64,000 nt of DNA, taken from NCBI GenBank assembly GCA_950295325.1, contig OX485804.1:4776001-4840000 (forward strand). The letters run 5' to 3'. Source of the stretch: Polytrichum commune. Taxonomy: Eukaryota > Streptophyta > Polytrichopsida > Polytrichales > Polytrichaceae. Of the stretch, positions 1 through 64,000 are shown one piece after another. A program made the translations under genes and the position numbers. Within the stretch, counting starts at the first letter, position 1; each line of letters begins with the position of its first letter. The notes beneath the pieces are model-generated. The model searched no databases. It saw only the letters and a list, made by a program, of their open reading frames with translations, and had not been told where the DNA came from.

Positions 1-1313
1 ATAGGGTTCTCATTAATTCATTCAATTTTGAATTTTTATATCTAATATACCGTCTAGAAAAAAGGCTGTAGACTGAAAATTGAACTAGTCGATGGATGAA
101 ATATTGGTGTTTTCCGTCCAACGGTTGTACAAATGGATGAAAACAACTTTTTTTCCTGCGGTGGTATTGATGGATGAATTTCTGGATTTTGAGTTGGTAC
201 CGGCCGGGGCTTTCAGTTCGAATGGATGAAGGGCTCTTAAGGGTTTGCTTAGGGTTACGACCAGGTTTTCAGAACCACATGCGCGTTTGAGGAAGCCGCT
301 TCAGTTTTTCAGGGTTTCTCCAGTTGTCGACGGCTGCAGTTTGGGTTGTTTTCCGTGCGTTTTTTCTGGTTGATTGTGTGTTCTTCAACAGTGTGTGCAA
401 GATTACGAGTGCTCCGAGATCTTGCATTACATGTCAATAACAAAATTCTCTACCCTGACTCCTCTGTAAGTGCGAATCCAACACTGGTACGTGCCCGGCC
501 TGCAAATTCATTCTAGTTGCTCAGATATAATCAACCAGAGAGCAATGAACGCGAAGAACCAACCGCTAGTTACAGATGAGTAGCCGGTTGAGTGTGAGAA
601 ATTGAACAACCGGTTGAAGTTCATCAAGACTTCAGGAAAAACTACAGATCCATTTTGAGGAACACCTCAAACTCATACAGAAAAAAACCTGAAAGATCGA
701 TCACAACACGTAGCCAATTGGACTTGGAAACACTCGGATTTTTGACCGATTGTAACGAAAATCCTACCCGGACGCTGGCGGAGAGTAGGCAGTGTCACCC
801 ATATAAATACATTTTGGTCCTGCTGCTGCTCGCAGAAGATGGCTCTTAACTTCTTAAGTGATGATGGCGATTATGGGTCAGTGATCGGGAAGATTTTCTA
901 GCAAAAGTATATGTCCGTGCAGGTGAGCTAGGATACAAATCTCATCTATAGATGACATATTAATGTGGCAAAATTGTTACTTATATGGTTCCTTTGTTGG
1001 CTGATTTCGCAGCACAGTGTTTTTATTTCGCATCACATTATTCCACATTCGTTTGTTGGTTTCTTTTGGTGTTTTGCAATTTCACTTCTGTTTACTGAAG
1101 AAATATCATTTCATGGTTCAATCCTGCAGTTACTCATATTAATTTTGCATGCAGCACAACCCACGCAATCACAAAACGGAGAAGGTAGCACCAATCTTTC
1201 TGAGTTAGTAACATAAGTTGTCTAGCTTCTCCACAACTCCAACACGCAAGTCAGGTTTAGGGTTGGTTCTGGGGTTTTCAATTAGAGGTTTGAAGTTTAG
1301 GGTGTCTTACACC
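1..1313. other. 5' flank of the first transposase-like gene, no gene seen
   Basis: No convincing coding region was found. The motif ATGGATGAA recurs four times between about 92 and 230. The stretch 965-1216 has a T-rich open frame ending near a good splice acceptor (TTTTGCATGCAG, about 1144-1155), so it is more likely 5' leader or intron than protein. Confidence 0.4.
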
Positions 1314-4300
1314 ATGGCGCGGCTTGTCAAGATCTGGACGTTGGAGGATGAGTCCGCAGCACCCGAGATATTTGATAAGGTGAAACAAGAGGGAGCAGAA
1401 ACACTGGCTTCATTAAGAGTACGCTTGGAGACAGAGGAGGTCCTCGATTGGGAGTTCGACTATTGGGATGTGGAGGATAAGCGGCGGATTAGGAAGAAGG
1501 TGGAGCGCCTGAATGATGTTGAAGGAGATGTGTATGTGATTCGGTCCCAAGGTGCAAACGAAGATCCTCTTAAGCGGCGTCGTTTAGAAGATGGATCTCA
1601 CGTTGAAGGAGGGCCCGACCCGATCTGCAATGAAGAACAATTTGTTTTGTTGAACGATATGGGAGTTCCGGTGAGCATTGACCCTGTTGGATCTTCTAGG
1701 GTTAGTGGAATTAGTGGAGGGACTGCTGGAACCGCTAATGACACCGACCAGAGCGTCTTGGCATTAAGGTCGACGTTGATTTCAGCTGAAGTCATGGAAC
1801 GGTACCATGCTCAAGCGGAGAAGCTGAAGAGAGATCTGAAAGATTCTGACCTCGATGATCACAAGTGGGAGCTCCGGTCATGGGATCAAGATGGCGTGGG
1901 AGTTGTCAAATTGTATTGTTGTGAGTGCCGGAAGGAGACGGGGGGGCAAAGTGGAAATCACAGTAAAGTCACTATACAAAACTTGTTCTCAAATTTCAGA
2001 ACAAGTCACCTTCAGAGTATCCAACACATAAAATCTTGGTGTCGCAAGCACAATGTGAACTACCTTGATCATCCCCAATCTGCATCGCTGAAAGGAAAAG
2101 CTGTAGTGCTAACTACAGCTGATCATAGACGATTGATGGCCGAAGGAGTTGACATAATGAACGCTGTGAATGGTGAACTACAAGAAGGGATGAAGCCATT
2201 TCACACTGTGGGAGATCTGGATCAAGATAGACTTAAGAGCTATTGGTTGAAGGTGAAGTGCCCTTACTGTCGTGATGGTCTAGTCCAGTTGTGCCCGCCC
2301 AAAAAAAATTTGGAATCCACATTGAAGAATCACATGGCTAGTTCAAAGCACTTACAAGCAGTTGAGGAATTCAAGAATCAAGAGCGAAGAGGTGTTGCGC
2401 TGCTCACCGGTAGGAGGGGAAGGCCACGGACGTCATCAGCTTTAACTGTGGAGTCTAATCAGCCGGACTTGCATGCATTCTTCAGATGTGGAGGTGGTAC
2501 AAGCACTAGCGCAGGTGGGCAAACATGTGATCCATTCTCACATGATAGTAATTCTTTGTTGAGTGTCATGTGTTGGGGTTATCGTGGACCCAATGTTGTA
2601 TATGGTGGAGTATCATATTCTGTAACCTCGTTATTAGAAGATCGACATGTTGGTGTATCTTGGTATCCTGAACCACACGTAGAGGCTTCTGTTTCTGTTC
2701 GTGATACTGAAGTACGAGTCCAAGGTACATTTCGACACAAGAAATGTCGTAGGGTGTCATCGTTCGTTGTAGGGTTTCCTAATCTTACTTGCCCGTCGTG
2801 CGCTGAAATTCCTCTAGAATCTGATTTTAGAAAAAGGGTTGTTAGGGAGGACAAGTCTATCGTGAAGAGGGGCTTACGAACCACTTCTAGTGGTATCAAG
2901 GTGGGTTATTTGTCTATGAATGAGCTTTCACGTCACAGTAGGTATGTAGCGAGGAAATATAGATTCGAGAGGCTGCAACATTGGGCAGCACGTGCTAAAA
3001 TAACGCAACTGAAGGTGAAACGACCAACTCTTCAAGAGATGGCTAAGAATGCCACCTTTGACCACAATGTCCATAAGTTCTGCCAAAATATATTGAATGC
3101 GCATCGAACCGGGGCATTTGGAGGTAAGCCTGCACTTTGGGACTTCATTCAAGATGTAGCCCAAAATCTGAATCGGGACGATAGGGATAATCGATATAGT
3201 GGAAACAGTAAGTGTTTTGCTCAAGCAATGAAGGTCTATGGCGGGAGGCGGATGTGCGACTTGTTTGCTTTGAACTTTGCTGGACCTAATTACAGCACAA
3301 TAAAACGAGATCTTAAGAAAGGAGTCCAGTTTGTACCGGGTGAGCACTCTGAAATTTTTGGTGCCGTTGCTAGAATATACGCAGACGCCAAGACAGCTCA
3401 TAACATTATTGGTCCCGTCCCAGTGATTTTGGCTGAGGATGAGACCAAGGTAAAAGGCAGAATATCGTGGGAAACTAAGTGGGACACGCTTGCTGGTTTT
3501 TGTGGGCCAAAAGCCAATCATGTGTGTATAACAACGTATAAGCCTGTCTGTGGAATAGGAGAAGATGGATACAGTAAAATTGTTGAATCATTTAGGGATG
3601 ACCAGGTTGGGTCCTTTGCAAGGGTAATCATCGTAAATCCCCTACATGACAAGCTGCCCCGACTTGTTCTAGTTGTTTGTTGTACATGTAATTGCTTTGA
3701 TTCCGCTTGGGTAAGGCGTCAATGGGATAGTATTCATGCATTGTGGGCTACTAAGTGCCAAGCTGCAGTCGGACCGATAGTTGGACATGCTAGTGACGGA
3801 GACAGTCGTAGAAGGCAACTAATGCTTCAAGACTATAGAAACCCAATTGGTCAGCGTCTTTCTGTGGGGTGGGAAGGATGGTTTCTCACAACATCGATTA
3901 ATGGAGATGGTGATGTTTCTGGTCTACATGACCAAGATTACATTCACAACGGGAAGAAATTAATAAACCCTTTGTTGTCTTCCGTGCGTTGCATGCAACT
4001 TGGAGGTGACGTATGTTTACTCCAACATGTGGGTCATGTCTATAACCGGTTCACTGCAGATGAACATGGTCTGAGACAAGAGGATATTGATAGAAAAGAT
4101 CGGTAAAACTGGGGTTCAGCCCAAAGACTGTGTTCTAAAAAAGTTCGACAGTGCTTAAGACGTTTGCGAGAGGTGGATGATGTCCACAGGGAACGTACAC
4201 TAGGGACAGAGTATTACTTAGAGATTTGTGCAGATTACATAGACATCTTTTGCTCGCCTAGGCATAGTTTGCGGTCTAGGATAGTATTGGCGGCCAAAGT

Positions 4301-5825
4301 TTCATTCTTTTTCAGGATCTGGAGATTATGGTTGAAACATGGTTATCATGCCGTGCAGGGGAACTCCATGGCGATCGTTGAAGCTCATCATTTCGTTAGC
4401 CAACAATGTTTCGTTGACATCCAATTGTCTTGTCACTTTGTTGTTATTCTCATTTGCCACTTTAGGGATAGGTATCCTCACTTGCAGGTTCCACTGCACC
4501 TAACCGGGAGCGACTGTTGTGAGGTTTTTTTCTCCAAAATTGGTGGTATGAATGGTAACGAAAGAGCATATGACTTTCATGAGTTGGTCAATACAGCCAA
4601 CACGTTGAACCATATGTCGGAAGTCGAGTACGCTGAAAATGGCCTTAAGTTCAACAAGCAACACAATAAAATGGAAAACATTTGGGCCAAATTACATCCC
4701 CTCATGGATGGTGAAGCCCCATGTGACCTTGCTGACTATGGCGACATTAGAACAAATGCTGAGGTTGTAGAGGCATTACAGGAGGGTCTAAAATTGGCCC
4801 AAGTTATGTTAAGACATTTAAACATGGCTCCAAGTGTACATGCACGTGCAAATTTGAAAACATGGTTCAACAAGCCATGGGAGTTGGAGAAGGTGGACGA
4901 ACGGTTCATGAAGTTCAAACAGGGTTCTAGACCTGTGTCCGGAGAGGATGGTGATTCCGAAGTGATCAGAGAAAGTATGATGGCATCAAGGCATGCGGGA
5001 GATGAAGAAGGGGCACAAATCTTGTGCCAAGACGATTTGGAGAATGATTTCTGTGACGACGGTCAGGATGCAACAGCTGTGCTTGAGGGAGAGGTGAGGG
5101 ATGCCATCTCAAATATGTTGAGTTCCCACGAAGAGCAAGTGTCAACTGTAGCATGCCCTACCCAGGTTAGTCCAACAGTAGAGTTTGCAGGTCATTCCAT
5201 TTACAAGTCTACGTTGGTGTCACAATTGAACGGTAATCCATTTTTATCTAAGGATAGATTGACTCGGGTTAAGCATTCTATGTATTTTAACAACCATGAT
5301 GACTATCTAACAGCTGCTGCATCTTCTAGCACATGTCTCCTTGGTATAGGGTCGGATTGTGGGGTTTATTTTGTGCAGAGTAGTACAGCCAATATTTCCT
5401 CTACAGTGAGGTCAGCGGCGAAGAGAAAGCGGGGTCGCAATTCCAAAGCGTCAAAATCTGGAACCCCAACGAACATTTTGCAGGGAGTGGACGATGGAAC
5501 ATGGTGGATTGGCCGTGTACAGTCGATGCGGAGGCGTGTTGGAACACAATGGGGTCTGCTTCGACACCCCATTGACCTTATGAACCGGTCTTCAACTTCA
5601 GGGAAGCAAAGTTCCTCCCCATGCAATCTTCAAGTTATGCTTCAATATTTTCGTAAATGTCCGGGCCATCTGAAGTTCAAGTATGACCATACGGATAGTA
5701 GATGGATTGATGTAGATACAGTCATCACCACTGTGACACTTTCGTATAACTCGTCCACCGATGTATACACCCTAGACTCTGAAGATGCAGATGCCTTAAA
5801 TCAATTCATTAATGATAAAAAATAA
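1314..5825 (+). pseudogene. DDE transposase-like protein with two zinc fingers, one in-frame stop
   Basis: This 1,504-codon reading frame is interrupted only by a TAA at 4104-4106 (codon 931). The start is placed at 1314 because ACCATGGCG is a strong plant start context; the frame is open back to 1218. Two zinc-finger-like segments lie in the N-terminal third: CCEC...H...C/H near residues 205-250, and CPYC followed by paired histidines near residues 325-360. The candidate catalytic residues are Asp709 in AEDET, Asp828/830 in SDGDSRRR and Asp1067/Glu1070 in TGSDCCEVFFS, an RNase-H-fold DDE layout in which the last motif resembles hAT or P-element transposases. I cannot assign the superfamily. 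The stop falls in RKDR-stop-NW, and translation continues in the same frame, so it is probably a point mutation. A 57-nt intron (4103-4159) that would remove it in frame is the alternative. Confidence 0.72.
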
Positions 5826-5865
5826 AAAATTCAATTTTTCTGCATTTAATTCAAATTTGCAATTA

Positions 5866-6040
5866 CAGTAGAACCTCTCTAAAACAATACTGTCTAATTC
5901 AATAACCTCCGTAATTCAATATGTGCACCCGGTCCCAACGTTAAAATGACCCAGTGTATGACCCTGCCTAATTCAATAACCTCTCTAATTCAATATTGAA
6001 CCCCCGGTCCCAACATTATTGTTTTAGAGAGGTTCTACTG
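5866..6040. mobile_element. pogo/Tigger-like MITE, 175 bp with TA target duplication
   Basis: The element begins CAGTAGAACCTCTCTAAAAC and ends with its inverted counterpart, GTTTTAGAGAGGTTCTACTG, giving terminal inverted repeats of about 23 bp. A TA dinucleotide flanks each side (5864-5865 and 6041-6042), as expected for Tc1/mariner/pogo insertions. Inside, the phrase TAATTCAATAACCTC and a following CCCGGTCCCAAC occur twice as diverged direct repeats. There is no coding capacity, so it is non-autonomous. It lies 40 bp after the stop of the preceding transposase-like frame. Confidence 0.88.
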
Positions 6041-6346
6041 TATGTGAAATGGATGTGCAGGTGGAATCGGCCCTATCGAACCAGTGCTGATGATTTTGTT
6101 GTTGATAGGTATGACCGCAACATCGTGTTGCTGTCAAAATCGTGGGAGCTTTCGAGACCCATGTCCCATCGCCTCCGCACCGCACCCCTCTCGGATTTGT
6201 CAGATGTAGAGTTGGGTCAGCTACGAGCTAAATTGGAGGCTGGTTGGGGTGTTGAGGCTTCGGTATCCAAGGGAGCAGATTGGCAGAGCATGGAACGGGT
6301 GTGGGTCACCCCTTCAATGCGTGAAGGAGCTGTTGGTTTTGTCTAG
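5996..6346 (+). CDS. unrecognised 116-codon frame, possibly a terminal exon
   Basis: The frame opens inside the MITE, so its first codons are not native. A splice acceptor (GGATGTGCAG, ending at 6060) precedes the part with protein-like composition, which runs from about WNRPYRTSADDF to the stop at 6344-6346. It could be the last exon of the preceding transposase-like gene, with the MITE sitting in the intron, or an unrelated fragment. No family was recognised. Confidence 0.25.
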   Translation: MNPRSQHYCFREVLLYVKWMCRWNRPYRTSADDFVVDRYDRNIVLLSKSWELSRPMSHRLRTAPLSDLSDVELGQLRAKLEAGWGVEASVSKGADWQSMERVWVTPSMREGAVGFV

Positions 6347-7076
6347 ATTCCACTACTTCAGTTTTGATATTGTATGTCTAGCGGGTTTTAGTTTTGGCGC
6401 AGGCAATTCCTAAGGTATTTAGCTGGTTTGTGCAGGTTCAGGATGTATCGGCTTTTAAATAGGGCTAAGTATCTTGAAGTAGGAACCGGCTTTTGTATGA
6501 AAACTGTGTTTGTAAATACACACCGTAATGCATATATTTTTCTGTGGGATGCTTCTCAATAGTCTTGGATACATGTGGTCGTTTCAGGGTTGTATAGTGT
6601 GTTCAAGATTTTTGTCTTTAATCTCCAAACTTCACTTTTTTTATTTACTTTAATTTGTTATAATAAATTTAGGGGTTGAAATATTACTCCACTTCGGAAA
6701 TTGTAAGTAATTATATGGACCCAAAAAACATGAAGAATTAGAAAATTAGGTAATTGAAGGGTCCATTTAATTAGCCCAGGCCATCAAAATACCCCCCAAA
6801 AAAATACCCCTTGGCCACACGTGATATACAACACCCCCATGGCAAGGAGTCAACCCCCCGTGGGGATGGCATTTGGAAGTCCGTGACGTCGCGGGAAGGG
6901 GAGGCAGGGGGCGAGAGGGGACGGGAAGGGACGTCGACCACAGGGGCGTCGCATATGGGGGCAGACTATGGGCAAGAACAAGAACAACAACAATCACAAC
7001 AACAAAAGACATCCAAAAACGAAGCAAGCATTAGTAAATGTGAACCACATGATACAAACAAAGACATGGAGGCATT
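6347..7076. other. intergenic, no gene seen
   Basis: The first part is AT-rich. From about 6780 to 7010 there is a purine-rich, low-complexity stretch. An open frame at 6811-7218 has biased Gln/Glu/Gly composition and overlaps the end of the minus-strand HAD exon, so I do not call it. Confidence 0.4.
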
Positions 7077-7844
7077 TCAAATCAATTTATTGAGTTTGGT
7101 GAGCCTCATGATGCTCTTGAATACATTATCGCGGGGGCTTAGTGCCGCATTGCCGAAGGGGTTGGACCTAACAAAAAATGGGATGCTACCGGCGTGGAGC
7201 ACGAGCCTTCTAAGGTAGGGGGCTAGCCTATCGACCAAAAATGTGTCTTGCCTATCGCCGGTCCAAGTGTCCGGGAAGATGACGTTTCCCGGGGGGTTCA
7301 AGACGCTCTTGGTGGGGCTGTCGTTGATGAGGACGGTGTTCTCTGGAGTCGGCCACCACCCGTGCGGCGTCCCTTGCAGACGGGGGACGCCTCGCCAGAG
7401 TCTCGAGCGGAGGACCTTGAGGAACTGTTGTCCTCCGCCCCGACCGCCAAACTTGGGCACCGGTTGACCTTTCTCGTCGAGCAGCTCGTCGCAGTCCTCT
7501 TGGCCGAGGACGAGGCACGGGCTCGGGAGATCGCGGAACAAGAAGTGGAAGATGGGCTCCGTGTTCTCCATGACCATGGAGCTCCACACAATGACGTGAG
7601 CGAACTCGACCACCTCGCGAAGGAAGTCACGCAGGCCGGGACGGGCGCGGACAGCCTTGCGGTTAATGAGGGTGTCGAGCTCGCCGTCGTAGTCCCTTTC
7701 GTCGGGGTGACGGAGGGGACGCGTGGGGACCCTTGGGATGTGTTGGGTGTGACACAACACCCCGTTGAGGTCAAAAACGATGAAAGGTTTGTGCCGGGTG
7801 GGAGGTCCACTGGTCGAGGGGTTGCGACCTATCTCCGGGGGGTC
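7077..7844 (-). CDS. gene A exon 4: FCP1/NIF-type HAD phosphatase-like domain
   Basis: The exon begins after the acceptor TTCATCACAG and encodes 255 residues plus TGA. HAD motif I is FIVFDLNGVL, so the first Asp nucleophile is kept while the second acid is Asn. Motif II is VIVWSSM, the lysine motif is QQFLKVL and motif IV is VLINDSPTKSVLNP. This order matches the FCP1/NIF-interacting factor group, and the DLNG variant is familiar from plant proteins. Both acids usually needed for general catalysis (second position of motif I, first Asp of motif IV) are changed to Asn, so phosphatase activity is doubtful. The second copy at 19.0-19.6 kb keeps DDS at motif IV and ends with the same NKLI-stop. 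Confidence 0.72.
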   Translation of the reverse strand, partial: DPPEIGRNPSTSGPPTRHKPFIVFDLNGVLCHTQHIPRVPTRPLRHPDERDYDGELDTLINRKAVRARPGLRDFLREVVEFAHVIVWSSMVMENTEPIFHFLFRDLPSPCLVLGQEDCDELLDEKGQPVPKFGGRGGGQQFLKVLRSRLWRGVPRLQGTPHGWWPTPENTVLINDSPTKSVLNPPGNVIFPDTWTGDRQDTFLVDRLAPYLRRLVLHAGSIPFFVRSNPFGNAALSPRDNVFKSIMRLTKLNKLI

Positions 7845-10800
7845 CTGTGATGAACAACTCGACTAGTTTAATTCTATGATCCAATAATGAAATTTTGCGT
7901 AGAAAATGAAGACGGTGCATTATGGGGAAAGACGAGGAAGTGAGGAGAGTGCAAGGAAAATGTGCTCAAGGGCACACTTGCGAACGAGCGTTCGTGAATG
8001 AAGGCTGCGGGGGCGGTGCGCATCATTTACGAGCGCTCGTTCGTGAGCGCGGCTACACGTACATTTACGAGCGGTCGTTCGCGAATGAGGTGGACAGTGG
8101 GTCGCACCCTTTCACAAACGAGCGTTCGCGAATGAGGTGGGTATGCAAAAATGAACATAATCTCATCAACATATACAATATACGAGAAGGGGTCGAGGGC
8201 AGAGAATTTGAAGCAACGCGATGCAAATAACATAGGCTCATATATTAATCCGTTGAATATTTACATTTCTCACGTGATAGTCTATCACATTTTCCTAAGG
8301 CAAAATGATGCCGTGTCCTACAAAACTGTTCGGCTCTAAGGGGGACCACTGAAGAGGGCTCTCGCAAGGCCACTGGATGTCGATGAAGAGAAAAACATCG
8401 CGATGTTAGAGAGGTTACGAACGCGCGTTCGTAAAAAAATGATATTCTCAGAGGAGAGTTACCTCGTCATCGGGGGGAGGGGCAGCGGCGCTGGACCGAG
8501 CAGCAGGTCCCTCCTCAACGATTAACGAACGCGCGTTCGTAACCTCCACAGCTGCACCCGCCTCTGTCTCCATGGCCTCTGCCTCACGCTCCGGTTGAGA
8601 CGCCTGTGTCGCTTGGATGCGCAGCGCGTCTTCTTCCTCGGCGCCCAGGTCCAGCGCGTCCATCCTGACATCCTCCATCCACGCCGCATGGGTTTCTTCC
8701 ACGTCCATCCCATGCACCCCTGGTGCGTCATTGGGGCTCCCCTGCGTGTCCTCCACAATGACCATGTCAGTGTGTCGCGCAGAGTCATCGCCATGTCTGT
8801 CTACTACCCTGGGGACGACGGTGAAAGACGACGTATCGGTGTATGAGGGCAGTCCTACCCTTGAAGGGGGAGGGGTGAGGACTGGAGGACCTGAAGATTC
8901 ACGAACGCACGTTCGTAAATCCTCGTTCTCCTGGATGGCCGCCGCCATAGCATCGTGGGAGGTGGTCGAGGGAACCTCTGGGGGTGGAGGGGTGCCAACA
9001 GGCGTAGGGTGGGGCGCCTGCTGGCGGGAAGGCCCTCCGGTGAACATGCCTGGTGGAGGGGATTGGGAGGGGTATCCTCCAGGGAAGGGGTAGGCCGGCT
9101 GGGGGGGCGCCGAGAAGCTCTGCATACGCTGGAGCATGGCGAGGATGGCGTCCGTCTTCTCGTTCGACTGCCTCAGCTCCTCCTGAATTGCGAACATTTT
9201 CTTGGCATTCTCCTCTGCCGCCTTCGCCATGTCCTCCTTCATCTTTTGCTCGAGCTTGGCGTTAAGCTCGGCGACGGACAATGCCTCCTCTTTGACCCTC
9301 TTGTTTTTGTCAAAGTCTACCCCCAGCTCGACCATGATCTCCATGTCGCCCTCGTCCTCATCGGAGACCTCGATGATTGCCCCCGGAGGCAGCTCCATGT
9401 AGGGGGTCTTCTTCATCCTCCGCCTCGTGTTGCGGTACTGGTCCAACGTCGGTCGGGACCGTTGGTCCAGAAGGTCGAGGTTCTCCATCTTGGGAACCAC
9501 GATCGGCCTGGGCGACACGGATGTCGAGCATCCCCCGGGAGTGCCGAATGCCTCCGCTCCAGACGTTCTCGCGGGGAGGACATCTTGGGTTGTCCCCGCC
9601 GACGACCCCGTGTATCCACCCGGAGTCCCTTGCACGTCGGATGGATTTCCCGACGGCGCCAAAATACGGAGAGGAGTGACGTCCAAGGATCGGAGGATCG
9701 CCTCGACGTTGTAGGAGGGCGCGGGCTCGTCGTCGTCCGTCTCCATGGCGGGCATGCCTTCGTCGACGGGCATGTTGATGTCCGTCCTCGGGAGGGACAT
9801 GTCCTCCAGGTCCATCGTGGAGGCCTTCGCCATGTGCACGTGGAAGTCCTCCTCGTCGATGGCTTCAATGAAGCTGTTGACGACCAGCCCCAGCATCTGA
9901 GATTCAAGCAAATACGTTAGAATATACGAACGTGCGTTCGTAAACATCAACGACGAGAAACAATGTCATCAAAACCCAAGACAAGTTGAGGTGAACTTTA
10001 CGAACGAGCGTTCGTAAATATTAGTTGGAGAGCTTACCATCGCAACATACATGAACTTGCTACCTCCACAAACGTTATACACAGTCTCTCCACTTATTGC
10101 CACGCTCTGCAAAACGGAGACGTAGAACTCCAACCTGAGTTCCATCGCCGGGAAGACAGTGTACAAGGTCTCCTGCAACAGATCCTTGGGAGGGGGATGG
10201 GGGATGCTGTAGATCTTCTTGAACGTAGTATTCGCCCTGACAGGGGCTCGCCCATTCCGAAGTGCGTTGTACGTCAAGAAGACGAGGCTGACCGCCCCCA
10301 CCTGTTTGTTCCCCCTGGCCTCGTTGATGGCCACGATCCCTTCCGTCTTGGCGGGCACGTAAGTGTTGTGGAAGATGTTGTACTCGAATTTGATCGTCTT
10401 CTCGTACAGGTCGGTGACGACAGACAGCTTCTCCTGCTCCACTATCCACAGCCAAACGTGAGGCTCCCTCATGTCCGGAGACTTGTGCTCCCTGAACTTG
10501 GCCATGAAGGGGTCGTAGAAAGGGATGTCCTTCCCCCCCTGCCTCGACGCACCGGGGATCCCCCTGAAATCGATCAGGGCAAATGGGCACCCCCGCCGAT
10601 CCTCCCTCACCTCGGCCCTGCTCATGGTCCGGTCCCACTTGGAAAATGTGACCCTCTCCACTCCGGTTGTCACCAAACAAAATCTGGCCACTCCTTCGAA
10701 TGTGGCCAACCTCTTCCGCGCCAAAAAGCTTCTGTATTGCTCCACCTCCTGGGGATCCGTCTCGGTTTTCTTTGTCCTCTTGTTCCCCTTCTGCTTCAAA

Positions 10801-12780
10801 ATGGAGGCGTGTTCCTTGACAAGACAACGCATTGAGGGTCCGGAGATGTTGTAGTCGACCTTGAACATCTTCCAGCTGGCCCAATTAATGTCCCCGTCGG
10901 CTAGGATGAGTGCGTACTCTGGTATTAGGGCGCTCAACTCCCTCATTGCAGCAGTCTTCAGCTTGCGGTGTTCACACCATTCCTTGATGGAATACGTGCC
11001 GGGCTTGTGTCTTGGCCTCTTCAAAAATATCTTCGGGTATGGGATGGTTCTTCCCACTGTGTTCCCAAGAAGATGCACCGCGCACCTCTGCAACTCGGAC
11101 TCTGTTAACCCTTGAAGGGACCTGAAGAACTCCCTCAGTAGTGGAGGGGCCTCCCCGGTCTTCTCCGCGCTGTATTTCTCCTCGGTGTCGGGGTTGACCA
11201 GATCGTCCGAGCTGTGCGCATCAGAAAATTGTGTCCACAACTCCCAAGTGTCCCTGTTGCAACAGATGAGGCGGAGCTCACCCTTGAGCTCCAGGACAAA
11301 CTTGGTTGTTGTAGACTTCATGTTGATGGAGGAGAACTTGTCCACCATCGCGTCGCAGAATGCCTGCAGCAAGAAAGGCATCAGTAACGCACAAAATACG
11401 AACGCACGTTCGTAAATTTGAATGTCAAAGAACTTGAAAATTTGAATGTCAAAGATATTTACGAACATTCGTTCGTAAACTCACCTTCCATTGTGGAGAC
11501 GGCGTCTTCGCGTTCTCCTTTTCTTTAGGGGGACACCCGTGGGCGACCCAGACGTCCCTTGCAGCCACTATGTTGGCTGCCCACGACGCCTCGAAGGCCT
11601 TGATCTTGTTGCCGGAGTTGAGAAAGGTGGATATCTTCCGCAGCTTGTCCCAATCGTCCGACCACACCAAGAACGCCTTCCAGTAGCGCAAGTCCTTCTT
11701 CAGCTCATGCTGGAAGTTGTCGTCCTTGAGGATTATCTGGGACGCCTCCAAGCTGTGTTGGCCGTCTATGATCCAGAACTCTCCATTCTGGATCCGTGGC
11801 CAGTCCTTCTCCGTCGGACAGGATGTCAGCCCCTTCGGCATGACGCAGACGGTCTGCCTGTCCCACTTGACATTGTTCATTAGATTATTTATCTGCCACT
11901 TCACACCACCGCTCTCGCGAGAGCGAACCACCCATTTGTTGGGGGACATCTCGCACTTGAAGCAGTCCACGTTGAATGTGAAGTGGCGTCCCATGGGCCA
12001 GCAATCCTTCGAGTAGTTGTTGAAGTCTCGAAGGATCCTCGTGGCCTTTACAGCGTCAGGGTTCTCGTCCTTTTTCAAGGGGGTGGGCATTACGACAGGC
12101 GAGGTCACCTCCGCGGTCTCTGTTACTCCCGATTTCTCCATCTCCTCCCTTGTCCTCTTCGATGGCGTGGAGTGTCTACTGGGGCCCTCCGTCGCTTTGC
12201 TAGCGGAAGGCACAGGCCTGGGTGCACTTCTAGATCCTCCTGCCCCTGATGTGGATGGTTTCCTGGGGCTCTTCTTCTTCTTGTTTGCCTCAGTGACCAC
12301 ACTGTTGTATTTGGAGATGTTCAATGCCAGGGCGGTCAATTTCCTTGCCGTCCAGTATGGGCTCAACGCATATTTGGAGAAGAGGCCGTCCAGGTCGAAG
12401 TGTTTGGCATCTTCCGCTACGTTATTGGTGGCGTATTGGTAGGAGAAGGTATTTTTCTGGAAATGCAACAAGAGGTTGATATGATCCTTCTTGTTCTTCA
12501 TGTCCAGAATTACATACTCCCCCTGGGCCTCTATGGACTCTATCTCCCACGTCTTCATTTGAACCCACTGTTCGGGCTGGTCCGGTCTTGTCTCCAGCTC
12601 GTAGGTGAAGCGCATGCAGAAGAGGCCGTCCCCGATCTTCTCTGGCAGTGCCGTCCACTCCCCCATGAAGTCTTCCTTGGGGACATAGTTGTCGTTGCCA
12701 TTATCGTCTAACACCGACTCTGGGAGGCCATCGACCTTCACCGCGAACATCTCAATGGCGCTTCTGCTTGATCTCGCCAT
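7077..12780 (-). CDS. gene A: ParB/DGQHR-like, methyltransferase-like and FCP1/HAD-like fusion (4 exons)
   Basis: Four minus-strand exons join without a frame break: 12780-11485 (432 codons), 11363-10038 (442), 9896-8463 (478) and 7844-7077 (255 plus stop), for about 1,607 residues. All three introns have GT-AG ends and are phase 0. The ATG at 12780 directly follows a splice acceptor (TGTTGCAG), so a 5'-UTR intron is inferred. Domains in order are a ParB/DGQHR-like fold (DGQHS at 339-343), a beta-class methyltransferase-like region (DFRGIPG at 697-703, glycine-rich GGSK near 865), a disordered Pro-rich and coiled-coil segment, and an FCP1-like HAD domain (DLNGV at 1377-1381). The diverged gene B supports this model because it has the same exon plan. 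Every intron contains 22-bp palindromes. The domain names come from motif reading only, and the link of exon 3 to exon 4 is the least certain joint. Confidence 0.68.
7845..8462 (-). repeat. gene A intron 3 with several A-type palindromes
   Basis: The inferred 618-nt intron contains at least five palindromes of the A family. The best is at 8415-8434 (centre CG), and worn copies lie near 7978, 8025, 8062 and 8112. The 44.33-44.83 kb segment is a diverged copy of this intron and the adjacent exon end. Confidence 0.6.
8463..9896 (-). CDS. gene A exon 3: proline-rich and coiled-coil linker
   Basis: This exon encodes 478 residues, starting at ATG directly after the acceptor CTCAG. The first 20 residues finish the methyltransferase-like fold (MLGLVVNSFIEAIDEEDF). 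The rest is low in order: an acidic Asp/Glu stretch (EVSDEDEGDME), a heptad-like Lys/Glu helix (AELNAKLEQKMKEDMAKAAEE) and a Pro/Gly-rich segment. Two palindromes lie inside the coding sequence (8522-8542 and 8898-8919) and are translated as VTNARSLI and LRTCVRES without breaking the frame. The exon is taken to end at GACGAG|GTAACT; without splicing, the frame stops 15 nt later. Confidence 0.55.
8522..8542. repeat. A-type palindrome inside gene A exon 3
   Basis: A palindrome with arms TTACGAACG and centre CG lies within coding sequence. It is translated on the minus strand as VTNARSLI. Confidence 0.85.
8898..8919. repeat. A-type palindrome inside gene A exon 3
   Basis: The arms are CACGAACG and CGTTCGT(AAA), with centre CA. 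It sits in coding sequence and is translated on the minus strand as LRTCVRES. Confidence 0.85.
9897..10037 (-). repeat. gene A intron 2 carrying two A-type palindromes
   Basis: This 141-nt intron (GTAAGC...CTCAG) holds palindromes at 9925-9942 (centre TG) and 9997-10018 (centre AG). Together they fill more than a quarter of the intron and would form strong hairpins in the pre-mRNA. Confidence 0.8.
10038..11363 (-). CDS. gene A exon 2: divergent beta-class DNA methyltransferase-like domain
   Basis: This exon encodes 442 residues. Its end, ELRLEFYVSVLQSVAISGET then VYNVCGGSKFMYVAM, continues in exon 3 as MLGLVVNSFIEAIDEEDF. This is laid out like the last block of N4/N6 (beta-class) methyltransferases, where a helix, a DPF-x-GSG loop and an LG..(Y)I..(E) strand follow one another. 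The position where DPPY would be expected reads IDFRGIPG, then YDPFMAKFREHKSP and WLWIVEQEKL. The catalytic Pro-Pro-aromatic motif therefore appears lost, and gene B has DFRNIPG there. I infer a methyltransferase-derived fold that may bind DNA or AdoMet without classical catalysis. The exon ends at donor ATG|GTAAGC. Confidence 0.55.
11364..11484 (-). repeat. gene A intron 1 carrying two A-type palindromes
   Basis: This 121-nt intron (GTGAGT...CTGCAG) holds palindromes at 11397-11414 (centre CA) and 11458-11479. The second has one arm base changed and abuts the donor site. Two short direct repeats (TTGAATGTCAAAGA) lie between them. Confidence 0.8.
11485..12780 (-). CDS. gene A exon 1: ParB/DGQHR-like domain
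   Basis: This exon encodes 432 residues. The first 150 or so form a globular region rich in Trp and acidic residues. A Ser/Pro/Lys-rich linker follows at about 165-240. The C-terminal half has FWIIDGQHSLEAS, the DGQH signature of ParB/DndB-type folds, followed by a helical region with LRKISTFLNSGNKIKAFEAS. The gene B copy shares WLIDGQHSVEAS and the downstream helices, so this core is conserved while the linker is not. The exon ends SPQWK at the donor AAG|GTGAGT. ParB domains bind palindromic DNA in bacteria, and fusions of ParB-like and methyltransferase domains occur in prokaryotes and phages. Nuclease or CTPase activity is not shown here. Confidence 0.62.
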
Positions 12781-12808
12781 CTGCAACAGAATATAAACAA
12801 TTAGTGAC

Positions 12809-13440
12809 TTTACGAACGAACGTTCGTAAATGACATGCATATCCCACATACTACGCAGTGTTAATGCGTCTTTGCAATTGATGTAATTATATTTACGAAC
12901 GTTCGTTCGTAAATGAGGGGTTGCAAGATCATATAAATTTTTAGTATTGAGTTTACGAACGAGCGTTCGTAAAAGATATGAAGATCAAAGAGACTACTCG
13001 TCATGAATGTATTTGTAATATATTTGGTTATTTTTACGAACGATCGTTCGTAAAAGATATAGGTTTTATAGATTTGGTTTTATTTACGAACGTGCGTTCG
13101 TAAGTATGTCCATTTGGTCTATCTTGTCAGACATTTGGTTGATTTATCTTTCGTAAGTACATGTGATTTGTTTTATTGGTGTTCGCAATTTTATATTTGT
13201 TCTTTAGATATTCGTAGAGGTTCATATTAAAGTTAAGGTTCCATTTGAGTGATATTTTGAGTATATTTACGAACGTGCGTTCGTAAATATAGATCATTTC
13301 AAAGAACGTGGAGTGCGTATTTACGAACGCACGTTCGTAAATGGAGGTTCGGTATGCAGTGTATGTCCATGTACGAACGAGCGTTCGTAAATGGAGGTGG
13401 GTATGCAGTGTATGTCCATTTACGAACGAGCGTTCGTAAA
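12809..13440. repeat. cluster of nine A-type palindromes upstream of gene A
   Basis: Nine copies of arm TTTACGAACG, two bases and the reverse complement lie at 12809, 12892, 12952, 13033, 13083, 13266, 13320, about 13370 (first base changed) and 13419. The centres vary (AA, TT, AG, AT, TG, TG, CA, AG, AG) while the arms are nearly invariant. The cluster probably lies in a 5'-UTR intron of gene A, because a splice acceptor directly precedes the ATG. Confidence 0.9.
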
Positions 13441-13869
13441 TGTGATGGTTTTGGGATCCCCTGTCCGTACATATATGTATTCGTATATATACGTATATGT
13501 ATATAACTGACTTATTAGCTACTCTGCTTGCAGCCGTGCCTGCAAAATTTTGGTCAGAATGATGCAAATCTTGAATCATAAAGCAATTGAGATGTAGAAT
13601 GAAACATGAAGAAGAAAGTGATAATTCACATTGCATGTAACAAAACAAATTGAATTCAAAAAGCAACATTTTCAGAATGTGAGAGGAGTTGGAAAGGATA
13701 ACAAATTACATTGAAATGCTGTAGACTTCAAACCCTGCTTCTTCTCTTTCTGAAAATCCCAGAAATCCTCACAACTGCACACTCAATTGCCTTTCAAATG
13801 CACACCCAGATAACTCTATAATGCAGACCTCAAGCCTTCACAGCTTATATACAAACCCTAGTATACTCC

Positions 13870-14210
13870 CATGTACACAAAACTCACAAGCTTGTAGCTC
13901 TCAAGCTTCTGAACTCTTAAGCAAACCCTTAACTCTCAAGCTTCCCTAAACTCTCAAGCTTCACTTCTGAAGCTTCCCTAAACTCTCAAGCTTCAACTCT
14001 GAAGCTTCCTTAAACTCTCAAGCTTCTAAAGATCACCCTCAAGCTCTCAATCCGAAACTCTGAAGCTTTCCTACTCAAGCTCTCAAGCTTTTGAAACTCA
14101 CAAACTCTCACACTGAAAGCTTTCACAAACTCACAAGCTTTCACAATGAAAGCTTTCACAAACTCAAAAGCTTTCACACAAGCTCTCAATCTGAAATCTC
14201 TCAAAACTTG
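13870..14210. repeat. degenerate tandem repeat, CTCAAGCTT family
   Basis: Short units such as AACTCTCAAGCTTC and CAAACTCACAAGCTTTCACA are repeated with variation. On the minus strand this would be 5' leader of gene A. Gene B has a different short tandem repeat in the matching place (36.29-36.44 kb). Confidence 0.75.
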
Positions 14211-14358
14211 CAACAAAACTAATTTAAAACTTCAAGACTAAAAATAGCAAGAGCTTCGCTCTCTAAGCGCTCCGCTCCTCCTCTCCTCGAAATGACAAAT
14301 GAGGAGAAGAGGAAGGGGCGCGGGGAGGTAGGTGCGCCGCTAGGGTTTCCCAGCACCT

Positions 14359-14368
14359 GCCACGTGGC
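14359..14368. promoter_or_regulatory. G-box-like CACGTG palindrome
   Basis: GCCACGTGGC is a perfect 10-bp G-box palindrome, a common plant bZIP/bHLH site, about 1.6 kb upstream of the gene A ATG. Function is inferred only from the motif. Confidence 0.4.
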
Positions 14369-14384
14369 ACAACTCCACTGGCTA

Positions 14385-14466
14385 GGGCTGGGAGGGAGAT
14401 GGGATGGGATGGTATGGGAGGTGATGGGAAGGGATGGGATGGGATGGGAGATGGGAGATGGGAGAT
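14385..14466. repeat. GGGAT/GGGATGG low-complexity repeat
   Basis: Purine-rich GGGATGGGATGG and GGAGATGGGAGATGG runs form a simple-sequence tract. It adjoins the inferred gene A promoter. Confidence 0.8.
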
Positions 14467-14469
14467 GGT

Positions 14470-14484
14470 TGTATATTGCAACCC
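14470..14484 (-). promoter_or_regulatory. candidate TATA-like promoter element of gene A
   Basis: On the minus strand this reads GGGTTGCAATATACA. Gene B has GTTGCAATATATA at 36528-36540, also upstream of its tandem-repeat leader. Sharing between otherwise diverged upstream regions suggests a conserved core promoter. No transcription start is shown. Confidence 0.4.
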
Positions 14485-14499
14485 TTCATGTTATTCTCA

Positions 14500-16654
14500 T
14501 GCTTTGACATATTTATATGTAATGGACGCGTTTAGGGCATTAACTTGAAAAGCTTAGTTCAAATACATGAATTTTACTCGTTTTATTTCCTTAATACCTC
14601 TACATTTGGATTCCGTGTAAACATATTTTAGAAAAATATACTCAGTTAATTCGTAATAAACAATGCATGTCATTTCCTAGGTTGTCAATGTAGAATCCAC
14701 CCCCAAAGATATGTATATGGTGTTTTAAAATATAGTTTATGTAAGAGCTAGATATCTTTCAATTAATTCGATGGTTCCTCAAATAAATATTACATGCAAA
14801 AAGGAATTCATAATAATATGAGATTACGCAGAGTTGCTATACGATAGGATGTCAATTCAAGTTCCAATATTAGGTCTTAGCTTGAACTAATGCATTTCTG
14901 GAGTGGTCAACTATTTTGCTAGCATCAACTACGAGCTTACGATGAATGAAGTTAGTGCAATTACAAGGGTTTTTGAGGAGTCAATATTGTTTGTGTGTGT
15001 AATGTATCCTAGTAACAATCTAAAACCTAAACCCAAATACCACATACACAACTTTCACAAACCCTAAACCCCTAAACCCTAACCGCAAACCCTACATCCC
15101 TGCATCTTTTTATCTTACCAACCTTTCTTATATGTGGCCATGTTGTATTCTGAGGGCAGGTCAAATTGGTCTACCAATGTTGGTTGGATGGAAAATGCTT
15201 AATTCCGCTCATAACAGTTACTATAATAATTGATAATGATGCCAATTGTCATTTTCACATTCCAAGTTAATAGATTTGAGATAAAACTTTGGTTTAGGTG
15301 ATAAGTGAAATTTCAAATATTCCCTCTTTCACCTTAATAGTTCTGAGTGAAATTTCATCACACAATCCACGATCTTATTATAATAACATGCATGTCTTAA
15401 GACTTCAATTTATATCAACACTTTAAGCTATGATGATGCACATCCTTCTCATAGGATGCAAAACATATATTAATTGTAAGTACATACTATTGTATGCACC
15501 ATTCCAAATTAATAGTGCATTTCCCCAAACCCTAAAAGTCTATTTCCAATAGGACCTCAACTCATTTAATCATGTGTCAACTTAAACTAACAATCGAACA
15601 ATGCATTCAACTATAAATATCACAAATGATCTAATAAACATTTAACCAATGTGTATCCGTACCCTTACAACAAGTGGATGAAAATTCAATTTCCAATAGG
15701 ACGTCAAACACATAATAATTGTAACTATGATTCAACGTTACGGTAGCTAGTATGGTTTCAAGTCTCAATGATCATTACGCTATCATACTATGCAGCATTA
15801 CAAATTGATTAATCTTTCCTACTCATGCCATTTTAATTCCTTATTTTCACACCTAGATACCATTTGAAAGAAGACCTAACTTACATATATTATTAGGTAT
15901 AATTAGTTCATAGTGTCCTCAATCTACCCTAGTGCAAGCCATTATGGATTAACCCGATTTTTTAGTTGTATTCATGCACTTGGTGACCATATTACGGTCA
16001 TTTTTTTATGTGAAACATATGATACCTATAATTTTAGGGGCGTCCGCAACATGTTCTTAGCCACTCTGACCTCATTGTGTGTGTGTGTGTATATGTGTAT
16101 ATATGTATAGATATATATATATCTATGACTTCGACATTCATAACTTTATTAGGCATCAATTGTCAATTAACTTGGACTTCATACCTTAGTCGCAAATCAT
16201 TAAATATTCAATATTAACCATCTCCATATTTAGACATTATGTGTGTATATATATATATATATATACATATATACATATATTTCGATGAGACCTTGGTCAC
16301 AACTAAGGTGTGCAACCGATATATATATTTTCAATATGTTGGCGTGCATGCAAGGCATGTTCCATACATGACAGTGCTATTTATATAATTCCGCATGGAT
16401 GGAATGGGAGATTGTTAGGTCAAAGAAGGTGGCGGAAATCCGCTTTTTAAAGAGCATCCAAGGGATTTTGAACCAGCGGGGTGAAGTACTTAAAGCTCTT
16501 CCCCCCACAACAAAGCTTTTTTCAGCGGCACATGCAAGTGTGCGCTCTACAGACCTCACCGAACGCGCTCAAGCCATTTGGTGTGCGCCAACCCTACACC
16601 ACCCAGGTACAGTACAGGCTGTACCTACCGCATATACCGCTGTAAATACCGGAA
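14500..16654. other. non-coding AT-rich spacer with telomere-like and simple repeats
   Basis: No gene was seen. A degenerate CCCTAAA cluster at about 15058-15098 resembles plant telomere repeats. TG/TA simple repeats lie at about 16077-16130 and 16243-16280. The short open frame at 16399-16662 has no recognisable product. Confidence 0.5.
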
Positions 16655-17557
16655 CTTTATGAACGCACGTTCGTAAAGATGAGGAGCTTCAGGTTTAGAC
16701 AAACGATTCGGACCTGTACATGGCAAGGATTTACGAACGTGCGTTCGTAAATTCCACATGAAAGCATGTTCTGGATTGAGCTACTCATATGGATAGTCAC
16801 ATGCACGTAATCCATGTCAGTTATTTACGAACGTGCGTTCGTAAATATGCCTTCGAGGACCATGCAGACATATTTGACCCTTATCTATTGGTACCTGATG
16901 GTCGGTAATTTACGAACGTGCGTTCGTAAATCCCACCTGAGAGCATGTTTTGGATTGAGCTACTCATGGATAGTCACATGCACATAATCCATGGCAATTA
17001 TTTACGAACGTGCGTTCGTAAATATGCCTTTGAGGATCATACATACATATTTGACCCGTATCTATTGGTACCTGATGGTCGGTAATTTTACGAACGTGCG
17101 TTCGTAAATCCCACAGGAGATCATGTTTTGGATTGAGCTACTCATGGATAGTCACATGCACATAATCCATGGCAATTATTTACGAACGTGCGTTCGTAAA
17201 TATGCCTTTGAGGATCATACATACATATTTGACCCGTATCTATTGGTACCTGATGGTCGGTAATTTTACGAACGTGCGTTCGTAAATCCCACAGGAGATC
17301 ATGTTTTGGATTGAGCTACTCATGGATAGTCACATGCACATTATCCATGGCATTTATTTACGAACGTGCGTTCGTAAATATGCCTTCGAGGTTCATACAT
17401 ACATATTTGACCCGTGTCTATTCGTACCTGATGGTCGGTAATTTACGAACGTGCGTTCGTAAATCCCACATGAGAGCATGTTCTGGATTGAGCTACTCAT
17501 ATGGTTAGTCACATGCACTTAATCCATGACAGTCATTTACGAACGTGCGTTCGTAAA
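16655..17557. repeat. tandem array of about ten A-type palindromes
   Basis: Palindromes recur about every 90 bp from 16655 to 17557, almost all with centre TG. The spacers alternate between two types, one with TTGGATTGAGCTACTCAT and one with TTTGACCCGTATCTATTGG, so the repeating unit is about 180 bp with two palindromes. The second spacer type reappears at 44228-44266 next to another A-type palindrome. Confidence 0.9.
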
Positions 17558-17576
17558 TATGCCTTCGAGGATCATA

Positions 17577-17612
17577 CATAACACTATATTCGTTAAATTG
17601 AGACTTTTTGGG
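17577..17612 (-). repeat. dispersed repeat, inverted copy
   Basis: On the minus strand this reads AAGTCTCAATTTAACGAATA and continues TAGTGTTATGTATG. Plus-strand copies lie at about 38650-38690 and 44188-44227. In two of the three places it abuts A-type palindromes. Confidence 0.7.
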
Positions 17613-17699
17613 CATTTTGAGACAATCACAAAAATAAGAACAAGGATAAATGGAACACATATTGGAGAAAGTTGTAAGATGCGAACACTTTGAAGCGGG

Positions 17700-18015
17700 T
17701 GTTTAGAACAAGAACCCCATTAATAACTCATATTTGGGATTGTTTAGGGTGGGCAATCCAAACCTTAGGCCAAGTTGAAGGGGAAATCTTAAAACATTTA
17801 TATTATCGCACAAAAACTTGTATGAATATGGTTTAGGTAGCGCAATCCAAACCATAGATCATATTGAAGGGGAAATATGTGAACCAATATAATATAACAT
17901 ACAAAATATTCCAAACTCATATTTGTGATGGTTTAGGTAGGGCAATCCAAACCTTAGACCATATGGAAGGGGAAATCATGTGACACTTATATTATTGCAA
18001 AAAAAAACATACAAA
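17700..18015. repeat. degenerate tandem repeat, three copies of about 110 bp
   Basis: The phrases GGTTTAGGTAGGGCAATCC, AAACCTTAGACCATATTGAA and GGGGAAAT recur three times with divergence. No coding potential was seen. Confidence 0.7.
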
Positions 18016-18155
18016 GTGTGGCATGTAAAATGCATAGCATGCTAACACAACACATCCATTGGATAGTGCGACCCAAAATGTTCTTGCCTATGGCCCAAAA
18101 CCCTACGCCTACTATGGCCTATCTAGCCTCGGAGACTACCTCTTTTTCTTTTGCT

Positions 18156-18909
18156 TCATTTTCTTTTGTTTTTTTTTTCTTTTGCTGCGGCTTCTTTTGC
18201 TCGCATTGCTTCAACATTCCTGAAAATCTCCGCCCCGCGACTATAGCCATTCTTGGGGTGACCGCCATCAATAACACATTTTGGATTCCGTCGGCCGCCC
18301 GAATTATACGACGAAGAATTCGAATACGATGAAGTGGACTGTCTTGCATTTCTGGTCATGGAGTAGAAACGCTCCAACTCGACGGACGTACTAGCCCGCA
18401 TAGGTTTACGGGTGGGAGCAACCTGCAACGCGTGAATGCAAGAACACACGTGTTAGTTTAGGGAGGAAGACCCAAATGTGTCACACGTTCATTTTTTAAG
18501 TGCCGGATGATTGTAATGCGCGGTTAACCATGTTTTGGGGGGGGGGGGGGTTCACCTTGTCACCGGGGGCGTTCCCGTCGGAGTTGGCGAGGAGGGGCAA
18601 TGCGTCCCGCAAAGGAATAGGAAGGGTGCCACTCTTCGTAGGCCGAGCGTCCATCCGCAGCCGCCGTTGAGGTGTACTACTGCCGCCGGGCCGAGAGGGG
18701 GACGTCCGGACGCATTTGCGATTTATGCCCTTGAGCGGCGACGGGGACGGAGATCGCCGGAAGATTTGCTTGGGTGGGGGGCTATCGACGACGCCGGCGT
18801 CAAGAGGCTCCTTGGAGTAGTCGATGGTGGACGCGGCATCGTAGACGGTCTCGTAGAAGAAGCTCCCCAAGTTTGATTCGCTGACGATGTCAATCGAGGG
18901 CTCCAAACG
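18156..18909 (-). CDS. two orphan exons of an unrecognised protein
   Basis: Two minus-strand exons, 18909-18556 (118 codons) and 18422-18156 (88 codons plus stop), have acceptor, donor and acceptor signals (CCATCAG|CGT, AAG|GTGAAC, TTGCAG|GTT), and both junctions are phase 0, like gene A. The first encodes a Ser/Pro/Arg-rich basic segment (FRRSPSPSPLKG). The second ends in a Lys/Glu/Ala-rich helix (AMRAKEAAAKEKKNKRK). No start codon lies in them, so an upstream exon is missing. They sit downstream of the truncated HAD exon and could be a lost tail of gene B or of another gene. A G run (18537-18550) lies next to the donor. Confidence 0.4.
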
Positions 18910-19019
18910 CTGATGGGAAAATTAAAACAAACAAAACCCAAGGGGAGGGGGGAGCATGTGAAAATCGATATACAATTGAGGCATAATATATCACACACAA
19001 TGGCACACCATGTAGTATC

Positions 19020-19555
19020 TCAAATGAGTTTATTATATTTTGCGTGAGAGTACAACTCTCTGTACATATAGTCCTTCGGATCCATGTATCTTTCGCCTAT
19101 CGGATTACAACTAAGGAACCGGGGCACGGGTAGTCCGCTCCCCACGAGCGTTTGAAGGTACTTAAGTAGGTCTAACAAAAAGCGGTCTCGGACCTTCTCG
19201 ACCGTCCACGTGGGGCAAACTATGAAGTTCGAGGTCGGGTTCAAAATGTTCTTGGAAGCGCTGTCGTCCACCATCAACGTGTTGTCACGGGTGGGGCGAA
19301 CATCGTAGGGACAGCCAACCATAGTTGGACGCTGGTCCCATACGACTGGCTTCAAGACCTTAAGAAATTGGTTTACGGCGGGGTTGTTGGGCTTCTTCAC
19401 AACCCTGCCCTCGGGGGTGTATAATGTTTTACAAGAATCCTGTCCTAGGACCAAGCACGGGGGTTGGAGTCCCTTGAAGATGAACTCCACGACGGCCTGG
19501 GTGTTCTCGGACTTCATGGAGCTCCACACGATCACCCACCATTTGGATAGGGCGA
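19020..19555 (-). pseudogene. truncated FCP1/HAD-like exon, probably of gene B
   Basis: The frame retains VIVWSSM, PCLVLGQDSCKTL, QFLKVL and the motif IV-like LMVDDSASKNILNP, and it ends NKLI-TGA exactly as gene A exon 4 does. The 5' part, including the DLNG motif, is missing: homology stops at 19555, where the retrotransposon LTR begins. Relative to gene A, the part lost between here and the broken exon 3 at 31744 includes the end of exon 3, intron 3 and the first quarter of the HAD domain. Assignment to gene B rests on orientation and position on the far side of the retroelement. Confidence 0.7.
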
Positions 19556-20255
19556 TGTGAGCCCAAAAGGGTGTCCACATTTAGTCTTAGACCCTTGAAA
19601 CGTTAGTTGATGCACTTTGAAGTAGCATGTTACTTCACAAAAATATAAAAAGAGTGAAATGTTAGCCTTAGAAGTACCATGTTGTAAGAGGCTAGGATGT
19701 GAGTTGTTATTGTGTTTTTACCTTCGGAAGGATTTGAGTGAATGAGGATAGGTAAGGAGAACTTGGATTGAGTAGTTAGTGAGTAGGCTAGTACAAATGG
19801 ATGGAGACAACCAAAGTGACTCAAGAGGCAAGTGCATTCGAATTGGGATGAATGGAGGATCACATGGAGCGCACAAGTGGACCACCTCATCATGGCCACT
19901 TAATGGGGAAGGCCCAAGGAAGAATGCAAGGTGGAGGATAAGCAAATTCTCAAAGCACCAATCAAATCACGAGTTAAGCATCGTGGTTTGAATTAAGTGG
20001 TGAGCGACGATTTGGGAAAGTAAGGGGAGAAAGTTATGGCGGCGGAAAGCGAAGGATGCTAAGTTTGGGTTGAAGCATCCCAAGTTTGGTAAAGTGTAGT
20101 AGGTAGAAAGCCAAGGCTAGTTAAATGTTCGAATTAGGATCCTTGTTGATCATTTGAGGGAGGAAGGCTTAGAAGATAGGATTGGCGCCTACTAAGTAGG
20201 AGGAAATCTCAAGGGCTTATCGTGAGCCTTGAGGGTGCTCACCCCCTCAAGCTTA

Positions 20256-20264
20256 CTATATAAT
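20256..20264 (+). promoter_or_regulatory. LTR TATA box
   Basis: CTATATAAT is followed by a pyrimidine-rich CCTCATTCTTCCCTCACTC, a typical LTR promoter arrangement. The 3' LTR has the same at 29739-29747. Confidence 0.55.
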
Positions 20265-20772
20265 CCCTCATTCTTCCCTCACTCATCCTCTCTTTCCTTT
20301 GTGCTCCAAGGCACCCCACGAGTTATAAGTGTGGGTGTGGGAAGCCATATTGGAGCACATGTGTGTGCTTAGTTTTTAGTTTGAGAGCCAAGGCTTGTTA
20401 GCCTTGAAGAGGGCTTGACCTCTTGGTAGAATTAGTGTTGACGTGAAGGATTTTAAAGTTAATTCATGATTCCAATTTGTGGTACTTAAAGTTCATGTTT
20501 TGAATACACGTGGTTGCAAGTTCCATGTTTAAGAGTTGAGCACTTGATGTTGTGATGAATGCAAAAATATACTTGTGTGAATTAGTTAGTCTTAGTGAAG
20601 TTAGGAAATTCTCTCTCCCCCTCTCCTCTCTAGGATTTTAGGATTTTAGGATTAGAGAAGAATTGTGTGATTAGAAAGGGGTTGTTAGTAGAATTAGGGA
20701 AATTAGGTAGGAAGATTAGTTAAGGGCTTGAATAATTAGTGAGATAGTTGGGCATTACAACTACAAAGTTGT

Positions 20773-21130
20773 GGGTTCATGAAGGAGCTGGGTTTATGAA
20801 GGAGCTGGGTTTGTTTAGTTAGAAAGTAAAGAGCTGGGTTTATGAAGGACCTGGGTTTGTTTAGTTAGAAGCTAAGGAGCTGGGTTCATGAAAGAGCTGG
20901 GTTTATGAAGGAGCTGGGTTTGTTTAGTTAGAAAGTAAAGAGCTGGGTTTATGAAGGAGCTGGGTTTGTTTAGTTAGAAGCTAAGGAGCTGGGTTCATGA
21001 AGGAGCTGGGTTTATGAAGGAGCTGGGTTTGTTTAGTTAGAAGCTAAGAAGCTGGGTTCATGAAGGAGCTGGGTTTATGAAGGAGCTAGGTTTATGTAAT
21101 TAGAAAGTAAAGAGATGGGTTCATGAAGGA
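20773..21130 (+). repeat. LTR-internal tandem repeat
   Basis: Units combine GAGCTGGGTTYATGAAG with TTTGTTTAGTTAGAA and AGCTAAG/AGTAAAG spacers. The 3' LTR (about 30253-30548) has a shorter array, which accounts for most of the 64-bp length difference. Confidence 0.85.
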
Positions 21131-21829
21131 GCTTAGTAGATAGCCTACCTAATTAGCTCATAGACAAGTAGTTGGTTACATTATGCTAGTTAGTGTTATG
21201 TGTGGCTTTCACAAGTAAATGTATTTGAGATTGACTATAGAGAATAGTGTTTTTTTTAACACTTGCATCCTCTCTTTAAAAATAAACCACGTGCACAACT
21301 TAATGGAGAATGTGGAGCACTCTCGCGATGGCAAGACAAAGGAAGCAAAGACCAAAGGTGCGAGGGAGAGATTGACATAAGTCACATAACTATTTCTTAA
21401 TACTTAAAGGCTTATGTACGGTATGGAGACACCAAGTGAGACCTCTTATAGTAGCGATACGGAATACACAAGTGATAGTTCAAGTGGTAGTATAGAGTCA
21501 ACGGCACGGACTCCATTTAGGAGAGGGATATCCTTAAGGGCTTGTGTAGCTAAAGCGGCCGGATGGACGTTAGAAGCAAACAAAGACAAAATAGCACCCG
21601 AGCATAAGGAGGTTAAAATAACATAGTTAACTTGTGCATTCTCCACATACGTATTGAAATTGTACATTGAGTTGTTAAAAGTGAAATTCCAGTTAAATCC
21701 AAGACCACTTGAAGGGTGAACCTTGCACTATGGACTCATCCAAGTCCAAATCCAATACCGCGGAGGAATGTGAGCCCAAACCCGCTACTCGGACTACGGA
21801 CGCTTAAGGGTGGGGGGTTTGGCCTCACA

Positions 21830-21851
21830 TAATTGGTGCGTCCGCCGGGAG
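21830..21851 (+). other. primer-binding site
   Basis: TAAT directly after the LTR is followed by TGGTGCGTCCGCCGGGAG. TGG complements the CCA end of a tRNA. The same site, with one base different, is at 52325-52343 in the other gypsy element. I do not identify the tRNA. Confidence 0.7.
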
Positions 21852-22738
21852 CGAAGCGGAAGGTAGTTACAAGACTTGGAGGCGACTAGGAGACTTGGAG
21901 GCAACTAGGAAAAATTGGAGACACAAACTTGAGAGAAGGGAAGGAGCACCCGAAACTCGGTAAGTATTCTCTCTTTGGGTTACATTTGAATTCATTGTAT
22001 TTCAACTATTCCTTGGAATGAATTGCATTGTCAATTACGCAAATTCATTTTTGAGGAAGGAGCGCGGCGAAGGTACGTCCTCAACCTTTTTGGGGATTTG
22101 CTAAGAACTTAAAAGAAACCTATAACCGAGTAGCTCATTAAAACATTAGAGGGTAAATTCATCTTAGGACATTGAACTTTGACACTCACCTCGGGGTGAG
22201 TCTCAAAGTTTTGGGAGTTGTCATTTCATGCTCTAGATTAAATTAATATTTCACAAAGTTTATGGTGTTGTTACATTGAGTCACGATTGAGGGGAGTGCT
22301 AACTCACAGGGGGATGCGATTGCTCAAGGTATGTTTATTTCTTCAAAGTGAACTCATTAACTAATTAAGGAATGCCTTTTGTACTCGTGATTGTTGTTAT
22401 CCGTTGTAGAGGGTAATTCCCGAATTGTGGATGGTGTGAGAAGTTGAAGGGTGAAGCCTCGACTTTTAACATAATCTACTCGGAAGGTCACCCCCTCACA
22501 ATCGGTATTGTGGTGAGTGTTAATTTGCGGGAAGGTGCGGAGGTGATGCTCCGACTTAACCAAAAAATTAACATGAACATGCCTATCCCCTATTGGGATT
22601 CTTTCACCTAAGTGGGCTTGCAGGTTCTTTTCCTCACCTCCTAAAAAAATTATAACCACACCAAGACAAGTGAAAATATTAAGAGGGGAATTGCTAGGAT
22701 TATGTGTGGTCAAGTGAGGGTCGATCGATTCTTATGGA

Positions 22739-23164
22739 ATGCAAGGTAGGACTCGCTCACAAAAACCAAGTTTGATAGTAGGACTAGAGAAATCTACTCG
22801 AAAGAGGCGGTCCTCTAAAATCAGTGATAGATTAGAACAAGATAATGTTAGAATAGAGAGTTGTTTGAACGTCGAACCTAGGACTAGGTCAATTCTAGAC
22901 ACCTTAGAACTTGGAGCTCAACTTGAAGAGGAGATCACTCCCTCCAAATTGAGTGGTGAAACTTCTTCGGAAAATTACACACTTAGAGAAGAATTCCCGG
23001 TAGAAGTTGATAGGGGATTGTTGAATAGTTCACCGGTCACCATGGCCGAGGAACGGGGGATGGATCCACCACCCATACCCCCAATTCCGCCCATACCTCC
23101 TATACCTCCAATAGACCCATTGGTTAGGCCAAGAGGCCTACCAATTGTGGTTCCACAAATTTAG
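22739..23164 (+). CDS. retrotransposon gag N-terminus, frame-shifted from gag-pol
   Basis: This 141-codon frame starts MQGRTRSQKP, is basic and acidic in blocks, and ends in a (PPI)n run and RPRGLPIVVPQ just before TAG at 23162. The other gypsy gag (52463) has RGPPIVMPQ continuing in one frame into its gag core. Here the core begins one base out of frame (about 23158-23161), so a single-base loss has probably split one ancestral frame. A programmed shift is possible, but I see no canonical slippery heptamer in register. Confidence 0.7.
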   Translation: MQGRTRSQKPSLIVGLEKSTRKRRSSKISDRLEQDNVRIESCLNVEPRTRSILDTLELGAQLEEEITPSKLSGETSSENYTLREEFPVEVDRGLLNSSPVTMAEERGMDPPPIPPIPPIPPIPPIDPLVRPRGLPIVVPQI

Positions 23165-23169
23165 CGGCG

Positions 23170-26100
23170 ATGGATATGCCATCTCATCTCCCTAAATTTT
23201 ATGGGACCAAGGATGAGGACCCCTCTCGGCACATGGAACGGTATATCGAACGGTTGGCTAGCTTCCTCATAACCGACCCGGGTTATTGGTTAGTGTGGTT
23301 TCCTACCACTCTAGAGGGGGAAGCCTATGAATGGTATCGGGATCATGCCGAGGGACATTTTAGGGGATGGGAACAATTACAAAGGGAGTTTCTTAACGAA
23401 TTTAGGCCGGAAGTGGGTCAAAGTACCGCATTAAGGGCATTGTCGTCATTGAAGCAAAGAAGGGAGGAAGAAATTTCGGCTTACATTAGGAGGTTTGATT
23501 TAGTGTGCACTAGATTTGTGGGTACCATGCTCAACGACGACACGCTAAAGCAATTTTTCATTCAAGGGTTTTTTAAGTCCGGAACTATTAGGGGTGTTCT
23601 AGAAAGGAATCCCTTGACCTTGGCGGATGCCAAGCGTGCGGCTAGAGATATTGAAAACTTGGATAAAGATCACGAAAGGCTATGGAGAAGGGAGGATGAA
23701 TTGATCCCACAATTCATCCCCATACGCCCTAGGGTGGTAGCGGTAGAACCCGCTAAGTATGAGAACCAAATTCCATATGCCATTGTGGACACCGGTCCCC
23801 GACCTTTAGCGGTTAGGGAACCGGCACCTCTTTTGGCACTACCGGCCCCTAGAACGGATCCACACTTGGAGGAGGTTGAGAGAAGACTAGGTGCTAGCCA
23901 ACTAGGATTCCAAGAGGCTATGATAAAACAAATGCAAAGCCTCACGGATCAAATGTCATTAATGATCCGGAGTCAACAACCGGGGCCTCCACCCCCGGTT
24001 GAGTCGGGTAGGCATTCTTCCGGATTATGGTGTGTCCAATGTGGCCAACCGGGCCACACGCGTCAATTTTGTAGAAGTGGACAAAACCGTGACCAAAGAG
24101 GAAACGGTAACCCACCTCAACAAAATCAACGAGGTCAAGCGCCACCTCACTATGGAAATGGAAGCAATAGAGGACCACAACCTAGAGGGCAAGGTGGCCA
24201 AAATTTAGAGAAGAAGGAATTTCATCCCTTTTGTGGAAGGTGGCACGCTCAAGGACAATGTTGGTCCGAAGGTCAAGAGTTTAATTGTAGCAATTGTGGA
24301 GGAAGTCATCCCTCGGATACGTGTCGCCAACCGGACAAAATAATTAATGTCCCTTACCCGGTGGCTAATCCACAACAACAAGCAAGGGATAATATGCGAG
24401 GTGCTAGGCCACAAGGAGTACCGGCCAATGAACTTAGGCCACCTAACTTATACTATGACCATAGTAATGCTAGGCAAACTTTTCATCCACCGGCGGGCTT
24501 GCAAACTACAACCGGTTACATTCCAATACAAAATAGACAAGGAGTTCCACCTAATGGTAGTAACGGGAGACAAGCGCCTCCAACGGATCCGGGACCATCT
24601 CACTCCCAAGATGTTAGGTTCATGGATGGAGTGTTGGAGGCCACATGTGATGACATGCTTCCTCTCCCAACGAGAATTGGAGAGGAGCAAAGTCAATGGC
24701 CTCCTCACACCAATGCTATTACATATGAGTTAGTGAAGGGTAAGGGTGTGGTTGAAGAAGCACCTGCACTAGCGGTAACTACTAGGGCTAGGAGAGGGGA
24801 TGCCCCGTTGGAGGTAGGAATAGGAGAGCAAGGAAATTACTCTTCGGATGAAGAGATTAATCTCTCCGAGTTGGATAGGGTAGCTAGAAGAGCTACTAAG
24901 GATGTGGAGAGGGAAAATATAATTTTACAAGATAGGGAGAGGACTAATGCGGTACATGACTTGGATAATAGCGATGTGGGTGAATGGGAAGGACCGGGGG
25001 TTCCCGTAGACGAATTCGACGTAGTGGGTAATTCTAAGGTGGAAAGATCTACCGGGTACGACTTGTGGGCGGACCTTAGTACACTCAAGGCGGATATTAC
25101 TTTCGGCCAACTATTGGAAATTTCACCCACGGCAAGGAAAACATTAAAGGAGGGAATGCCGGTACACAAGAGGATGAGGAAGGTGAAAGCTAAAATAGCC
25201 GCTAGGATCCAATCACAAGGTGGAAGAGACGTGAAAGCTATAGAAATAGAAGTTGTTATAGTAGATAAGGTGGTTCCTAATGTGCTAGTCGACGGAGGGA
25301 GTAGTCTAAATATACTACCGGAGGATACTATGAAAAAATTGGGACTTGGACTCACGGGGCCTTCACCTTTGGTCATAAATATGGCAAATCAAAGTTCGAC
25401 TACGCCTTTGGGGATGATCAAGGATTGTAGAATGACTACGGGAGGTGAGGAGTACTTGGTCACCTTCCATGTCATTAAAATGCACTCCAACAAGGACACC
25501 TTCCCCATTTTGCTAGGTAGGCCTTGGTTGCGGATGGCGAATGCTATGGTCAATTGGGGTGGACCTAAACCATCCATCACTTATGGTCCGGAGGGTAATA
25601 GGGTCATAGTGTCCATTGGTTCATTAGAAGGATGGATGGAGAAGGAGATGTATTTGCCATTGGAGAAGGAAATTGATGACTTAAACGAGAATGAGATTGG
25701 CAAGGCATTGGTGGGAGTCGTCCATCCCGAAGGTCAAAGGGTTGTTATAGATTCGGGCTCGGGAAGTCTAGGTCCTAATTTTTACAATTATGGGGATAAT
25801 GGGGATTATGCCCAATGGCTAAGGGAGTACCCCGAGTCCGAGGTTGATGTAATGGTTACATTTCACCAAGTAGGCTTAGGGAGTGAATTTCCTAGTGTTA
25901 GTTTAGGAGAGGGCTCATTGTTGGAGCCATGTGAGGTGCTCACCGAGGAAGAGTGGGTTAGCGGTGGGTTAACACCTTGGGTAGATGACGTGGAAGAGGG
26001 TGAGGTTAGTTTAATTCATGTAGATGGGACTCAAGAGGAGGATGTGATTATTGAGTCATCGAAATTGGAGGAGCCTTTACATTTCAAGACCACGTCTACG

Positions 26101-28977
26101 GGGATAGTTGTAGGTCAAGATGTGAAAGATTACCCCAATGTGCCTTCCGATTGGTATCGGAACAAAGAGGAACAAGCACATGTGTCGGAAGCGGATTGGC
26201 GGTACGTGGATGTGAAATTAAAGAATGGAAAAACCCGACAAATGAAGATGGGCTCCAAATTGGGGGAGAAAGAGGTTAGGGAGTATAGCAATTTGGTGGA
26301 TGAGTTTAGTGATACTTTTGCATGGTCCTACGATGAGCTTAAGGGAATTCCTAGGGAAATGGTAGAGCACCGGATTCCTTTAATTCCGGGGGCGAGGCCA
26401 ATTAGACAAAAGGAGAGGAGGATGAATCCTCAATTACAATTGTTGGTGAAAGCGGAATTGGAAAGGTTATTGAAGGCCGGGTTTATCAAGCCGGTGGAAA
26501 TCACGGATTGGGTTTCTCCTATGGTCTTAGTAAAGAAAAAAAATGGGAAATTAAGGGTTTGTGTCGACTATAGGAAATTGAATTCGTGCACACAAAAGGA
26601 TCACTTCCCCTTACCTTTTATCACCTTGTTGCTTGAGGAGGTTGGAGGTCATTCGCGATATACCTTTATGGATGGGTATGCGGGTTATAATCAAATTTCC
26701 ATAGCCCTCCAAGATATCCATAAAACGGCTTTTACTACACCTTGGGGTACTTTTGTGTGGGTAGTGATGCCATTTGGGTTATGTAATGCCCCGGCTACTT
26801 TCCAACGATTAGTAATGTATATCTTCACCGACTTGTTGTTCAAATCCATGACCGTCTTTGTGGACGATTTTAGCACACAAAGTAATGTGGATGATCACCT
26901 ACATTGTGTTAGGGAGGCATTGGTTAGGTGTAGGAAGATGAGGTTAGCATTGAACCCGGATAAGACATTTTTGGGAGTGAATAAGGGAGTGTTGTTGGGT
27001 TATGTTGTTAGTGAGAAAGGTAGAGAACCCGATCCGGATAAGATTGCGGCCATAAGCGACTTGGCAACTCCAACCAATTCCAAGGGGATCTCTAAGTTGT
27101 TAGGACATGTGGGATGGTACCGGGAACTTATTCCTAATTTTTCAAAGATAGCGGTGCCCATTACCCATCTGCTCAAAAAGGATGTCAAATTCGAGTGGAC
27201 GGATGCTTGTCAAAAAGCCTTTGAGGAATTGCGGGATAGGTTGAGCACCTATCCGGTGTTGATACCACCCAATTGGGGTAAACCTTTTCACGTCTATTGT
27301 GATGCTAGTAATGTGGCAATAGGGAGTGCGCTTTGTCAAGCAACGGGAGAAAAAGAGAAGGATCAACCTATAGCTTATGCGAGTAAGCAATTGACCCCCG
27401 CCGAAAGAAACTACTCTACAACGGAGAGGGAGTGCCTAGCCATGGTGTTTTCCGTTAAAAAGTTTAGGCATTACCTCATGTGCAACCCGGTTGTATTTTT
27501 TGTTGACCACATGGCTATCAAGTATCTAATTAACAAGGCGGAGTTAAGTGGTAGGTTAACTAGGTGGGTTTTGTTATTAGAAGAATTCGACTACACGGTG
27601 GAATATAAACCGGGTCGTATGCATTTACAAGCGGACCACTTGTCTAGGTTGTCGGAGGAGATAGGAAAAAATCCGGTAAATGATATGTTAGTAGATGATA
27701 GCCTCTTTGTGGTCACTTCTACACCGGAGTGGTATGCGGGCATAGTGGAATTTCTAACAACCCACAAGTTGCCCAAAGAGTGGACAAAAGAAGAGAGAAG
27801 GAAGGTGAGGGTAAATAGTAGGCAATTTGTTGTAGTGGGCCATAGGTTGTTTAGAAGGGGGTCCGATGGTATTTTACGACGATGCGTGTCAAAAACGGAG
27901 GTTGAAGCGATTTTAATCGCTTGCCACGATAGCGCTTGCGGCGGTCACTTCTCGGGTCAACTCACCGGGCAAAAAATACTTAGAGCGGGCTACTTTTGGC
28001 CTACACTATTTAAGGACGCCCATGACTATGTAAGGAAATGCGACGCTTGCCAACGATATGCCCGAAACGACCTTAGAATGGAGATGCCTTTACATGTATC
28101 ATTACCCTTAATTCCTTTCGAAAAATGGGGCATCGACTATGTGGGTGAGGTCCATCCCCAATCTTCAAAAGGAATGAAATATATTGTGGTGGCAACCGAG
28201 TACCTCACCAAGTGGGCGGAAGCCAAAGCGGTGAAGACCGACACGGCGGAACACGCGGCAACATTTATGTACGAAAACATAATTTCGCGGTTCGGGGTGC
28301 CGAAGATCCTAGTAAGCGATAGGGGTACTCACTTTTTGAATGACTTGATTCGAGAGATGACAGAGAAATTTAAAATTGATCACCGGAAGACTACTCCCTA
28401 CCACCCACAAACCAATGGACAAACGGAAAGGGTTAACGGAATTTTGGTGAGTATACTACGCAAGACGGTTATAGACTCGAAGCGGGATTGGGATACGAAA
28501 CTAACGGCGGCACTTTGGGCATACCGTACAACCTATAAGGTAACTACGCGTGCTACACCATTTTCCTTAGTCTATGGTCTTGAAGCGACACTACCAATCG
28601 AATATGAAGTCGAGTCACTTAGGGTGGCCGTGAATACGAGACTTACCGAAAGTCAATCCTTACGAAATCGACTAACCGATTTGGAAGCACTTGACGAAGG
28701 GAGGAGAATGGCGGCTCAACATATTGAGGCAATCCAAAGAAGGAGAAAGATTACTTTCGACAAACGACATAAGAGAAGGGCCCTAACACCGGGAATGATG
28801 GTCATGATTCAAGACGCACGAAAGCTTGAATTTCCGGCGAAATTCAATGCGGTATGGTTAGGACCTTACCTTGTCTATGAGGTCTTTCCTAATAATTCAA
28901 TTCAATTGGAAACGTTGAATGGTGAGCTCTTTCCTACCCGTACATCGGGAAGTAGATGTAAGGAGTACCGAGCTTGA
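23170..28977 (+). CDS. Ty3/gypsy Gag-Pol polyprotein
   Basis: One open frame of 1,935 codons. The retrotransposon gag domain (TTLEGEAYEWYRDHAEG) is within residues 10-160. A CCHC knuckle (CVQCGQPGHTRQFC) starts at 288, and a second Cys/His-rich segment lies near 350-390. The aspartic protease-like VLVDGGSSLNIL has its Asp at 708. The reverse transcriptase has VDYRKLN and the catalytic FVDD at 1230-1233, a variant of YVDD. RNase H has YCDAS (Asp1378). The integrase has an HHCC finger (His1586 to Cys1624/1627) and a catalytic triad Asp1656, Asp1717, Glu1753, with the retroviral-like 35-residue spacing. No chromodomain is seen at the C-terminus. The frame is intact, so it may be functional apart from the gag split upstream. 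Confidence 0.95.
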   Translation: MDMPSHLPKFYGTKDEDPSRHMERYIERLASFLITDPGYWLVWFPTTLEGEAYEWYRDHAEGHFRGWEQLQREFLNEFRPEVGQSTALRALSSLKQRREEEISAYIRRFDLVCTRFVGTMLNDDTLKQFFIQGFFKSGTIRGVLERNPLTLADAKRAARDIENLDKDHERLWRREDELIPQFIPIRPRVVAVEPAKYENQIPYAIVDTGPRPLAVREPAPLLALPAPRTDPHLEEVERRLGASQLGFQEAMIKQMQSLTDQMSLMIRSQQPGPPPPVESGRHSSGLWCVQCGQPGHTRQFCRSGQNRDQRGNGNPPQQNQRGQAPPHYGNGSNRGPQPRGQGGQNLEKKEFHPFCGRWHAQGQCWSEGQEFNCSNCGGSHPSDTCRQPDKIINVPYPVANPQQQARDNMRGARPQGVPANELRPPNLYYDHSNARQTFHPPAGLQTTTGYIPIQNRQGVPPNGSNGRQAPPTDPGPSHSQDVRFMDGVLEATCDDMLPLPTRIGEEQSQWPPHTNAITYELVKGKGVVEEAPALAVTTRARRGDAPLEVGIGEQGNYSSDEEINLSELDRVARRATKDVERENIILQDRERTNAVHDLDNSDVGEWEGPGVPVDEFDVVGNSKVERSTGYDLWADLSTLKADITFGQLLEISPTARKTLKEGMPVHKRMRKVKAKIAARIQSQGGRDVKAIEIEVVIVDKVVPNVLVDGGSSLNILPEDTMKKLGLGLTGPSPLVINMANQSSTTPLGMIKDCRMTTGGEEYLVTFHVIKMHSNKDTFPILLGRPWLRMANAMVNWGGPKPSITYGPEGNRVIVSIGSLEGWMEKEMYLPLEKEIDDLNENEIGKALVGVVHPEGQRVVIDSGSGSLGPNFYNYGDNGDYAQWLREYPESEVDVMVTFHQVGLGSEFPSVSLGEGSLLEPCEVLTEEEWVSGGLTPWVDDVEEGEVSLIHVDGTQEEDVIIESSKLEEPLHFKTTSTGIVVGQDVKDYPNVPSDWYRNKEEQAHVSEADWRYVDVKLKNGKTRQMKMGSKLGEKEVREYSNLVDEFSDTFAWSYDELKGIPREMVEHRIPLIPGARPIRQKERRMNPQLQLLVKAELERLLKAGFIKPVEITDWVSPMVLVKKKNGKLRVCVDYRKLNSCTQKDHFPLPFITLLLEEVGGHSRYTFMDGYAGYNQISIALQDIHKTAFTTPWGTFVWVVMPFGLCNAPATFQRLVMYIFTDLLFKSMTVFVDDFSTQSNVDDHLHCVREALVRCRKMRLALNPDKTFLGVNKGVLLGYVVSEKGREPDPDKIAAISDLATPTNSKGISKLLGHVGWYRELIPNFSKIAVPITHLLKKDVKFEWTDACQKAFEELRDRLSTYPVLIPPNWGKPFHVYCDASNVAIGSALCQATGEKEKDQPIAYASKQLTPAERNYSTTERECLAMVFSVKKFRHYLMCNPVVFFVDHMAIKYLINKAELSGRLTRWVLLLEEFDYTVEYKPGRMHLQADHLSRLSEEIGKNPVNDMLVDDSLFVVTSTPEWYAGIVEFLTTHKLPKEWTKEERRKVRVNSRQFVVVGHRLFRRGSDGILRRCVSKTEVEAILIACHDSACGGHFSGQLTGQKILRAGYFWPTLFKDAHDYVRKCDACQRYARNDLRMEMPLHVSLPLIPFEKWGIDYVGEVHPQSSKGMKYIVVATEYLTKWAEAKAVKTDTAEHAATFMYENIISRFGVPKILVSDRGTHFLNDLIREMTEKFKIDHRKTTPYHPQTNGQTERVNGILVSILRKTVIDSKRDWDTKLTAALWAYRTTYKVTTRATPFSLVYGLEATLPIEYEVESLRVAVNTRLTESQSLRNRLTDLEALDEGRRMAAQHIEAIQRRRKITFDKRHKRRALTPGMMVMIQDARKLEFPAKFNAVWLGPYLVYEVFPNNSIQLETLNGELFPTRTSGSRCKEYRA

Positions 28978-29038
28978 CTAGGCAACTTACCCTTGGAGCA
29001 AGAGATGTTTGGATTCATCCCCCGATGGTCGCCAATTA

Positions 29039-31248
29039 TGTGAGCCCAAAAGGGTGCCCACATTTAGTCTTAGACCCTTGAAACGTTAGTTGATGCACTT
29101 TGAAGTAGCATGTTACTTCACAAAAATATAAAAAGAGTGAAATGTTAGCCTTAGAAGTACCATGTTGTAAGAGGCTAGGATGTGAGTTGTTATTGTGTTT
29201 TTACCTTCGGAAGGATTTGAGTGAATGAGGATAGGTAAGGAGAACTTGGATTGAGTAGTTAGTGAGTAGGCTAGTACAAATGGATGGAGACAACCAAAGT
29301 GACTCAAGAGGCAAGTGCATTCGAATTGGGATGAATGGAGGATCACATGGAGCGCACAAGTGGACCACCTCATCATGGCCACTTAATGGGGAAGGCCCAA
29401 GGAAGAATGCAAGGTGGAGGATAAGCAAATTCTCAAAGCACCAATCAAATCACGAGTTAAGCATCGTGGTTTGAATTAAGTGGTGAGCGACGATTTGGGA
29501 AAGTAAGGGGAGAAAGTTATGGCGGCGGAAAGCGAAGGATGCTAAGTTTGGGTTGAAGCATCCCAAGTTTGGTAAAGTGTGGTAGGTAGAAAGCCAAGGC
29601 TAGTTAAATGTTCGAATTAGGATCCTTGTTGATCATTTGAGGGAGGAAGGCTTAGAAGATAGGATTGGCGCCTACTAAGTAGGAGGAAATCTCAAGGGCT
29701 TATCGTGAGCCTTGAGGGTGCTCACCCCCTCAAGCTTACTATATAATCCCTCATTCTTCCCTCACTCATCCTCTCTTTCTTTTGTGCTCCAAGGCACCCC
29801 ACGAGTTATAAGTGTGGGTGTGGGAAGCCATATTGGAGCACATGTGTGTGCTTAGTTTTTAGTTTGAGAGCCAAGGCTTGTTAGCCTTGAAGAGGGCTTG
29901 ACCTCTTGGTAGAATTAGTGTTGACGTGAAGGATTTTAAAGTTAATTCATGATTCCAATTTGTGGTACTTAAAGTTCATGTTTTGAATACACGTGGTTGC
30001 AAGTTCCATGTTTAAGAGTTGAGCACTTGATGTTGTGATGAGTGCAAAAATATACTTGTGTGGATTAGTTAGTCTTAGTGAAGTTAGGAAATTCTCTCTC
30101 CCCCTCTCCTCTCTAGGATTTTAGGATTTTAGGATTAGAGAAGAATTGTGTGATTAGAAAGGGGTTGTTAGTAGAATTAGGGAAATTAGGTAGGAAGATT
30201 AGTTAAGGGCTTGAATAATTAGTGAGGTAGTTGGGCATTACAACTACAAAGTTGTGGGTTCATGAAGGAGCTGGGTTTATGAAGGAGCTGGGTTTGTTTA
30301 GTTAGAAAGTAAAGAGCTGGGTTTATGAAGGACCTGGGTTTGTTTAGTTAGAAGCTAAGGAGCTGGGTTTATGAAGGACCTGAGTTTGTTTAGTTAGAAG
30401 CTAAGGAGCTGGGTTCATGAAGGAGCTGGGTTTATGAAGGAGCTGGGTTTGTTTAGTTAGAAGCTAAGAAGCTGGGTTTATGAAGGAGCTGGGTTTATGA
30501 AGGAGCTAGGTTTATGTAATTAGAAAGTAAAGAGATGGGTTCATGAAGGAGCTTAGTAGATAGCCTACCTAATTAGCTCATAGACAAGTAGTTAGTTACA
30601 TTATGCTAGTTAGTGTTATGGTGGCTTTCACAAGTAAATGTATTTGAGATTGACTATAGAGAATAGTGTTTTTTTTAACACTTGCATCCTCTCTTTAAAA
30701 ATAAACCACGTGCACAAATTAATGGAGAATGTGGAGCACTCTCGCGATGGCAAGACAAAGGAAGCAAAGACCAAAGGTGCGAGGGAGAGATTGACATAAG
30801 TCACATAACTATTTCTTAATACTTAAAGGCTTATGTACGGTATGGAGACACCAAGTGAGACCTCTTATAGTAGCGATACGGAATACACAAGTGATAGTTC
30901 AAGTGGTAGTATAGAGTCAACGGCACGGACTCCATTTAGGAGAGGGATATCCTTAAGGGCTTGTGTAGCTAAAGCGGCCGGATGGACGTTAGAAGCAAAC
31001 AAAGACAAAATAGCACCCGAGCATAAGGAGGTTAAAATAACATAGTTAACTTGTGCATTCTCCACATACGTATTGAAATTGTACATTGAGTTGTTAAAAG
31101 TGAAATTCCAGTTAAATCCAAGACCACTTGAAGGGTGAACCTTGCACTATGGACTCATCCAAGTCCAAATCCAATACCGCGGAGGAATGTGAGCCCAAAC
31201 CCGCTACTCGGACTACGGACGCTTAAGGGTGGGGGGTTTGGCCTCACA
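29039..31248 (+). repeat. 3' LTR
   Basis: The LTR is 2,210 bp and near-identical to the 5' LTR, with fewer copies of the internal tandem repeat. It is immediately preceded by CCAATTA, the reverse complement of the TAATTGG that follows the 5' LTR. No classic polypurine tract abuts it; the closest purine-rich run, GGAGCAAGAGATG, is about 30 bp upstream. Confidence 0.9.
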
Positions 31249-31743
31249 TAATTGGTGCGTCCGCCGGGAGCGAAGCGGAAGGTAGTTACAAGACTTGGAG
31301 GCGACTAGGAGACTTGGAGGCAACTAGGAAAAATTGGAGACACAAACTTGAGAGAAGGGAAGGAGCACCCGAAACTCGGTAAGTATTCTCTCTTTGGGTT
31401 ACATTTGAATTCATTGTATTTCAACTATTCCTTGGAATGAATTGCATTGTCAATTACGCAAATTCATTTTTGAGGAAGGAGCGCGGCGAAGGTACGTCCT
31501 CAACCTTTTTGGGGATTTGCTAAGAACTTAAAAGAAACCTATAACCGAGTAGCTCATTAAAACATTAGAGGGTAAATTCATCTTAGGACATTGAACTTTG
31601 ACACTCACCTCGGGGTGAGTCTCAAAGTTTTGGGAGTTGTCATTTCATGCTCTAGATTAAATTAATATTTCACAAAGTTTATGGTGTTGTTACATTGAGT
31701 CACGATTGAGGGGAGTGCTAACTCACAGGGGGATGCGATTGCT
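31249..31743 (+). mobile_element. truncated second copy of the retroelement leader
   Basis: This stretch, including the primer-binding site, matches 21830-22324 and then stops abruptly at the gene B exon. Confidence 0.85.
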
Positions 31744-32283
31744 AATGGCAATGGTCTCCTCCAATGCGTAATCGCCATAGAGCTTCTTTCCCTTTAACTT
31801 CCTCCTCTCCCGGAACGTGGCAGTCGCGTCCCTGGAGTACATGTCCCTCGCATCGTCCACCGTAAGGACGGGCATCATCTTACTCTGCGGGGTTGCCACA
31901 CGCATAGCCTTCTTCCTCTGAGGGGCTTCAGATTCTTGCGTGAATTCCGTTGCCCCTTCCTCCACATCCCCCTCCTTTTCCTCCTCTCCGTGTTCTTCTT
32001 CTTCCTCCTCCTCTTCCACCTCTCCACCTCCTGTACGGGACGGATTGCCCGGATGCAACCCGACTAGAGGTTCGGGTAATTGGGTTGTTGCCCTCATCGC
32101 AATTTCTTCCGGGTTGATCCGCCTCGCCCTATCAAGAGGGTTCTCACCCCCCTCAACAACCTCGTCCACGTAGCTTCCCGGGATCCAATCGAGGATATCC
32201 ATCTTCTTTGCTAGCGATTTCTGCGTCCTGTAAAATTGCAGATCGCTATCCTCTATGTACGAGTAGATGTTCAACCCCAACAT

Positions 32284-32437
32284 CTACACAATCCAAGTTA
32301 TATAGAAATTAGAATTTGCAAGACAAAAAACAAGACCAAAAACAATATCTAGTTTGGGTCGACCGACCCAAACCAAGAGAGAGACTAGTTTGGGTCGACC
32401 GACCCAAACTGCGCAAGAGCTAAAGAATGTAACTTAT
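32284..32437 (-). repeat. gene B intron 2 with two B-type palindromes
   Basis: This 154-nt intron carries two palindromes with arm GTTTGGGTCG and centre AC, at 32352-32373 and 32388-32409. Gene A intron 2, at the homologous position, also has exactly two palindromes, but of the A family. Confidence 0.85.
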
Positions 32438-33768
32438 CATGGCAGCATAGAGGGGTTTCGAGCCCCCGAACACGTTGAAGATACAGTCCCCTCTCCTAGT
32501 CAGCGTCCTCAGCATCCGCATGTAGAATTCCATCCGCAGCTCATCTGCAGGATAGTTTGCGTATTTGGCCTCGTCGTATAGGCATTTGCTGGAACCTAAC
32601 CCATCTGGAACTTGGAAGAGCTTGTCCATCCGGGATATAGGGTGGTTCGGCACCTTCAACAACTCCGCTTTGTACACGAAGTACAAACACAGGACGTTGA
32701 CGACCTTGGTCTTCTTGTCCTTCAACGACGTGTAGGCCCCCTCCGCCGGTGCGGCGATGTAGTGAGACTTGGAGACTGCATACTCCGGCTGCAATTTCCG
32801 GACAAGGTCGTACACCTGCTCCGCCTTCCTATCCTTGACTATCCATAGCCAGACATCAACCTCCCTGAACTTAGGACTCGCATAATCGACGAACTTAGAT
32901 AGGAAGGGGTCGTAAAATAGTGTGCTCATCGTACCCTCAAATGAGCTTCCAGGAATGTTCCTGAAATCTATCATTCCGAATGGGAAACGCCCCCCTGCTT
33001 TCGTCCTTATCGCCATTCTGGCGTCTTGACCTGGCCAGCCCTGAATTTTCAAAAGCTCGAAGGTGACAAGGTTGAAGTAAGCGTCCCCTTCAAACTGGAC
33101 AATCTTCTTCTCCTTGATGAAGTTCGAGAACGCACGCGCTGTGTGATCCGGAAGCGCCCGGTTCTTCCCACCCTTCACCATCTTGGCCCGCAAGAAGTCA
33201 TCCCCCGCTTCCTTTATTAGAGCCGCCATGGAGGCAATGGTGAACTTATATTCAGCTTTGAATGCTCTCCAGTTAGCCTCATGAACCTCGCCGTCCACGA
33301 CAATATTCCTCTCCGGCACCAATTTATGCAGCTCCTGCACTATAGTTGTCTTTTTTTTCCTATTATCCGTCCATTCCTTCATGGTGTAGCATGAAGGGAC
33401 GAAGGATTTGGGCTTTAAGAAGACAATCTTCGGGTGCACCCAGCACCTTTTCGCCGTGGGCGTGAAATGCAGGATGTGCGCCGCCGCCTTCTCCATCTCC
33501 GTCTCGGAAAGGCCTTGAAGAGTTCTAAAGAACTCTCTCACGAGAGGCTTCATTTGTTTGAAGCGCGTGGTTTGGTTGAAGGAAATTCCTGTGTCCGGGT
33601 CGATGAGCTCACCCGTCTCATGCTTCTCAAATACACTCTTCCACTTCATCCAAACAGAGTCGGATGCTGTTATTAAATAAATCTCCCCTCTAAGCTCGTT
33701 GTATTTCTTCTGTTTGTGACTAGCATTATCATGGAGGAGAATTTATTTATCATTTGGTATTTGAAGTC

Positions 33769-34071
33769 CTGCATGTGATCAAAACAATCATTTGAATGCA
33801 TGTTAGATATGAACATGTGATTTCCAAAACATATCATGACCAGTGTCTGCACCAAGAGTTTGGGTCGATCGACCCAAACTAAAAAAACATAACTGCAACA
33901 AGACTTTGGGTCGATCGACCCAAACTAAAAAAACATGACTGCAACAAGACTTTGGGTCGAGCGACCCAAACTAAAAAACATGACTGCAACAAGACTTTGG
34001 GTCGAGCGACCCAAAGTACACAAATAAAGCTGCAAAAGGAGTTTGGGTCGATCAACCCAAACAATACTCAC
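33769..34071 (-). repeat. gene B intron 1 with five B-type palindromes
   Basis: Palindromes lie at 33858-33879, 33905-33924, 33951-33970, 33995-34016 and 34041-34062 (one arm base changed). Their centres are AT, AT, AG, AG and AT. Four are separated by the same spacer (AAAAAACATRACTGCAACAA), making a tandem unit of about 46 bp. Confidence 0.88.
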
Positions 34072-35635
34072 CTCCCACTTGGGATTCTTGTCCTTTGCAT
34101 TCTCCCTCTCCTTGGGAGGCCTACCATAGAACTTCCACACCTCCCGCGAGGCCATGATATTCCTTATCCAGGAAGCTTGGTAGGCCCTTTTCTTATTCCC
34201 CATGTTAAAGTAACGGGAGATGTCGCTCAGTCGGGTCTCATCGTCAGACCACACCACCAGTGCCTTCCACACCTTCAACTTCTCCTTCTGATGGTTGGGA
34301 TCGTCCCACTCAGTCATCAGTTGGATTTTCTTGGAAGCCTCAACGCTATGTTGGCCGTCTATGAGCCAAAAATCGCCTTTCTGAATTGTCGCCCACATTT
34401 CAGGGGTAGGCATTTTCTTCAGTCCCTGGGGCATCACTACAATGGTTTGCCTGTCGTCTTTGAATTGTTCGCTAACGATCTGCGCGATTATCCAATCGAC
34501 GTAGGCGTCTTCTTTTGCCCGGACACATTTTTCTGGTGGCGCGAGATGACACTGACTGATGTTCACGTCGAATTTGAAATCCCTGCCCATGAAAAAGCAA
34601 TTGGAGCACTTGGTCGTGAAATTGTTCACGATTTTTTGGATCTCCCCTGCATCCACTTCCTGCCCTGGCTTCGGCATGCGCAATTCTGGAGAGACTGGCT
34701 CGTCAGTCATCACAGATGACTCTCTCGCCCTCTTGGAGGGAGTTGTTTGGCGGCTGCCAGAAGGCGTAGGAGTCTGGCTATCCGCCGGTGTCTCCGATGG
34801 AGTGGTTCATCTTGAGCTAGCCGGGACTGGTTGCGGCATCCTCACCGATTGAGGCCTTGACGACCCTGCACCTTCCTCAGTGGGTACCTTCCGCCTGACG
34901 GCTTGCTGAGACTTCGTTTTGCTCTGCAGGGCTTTGTTGAGCACGCTGATTGCATGCTTTAGTTTCGTAAACCGGCTCGAGACCTTTGTGTTCGATGTAC
35001 TGGCATCGATGAAAATTGTCTCGGGTTTGATTACATCAGGTTCGACACATGACTCCCTTGCATATGTAGCGTCAAAGGGTTCGACGAACTGGTGCAGAAA
35101 CATATGAGCATTCTGCACAGCGCTGTTCTCAAGGATGACGTCTGCGTAGTCTCCAAAAGACTGGACCGACGCCACCTCCCATCCCGTAAGAGTCGCCCAG
35201 GTATGTTTTTCCACGGTCCCTACTTTGACAACGAATATCAGTTTGTAAATGGAGGTTTTTACTACTTGAATTGACCAGGCGAGGACAAGCCCGTCCTTAG
35301 GGACATATGAGTCATCCTGAGGTGTTTCGTGCTCCTGCCATAACACGTCTGGCGCAAGCATGAACCACCTTTCTCCTGGTCTTTTCTTTGGGGCCATCTG
35401 CAAAGAAAGAAGCAAGGATGTTAGTTTCGGTCGTTCAACCCAAACTTCTTCACAATAGATTAGATGTCACGTGATGGAAGGGAAATGTAATGCATCAACG
35501 CATTTATTTTTGGATTGTGTCTTGTTATTTTAGAACTTCATTTATATGTTTATATGGTATTTCGTTATCTTGGGTGGATTTGCGTTTTATATTGTCATCA
35601 AGGATTTCTTGAAAAGTTTATACTATAGAGGTTGC

Positions 35636-35850
35636 GTTTGGGTCGACCGACCCAAACAGCAGGATGTGCTTTGGGTCGATCGACCCAAACTATAGGCTGT
35701 GTTTAGGGTTTAGGGACCCAAAGCACATCGTGCTGTTTGGGTCGATCAACCCAAACTATAGGCTGTGTTTGGGTCGATCGACCCAAAGCACATCCTGCTG
35801 TTTGGGTCGATCGACCCAAACTATAGGCTGTGTTTGGGTCGTCTCCCCAA
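35636..35850. repeat. B-type palindrome cluster upstream of gene B
   Basis: Palindromes lie at 35636-35657, 35670-35689, 35735-35756, 35768-35787 and 35801-35820, with spacers such as TATAGGCTGTG and CACATCCTGCTG. One palindrome position has decayed into TTTAGGGTTTAGGGACCC. A worn single copy lies at about 35421. The cluster takes the same place relative to the ATG as the A-type cluster does in gene A. Confidence 0.85.
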
Positions 35851-36291
35851 ACTGTTCTATTTTAATATAGTTTTTTAAACTTGGCATGTAGCATATACAA
35901 TGCTTATGCATTGTGTATGCTACAACACTGTCAATTAAGAAACACATATTGGAACCCCTTGAAAAATAATACCTTTGCTGAGGGTTTCTGTTGTAGTCGT
36001 TGCAGATGGTTGCTTTTGAACAAGTGCTCTTCTTTGACTAAGACAGAATCAGTGAATTCCTATTCGCAGACACGCTAAAACTCACAAACAACTACCAAAG
36101 ATTTCAAACCTTTCTTGAATCTCTCAATAAACCCACAATCTCTCACACAACTCCTGAATCTCTTCAGAATCACTCAAACAACAACTGAGTCTGTTAAAAC
36201 AACAACTGAATCTCTCAAAACAATAACTAAATCTCTGAAAGCACTTTTGTATCACTTTTGTATCTCTTATAGAACTTCCTAATCTGACAAG

Positions 36292-36440
36292 CACTCACAA
36301 GCACTCACATGCACTCATAAGCACTCACATGCACTCACAAGCCCTCACATGCACTCACAAGCACTCACATGCACTCACAAGCACTCACATGTACTCACAA
36401 GCACTCACATGCACTCACAAGCACTCACATGCACTCATCC
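36292..36440. repeat. tandem CACAAGCACT/CACATGCACT repeat
   Basis: Ten-base units alternate between CACAAGCACT and CACATGCACT. On the minus strand each unit reads AGTGCTTGTG or AGTGCATGTG, so GTGAGTGC recurs every 10 bp. This lies in the inferred leader of gene B. Confidence 0.88.
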
Positions 36441-36527
36441 GCACTTCGAACTCTCGCAAGCACTGCCTAAAGCTCACACAGAATGTTGGAAAACCCTTCA
36501 ACAATCTGGAAAACACTTCAACAATGC

Positions 36528-36540
36528 TATATATTGCAAC
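36528..36540 (-). promoter_or_regulatory. candidate TATA-like promoter element of gene B
   Basis: On the minus strand this reads GTTGCAATATATA, matching the gene A element at 14470-14484. It lies about 1.1 kb upstream of the gene B ATG, just beyond the tandem-repeat leader. Confidence 0.4.
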
Positions 36541-36840
36541 ACTAGTGCAATCTCCCGCTACAGCAAGAGAAGGGAGGGAAGGAGAAGAAAAAAGGGTGGA
36601 GAAGGAATGTAAAGAAAAGCGCCACCCTGAATCGCCACGGCGCTTCAGGAGAGGCGGCGCTTCCACAAGAGGCGCGGAGCGAAAGGTTGGCGGGAGAGAG
36701 AGAGAGAAAGGAGGAGAATGCTTGGCGGCTGGGGTTTTGTTACCCTCGGGAATTGGCCCCCAACCGCGCGAATAGGGTGCCAACGTGATTAGGGCAGCAA
36801 CGGGAATAGGGTTACGGGGAACCCTAACTCCCATCCCTCT

Positions 36841-39433
36841 AAGGAGTAAACCCTTAGCGGGTAGTACAATTTTGAATAGACTTTGGAGTAGCCTAAGGTA
36901 TACATCAAATGAGGTATTCTAAAAAACTAAACCATTTATACAACTAATACATCTTTACAACGCAACTTTATGCTAACACTAATACTTAATTCCTACTTAC
37001 ATGACACCATTAACTAAAATTTCCAAACAAGTTGAAGTCATTGGTTTCTCGTTTGTTTGAGCACGTTATAAAAAAAATACAATTACGTGCCAAATACAAT
37101 AGACTTTACCATTGATGCCAACAACTCACACAATATGCAATGAATAAAAAAGACAATCCCCACCCCCCAACATGAAATTCGGAAATTGAGGATATTTGAA
37201 TGTGGAGCCTAAATGAATACCTTCCCCAAGTGCATATTGTGAGGGTTTGGAATTGCATGATCTTTATTTCAAAATGCTAACATGCTCAAGTTTTATAGGG
37301 TATCCCCTAGATATTCACTTTGATGAATCACATAGTCGCCAATAAACCATGGATCGTGATATATGTACTTGGAATGTGATATAAAAGCAAATCGGAGAAC
37401 CACAACATCATATGAAGCCCTTCAAGCAATCATGTTGTTATTGAAGGTTCGCTCCAAGTATATTAGATAATGGCGCAAGACAAACTTGATGTTGTTTGTA
37501 TATGGAGGTAGCACTGAACAACTACAAGATTTGGGGTTTAGGGTTTAGGGTTTAGGAGTCATGGTTATAACATATTAATCTATCCAATATTAACGTACAA
37601 CATTGACTTACTGGTGAGAAGAGTCTTATAGGAAGGTTATAGTAAAGATGATGTTGAGTATGTTAAGTTGTTATTTGGGACGTTTAAACGTGATATACTA
37701 ATTGGTCTTGTGTTTATTCAAATAGCATTTCATGTTGTGGATGTTATTAGGACTTAGGGGTCTAACTTTGGATGTTTTGCTCCCTTTGATGAATCACATA
37801 GTCGCCAATAAACTATGGTTCGTGATGTATTTAATATATGGAATGTGATATAAACGTAAATCGGTTAAGCACAACATCAAATGAAGCCATGCAAGCAATC
37901 GTGTTGTTGTTCATTGTTCCCTCCATGTATATTAGATAATGGAGAAAGATATAAGAAATGTTGTTTATATATTAAGAAGAGTCTAATAGGAAGGTTATAG
38001 TGACCACAATCTTGATCATGTGAATATGTTATTTGGAACGTCTAAACATGATATACTAATTGGTGTATGGTTTAGTCAATACGTATAATTTCATGTTGTG
38101 GATGTTATAAGGGTTTAGGGTTCAACTTTGGATGTTTTGTTCACACACATTAGTAAGCTTGAAGTGAACTTGAGGATGGATTCAATTAGCATGGAAATAT
38201 TGAACTAAAAAGCGACATTGGTAGTTAGTATCCCCTTATCGACGTCCACATACATTCGTCATTGCCACACTTGCATGCGAGAGAAGAGGACAATATTGTA
38301 GGGTTTAGGGTTTAGGAATGACAACATATTATATATAAAAGCTCTTGTCACTTGCATTGTTGCAAATTCAGATTTGGAACAATAAATGAACTTTGTCATG
38401 ACAAAATTTGATTTCAAAATTAATAATTCCCCTTGCGAGGATCTTCATAACCACTTTAACTATTGTATTTAGTGACTCTTACCATAAGGCGTTACACAAT
38501 GTTTAGACTTCTTTTGTCTACATATTGGTTAATGCCATACCGTAATGTTTGAATTAAAGTAGATCAATATCATCATTTAATATGTATATGATGCATTAGG
38601 GTGACATTGTAGAAGTTTTTGTTTGATCCATATATTAATTTGAGACTAGAGAAAGTCTGAATTTAACGAATATAGTGTTACATACGTTTATCATTGCCAC
38701 ACTTCCATGCGAGATAATAGAGCAATGTTCTAGGGTTTAGGGTTTAGGGGAGACAAATAAATAATTTTATTCATCATGACAATGGCCTCAAGCCTTGGAA
38801 ACTCTCTCATAATTGCAGCCTCCAAATGGCCCCAACCCCACCGAAATAGGTTTGCACTTGAAAGCATTGAATGGAGTTGTGGTTGGGTATGCATATTGGT
38901 TAAAATATACCGTTGTGACACTTGAAAAAATTAATGTGGCCGCCACCCTTCCTCCCAATGTCGTATGTCATATACACACAAAACCAAAAAAAGATTAAAT
39001 ATCATAGACTAAATCATATGACGGCTGGGGTATGAGAGGGGCATTGAAAGATGCGCATTTTCTACAATAAACAGAAAACGGGGAATTCTGTCAGGAGGTT
39101 TGAAATAACAAGGCGGGAAAGGCATCCAATGAGGAAGTCGGGCAAGTGGAGGTGGATAGTATAAAGGGGCACACCCCCCAAAAGTTGGTTTTTTTTTGCT
39201 CTTCTCCCACTCCTGAATTCGTAGAGAGAACTCTTAGTCGGAGCTGTACTTCGAGGTTCGTTCACGCTGCTGTTCATGAGGACCTATCCACAGCATGCAA
39301 GTCCGCAGTGAACTTTGCAATGAGCTGAAATTCCACACACCTCTCAATATCCGCTGCATTATACGCCGCATTATACGTTGTATTATACGTCGGTCGACAC
39401 TAGTGTTGGCGGGTTCCAGTCTGACCCTTGTGA
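36841..39433. other. non-coding spacer with telomere-like motifs and a diverged direct repeat
   Basis: No gene was seen. Segments beginning CTTTGATGAATCACATAGTC at about 37318 and 37788 are diverged direct copies of roughly 150 bp or more. Short TTTAGGG runs occur at about 37530-37556, 38300-38315 and 38733-38750. A dispersed repeat lies at about 38620-38690. Confidence 0.5.
38650..38690 (+). repeat. dispersed repeat, direct copy
   Basis: The core AATTTAACGAATATAGTGTT is shared with 44188-44227 and, inverted, with 17577-17612. It is preceded by TTTGTTTGATCCATATATTA, also shared with 44161. Confidence 0.7.
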
Positions 39434-40420
39434 GGTTTGGGTCGGTCGACCCAAACCCCTCCAGTAGTGTGGGCGGGTTCTAGTCTCACCCTTGTGAGGT
39501 TTGGGTCGGTCGACCCAAACCCCTTCACTAGTGTTGGGGGGAGTCTACTCTGACCCTTGTGAGGTTTGGATCGGTCGACCCAAACCCCTTCACTAGTGTT
39601 GGGGGGAGTCTACTCTGACCCTTGTAAGGTTTGGGTCGGTCGACCCAAACCCCTTCACTAGTGTTGGGGGGGGGGTCTACTCTGACCCTTGTGAGGTTTG
39701 GGTCGGTCGACCCAAACCCCTTCACTAGTATTGGGGGGGGGGGTCTACTCTGACCCTTGTGAGGTTTGGGTCGGTCGACCCAAACCCCTTCACTAGTGTT
39801 GGGGGGGGGGTCTACTCTGACCCTTGTGAGGTTTGGGTCGGTCGACCCAAACCCCTACCCCACTGTGGGCGTTTATCGTAAAACCTTTTAGAAGGTTTGG
39901 GTCGGTCGACCCAAACTTTTTCGCACATCGTGAACGAATTGTTAATGGCCCTTACCCAAGGTACTCAGAAGGTTTGGACGGACAGAGTAGGAACCTTATC
40001 CCATCATATGTAATGTTTGGGTCGAGCGACCCAAACCTCATCCCAGTGTGGGTGGATTTACACTGTGAAAGTTTGGGTCGACCGACCCAAACCCTTTCCC
40101 GGTGTGGGTGGACTTACCCTATGAAAGTTTGGGTCGACCGACCCAAACCCCTTCTGAGTGTGGGTGGGTTTACCCTGTAAAAGTTTGGGTCGGTCGACCC
40201 AAACCCCTTCCCCAGTTTCGGCGGTTGTAGTTGACCATGACAAGGATTGGGTCGGTCGACCCAAAGTTTTCCCCACAGTGTGATGGAATTCTAAATGGCC
40301 CTCAACCCATCATTGTACAAGGTTTGAGTCGGTCGACCGGAACCCGACCCTATCCCACGGGCAAGGTGTGGATGGCCCTCAATCCCTGGTGCCACAGGGT
40401 TTAGGTCGGCCGACCCAAAC
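39434..40420. repeat. array of B-type palindromes upstream of the integrase-like gene
   Basis: At least thirteen palindromes with extended arm GGTTTGGGTCG, mostly with centre GT, span this stretch. The first eight recur every 65-68 bp with a spacer containing CCTTCACTAGTGTTGG, a G run and TCTACTCTGACCCTTG. Later copies (about 40016 onward) have other spacers and centres AG or AC, and the last ones are worn. The array ends 200 bp before the start codon at 40621. Confidence 0.92.
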
Positions 40421-40620
40421 TCCCACCCAAAATATTTTGTGGAACATTTTGTGGACTGGCGCACAGTATTGGGAGCTCACATTGCATTTGTGTTGCAAAT
40501 GTCTTGATCCTCAGTGTCCCCGTTCATCGTGATGTTTTGCATTTTCCAATATTTGATTATTTTGGACCCTTACGTTGTGTCCATGTTTGTTGAGGTTTCA
40601 TGTGCATGTGTGTAGGCGTA

Positions 40621-43600
40621 ATGGAGGGAGTTGGTGGAAGAGGGGATTCCTTCTCTGAAGACATGGGCAGCACCCAATCTCTGTCTAGGGATGAGCTAGA
40701 CATTGTCGGGGAGGATAGTTTTGATGACAGTGCAGATGAAGGTCATTTGGGGAGTCCTTCACCATCTGACCCTTTTTGCCCCATTGTGGAATGTGCGGGG
40801 TTTTCACGAGCTTCATGGGTGAATTTGGATGTGGTACTTGTTAATGACAGTGGAGTTGATGTGGCGGAGGGTATTTGTCGTAACACACATCCACAAGATT
40901 GCATTGATGAACACCCCCTTGGCACCGAGGACGTTGGAGTTGTTATATTAGAATCACTCGTACATTCGGAAGTCAATCCAACTCATAGGTTCTCGTTGCG
41001 AAGGTGGCCGTTGAGGAATGTGACAATTGAGGGGGTTAGCTTGTGCAACCATGAGCGACGATACGTCCAAATCCAACAGGAGCTCCAAGCAAACATTCGG
41101 CCACGCAAAGGCCTTCGGAAGTACGAAACATTGACACGTCCTACTCCGTCTGCAAATAAGTGTAAACGTCAAAGGTTGCTCTGTGAGGAGTCTATTAGAG
41201 AAGTTGCTACGAAGGATTGTTGTGTACATCGTTGTTGCCAATTGTTCCCAAGAGATAAATTGAAGGCCATCCGTGAAGAAATGTGGCTTGGAGATTTCCG
41301 TCTAAGATCCACCAAAAAACTTGATGTCCATAGGGCGATACATGTGAACGGAGCGGGTCGCAAGGTCATCACCCTTGAGAGCATAGACGTGTGTTGTACG
41401 GCATGGTACACCATTCATGGTGTGTCGAAAGCGGAATTTTATAGACAAGCCGCGTATGCCAATGAAGGCCGCCGTGCCCGTCACCATGGGAACATGGGCT
41501 TAAAGAAACCAAGAGAAGCAACGAGACAAGCAACAGCCACTTTGGCAACCATCATTGTCCCCCTTGCCGATGCAATGCCGCACAAAACACGCACACTCGC
41601 AACCGGTGAAAAGGTTGTGGAGAAGGTTCTTCCTACAGGCACGAAATGGAAAGACATATTGTTGGACGTAAACGCACTTGGCGAGAAGGCCGGGTTGGAC
41701 CCAATTTCGTTGTCGAAACTGAGTGCTATCAAAAAATCTCACTTTAGCGAATACATCACAAAAAGACGAGGCGACAAATTTTCCCGTTGTTCCAAATGCG
41801 AGAAGTTGAAACGCCTTCGAGATGCACACACGATGGGGACAGAGTCCTATGCCGCACATCAAATGAACTATTTCAAGCATGTGAACATGCAAGAGGCACA
41901 CCGTAATGATTACTACACAAATAGAGCTTTGTCCATCTCCAGGCCTTTGGAAGTCCTTACAATCATCCATGACAAGATGGACCATGCCAAAACAGCCTCA
42001 CCATGTTTTGCAAATCGAATAAAAGCCACGGACGGCCTTTTTAAGCTTCCTGTTTCGATTATAGGTGATTTTGATAACAATTGCATTGCATTACCTAAAC
42101 ACAAATTTGCGCATTTAGGTTTGTACTTGGGGCCATACATGTACACCATGTGAATTTTTTGGTGTTATAGTTGAATATTAAACCATTGGGTTGCCTTTGC
42201 AGGAATGCTTGCACATGGGCATGGTGATGTCAAATATGCTCATTATGCTCTTGATTTGTATCCGGCGGATTCAAACCACACGATAGGGTCATTTGCAAAG
42301 CTTTTACGTGATTTGGAGAAACCGCCGTCCTATTCATCAAGATTGTTATTTGAAAACTCGGGATCAACACCTCTATATGAAGCGGTCTTGGATGGAAGAG
42401 ATGTATGCGTGCACTCATTGCCGGAGCCACCAAGTGAAGATGTGATTGCCAAGAATTTGCCCCCAACTCTGCGTGTCCAATTGGACAATTGTGCGAAGGA
42501 CAATAAAAGTAGATATGTTTTTGCATATTGGTCGTTGTTGGTTGCGAAAGGCATTTTCAAGGAGGTTTTTGTGTCCTTTCTATTGGTAGGCCACACGCAC
42601 GATGATATTGATGCGTCCTTTGGGCGGTGGAGCATGAAGTTGCGCGAGGAGGATTTTCCAACAATCTCATTGTTGATGAAGTCGTACATGGATTTGGAGA
42701 ACATTCCCGTCATCCCCCATATGATCGAGGAGGTTCCAGACTTCAAGGCATTTATAGAACCGTATATTCGAAGCGGAGCTCACCGATTGATCGGGCATAC
42801 GAAGGCACAACAATTTCGGTTCTACGTGCGTGACGATGGTGTCCCCGCCATGCAATACAAGTTGTTGTGCACATCACAAGACTGGAGCCCGCCGGAGGGT
42901 CTCCTTGTATGGCGTGTTGATGGGGAAGGAAGGACGATGTTGCCTGACGGAGAGCCTAAGCCTTGCAAACCAATACCCATGAAGAATTTGGAGGACATTT
43001 GTAAAGGCATATCAGGCTTCATACAATATTGGGAGAGTTTGAGGGTAGCGGATGTTGGTGGATCGTGTTGGCTTCGTTACGGAAGTTGGATACAATATTG
43101 GACACGTGTTCGTGGCGCTTTGGCAAACCTTCATCAAGATACACCCCTTACTTTAAGGCATGGGTTTTGGCCACAAACACGTGTCAATGTACAAGCTTCG
43201 GAGGCTAGTCTTTTGGGAAATGGAGAGGTTCGAGAGGAGTTTGATGTGGACGACCATTACGTGGGGCCTGCTAGTAGTCGTCCGCCACCATCTTTCCGCA
43301 TTGCAGTGGATTGTCATGAAGGTTATATGCTCATTTTGCGTCCTGGAGACGAGACATATGCAAAGCCAGTGTGGGTGGCAAGAGCTTTGTCCAAACCAAA
43401 TTTTGTAACTTCCAGCCCTCATTTTCGACAAATACAAGTAGAGTACTACCGACCGACAGCACGGAATGAAGATGTTGTTCGGCATTATACAGGCTGGGAT
43501 ACAAACCCTAACTTTCGGTGGAAGGTGGATTCTGAGCATGGTCCATCTTGGGTAGATACAGATTCCATATTCATAGCATGGAAACCACGGAAAAATCATA

Positions 43601-43689
43601 GTGGATCAGTGTCCATCCCTCAAAAGTACATAACTTTTGCAAAAGACAACCTTGCTCGGATCGCAGAAGAAGCAACCCACGTTGAATGA
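40621..43689 (+). CDS. DDE/integrase-like protein with Cys-rich N-terminal half (2 exons)
   Basis: Exon 1 (40621-42064) and exon 2 (42203-43689) join in phase 1 through intron GTGATT...TTTGCAG, giving 976 residues. The ATG at 40621 follows a probable 5'-UTR splice acceptor (TGTGTAG, 40615). The N-terminal half has a Cys/His cluster (KDCCVHRCCQLF, then VCCTAWYTIHGVSKAEFY). The C-terminal half has IHDKMD (Asp451), VQLDNCAKDNKSRYV (Asp576) and VGHTHDDIDASFGRWS (His612 to Asp618). This layout belongs to a eukaryotic family usually annotated as integrase-catalytic or DUF7869-like and has an RNase-H-type arrangement; the catalytic roles are inferred. The frame is intact. B-type palindromes crowd its upstream region, and gene B lies further upstream on the opposite strand. 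A broken paralogue follows at 45.1 kb. Confidence 0.75.
42065..42202 (+). other. intron of the integrase-like gene
   Basis: This 138-nt intron runs from ATAG|GTGATT to TTTGCAG|GAATG, is phase 1 and contains no palindrome. The protein reads VSIIG-MLAHGHGD across the joint, matching the paralogue. Confidence 0.75.
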
Positions 43690-44160
43690 GAAGTTGGTAG
43701 GATTGTGTTAGCATGATTATAGTGTAAACTGTAATTCGACAAATATATATTACTCATATGTGTGCTCCTCAAACTTGGGGCAAAGTTTGGGTAGAACTTG
43801 CGAATGCTATATTGTTTGGGGTTGGATGAATATCCATTTACTATATTTCAATACAGTTGTGAAGTTCATTTTTTTTATTAAGTTTGGGACTAAATTTTCC
43901 ATTGAAGAAAAATGCATTTATTGCATGCACTTTGTATGTTGCAATGTCTATATTTTATTGACCATGCTAATAATAGAAATCATTTTATATGTTTCTTGGG
44001 TGAAACTAGTTTGGAGTGCTCTACCCAAAGTGTTTTTGTAGATGAAGTTGGTGTTGAGTGCTCTACCACATGTGCTTATGTCCACACATAATAGATTTGG
44101 AATATTAGAACATATAATATATTTGAGATCGTTCTCAATATAGTTTCGGAACACGGAATG
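43690..44160. other. AT-rich 3' flank, no gene seen
   Basis: No protein or RNA gene was seen. The phrase GGAGTGCTCTACC occurs twice near 44010-44070. Confidence 0.4.
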
Positions 44161-44227
44161 TTGTTTGATCCATATATTAATTTGAGACTAGAGAAAGTCT
44201 CAATTTAACGAATATAATGTTACATAC
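44161..44227 (+). repeat. dispersed repeat, direct copy
   Basis: It shares TTGTTTGATCCATATATTAA and AATTTAACGAATAT with 38620-38690. It runs straight into an A-type array fragment. Confidence 0.7.
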
Positions 44228-44290
44228 TTATTTGACCCGTATCTATTGGTACTTGATGGTCGGGAATTTACGAACGTGCGTTCGTAAATA
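44228..44290. repeat. fragment of the A-type palindrome array
   Basis: The spacer TTTGACCCGTATCTATTGG is followed by an A-type palindrome (44267-44288, centre TG), matching units of the 16.7-17.6 kb array. Confidence 0.85.
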
Positions 44291-44332
44291 CATGTCATTA
44301 TTGTCTACGCATCCAGCAACACATCTTCATTC

Positions 44333-44830
44333 ATGCACATTAGTATGGCAGTAATTTACGAACATAGATTAGCAAGAAAAATATGCTCATCGCTCGTCCG
44401 TGAAGGATGTGAACACGGGGTCGCACCCATTTACGAACGTCCGTTCGTAAATGGGTGGGTACGCAAAAGTCAACATAATCAAATTCACAATATGGAGGTG
44501 CTCAGTGTTCAAAATATTGTTGGAGTTGATTCAAGCATCATCTGCAGATTTACTACTTTTGTGCGTATGGACAAGTGTTCTCTTGTGATAATATATCGTG
44601 CAGGTTCCTAAGTCAACATGGTACTTTGACCTACAAAACCGATATTCCTGAGGGTGCTCTCAGATGAGGGATCTCGAAGGCCGCCGGATGCACATGGAGA
44701 AGTTACTGAGGTCACGAACGCGCGTTCGTAAATGCATGTGGCGTTCTCGGATTTTAGATTTCGTCGTCGGTTGTATGGGGACAGGCGGTGGTCCGAACAG
44801 CAGGGCCCTCCTGGACGACTAACGATTGTT
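44333..44830 (+). pseudogene. relic of gene A-like intron 3 and exon 3 end
   Basis: Shared phrases in the same order as 8.0-8.53 kb include GGGTCGCACCC then a palindrome (44430-44451, centre TC), GGGTGGGTACGCAAAA, CTACAAAACCG, GCTCTC...GAAGGCC, GTCACGAACGCGCGTTCGTA and CCGAACAGCAGGGCCCTCCT...AACGA. Orientation is inverted relative to transcription, as at gene A. The coding part is too short and decayed to translate. Confidence 0.6.
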
Positions 44831-45054
44831 CTCCTCTTTGTCCATGTATTGTTTACATTAGTGTACAACCTAGACATATGCTTAAAACGTTTTTTTGGGA
44901 CGCGCGTTCGCCTTTGTGCGTGAGGTTCTCCAATGGTGCACCAAAATTTGTTTGTCAATTTTGGGCCATTTATCTCCACATATATTCTATCATTTCTTGT
45001 ATGCATTGCGGTGGTGGTTGGGTTGATCATTTCCTGGTGGTTGGTCTAGGCGGT

Positions 45055-48000
45055 ATGGCGTTGCATGTGGGTGATAGTTCATTGGAGTTGTCGACGTATG
45101 CATCGTCATCCGATGCTGAATGTGAACTGTCTTCCCCGTTGGCAGATAGTAATGGTGTGCCAAACGTGAGGGGGGTGTTTGTGGATACATCCTCCCATGA
45201 ATCTTTGGAAGTCCACGAACAATCTCTGCATTCCGGAGATGACCACGATGACATTCCGTTGTGTGCCGGTTTCGGGAGGGAGCAATGGGTTGGCCTTGAT
45301 GTCGTTCTACTCAACGAGGTTGGTGTCCCGGTGGCAGATGGCATATGTAGAAACTCCAATCCCCGTGATTGTGTCGATGCCAACGCCCTTGGTCTCGATG
45401 ATGTTGGCGTGTGCATCTTAAACTCTTTGCTTCCGGTAGAGGTCCCGGTAACATGGAGATTTTCCTTGCGTCGATGGCCGCTTCGTCAAGTTCTACATGA
45501 GGAAGTGAGTTTGTGGGATCATGAGCGGCGGCATAAGCAAACACAATTAGCTTTGTTGGCCACAACACGTCCTCGCAAAGGCCTCCGTAGATATGATTCA
45601 AACCGTGTGCCTCACGGAGATAAGGAGCGTCGACGGGATCGGCTTTTGGGGGACGAATCTATCCGTCTAGTGTCCGGCAAGGATTGTTGCGCGAGGAAAT
45701 GTTGCCAATATTTCCCGCGGGAGAAAATTAGATCTCTGCGTCAAGAGATGTGGCTTGCGGATTTTCGTATGAGGTCGGATAAGAAACTCGAGGTCCACAG
45801 AAATTTGCACCTTGATACCCATGGGCATAAGGTGGTGACACTTGAGAATGTTGATGTGTGTTGTACAGCGTGGTGTACCATCCACGCCATCTCCAAGGCT
45901 GATTTTTATAGGTTTCGAAAGTATTCATCGTTGGGTCGCCGCTCTCGATTTCATGGCAAATCGGGCCCAAAGAAACCTAGGGAGGCTACACTGCAAGCGT
46001 CCGCGACACTATCCACCATCATAGTGCCATTGGCCGATGCAATGCCCCACAAGACGAGGACATTGTCGTCAGGGGAGAAGGTTGTTCAAATGGTGTTGCC
46101 CACGGGTACAAAATGGAAGAACATCTTAACGGACATCAATGAAGTGGGTCGCATAGCGGGATGTGGGCCCATTTCTTTGTCCAAGTTGAGTGTGATTAAA
46201 AACCAGCAGTTTGCGGAATACATTCTGAAAAGACCCGGGGACAAGTTCGCTAGATGTACGACGTGTGAAAAATACAAAGGTCTTCGAGACGCCCACCCCA
46301 TAGGCACTGAATCTCATTCCAGACACCAGAAAAAATATATTGAGCATGTCAACAATCAAGAGGCACACCGTCAAGATTACTATAAGAATCGTGCTCTATC
46401 CATAATGAGGCCCACAGAGGTTCTAACAGTCATCCATGATAAAATGGACGACGCCAAAACCGCATGCCCTTGTTATGCACGCAAAATAAAGGCCACAGAT
46501 GGTCTCTTCAAGTTGCCCGTAGCTGTCACAGGTTTTTATGAAATCACAACTACGTGTTTAAAGTCTATCCAATTTTCTTGGGTGTATTTGGCAAATGTCC
46601 AAAATCATACATCCGTTTAGTGGTTTTTTGATTATTTTGGTCACGCATCGTTTGTTTTTTCCAAGTATGATTGCCCACGGCCATGGGGACGTAAAGTATG
46701 CCCATTATGGTTTGGATTTTTACCCTGGGGATGCTAACCACACGGTGGGTTCATTTGCAAAACTGTTGCGCGATCTTGAGAAGCCACCGGTACATTCTTC
46801 CCGTGCACTTTTTGATGGTTGTGGAACCACATCCCTTTATGAGGTAGTGCTTGCGGGGAAGGAGGTTTGTATGTCGTCATTGCCAGAACCACCCGGATAA
46901 CCCATTTGTGCAAAATCATTGCCTCCAACTCTCCACGTTCAACTTGATAATTGTGCGAATGACAACAAATGTCGATACGTATTTTGTTTTTGGTCATTGC
47001 TCGTGGCGAAAGGAATCTTCAAGGAGGTGTTTGTGTCTTTCTTGATGGTGGGACATACACACGACGACATTGATGCATCATTCGGACGGTGGAGCATGAA
47101 GTTGCATGAAGAAGATTTTCCAACCATACCTCTTCTTATGAAATCATATATGGATTTGGACCATATGCCAGTAATTCCGCACTTGATTGAGGAAGTACCA
47201 GATTTCAAGGCCTTCATCAAGCCATACATGTTGAAGGGAGGGGACCGTTTGGTGGGGTATATCAAAGCACAACAATTCCGATTTTATATGAGGGACGATG
47301 GTCTCCCGGCCATGCAATTCAAGCTTTTGTGCACATCTCCTAATTGGGGCCCGGATGATGGTATATTCGTATGGCGTCAAGACAATGATGGGAAAATTAT
47401 ATTTGGTCCCGGATGGGGAACCAAAGCCTTGCAAACCCGAACCCATGAGGAATGGGCCGGAAATCATCAAAGGCATATCCGGATTCATTGAATATTGGAA
47501 AGAGTTGTGCGAGGAGGACATCACAAGACGTGTTAGAGATACCCATGAACCGTTGATCGCGTATTGGGATCGCATTCGCTCAGCCTTGATGACACTTGGT
47601 GGCGACACCCGTACGACTTTGACACAAGGATTTTGGCCACAAAGTCGTTTGACGGTTGTCGAGTCCGATACTATGTTTTTCAGCAATGGAGACGTTCGTG
47701 AAGAGTTCGCAATGGACGAGCATTACGTTGGCCCTGCCCGCAATCGACCGGCACCGTCGTTTCGTGTAGGTGTTGATTGCCATGAAGGGTATTTGGTCCT
47801 CGTACGAGCAGGGGATGAGGAGCATCCCAAGCCAATTTGGTTGGTAAAAGGATTGTCTTCACCCAATTTTGTTCGAACTAGCCCCAACTTTCATCAAATT
47901 GAGGTGGAATAGTGTCGTCCAAGTACTAAAAACCAGAACGTGCTCCGCACTTATTTAGGTTGGGACACCAAAAAGAATTTTAAGTGGACAGTGGACTCAA

Positions 48001-48188
48001 CGTACACACCGGTTTGGATAAACACGGATACTATACTTTGTGCTTGGAAGCCGCGCAAAGGTTCCAACACAGAAGCAATGACCATCCCCCAAAAACATAT
48101 AGATTTTGCCAAAGACAACTTGGCACGTATTGCAGCTGCGGAAAATGACGCCGAGAATGGATATGAAGCGGAAGATGGAGATGGGTAA
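45055..48188 (+). pseudogene. broken paralogue of the DDE/integrase-like gene
   Basis: It aligns over its whole length with the 40.6-43.7 kb gene: FSLRRWPLR, RPRGLRRYD-like block, KDCCARKCCQYF, VCCTAWCTIHAISKADFY, IHDKMD, MIAHGHGDVKYAHYGLDFYP, VQLDNCANDNKCRYV, VGHTHDDIDASFGRWS. The start is taken at 45055, six bases after an acceptor (TCTAG), matching the paralogue. Lesions are an acceptor region before 46667 one base short for the phase-1 joint, TAA at 46898-46900, a one-base frameshift near 47400, and TAG at 47910-47912. After each lesion the conserved reading resumes, and the last stop is at 48186-48188. It directly follows the A-type relic, whereas its intact paralogue is linked to B-type palindromes. 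Confidence 0.85.
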
Positions 48189-49244
48189 ACATAACATAGG
48201 TGAAAGTTAACGGCGGGAAAAAACATTAGTGCTTAGTAGTCTTGGTTTTTAATAGACTTAATAGACTTGTCACACTCCACTGCCCCCCCGAGTAATGACT
48301 AATATATATGAATGAATGTTTTTTTGTGTATACATATTGTCGCTTGTATATTTATTGTTGCAATTGTATGTGTATTACTTCATTTCACAAAAAATCACTT
48401 GTATATATTAGGGGGTTTTTAGAGTATGCAGTGAACGCACGTGATTCTAGGTTTTAATGAAAGGTGCTCCCCCACTCTCCATAGAGGCCACACTAGAAAT
48501 TGTAGTTAGTTTCTCTTATATTTAGAGTGACATTTAGTGTGACTTTTAACTTGCCTTAGCATAAACATAAGATGTTATTATGACATAATATGATAATAAA
48601 ATCACCAAACTAAGTATAAATTAAACCCCTATTTCAATACCAAATATAGACCAGTAGGGTGATGCCACGTAAGGGTATAGGCCGGCGATTGGGCGCGACG
48701 TTTGGGGTAGGGACACGTGGAGGCACACCATTGTTTTAGGGTTCCAAGTACTCCAGCACCCTTTCGCCCTCGCTCTTCGTGCTTTTCCTTCCTTCTCTAT
48801 CATCTCTTCCTTCCGTTCCTTCTACTGTTGCTCTTGCTTCTCTTGCTTTAGGGTTATAGGGTTTCAAAGTACACCAGCTCCCTTTTGCCCTCCTCTTCGT
48901 GCTTTTGCTTCCTTCTCTTGCAGCTCTTGTTTCTCTTGTTTGACTTGTTTGATGGACGGTTTGTTAGGGCTTAAGGTTAGCATGACAGAATGTGAGATTC
49001 CAGTTTCAAGGAATTCTGAATTTGTTTAGTACTTTGTCTATGGCTACATTCTAAGAATCATTTAGTTATGGACATGTCAGTGTTCTGAAAGTGCCTTATG
49101 TTGTCAATCTGCAGTGCAGTGTTTGCTATTGCAGTGAAGTAAGATTGCATTCTTATTTGGAGGGCAAAACCATATTGGACGACAAGGTAAAGTCCCGAAA
49201 AACACGGAGCATTAATGAAAACATTGGAATACGCAAACATTACA
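48189..49244. other. non-coding flank with a pyrimidine-rich direct duplication
   Basis: Two diverged copies of a segment with AGGGTT(T)C-AAGTA, CCAGC, CTTCGTGCTTTT and CCTTCTCT lie at about 48736-48815 and 48847-48925. No open frame of note was found. Confidence 0.45.
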
Positions 49245-49514
49245 ATAGCCTTTATAATCCTCAAAGTTTACGGACGCGCGTCCGTAAACTTTGTGGATCT
49301 TTGTGTAGGTGAGAGACAAGCCTCTCAAACAACATATTACGCAAACGAAGCCAAATATTGTAATATTAGGCATATTAAAATAGCCTTTATAATACTCAAA
49401 GTTTACGGACGCGCGTCCGTAAACTTTGTGGATCTTTGTGTAGGTGAGAGACAAGCCTCTCAAACAACATATTACGCAAACGAAGCCAAATATTGTAATA
49501 TTAGGCATATTAAA
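49245..49514. repeat. 135-bp tandem duplication with a perfect 30-bp palindrome
   Basis: Two almost identical 135-bp units each contain a perfect palindrome (49263-49292 and 49398-49427) whose half is AAAGTTTACGGACGC. A third unit starts with TAGCCTTAG and stops. The core differs from the A-type palindrome mainly by ACGGACG in place of ACGAACG. Confidence 0.92.
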
Positions 49515-49640
49515 ATAGCCTTAGTTCATTTAGCATTTAGCATTTAGAAAATTAGTTCATTTAGCATTTAGCCTAGAAGAAGGAAGGTCAAAATGAAACT
49601 AAGTAGTGCTAGAAGATAGCAAAGTAGAAAAAATATGCTA

Positions 49641-49765
49641 GCTAGTAAAAACAACTAGCTAAGCAAATATTAGTAGATGCTAGCTATTAAGCAAATATTA
49701 GTAGATGCTAGCTATTAAGCAAATGTTAGTAAATGCTAGCTAAGCAAGTGTTAGTTTATTAGTTA
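49641..49765. repeat. short tandem repeat, about 28-bp unit
   Basis: Units with AAGCAAATATTAGTAGATGC and TAGCTATT recur about four times with small changes. Confidence 0.8.
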
Positions 49766-52318
49766 GTGTGAGGCACACAAGACTATTGGAGGTGTTTTAC
49801 GTAAGAAGATAAAATCGGCGTGAAGAATTTTGAAGACAAAAAAGAAAGAGAGCAAGGGGATACTTGCCCACTTGCCCCCTTGCCAACTCGATGGCGGAAA
49901 AATTAGAAAGATTTCTAAAGGTTTTTTGTCGGAGCCACCTCGGCGAGAGGGTGGCAACCTCAACCGGGAAAAACCCCCGAGCCAAAATTTTGGGAAAGGG
50001 TTTGAAAAATGGATCCGGTGGAGGAGGGGTCCAACCCTTTTGTGAGAGGGTTTAAAAACCCCTCCTTCCACCTTGTAGCTCTCTCTCTTTCTCTAGTTTT
50101 TGGGCGAAGCCCTGCTTCAATGTAGTTAGGAAAAAATCCTTTAGCATGTATTCTCAATGGTCTAAAAGAAAGGCTTGAGAACCTCCTCTACTCTCTCTCT
50201 CCTAGTTAGGTTGTGTGTTTATTAACACACCAACAAAATTATTCCTTCTTTTGTAGAGGTAGGTTGGATGGTAGAGTTTTGAGTAGAGGCATTATAGACC
50301 TCATCTGCCAATGCCCTGAAGGCTTAGTTCAAAAGCTAGAACAAGATACTTATCATTTTTCTCTTAGAGAGATTTCATATAGCCATCCATAGCCGTTTCC
50401 CATTTGTGATTTGGTTGAGATGACAATTAGTTATGGATTTTCAAAGATGGAGTAGAAAAACTGGGTGGTCTTGTGGGTAGCGGCTGCTGGATCAGACCTG
50501 CGAGCCCAATAGGAATTTTAATTCCAAGAAATTATATTTTTCCCAAGTAGAACTTTTGTGTAGCTTTCCAAAATGGCTTAGAACATTTGATTTGAGCATG
50601 ATTTGAATTAGATATGAATTGTGCAAGATGGGACACATAGTTTGAGAACTTTTGGTTGACTGCTGCATTACAGAGGATCTGCTGGGTTCACTTCGGCTTA
50701 CCTTTCTAATCACATATTTTTATCAAATACATCTTTTTAATATCTCTCCAGGGTCATATAGAACGTTTGATTTGACTAAGATTTGAATTAGATATGAATT
50801 GTTGAAGGCGAGATACATAGTTTAAGCCTTCTTGATTGACTGCTGTGTTACAAGGAGTCCGCTGAATTTCTATTAGCTTAACCTGCTGATGTCATAATTT
50901 TTCTAGTTAGAGCTTGTTCATAGCTTTCCAATGGTATAAGGAAAGCCTAGATCCAAGTAGTAAGGAATGTGCTATGAATTTTTGAAGTTAGAAGGTAGAT
51001 AGGTGGGTTGGAAGGGTCGGTTGAATCGACCTCACACTTCCAACCCTCATAACTTTTGCATTTCTTATCCGATTAGAGTGATTTTTAGATCATTGGAAAG
51101 ATAATTTGGTGCACTAAGTATAAATATTATGCTTAGGATTAAATTACAGGGCAGAATAACACTTTATATTTTAATTGTTAACTAAGGTACGCTTACTACC
51201 AAACTAGTTACAAAGAAGGAGGCAAGGTCGACGCTCGGAAAGTGGAGCAAGGAAGGAGGTAGCGGCTCGGCCTACATCAAGCCCAAATCAACCGAGGAAA
51301 ATTGAGGTAAATTAACTAACCTTAAGCCTTCCATTTAGGATTGGAGGGAGCACGGCTAAGGTACGCATCTCTAAACCCACTCACCTATCTCGTAAGGTCA
51401 AGTGGCTTGACCACTTGACCGCCAAGGGAGTACCCAATTCCATTGTTTTCGGGGCCCTTGGTATGTTTTGTGGTAGTAGCTTCATTTATTAGCAAGTTTC
51501 GTGTGTGGTAAGTCGGATTAATCACCGACACGACCACTCTGAATGTTGTTGGTGGAAAGGTGGGGTTAATGACCCGCGAATCCACTATTATGTTGTTGGC
51601 CCCATAGATTGGGAGTAATGGCCCCAATTTATGAAGATTGCGCAACAGGTTGAACCTACAGGTCGCCCGTCACCCTGGTCCCATTGAGTTGCATTTCGTG
51701 GTCTATCCAGTGTAAACACATTTAACAATCAAAACATACAAAATAAATCGTAAACCCTTGTTGGCAAGAGACCCGAGGTAAGGGGTGATGCCTAATATGT
51801 TAATGTAGTAAGTTAGGACGTGCAAACAAAAGTAAGTAATTAAGAAGGAATTTGTGTGAAGGGTGGGACTTAGGCCAAGTTCCCCCGCTTAGAAAACTAA
51901 ATAGAACTAAATAAAGAAATAGGAAGAATTGAATGGTCCATCAAATTGTCGTTATTCCGTTCGTTGAGTTAGGGTGGTATGAGTCACACCCGGTTGGGTG
52001 TATCAGAACCATCCCAATTCACAAATTAGGATTGCCTTGGTTTCAAGGCTGGTGCGTCTGCGCGTAGAATAGGTTGTAGGTTAAGGTTAGAACTAGATAT
52101 GAAATTGGTTAGTGGAGTTTAAAGCCACACTAGTAAAAAACTAAGGCCTAACCTCCGGAGGTACTACGACGCATATTTAATCTCCCTTAAAAATCTAACT
52201 ACTCACGTTATACACCTATCATCCGGGTTCGGCTTGGGCGCCTGCAAATGCAGGCCACCTTCACCGAAGGGCTTGTGTGATACTTTTAGGCTCCCTCGAA
52301 AGGGGGTGGCCCAAAAGT
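49766..52318 (+). mobile_element. probable 5' LTR region of a second gypsy element
   Basis: No gene was seen. The stretch ends AAAGTACCACA directly before a primer-binding site, as an LTR should. Within it, a segment with AGAACWTTTGATTTGA, ATTTGAATTAGATATGAATT and GACTGCTG is repeated at about 50573 and 50759, with a more diverged third copy near 50930. The LTR start was not located: no TGTGG start with a matching target duplication could be verified, so the left boundary is arbitrary. Confidence 0.45.
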
Positions 52319-52324
52319 ACCACA

Positions 52325-52343
52325 TAATTGGTGCGTCTGCCGG
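52325..52343 (+). other. primer-binding site of the second gypsy element
   Basis: TAAT followed by TGGTGCGTCTGCCGGGAG differs at one base from the site at 21834. It implies the same primer tRNA family. Confidence 0.65.
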
Positions 52344-52462
52344 GAGGGTGGATGCCCCTGCCATGCTCGAATGATATTTCTTTGAGCACTTATACGTTTA
52401 GACTAAGAGAAGAAGAGTTTAGTCCAATATAAATTAGTCATACGTCATGGGCCACTTGTGCT

Positions 52463-53800
52463 ATGGTTAGTACTAGGGGACGATCGTACGACATCCCAAC
52501 AACAACAACCGCATTTGCATCGGAGGCAACACCAGGTAAGAGGTCGAAGAACGAACCACCAAAACCCGGAAAGACTAAGGAAAATAAATATCAAGGTCTA
52601 GGTCCAGAGTCCGAGCGCGAGAGGGAGAAATCCCCCACCCCACAAAGTCCGGTTAGGGTGGCACGACCCCAACTCATGGCGAATCCTTTGGATGCAATGA
52701 TGGCTCCTAGAGGGCCTCCCATTGTAATGCCACAAGCATTAGCGCCAAGGGCGATGCCGAGTTATTTTCCGAAGTTCGGTGGCCTCCCGCATGAGGATCC
52801 TTCAACCCACATTGAACGATATATTGAGGTAATGTTGGCCAACGTGATAGCCGAAGACACGTACAAACTCGTTTGGTTTTCTACTACGCTAGAGGGTATA
52901 GCGTATGAGTGGTACCGATCCCACGATGAGGGGACATTTAGGGACTGGCGAGCATTGCAGACGGCATTCCTTAGACAATTTAGACCGGAAATGGGCCAAC
53001 AAAGCGCACTCGTGGCGTTAACGAACATGCGGCAAGGCCCATCCGAGGGTATTACATCATACATCCGACGGTTCGAGACGGTGGTAACTCGTTATGTAGG
53101 AACCCTTCTCACAAATGACACGATTAAATTCTACTTCATACAAGGGTTCAACAAACAAGGTACAATCCGAGAAATTCTTAACTCCAACCCTCAGGATTTG
53201 GAAGAAGCTAAAGCCGAGGCTAGGAGGATCGAAGGTGTAGACAAACAAAATGAGCGGATGTGGAATTGCACTATTGCACCTGTGCCAGCCTTCCTACCCA
53301 CAACCTACATTCCTCCCGAGCAGAGTAAGCCTCCTCAACTGGAGCCATCCCGACCGGATGCATACGCAGTCCACCGAGCGGCCCCGGTTCCTTTGGCTAC
53401 GAGGCCACCCCCTGAGCTCTTAGCACTCCCTAGCCCTCCGAGCCACACCACGATCGAGGAGCTAGAACTTAGAGTTAAGAAAGCCAACGACGAGTTGAGG
53501 AGCGATGTCATGCAGTCGCTCAAGACCCTCACAGAGCAGCTAACAATGGCAATCACGTCTAGGCCCTTAGCACAACCAGTTCCGCCGGCCTCGGAGGCAG
53601 GTAATTATGGCACCAACATTTGGTGTCGTAATTGCAACAAACCTGGCCACAGTAATCAATTTTGCACGGAGCCTAGGTTCACAGGTAACCTAGTAGCCCC
53701 ACCCCCCCGTCCACAACAAGGCCACTCCCAGACTCAAGCCCGGAACAACGGTAAAGGAGTTTGTCCCACTTGCGGCAGGGTTCACAGAGAGGGTGGAGAA
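52463..53800 (+). pseudogene. gypsy gag, truncated by satellite DNA
   Basis: The frame starts MVSTRGRSYD and encodes a gag domain (TTLEGIAYEWYRSHDEG) and a CCHC knuckle (CRNCNKPGHSNQFC), then reads CPTCGRVHREGG, the start of a second Cys/His segment also found in the other element. At about 53786-53800 it runs into the 139-bp satellite (GAGAGGGTGGAGAAATGTGG), and the last residues before the stop at 53825-53827 are satellite-encoded. Protease, reverse transcriptase and integrase are absent. Unlike the element at 19.6-31.7 kb, its gag is a single unbroken frame from start codon to core. Confidence 0.85.
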
Positions 53801-56800
53801 ATGTGGACTTTGGAGGCTCATGACTAGAATCTGAAATGTGGATTAAGGGCCCACAAAGGTATTTTGATTTTCAAATGGTCAAAATATGGTCAGTATAGTA
53901 GGACACGGACACCCTCTCGGTTCCGAGAGGGTGGAGAAATGTGGAAATTTTAGGCTCATGACTTGAATGTGATTTGTGTATAATGGGCCCATATAGGTAG
54001 ATTTGATTTTCAAAAGTTGGAAATATGGTTAGGATAGTTAGACTGGGACACCCTCTCGGTTCCGAGAGGGTGGAGAAATGTGGACTTTGGAGGCTCATGA
54101 CTAGAATCTGAAATGTGGATTAAGGGCCCATATAGGTATTTTGATTTTCATAATGTCAAAATATGGTCAGTATAGTAGGACACAGACACCCTCTCGGTTC
54201 CGAGAGGGTGGAGAAATGTGGAAATTTGAGGCCCTTCACTAGAATCTGATTTGTGGATAATGGGACCATATAGGAAGTTTTGAATTCCAAAAGTTGAAAA
54301 TATGGTTAGGATATTTAGACTGGGACACCCTCTCGGTTCCGAGAGGGTGGAGAAATGTGGCAATTTGAGGCTTATGACTAGAATCTGATTTGTGGATAAT
54401 GGGACCATATAGGAAGTTTTGAATTCCAGAAGTTGAAAATATGGTTAGGATAGGTAGACTGGGACACCCTCTCGGTTCCGAGAGGGTGGAGAAATGTGGA
54501 CTTTGGAGGCTCATGACTAGAATATGAAATGTGGATTAAGGGCCCATATAGGTATTTTGATTTTCAAATGGTCAAAATATGGTCAGTATAGTAGGACACA
54601 GACACCCTCTCGGTTCCGAGAGGGTGGAGAAATGTGGAAATTTTAGGCTCATGACTTGAATGTGATTTGTGTATAATGGGCCCATATAGGTAGATTTGAT
54701 TTTCAAAAGTTGGAAATATGGTTAGGATAGTTAGACTGGGACACCCTCTCGGTTCCGAGAGGGTGGAGAAATGTGGACTTTGGAGGCTCATGACTAGAAT
54801 CTGAAATGTGGATTAAGGGCCCATATAGGTATTTTGATTTTCATAATGTCAAAATATGGTCAGTATAGTAGGACACAGACACCCTCTCGGTTCCGAGAGG
54901 GTGGAGAAATGTGGAAATTTGAGGCCCTTCACTAGAATCTGATTTGTGGATAATGGGACCATATAGGAAGTTTTGAATTCCAAAAGTTGAAAATATGGTT
55001 AGGATATTTAGACTGGGACACCCTCTCGGTTCCGAGAGGGTGGAGAAATGTGGCAATTTGAGGCTTATGACTAGAATCTGATTTGTGGATAATGGGACCA
55101 TATAGGAAGTTTTGAATTCCAGAAGTTGAAAATATGGTTAGGATAGGTAGACTGGGACACCCTCTCGGTTCCGAGAGGGTGGAGAAATGTGGACTTTGGA
55201 GGCTCATGACTAGAATATGAAATGTGGATTAAGGGCCCATATAGGTATTTTGATTTTCAAATGGTCAAAATATGGTCAGTATAGTAGGACACAGACACCC
55301 TCTCGGTTCCGAGAGGGTGGAGAAATGTGGAAATTTTAGGCTCATGACTTGAATGTGATTTGTGTATAATGGGCCCATATAGGTAGATTTGATTTTCAAA
55401 AGTTGGAAATATGGTTAGGATAGTTAGACTGGGACACCCTCTCGGTTCCGAGAGGGTGGAGAAATGTGGAAATTTGAGGCTTATGACTAGAATCTGATTT
55501 GTGGATAATGGGACCATATAGGAAGTTTTGAATTCCAAAAGTTGCAAATATGGTTAGGATATTTAGACTGGGACACCCTCTCGGTTCCGAGAGGGTGGAG
55601 GAATGTGGACTTTGGAGGCTCATGACTAGAATCTGAGATGTGGAGTAAGGACCCATATAGGTAGTTTTGATTTTCATAATGTCAAAATATGGTCAGTATA
55701 GTAGGACACGGACACCCTCTCGGTTCCGAGAGGGTGGAGAAATGTGGAAATTTTAGGCTCATGACTTGAATGTGATTTGTGTATAATGGGCCCATATAGG
55801 TAGATTTGATTTTCAAAAGTTGGAAATATGGTTAGGATAGTTAGACTGGGACACCCTCTCGGTTCCGAGAGGGTGGAGAAATGTGGACTTTGGAGGCTCA
55901 TGACTAGAATCTGAAATGTGGATTAAGGGCCCATATAGGTATTTTGATTTTCATAATGTCAAAATATGGTCAGTATAGTAGGACACAGACACCCTCTCGG
56001 TTCCGAGAGGGTGGAGAAATGTGGAAATTTGAGGCCCTTCACTAGAATCTGATTTGTGGATAATGGGACCATATAGGAAGTTTTGAATTCCAAAAGTTGA
56101 AAATATGGTTAGGATATTTAGACTGGGACACCCTCTCGGTTCCGAGAGGGTGGAGAAATGTGGCAATTTGAGGCTTATGACTAGAATCTGATTTGTGGAT
56201 AATGGGACCATATAGGAAGTTTTGAATTCCAGAAGTTGAAAATATGGTTAGGATAGGTAGACTGGGACACCCTCTCGGTTCCGAGAGGGTGGAGAAATGT
56301 GGACTTTGGAGGCTCATGACTAGAATATGAAATGTGGATTAAGGGCCCATATAGGTATTTTGATTTTCAAATGGTCAAAATATGGTCAGTATAGTAGGAC
56401 ACAGACACCCTCTCGGTTCCGAGAGGGTGGAGAAATGTGGAAATTTTAGGCTCATGACTTGAATGTGATTTGTGTATAATGGGCCCATATAGGTAGATTT
56501 GATTTTCAAAAGTTGGAAATATGGTTAGGATAGTTAGACTGGGACACCCTCTCGGTTCCGAGAGGGTGGAGAAATGTGGAAATTTGAGGCTTATGACTAG
56601 AATCTGATTTGTGGATAATGGGACCATATAGGAAGTTTTGAATTCCAAAAGTTGCAAATATGGTTAGGATATTTAGACTGGGACACCCTCTCGGTTCCGA
56701 GAGGGTGGAGGAATGTGGACTTTGGAGGCTCATGACTAGAATCTGAGATGTGGAGTAAGGACCCATATAGGTAGTTTTGATTTTCATAATGTCAAAATAT

Positions 56801-57979
56801 GGTCAGTATAGTAGGACACGGACACCCTCTCGGTTCCGAGAGGGTGGAGAAATGTGGAAATTTGAGGCCCTTCACTAGAATCTCATTTGTGGATAATGGG
56901 ACCATATAGGTAGTTTGGATTTTCAAAAGTTGAAAATATGGTTAGGATAGTTAGACTGGGACACCCTCTCGGTTCCGAGAGGGTGGAGAAATGTGGACTT
57001 TGGAGGCTCATGACTAGAATCTGAAATGTGGATTAAGGGCCCATATAGGTAATTTGATTTTCATAATGTCAAAATATGGTCAGTATAGTAGGACACAGAC
57101 ACCCTCTCGGTTCCGAGAGGGTGGAGAAATGTGGAAATTTGAGGCTTATGACTAGAATCTGATTTGTGGATAATGGGACCATATAGGAAGTTTTGAATTC
57201 CAAAAGTTGAAAATATGGTTAGGATAGTTAGACTGGGACACCCTCTCGGTTCCGAGAGGGTGGAGGAATGTGGACTTTGGAGGCTCATGACTAGAATTTG
57301 AAATGTGGAGTAAGGACCCATATAGGTAGTTTTGATTTTCATAATGTCAAAATATGGTCAGTATAGTAGGACACAGACACCCTCTCGGTTGCGAGAGGGT
57401 GGAGAAATGTGGAAATTTGAGGCCATTCACTAGAATCTGATTTGTGGATAATGGGACCATATAGGAAGTTTTGAATTCCAAAAGTTGAAAATATGGTTAG
57501 GATAGTTAGACTGGGACACCCTCTCGGTTCCGAGAGGGTGGAGAAATGTGGCAATTTGAGGCTTATGACTAGAATTTGATTTGTGGATAATGGGACCATA
57601 TAGGAAGTTTTGAATTCCAGAAGTTGAAAATATGGTTAGGATAGGTAGACTGGGACACCCTCTCGGTTCCGAGAGGGTGGAGAAATGTGGAGTTTGGAGG
57701 CTCATGACTAGAATCTGAAATGTGGATTAAGGGCCCATATAGGTATTTTGATTTTCAAATGGTCAAAATATGGTCAGTATAGTAGGACACAGACACCCTC
57801 TCGGTTCCGAGAGGGTGGAGAAATGTGGAAATTTTAGGCTCATGACTTGAATGTGATTTGTGTATAATGGGCCCATATAGGTAGATTTGAATTCCAAAAG
57901 TTGAAAATATGGTTAGGATAGTTAGACTGGGACACCCTCTCGGTTCCGAGAGGGTGGAGAAATGTGGACTTTGGAGGCT
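53786..57979. repeat. 139-bp satellite array, left block (about 30 monomers)
   Basis: Monomers of 138-139 bp each carry a dyad with arm CACCCTCTCGG, a TT loop and the reverse-complement arm, for example with TT at 53921, 54060 and 54198. The arms are almost invariant while the rest of the monomer varies. Blocks of five monomers (693 bp) and three monomers (417 bp) repeat, and together they form a 1,110-bp higher-order unit (55257-56366, repeated from 56367). Minus-strand open frames of 75-96 codons here follow from the lack of stops in the monomer and are not genes. Confidence 0.95.
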
Positions 57980-60465
57980 TGTGGTACAATTTTTGGTCTC
58001 AGAATAGTCATTTTAGAATTTTGATAGGATGTGAATTCATATTGGCACTCAGAATGTGAAATGGACGTTAAAGTAAGTCATTAGTGACCAATTATCCGAA
58101 ATGAGCTAAGGGTGAAACATTTAGTTCATATGAAACAGATCCCAAGAGGAAGAGTCTTTTGGGTAGGGCAATAGACATGTGACCAAGTCGAAGAGCCTTA
58201 TGAAATCTGATTCCAAGAGACGAGGTAGTTAATTTAGGGGATATAGAGGAGAAGAGGGAGAGGAGAAAGGCAGTTCCTCTCGAGAAGAGAGCCTCCCTTG
58301 CTTTGTCGTTTTTTGCTTTTCGCTTGGGTGTGAAGCCCTTTGTGATGTACATCTTACTCTTCTTAATATAATATTACAGCGTGAAGCTGTCTTATCAACT
58401 GTGTGTGAGTGAATCGAAATTGTGATGTGTTGTTTGTGTTGTTGTTGTGAATCAATTAAGTCAAAGAGTCATTTTCTGGTTCGTGAAGGATCGGGAAAGC
58501 AGTGTATTACCTTTCTCATGTGAAGGGAGTAAGATAATTGTTGTGTAATTTTCATTGTTGAAAGTCGAGTAAAGAAGTGTGAAACCCGTAATTGATATGC
58601 AAGTCTGAATTGGGAACTTGTCATGTCATAATAGAGTGAATGTGAAGTTCATTCTTGATGTGTGTATTCGGCCATGTGAATTGGTTGGATTAGTCTTCAT
58701 CTACCTGATGTGAAGTTGTGCTGGACATCGGAGAAACAATTTGTTATCTCTTCGGAAATTCTTATAGAACTGCAAGTCGAACTGGAAAACCTGTGAAAGG
58801 AGCGATTTCTTCTTCCCCTTGTCTTGTGATTGTCCGAGATCGAAGGCGTGAAGCATTTTGATCATCATAAATCCCTTGAGATTATTTATATGTGTGACGC
58901 GAGATAGGAATGTGAAATTCCTTCGAGGTCAACTCTATGCCTTAATTTCAGTAATCTTGATGAAGAGATTCCAAACTAAATAACTACTTGTGACTGGCTA
59001 TCTGAGGAGAGGAGTGTGTCATTTAAAGAGTAAGACCATAATTCTGTGAGCAATCCTCTTTTCCCTCAGAGTGGTGATGGATGTAGTTAAGTTGTCGTGA
59101 ATGATTGACATCTGATTCTCTATCCGAATCAGGATTCAGTGTTGAAAACTTATCAGTCAAAAGAGAGAACAGCGGAGCTTACTCGAAACGAATTCAGGGT
59201 AGAAGCAATTTAGAAATTGAATTTCCCGAGAGCAGACTCACTTCGGCTAAGTTGCTAATTGAGTGAAAGAAAACACCGGGGAGCACAAAGTTGGTGTGTA
59301 ATTCTAAGCAGGGAGCAAAATTATGTCTACAGAGTAATGATTTATTAATGGAAACTGTTTATGAATTAAGTGCCGAGTAAGTGGGATTCGATGAAGTTCT
59401 GACTGCTTGCGGCAATGGAGTGTGTTAAATTTTAGTAACAGTCACCACCTTGAGAAGGGGTAGGTGAATGGAATCTGCGAAGCTGTGAAGTGGAATCGCC
59501 GTTCCTGTAAGGAGGAGAGAAGGAGCTGCACGCGCGTGAAGACCGAAGGAGGAGTCGCGTGGGAGAGCTAAGCCGCCTTTAACCCATATTGTTAGGGGGA
59601 GCACTCAAAGGCAAGCATAAAAGGAGGAGTGGCCAGCATCACCTTCGAGAACTTGACGCTGACTTGGTTACTAGTGACTGGCTACTTGTTACTGGTTACT
59701 GGATACTAAGACTATGGCTCTCTCTATAAGACGTGACTTGACACTGGTTACTTGTGACTGTTACTGGTGACTAGACTATGGCCGTGCTGTGTAGACTATG
59801 GTCCTGCGATTAGACTCTTACGGTCCTGGCTCTGTTCGGTTCGGTTCTAGCCTCGGTCACAAGGTTACTGTCACACGTTAGACTTTTGTTAATTTTAATA
59901 ATTTATTTTAATGCATTCAATTCCACTGAGATAGTGTTAAGTCTAAAACTGACTAAGGAAATAATTCATTACTGTGGTCTATATCTAATTTAATTAAATC
60001 CATCACTTAACCATAGGAGGAGTCAATTGGGAACATGATATCCTTACTAACTGTGGTGTGGCCTTTTGATACTTGGCTACTTTACTGAAGAGACTATGGT
60101 TCACCTCAAGGAGTTTTTGCCTTGGGTTTCTGAGACTATGGCGTACTCAAATGTCTATGGCTGAGCTGTGACTCCCTGAATTACAAAACACATTATAAGA
60201 GTGATGTTACTGATGAGAGTGGGTTGTGAGGGAGTGACTGATCAATTGCATGTACTGCTGTGAGTGACCCTTAACCTTAATTGAATCAATCCTAAAGCTC
60301 ACTCTAGAAGCCTTTTTCCCTGTGTTTGTTGTTCTAAATACATCTTAATTCTCTTGTAATCTATCAATTAACTCAATGGTGATCCCTAGATGTAACACCT
60401 GACACTCATTTGGCCTTCCCTGTGTGGTTTTCTTAATTGGAACCCAATCTAAAAACCTATCTACA
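57980..60465. mobile_element. solo-LTR-like insertion, 2,486 bp, target duplication AGGCT
   Basis: The insertion starts TGTGGTAC and ends ATCTACA (TG...CA). It is flanked by AGGCT at 57975-57979 and 60466-60470. Removing it with one AGGCT restores a normal satellite monomer (TTGGAGGCTCATGACTAG). No reverse transcriptase, gag or transposase frame exists inside; the longest open frame is 86 codons. A TATA-like CATAAAAG lies at about 59616. Short degenerate repeats of TTACTGGTGACT and GACTATGG cluster at about 59655-59860. The size, ends and 5-bp duplication fit a solo LTR; a non-autonomous LTR element is the alternative. Confidence 0.85.
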
Positions 60466-63400
60466 AGGCTCATGACTAGAATCTGAAATGTGGATTAAGG
60501 GCCCATATAGGTATTTTGATTTTCATAATGTCAAAATATGGTCAGTATAGTAGGACACAGACACCCTCTCGGTTCCGAGAGGGTGGAGAAATGTGGAAAT
60601 TTGAGGCCCTTCACTAGAATCTGATTTGTGGATAATGGGACCATATAGGAAGTTTTGAATTCCAAAAGTTGAAAATATTGTTAGGATAGTTAGACTGGGA
60701 CACCCTCTCGGTTCGGAGAGGGTGGAGAAATGTGGCAATTTGAGGCTTATGACTAGAATCTGATTTGTGGATAATGGGACCATATAGGAAGTTTTGAATT
60801 CCAGAAGTTGAAAATATGGTTAGGATAGGTAGACTGGGACACCCTCTCGGTTCCGAGAGGGTGGAGAAATGTGGACTTTGGAGGCTCATGACTAGAATCT
60901 GAAATGTGGATTAAGGGCCCATATAGGTATTTTGATTTTCAAATGGTCAAAATATGGTCAGTATAGTAGGACACAGACACCCTCTCGGTTCCGAGAGGGT
61001 GGAGAAATGTGGAAATTTTAGGCTCATGACTTGAATGTGATTTGTGTATAATGGGCCCATATAGGTAGATTTGATTTTCAAAAGTTGGAAATATGGTTAG
61101 GATAGTTAGACTGGGACACCCTCTCGGTTCCGAGAGGGTGGAGAAATGTGGCAATTTGAGGCTTATGACTAGAATCTGATTTGTGGATAATGGGACCATA
61201 TAGGAAGTTTTGAATTCCAAAAGTTGAAAATATGGTTAGGATATTTAGACTGGGACACCCTCTCGGTTCCGAGAGGGTGGAGAAATGTGGACTTTGGAGG
61301 CTCATGACTAGAATCTGAAATGTGGATTAAGGGCCCATATAGGTATTTTGATTTTCAAATGGTCAAAATATGGTCAGTATAGTAGGACACAGACACCCTC
61401 TCGGTTCCGAGAGGGTGGAGAAATGTGGAAATTTTAGGCTCATGACTTGAATGTGATTTGTGTATAATGGGCCCATATAGGTAGATTTGATTTTCAAAAG
61501 TTGGAAATATGGTTAGGATAGTTAGACTGGGACACCCTCTCGGTTCCGAGAGGGTAGAGAAATGTGGACTTTGGAGGCTCATGACTAGAATCTGAAATGT
61601 GGATTAAGGACCCATATAGGTAGTTTTGATTTTCAGAATGTCAAAATAGGGTGAGTATAGTAGGACACAGACACCCTCTCGGTTCCGAGAGGGTGGAGAA
61701 ATGTGGAAATTTGAGGCCCTTCACTAGAATCTGATTTGTGGATAATGGGCCCATATAGGTAGATTTGATTTTCAAAAGTTGAAAATATGGTTAGGATAGT
61801 TAGACTGGGACACCCTCTCGGTTCCGAGAGGGTGGAGAAACGTGGAAATTTAAGGCTTATGACTAGAATCTGATTTGTGGATAATGGGACCATATAGGAA
61901 GTTTTGAATTCCAAAAGTTGAAAATATGGTTAGGATAGTTAGACTGGGACACCCTCTCGGTTCCGAGAGGGTGGAGAAACGTGGAAATTTAAGGCTTATG
62001 ACTAGAATCTGATTTGTGGATAATGGGACCATATAGGAAGTTTTGAATTCCAAAAGTTGAAAATATGGTTAGGATAGTTAGACTGGGACACCCTCTCGGT
62101 TCCGAGAGGGTGGAGAAACGTGGAAATTTAAGGCTTATGACTAGAATCTGATTTGTGGATAATGGGACCATATAGGAAGTTTTGAATTCCAAAAGTTGAA
62201 AATATGGTTAGGATAGTTAGACTGGGACACCCTCTCGGTTCCGAAAGGGTGGAGAAATATGGAAATATTAGGCTCATGTCTAGAATCTGATTTTTGGATA
62301 ATGGGCCCATATAGGTAGTTCTGATTTTTACAAGTTCAAAATATGGTTAGGTTAGGTAGACTGGGACACCCTCTCGGAAATTAATGGCTCATGACTAAAA
62401 TCTGGTTTGTGCTTATTTAGCCAATATAGGTAATTCTGGTTTTTAAAAGATGAAAATATGGTGAAAATGGTAGGACAAGGACACCCTCTCGGTTCCGAGA
62501 GGGTGGACAAATGTGGAAATTTGAGGCTCATGACTAGAATCTGATTTGTGGATAATGGGACCATAAGGTAGTTTAGATTTTCAAAAGTTGAAAATATGGT
62601 TAGGATAGTTAGACTGGGACACCCTCTCGTTTCCGAGAGGGTGGAGAAATGTGGAAATTTGAGGCCATTCACTAGAATCTGATTTGTGGATAATTGGCCC
62701 ATATAGGTAGTTTTGATTTTTAAATGTTTAAAATATGGTTATTATAGTAGGACAGGGACACCCTCTCGGTTCCGAGAGGGTGGACAAATGTGGAAATTTT
62801 GTGCTCATGACTAAAATCTGATTTGTGGAAAATGGGCCCATATAGGTAGTTTTGATTTTCCAAAGTTGAAATTGTGGTTAGGATAGTTAGACAGGGACAC
62901 CCTCTCGGTTCCGAGAGGGTGGAGAGGTGTGGAAATTAATGGCTCATGACTAGAATCTGGTTGGTGATTATTTAGCCAATATATGTAATTCTGTTTTTCA
63001 AAAGTTTAAAATATGATGAAAATCGTAGGACAGGGACACCCTCTTGGTTCCGAGAGGGTTGAGAAATGTGGAAATCTTAGGCTCGAGAGTAGAATCTGAC
63101 TTGTGCATATTGAGCCAATATAGGTAATTCTTATTTTCAGAACTCGAAAATATGGTCATTTTTTATTTTAGTGTTTTCCGAAATTTGGATTTGGGGTTCT
63201 CATGACTGGAATCTGATATGTGGTTATGAAGCCAATATAGGTATTTTTGGTTTTCAAAACTTTAAAATATGGTCAGTCTAGTAGGACGGGACACCCTCTC
63301 GGTTCCGACCGGGTGGATAAATGTATATATTTGAGGCTCAATACTATAATCTAATTTGTGCTTCTTGAGCCAATAAGGGAATTTCAAGTTTAGATACTAA

Positions 63401-63830
63401 GGTCATTTTGGTATTAGTGGGTGCCTAGATGTGGAATTTGGGTTCTCAAGACTAGAATCTAATATGTGGATATTGAGTTCATATAGGTAATTCTGATTTT
63501 CAAAAGTTATGGTCATATAGATAATGGGCCCATTTAGGTAGTGTTCATTTTGAAAAGTTCAAAATATGGTTAGGTAGTTAGACTGGGACACCCTCTCGGT
63601 TCCGAGAGGGTGGAGAGATGTGGAAATTAATGGCTCATGACTACAATCTGTTTGTGCTTATTTAGCCCATATATGTAATTCTGATTTTCAAAATTTCAGA
63701 AAATGGTCATTATAGTAGGACCGGGACACCCTCTCGGTTCCGAGAGGGTGGAGAAATGTATGTTTTGAGGCTCAAGACTAGAATATGATTTGTGCTTATT
63801 TAGCTAATAAGGGAATTTCAGATTTTGAGA
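60466..63830. repeat. 139-bp satellite array, right block
   Basis: The same monomers continue after the insertion. Four nearly identical monomers lie at about 61800-62230. From about 62300 the units become diverged: some lack half of the dyad (62370-62380 has one arm only), some have a changed loop or arm (62628, 63042, 63300), and spacing becomes irregular. This looks like the decaying edge of the array. Confidence 0.93.
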
Positions 63831-64000
63831 ATTTGTCACTGTGGTCATTTTGGGTGCGAACTTGAAAAATATGGTTTGATTTCCCGGTCCAGTTTTCTAA
63901 TTTGCATAAGTGATGCTAATATGTGGTGCTCATATGTGGATTTATTTGGCTCGTCACTAGAATCTGATATCAGGTTATTCAGCTAATATGTTTATTTCTT
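63831..64000. other. degenerate satellite edge
   Basis: Phrases such as CACTAGAATCTGATAT remain recognisable from the monomer, but no dyad is present to the end of the window. Confidence 0.5.

Follow-up and report, generated by a model that had tools for sequence, protein, structure and literature searches.

Nested TIR DNA transposons of a moss with a DUF7869 gene, an accessory gene and family-specific palindromes

A stretch of 64,000 nucleotides from the moss Polytrichum commune (contig OX485804.1, positions 4,776,001 to 4,840,000; hereafter the window) contains two DNA transposons with terminal inverted repeats (TIRs), element B being nested within element A. Both are large, abundant and recently active TIR DNA transposons, and each couples a DUF7869 integrase-like gene with an accessory gene and a palindrome family. 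The best explanation, which we favour by a modest degree and by analogy with known elements, is that such transposons encode a probable DUF7869 transposase together with an accessory protein that would bind the palindromes and counteract silencing in the manner of VANC. No earlier report of these elements was found in the literature searched.

Element B inside element A

The element boundaries and DUF7869 genes are these:

6863..17579, no strand: left part of element A; homology to other A copies ends at 6863
44222..48282, no strand: right part of element A; homology to other A copies ends at 48282
17580..44221, no strand: element B, a TIR DNA transposon including an inserted Ty3 LTR retrotransposon (from TIRs, target duplication and flanking A-array sequence)
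17576..17579, no strand: target-site duplication ACAT, second copy at 44222-44225; the repeat is also compatible with 2 or 6 bp
17580..17607, plus strand: left TIR of B, AACACTATATTCGTTAAATTGAGACTTT; 29-base alignment scoring 26.5, against a maximum of 16.5 in 60 shuffles
44194..44221, minus strand: right TIR of B, with one mismatch; ten other copies have this same end, next to nine different flanks
40621..42064, plus strand: integrase B exon 1
42203..43689, plus strand: integrase B exon 2 with DUF7869 (PF25273, E 5.4e-40)
44788..48188, plus strand: the integrase-like DUF7869 gene of element A, interrupted by stops and frameshifts, start uncertain (PF25273, E 2.9e-35)

Sequence of A's palindrome array flanks element B on the left and on the right, the array being the insertion site. 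Because B sits inside it, the broken integrase-like gene at 44.8-48.2 kb, which the preliminary description had read as a copy adjoining an A-type relic, is chiefly the right half of A, split off by B. That description also had the two genes of family B diverging across the palindrome arrays; this arrangement is present, and A shows the same layout once B is set aside.

Elsewhere in the genome, an intact copy of B is 16,019 bp long, with perfect 28-bp TIRs (one mismatch in the window) and a 4-bp target duplication, AAAT/AAAT. Target-site duplications were seen in two copies only, this one and the window's ACAT/ACAT, and 4 bp was chosen as the length for B because AAAT/AAAT surrounds the same termini in the genomic copy. 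The left end was found in one of the three copies fetched far enough, while right ends in all ten copies read GTGTT and are followed by nine different flanks, so that the element starts AACACTA. Copies of B are young, with 0.4-1.2% divergence when copy C3_32.05, whose left side did not align, is omitted. The original proposal of a composite selfish element is borne out by the TIRs, the target-site duplications in two copies, and the nine right flanks in ten copies.

Since homology to other A copies ends at 6863, the left TIR of A is missing here; no TIR of A was found within the window, where this copy is cut short. Other A copies have TIRs related to those of B, on the gene side in two of three and on the integrase side in one of two copies fetched. 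Right of the B insertion lies a gene-A-like fragment, at 44391-44825, with 66% identity to 8072-8528.

Above Pfam cut-offs, the integrase matched only DUF7869 and the accessory protein only NIF. No literature on DUF7869 was found. A structural model of an integrase relative (P0014) has a DDE-like core, the DUF7869 protein is probably the DDE transposase of its element, and our work points to DUF7869 as a candidate transposase.

The accessory gene

Gene A has an open reading frame in four exons, separated by phase-0 introns, and its counterpart in element B is broken:

11485..12780, minus strand: exon 1 of gene A, a domain with DGQHS and a weak likeness to ParB/DGQHR (splicing; weak profile matches of homologue P0002)
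10038..11363, minus strand: gene A exon 2, methyltransferase-fold domain, catalytic motif lost (splicing, homologue model, motif search)
8463..9896, minus strand: gene A exon 3, low-complexity region (splicing)
7077..7844, minus strand: exon 4 of gene A, resembling NIF/HAD phosphatases, with motif DLNGVL (Pfam PF03031, E 9.6e-12)
34072..35397, minus strand: gene B exon 1, borders approximate, stop inside
32423..33649, minus strand: exon 2 of gene B, methyltransferase-fold, an open stretch sharing 37% identity with exon 2 of gene A
31746..32283, minus strand: gene B exon 3, cut by retrotransposon
19023..19555, minus strand: gene B NIF/HAD exon, cut by retrotransposon (PF03031, E 1.9e-6)
19556..31745, plus strand: LTR retrotransposon of Ty3 type, inserted in gene B, with 97-99% identity between its LTR pieces

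The damage to gene B, recognised from the start, comes from the Ty3 insertion plus stops and a frame change; longer open frames of the gene occur in another genomic copy. As to domains, the gene had been described as ParB/methyltransferase-like/HAD. The HAD part is solid, PF03031 scoring 45.3 bits in gene A and 28.1 in gene B against a cut-off of 21.8, and the methyltransferase fold is upheld by the model of a homologue, whereas the ParB/DGQHR part comes down to weak matches of exon 1 of P0002 (DUF6551, E 0.006; DUF1015, E 0.006; phage ParB-like, E 0.096). These matches (E 0.006-0.1) lie below curated cut-offs, NCBIfam gave no match, and the exon 1 region of the structural model is of low confidence. 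Phosphatases of the NIF/HAD type have a catalytic DxD motif; here, in DLNGVL of A and DLNGV of a B copy, the first D is kept and the second is N.

A ParB-like reading, in which spreading or clustering brings copies of the element together or anchors them to chromosomes, would draw on the DGQHS domain and on the likeness of the palindromes to parS sites, which are palindromic. The resemblance to ParB/DGQHR proteins consists of the DGQHS motif and the sub-threshold matches. The weakness of the match and the lack of any recognised partner ATPase gene among the frames scanned argue against this reading and leave it with a very low probability.

The methyltransferase-fold model has its best structural neighbours among DNA N6-adenine and N4-cytosine methyltransferases; in Foldseek on its own, neither of the two models had a significant match, and a sequence search of solved structures returned nothing useful. 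Several enzymes of these two classes have palindromic targets, which, with the structural neighbours, would suit an active DNA methyltransferase marking the palindromes, and the preliminary description had the element's proteins binding or marking its own dyad sites. The motifs disfavour such marking and make it quite improbable. Catalytic motif IV, [DNS]PP[YFW], is absent from all 86 homologues, fragments among them, with DFRxxPG at its expected position, and the last glycine of motif I is lysine in 60 of the 86, the remaining 26 falling outside the search pattern. M.BceJIV, M.RsrI, MTA1 and bdelloid N4CMT share the fold predicted for exon 2 of the homologue; the moss protein differs from them in lacking motif IV and in its altered motif I. 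Judging from these motifs, the methyltransferase folds of this lineage appear to have lost catalysis, and the system accordingly offers a lineage of such folds apparently without it.

Palindromes and their association with gene families

Searching the window for 9-nt arms with a 2-nt centre returned 22 sites starting TTACGAACG and 21 starting TTTGGGTCG; five Markov shuffles contained 0, 0, 0, 0 and 1 palindromes of any kind. The two families first reported are both real, and the observation as a whole is stronger than first described. The A consensus, TTTACGAACGNNCGTTCGTAAA, has 36 window sites at up to 4 mismatches, two of which (49267 and 49402) are really a C variant, TTTACGGACGNNCGTCCGTAAA. 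The B consensus, GTTTGGGTCGNNCGACCCAAAC, has 28 sites at 32352-40420, a count covering 32-41 kb only; outside that range lie three weaker sites (3-4 mismatches) at 17831, 17931 and 52652. Throughout the 408-Mb host genome, exact palindromes number 2,909 for A and 9,231 for B, against 0 for controls. The window sites, none with a strand, are distributed as follows:

7977..8435: A palindromes in intron 3, five, mostly decayed
8522..8919: A palindromes within exon 3, two (8522, 8898)
9923..10018: A palindromes in intron 2, two; present in intron 2 of 19/19 sampled copies
11395..11479: A palindromes in intron 1, two
12809..13440: nine A palindromes, upstream of gene A's start codon
16656..17557: A palindrome array, integrase side, eleven
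44267..44732: three A palindromes with up to 4 mismatches, to the right of the inserted B
32352..35821: 13 B palindromes with up to 4 mismatches, lying in the introns of gene B and upstream of it
39435..40420: array of 15 B palindromes, upstream of integrase B
17742..17952: three sequences weakly resembling the B palindrome (4-5 mismatches), at 163-352 bases from the left end of B

Genes and palindromes proved to be matched by family. All 19 gene-A copies sampled have A palindromes and no other family tested, and all ten B copies fetched (two with common flanks, probably one duplication) have B palindromes and no A. Starting from the palindromes, all five A clusters (sites on C1 among the matches listed, merged within 20 kb) have gene A, one through a HAD fragment only; three of five B stretches, hand-picked among the matches listed, have gene B, and the other two showed no gene in the piece fetched. 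Among homologues in the databases, each of three protein clades goes with one of three palindrome types, with no crossover, in a protein tree that is rooted inside clade B and says nothing on the monophyly of B. Seventeen of 57 homologue loci were without a palindrome signature (56 loci once P0002 and P0113 are corrected for an exon 1 counted as read-through); signatures A, B and C were taken from window DNA, and C2, B2 and D were defined post hoc from flanks. Since these loci are related to one another, and many of them possibly from this very moss species, the counts are of non-independent events. The expectation that gene family goes with palindrome family, by which the preliminary description was to be judged, held for DNA and for peptide.

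Conservation points the same way. Between two A subfamilies (18 of 20 rows; the intermediate L050 and L052 are excluded, and seven rows trimmed to a set length may include the start of exon 3), the palindromes are conserved and the flanking intron is not. That palindromes are passive repeats amplified with the element might be read from the tandem arrays and from the youth of the B copies; their conservation while the surrounding intron was replaced, and the switch of palindrome type with protein clade, speak against this, and we give it hardly any credence. CpG decay was not significantly lower in palindromes than in other noncoding DNA (8/875 vs 40/2331, p 0.10, with B copy C3_32.05 and one duplicate copy dropped).

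Could the palindromes act in RNA, as intronic hairpins controlling splicing or expression? Many are intronic, one lies 20-22 bases past exon 2 in 19/19 sampled gene-A copies, and one-sided changes leave a G:T pair in 9 of 24 cases in A and 1 of 15 in B. Against this, both-sided changes are few relative to one-sided ones (3, two of them the C variant, vs 24 in A; 1 vs 15 in B), which indicates that the arms are kept as sequence and not just for pairing, and sites also occur in exon 3 and in arrays upstream of start codons. We regard a role in RNA as improbable.

Co-variation of protein and palindrome, together with palindrome conservation, indirectly supports putative binding of the element's own dyad sites, and from these sequence patterns cognate recognition by the accessory protein is likely. 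The palindromes co-vary with the whole element, however, and the DUF7869 transposase, as part of the same family-specific element, could equally be the binder, in transposition or self-regulation. Palindromes stand near the integrase start in A, in B and in a foreign locus (L001), whose 4.3-kb contig, at E 1e-3, matched none of the accessory-gene exons, and the weak B-like sequences (4-5 mismatches) come close to both ends of B, 163-352 bases from the left and 213 from the right (8/10 copies). In the intact B copy, though, exact palindromes come no nearer to the ends than about 2.7 kb and 4.0 kb, and many sites lie inside accessory-gene introns; we consider binding by the transposase in place of the accessory protein unlikely, though a serious alternative.

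Candidate mechanism and known systems

With the accessory protein as the binder, the following may be proposed. The protein would attach to its own palindromes as a symmetric dimer, its methyltransferase fold serving to read DNA and not to methylate it; the phosphatase-like domain would thereby be brought to the element's own promoters and introns. The element would stay expressed against host silencing and other families would be left alone, the protein acting like VANC of VANDAL elements though unrelated to it. That anti-silencing is the purpose of the accessory protein, a point argued by analogy, strikes us as close to an even question. More tentatively still, a pseudo-methyltransferase, a ParB-like domain and a polymerase-CTD-type phosphatase might together form a self/non-self machine, each family's palindromic address, placed in its introns and promoter regions, being read only by its own protein and families coexisting in one genome by evolving new protein-palindrome pairs. 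If the proposal is true, a plant transposon, in a moss, has independently built sequence-specific self-recognition; several natural protein-palindrome pairs with thousands of exact sites make DNA-specificity co-evolution and silencing escape directly testable. Scans of viral contigs with both palindromes and alignments A1 and A3 found no relative.

In En/Spm (CACTA) elements, the accessory protein TnpA has numerous short binding sites within the element that encodes it, and CACTA elements have CACTA termini and a 3-bp duplication. The B TIR contains CACTA two bases in; its AACACTA termini and 4-bp duplication nevertheless place B outside the CACTA elements, as do a different transposase domain and exact palindromes confined to the interior, the sequences near the ends being weak relatives of them. 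VANDAL elements have a transposase of the MULE type, unlike the DUF7869 transposase here, and the moss accessory protein has no recognised VANC similarity. In the available text on VANDAL/VANC of Arabidopsis (PMC5735166, PMC10398659), the likeness is otherwise close: a DNA transposon with transposase and accessory protein, family-specific short motifs in accessory-gene introns and upstream of the transposase gene, tandem-repeat arrays, and subfamily motif variants. The VANDAL motif described there is 9 bases and one-way, whereas the moss motif is a 22-bp palindrome; VANC is anti-silencing, a role that is putative in the moss elements. Fungal DNA transposons carrying TET/JBP genes (PMC12730594) also have an accessory gene of epigenetic type; the enzyme family differs, and the available part of their description contains no palindrome system.

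Palindromes and nested transposons

The window is eukaryotic DNA; its genes are spliced, it contains a Ty3-type retrotransposon as well as a 139-bp satellite, and those relatives of its proteins that bear names are from mosses (Ceratodon purpureus, Physcomitrium patens), most being nameless. Apart from the satellite's own palindrome, two 22-bp palindrome families are prominent, A (TTTACGAACGNNCGTTCGTAAA, 22 sites) and B (GTTTGGGTCGNNCGACCCAAAC, 21 sites), counted with 9-nt arms and a 2-nt centre; at these settings, the totals for palindromes of every kind in five Markov shuffles were 0, 0, 0, 0 and 1. A sites lie in introns 1-3 of gene A, in exon 3 (two), 5' of the start codon, and in an array on the integrase side, and B sites occupy corresponding positions. 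Features are as follows.

1218-5825: open frames of 962 and 553 aa, neither reaching the cut-off for any Pfam family
6863-17579 and 44222-48282: element A, a DNA transposon with gene A and a broken DUF7869 integrase-like gene
17580-44221: element B, a TIR DNA transposon with broken gene B and integrase B (DUF7869)
17742-17952: three spaced GTTTAGGTAGGGCAATCCAAAC-like sequences close to the left end of element B, also present in the contig C5 copy; they may be related to the B palindrome, as decayed or subterminal forms
19556-31745: Ty3 retrotransposon, a rearranged insertion whose right LTR leads into about 500 bases from the retrotransposon's own 5' internal part
38652-38680: a third TIR, of right-end type, internal to element B and found in all ten genomic copies fetched
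49239-49522: the C-type palindrome TTTACGGACGCGCGTCCGTAAA in each of two 135-bp repeats; no gene of C type was noticed across the window
53910-63750: 138/139-bp satellite keeping the exact 24-bp palindrome CACCCTCTCGGTTCCGAGAGGGTG at 44 sites, with a TT centre throughout and monomers variable elsewhere

The element B TIR (AACACTATATTCGTTAAATTGAGACTTT) begins at 17580, and its inverted copy, with one mismatch, ends at 44221. Pieces of the A-array repeat unit immediately flank element B on either side; element B therefore jumped into the array of element A, which makes the integrase at 44.8-48.2k chiefly the right half of element A. This is the broken integrase-like copy that the preliminary description noted next to an A-type relic. 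The right half also contains a gene-A-like fragment (44391-44825).

The host genome searched was a 408-Mb assembly in which at least seven contigs measure 42-78 Mb (window at G000:C2:4776001-4840000). For integrase B exon 1, 881 candidates yielded 40 scored matches, with identities of 98-100%. An intact B copy on contig C5 spans 16,019 bp; its TIRs are perfect and AAAT duplications flank it. In both other copies fetched equally far, the left end was not found. Ten B copies have nine distinct right flanks, all with the right end GTGTT. B copies diverge by 0.4-1.2%, save one near-identical pair; stretches of both B genes give dN/dS of 0.36-0.63. Element A copies carry related TIRs, on the gene side in two of three and on the integrase side in one of two copies fetched.

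Co-occurrence of gene and palindrome families

The host genome contains 2,909 exact A and 9,231 exact B palindromes, and none of either reversed-pattern control. For gene A exon 2, 1,147 candidates yielded 95 scored matches, of which 80 are stop-free. Twenty flanks were requested, spaced along this match list, and 19 were used, one being misplaced. The co-occurrence of gene family and palindrome family noted in the preliminary description held: intron 2 carried A palindromes (at most two mismatches) in 19 of 19 sampled copies and other types (six tested) in none, while the ten B copies had 11-27 B sites each (at most one mismatch) and no A, C or E sites. In the reverse direction, from palindrome to gene, exact A sites on C1, among the matches listed, were merged within 20 kb, and each of the first five clusters had gene-A family sequence, two by position of exon 2 matches and three by fetched DNA; in one of the latter three this was a HAD fragment alone, with 67% identity to that of gene A and without a match to that of gene B. 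Among five B stretches hand-picked from the matches listed, three had gene B exon 2 and two had no gene within the piece fetched.

The homologues found in databases are often open frames running on into introns, and palindromes are therefore visible as peptides. The sample comprised 57 loci with at least 12 residues of read-through (27 in clade A, 13 in C and 17 in B). Signatures set beforehand from window DNA sorted by protein clade (order A/C/B): A signatures (FTN.RS, YER.FV) 15/0/0, C signatures (FTD.RP, YGR.SV) 0/5/0, and B signatures (VWV.RPK, FGS.DPN, LGR.TQ) 0/0/9. The ambiguous LRT.VRK gave 10/4/0, and variants named post hoc gave 0/2/0 (C2), 0/0/1 (B2) and 0/0/2 (D); 17 of the 57 loci had no signature. 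Controls of 33,140 and 41,406 residues had no hits, and shuffled flanks averaged about 0.04 for all signatures together. A general half-site framework, CGNNCNWAAM, partly derived from the same families, fits 37 of 56 loci and no controls. A DUF7869 transposon fragment (L001:1-4327), filed under an uncultured Synechococcales (cyanobacterial) metagenome assembly and probably moss contamination, carries its own palindrome, GTTTAGCTCGACTCGAGCTAAAC; two sites fit the 10-nt arms of this framework with at most one mismatch, a third at 34-54 fits 10-nt arms around a 1-nt centre (one mismatch), and there are additional decayed copies.

Candidate binder of the palindromes

Between intron 2 consensus sequences of the 84% and 97% gene-A subfamilies, two of 44 palindrome columns differ versus 40 of 96 other columns (Fisher p 2.5e-6, a single comparison of two consensus sequences), and the 23 gap columns fall outside the palindromes. 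As described in two reports (PMC5735166, PMC10398659), VANC, the anti-silencing protein of Arabidopsis VANDAL transposons, has family-specific motifs within accessory gene introns and 5' of the transposase gene, which spread via tandem repeats and change between subfamilies. Because the moss elements match this anatomy, as there reported, in motif placement, tandem-repeat spread and subfamily change, we propose that the accessory protein encoded by genes A and B may bind its own element's palindromes and would thereby keep that element expressed. A CpG decay comparison (p 0.10) lent no clear support. By function, the system would be a variant of known VANC-like self-recognition; no earlier report of a DUF7869 gene combined with a pseudo-methyltransferase with NIF/HAD and palindromic sites in a moss was found in the literature searched.

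The preliminary description proposed that the element's proteins bind or mark its own dyad sites. Marking by an active methyltransferase is unlikely, because the catalytic motif has been lost. The strongest rival to the accessory protein, which we infer to be the binder, is the transposase: weak B-like sequences (4-5 mismatches) occur within 163-352 bases of the left end in both copies inspected and, in eight of ten B copies, at 213 bases from the right end, but the exact sites in the intact B copy are 2.7 kb and 4.0 kb away from its ends.
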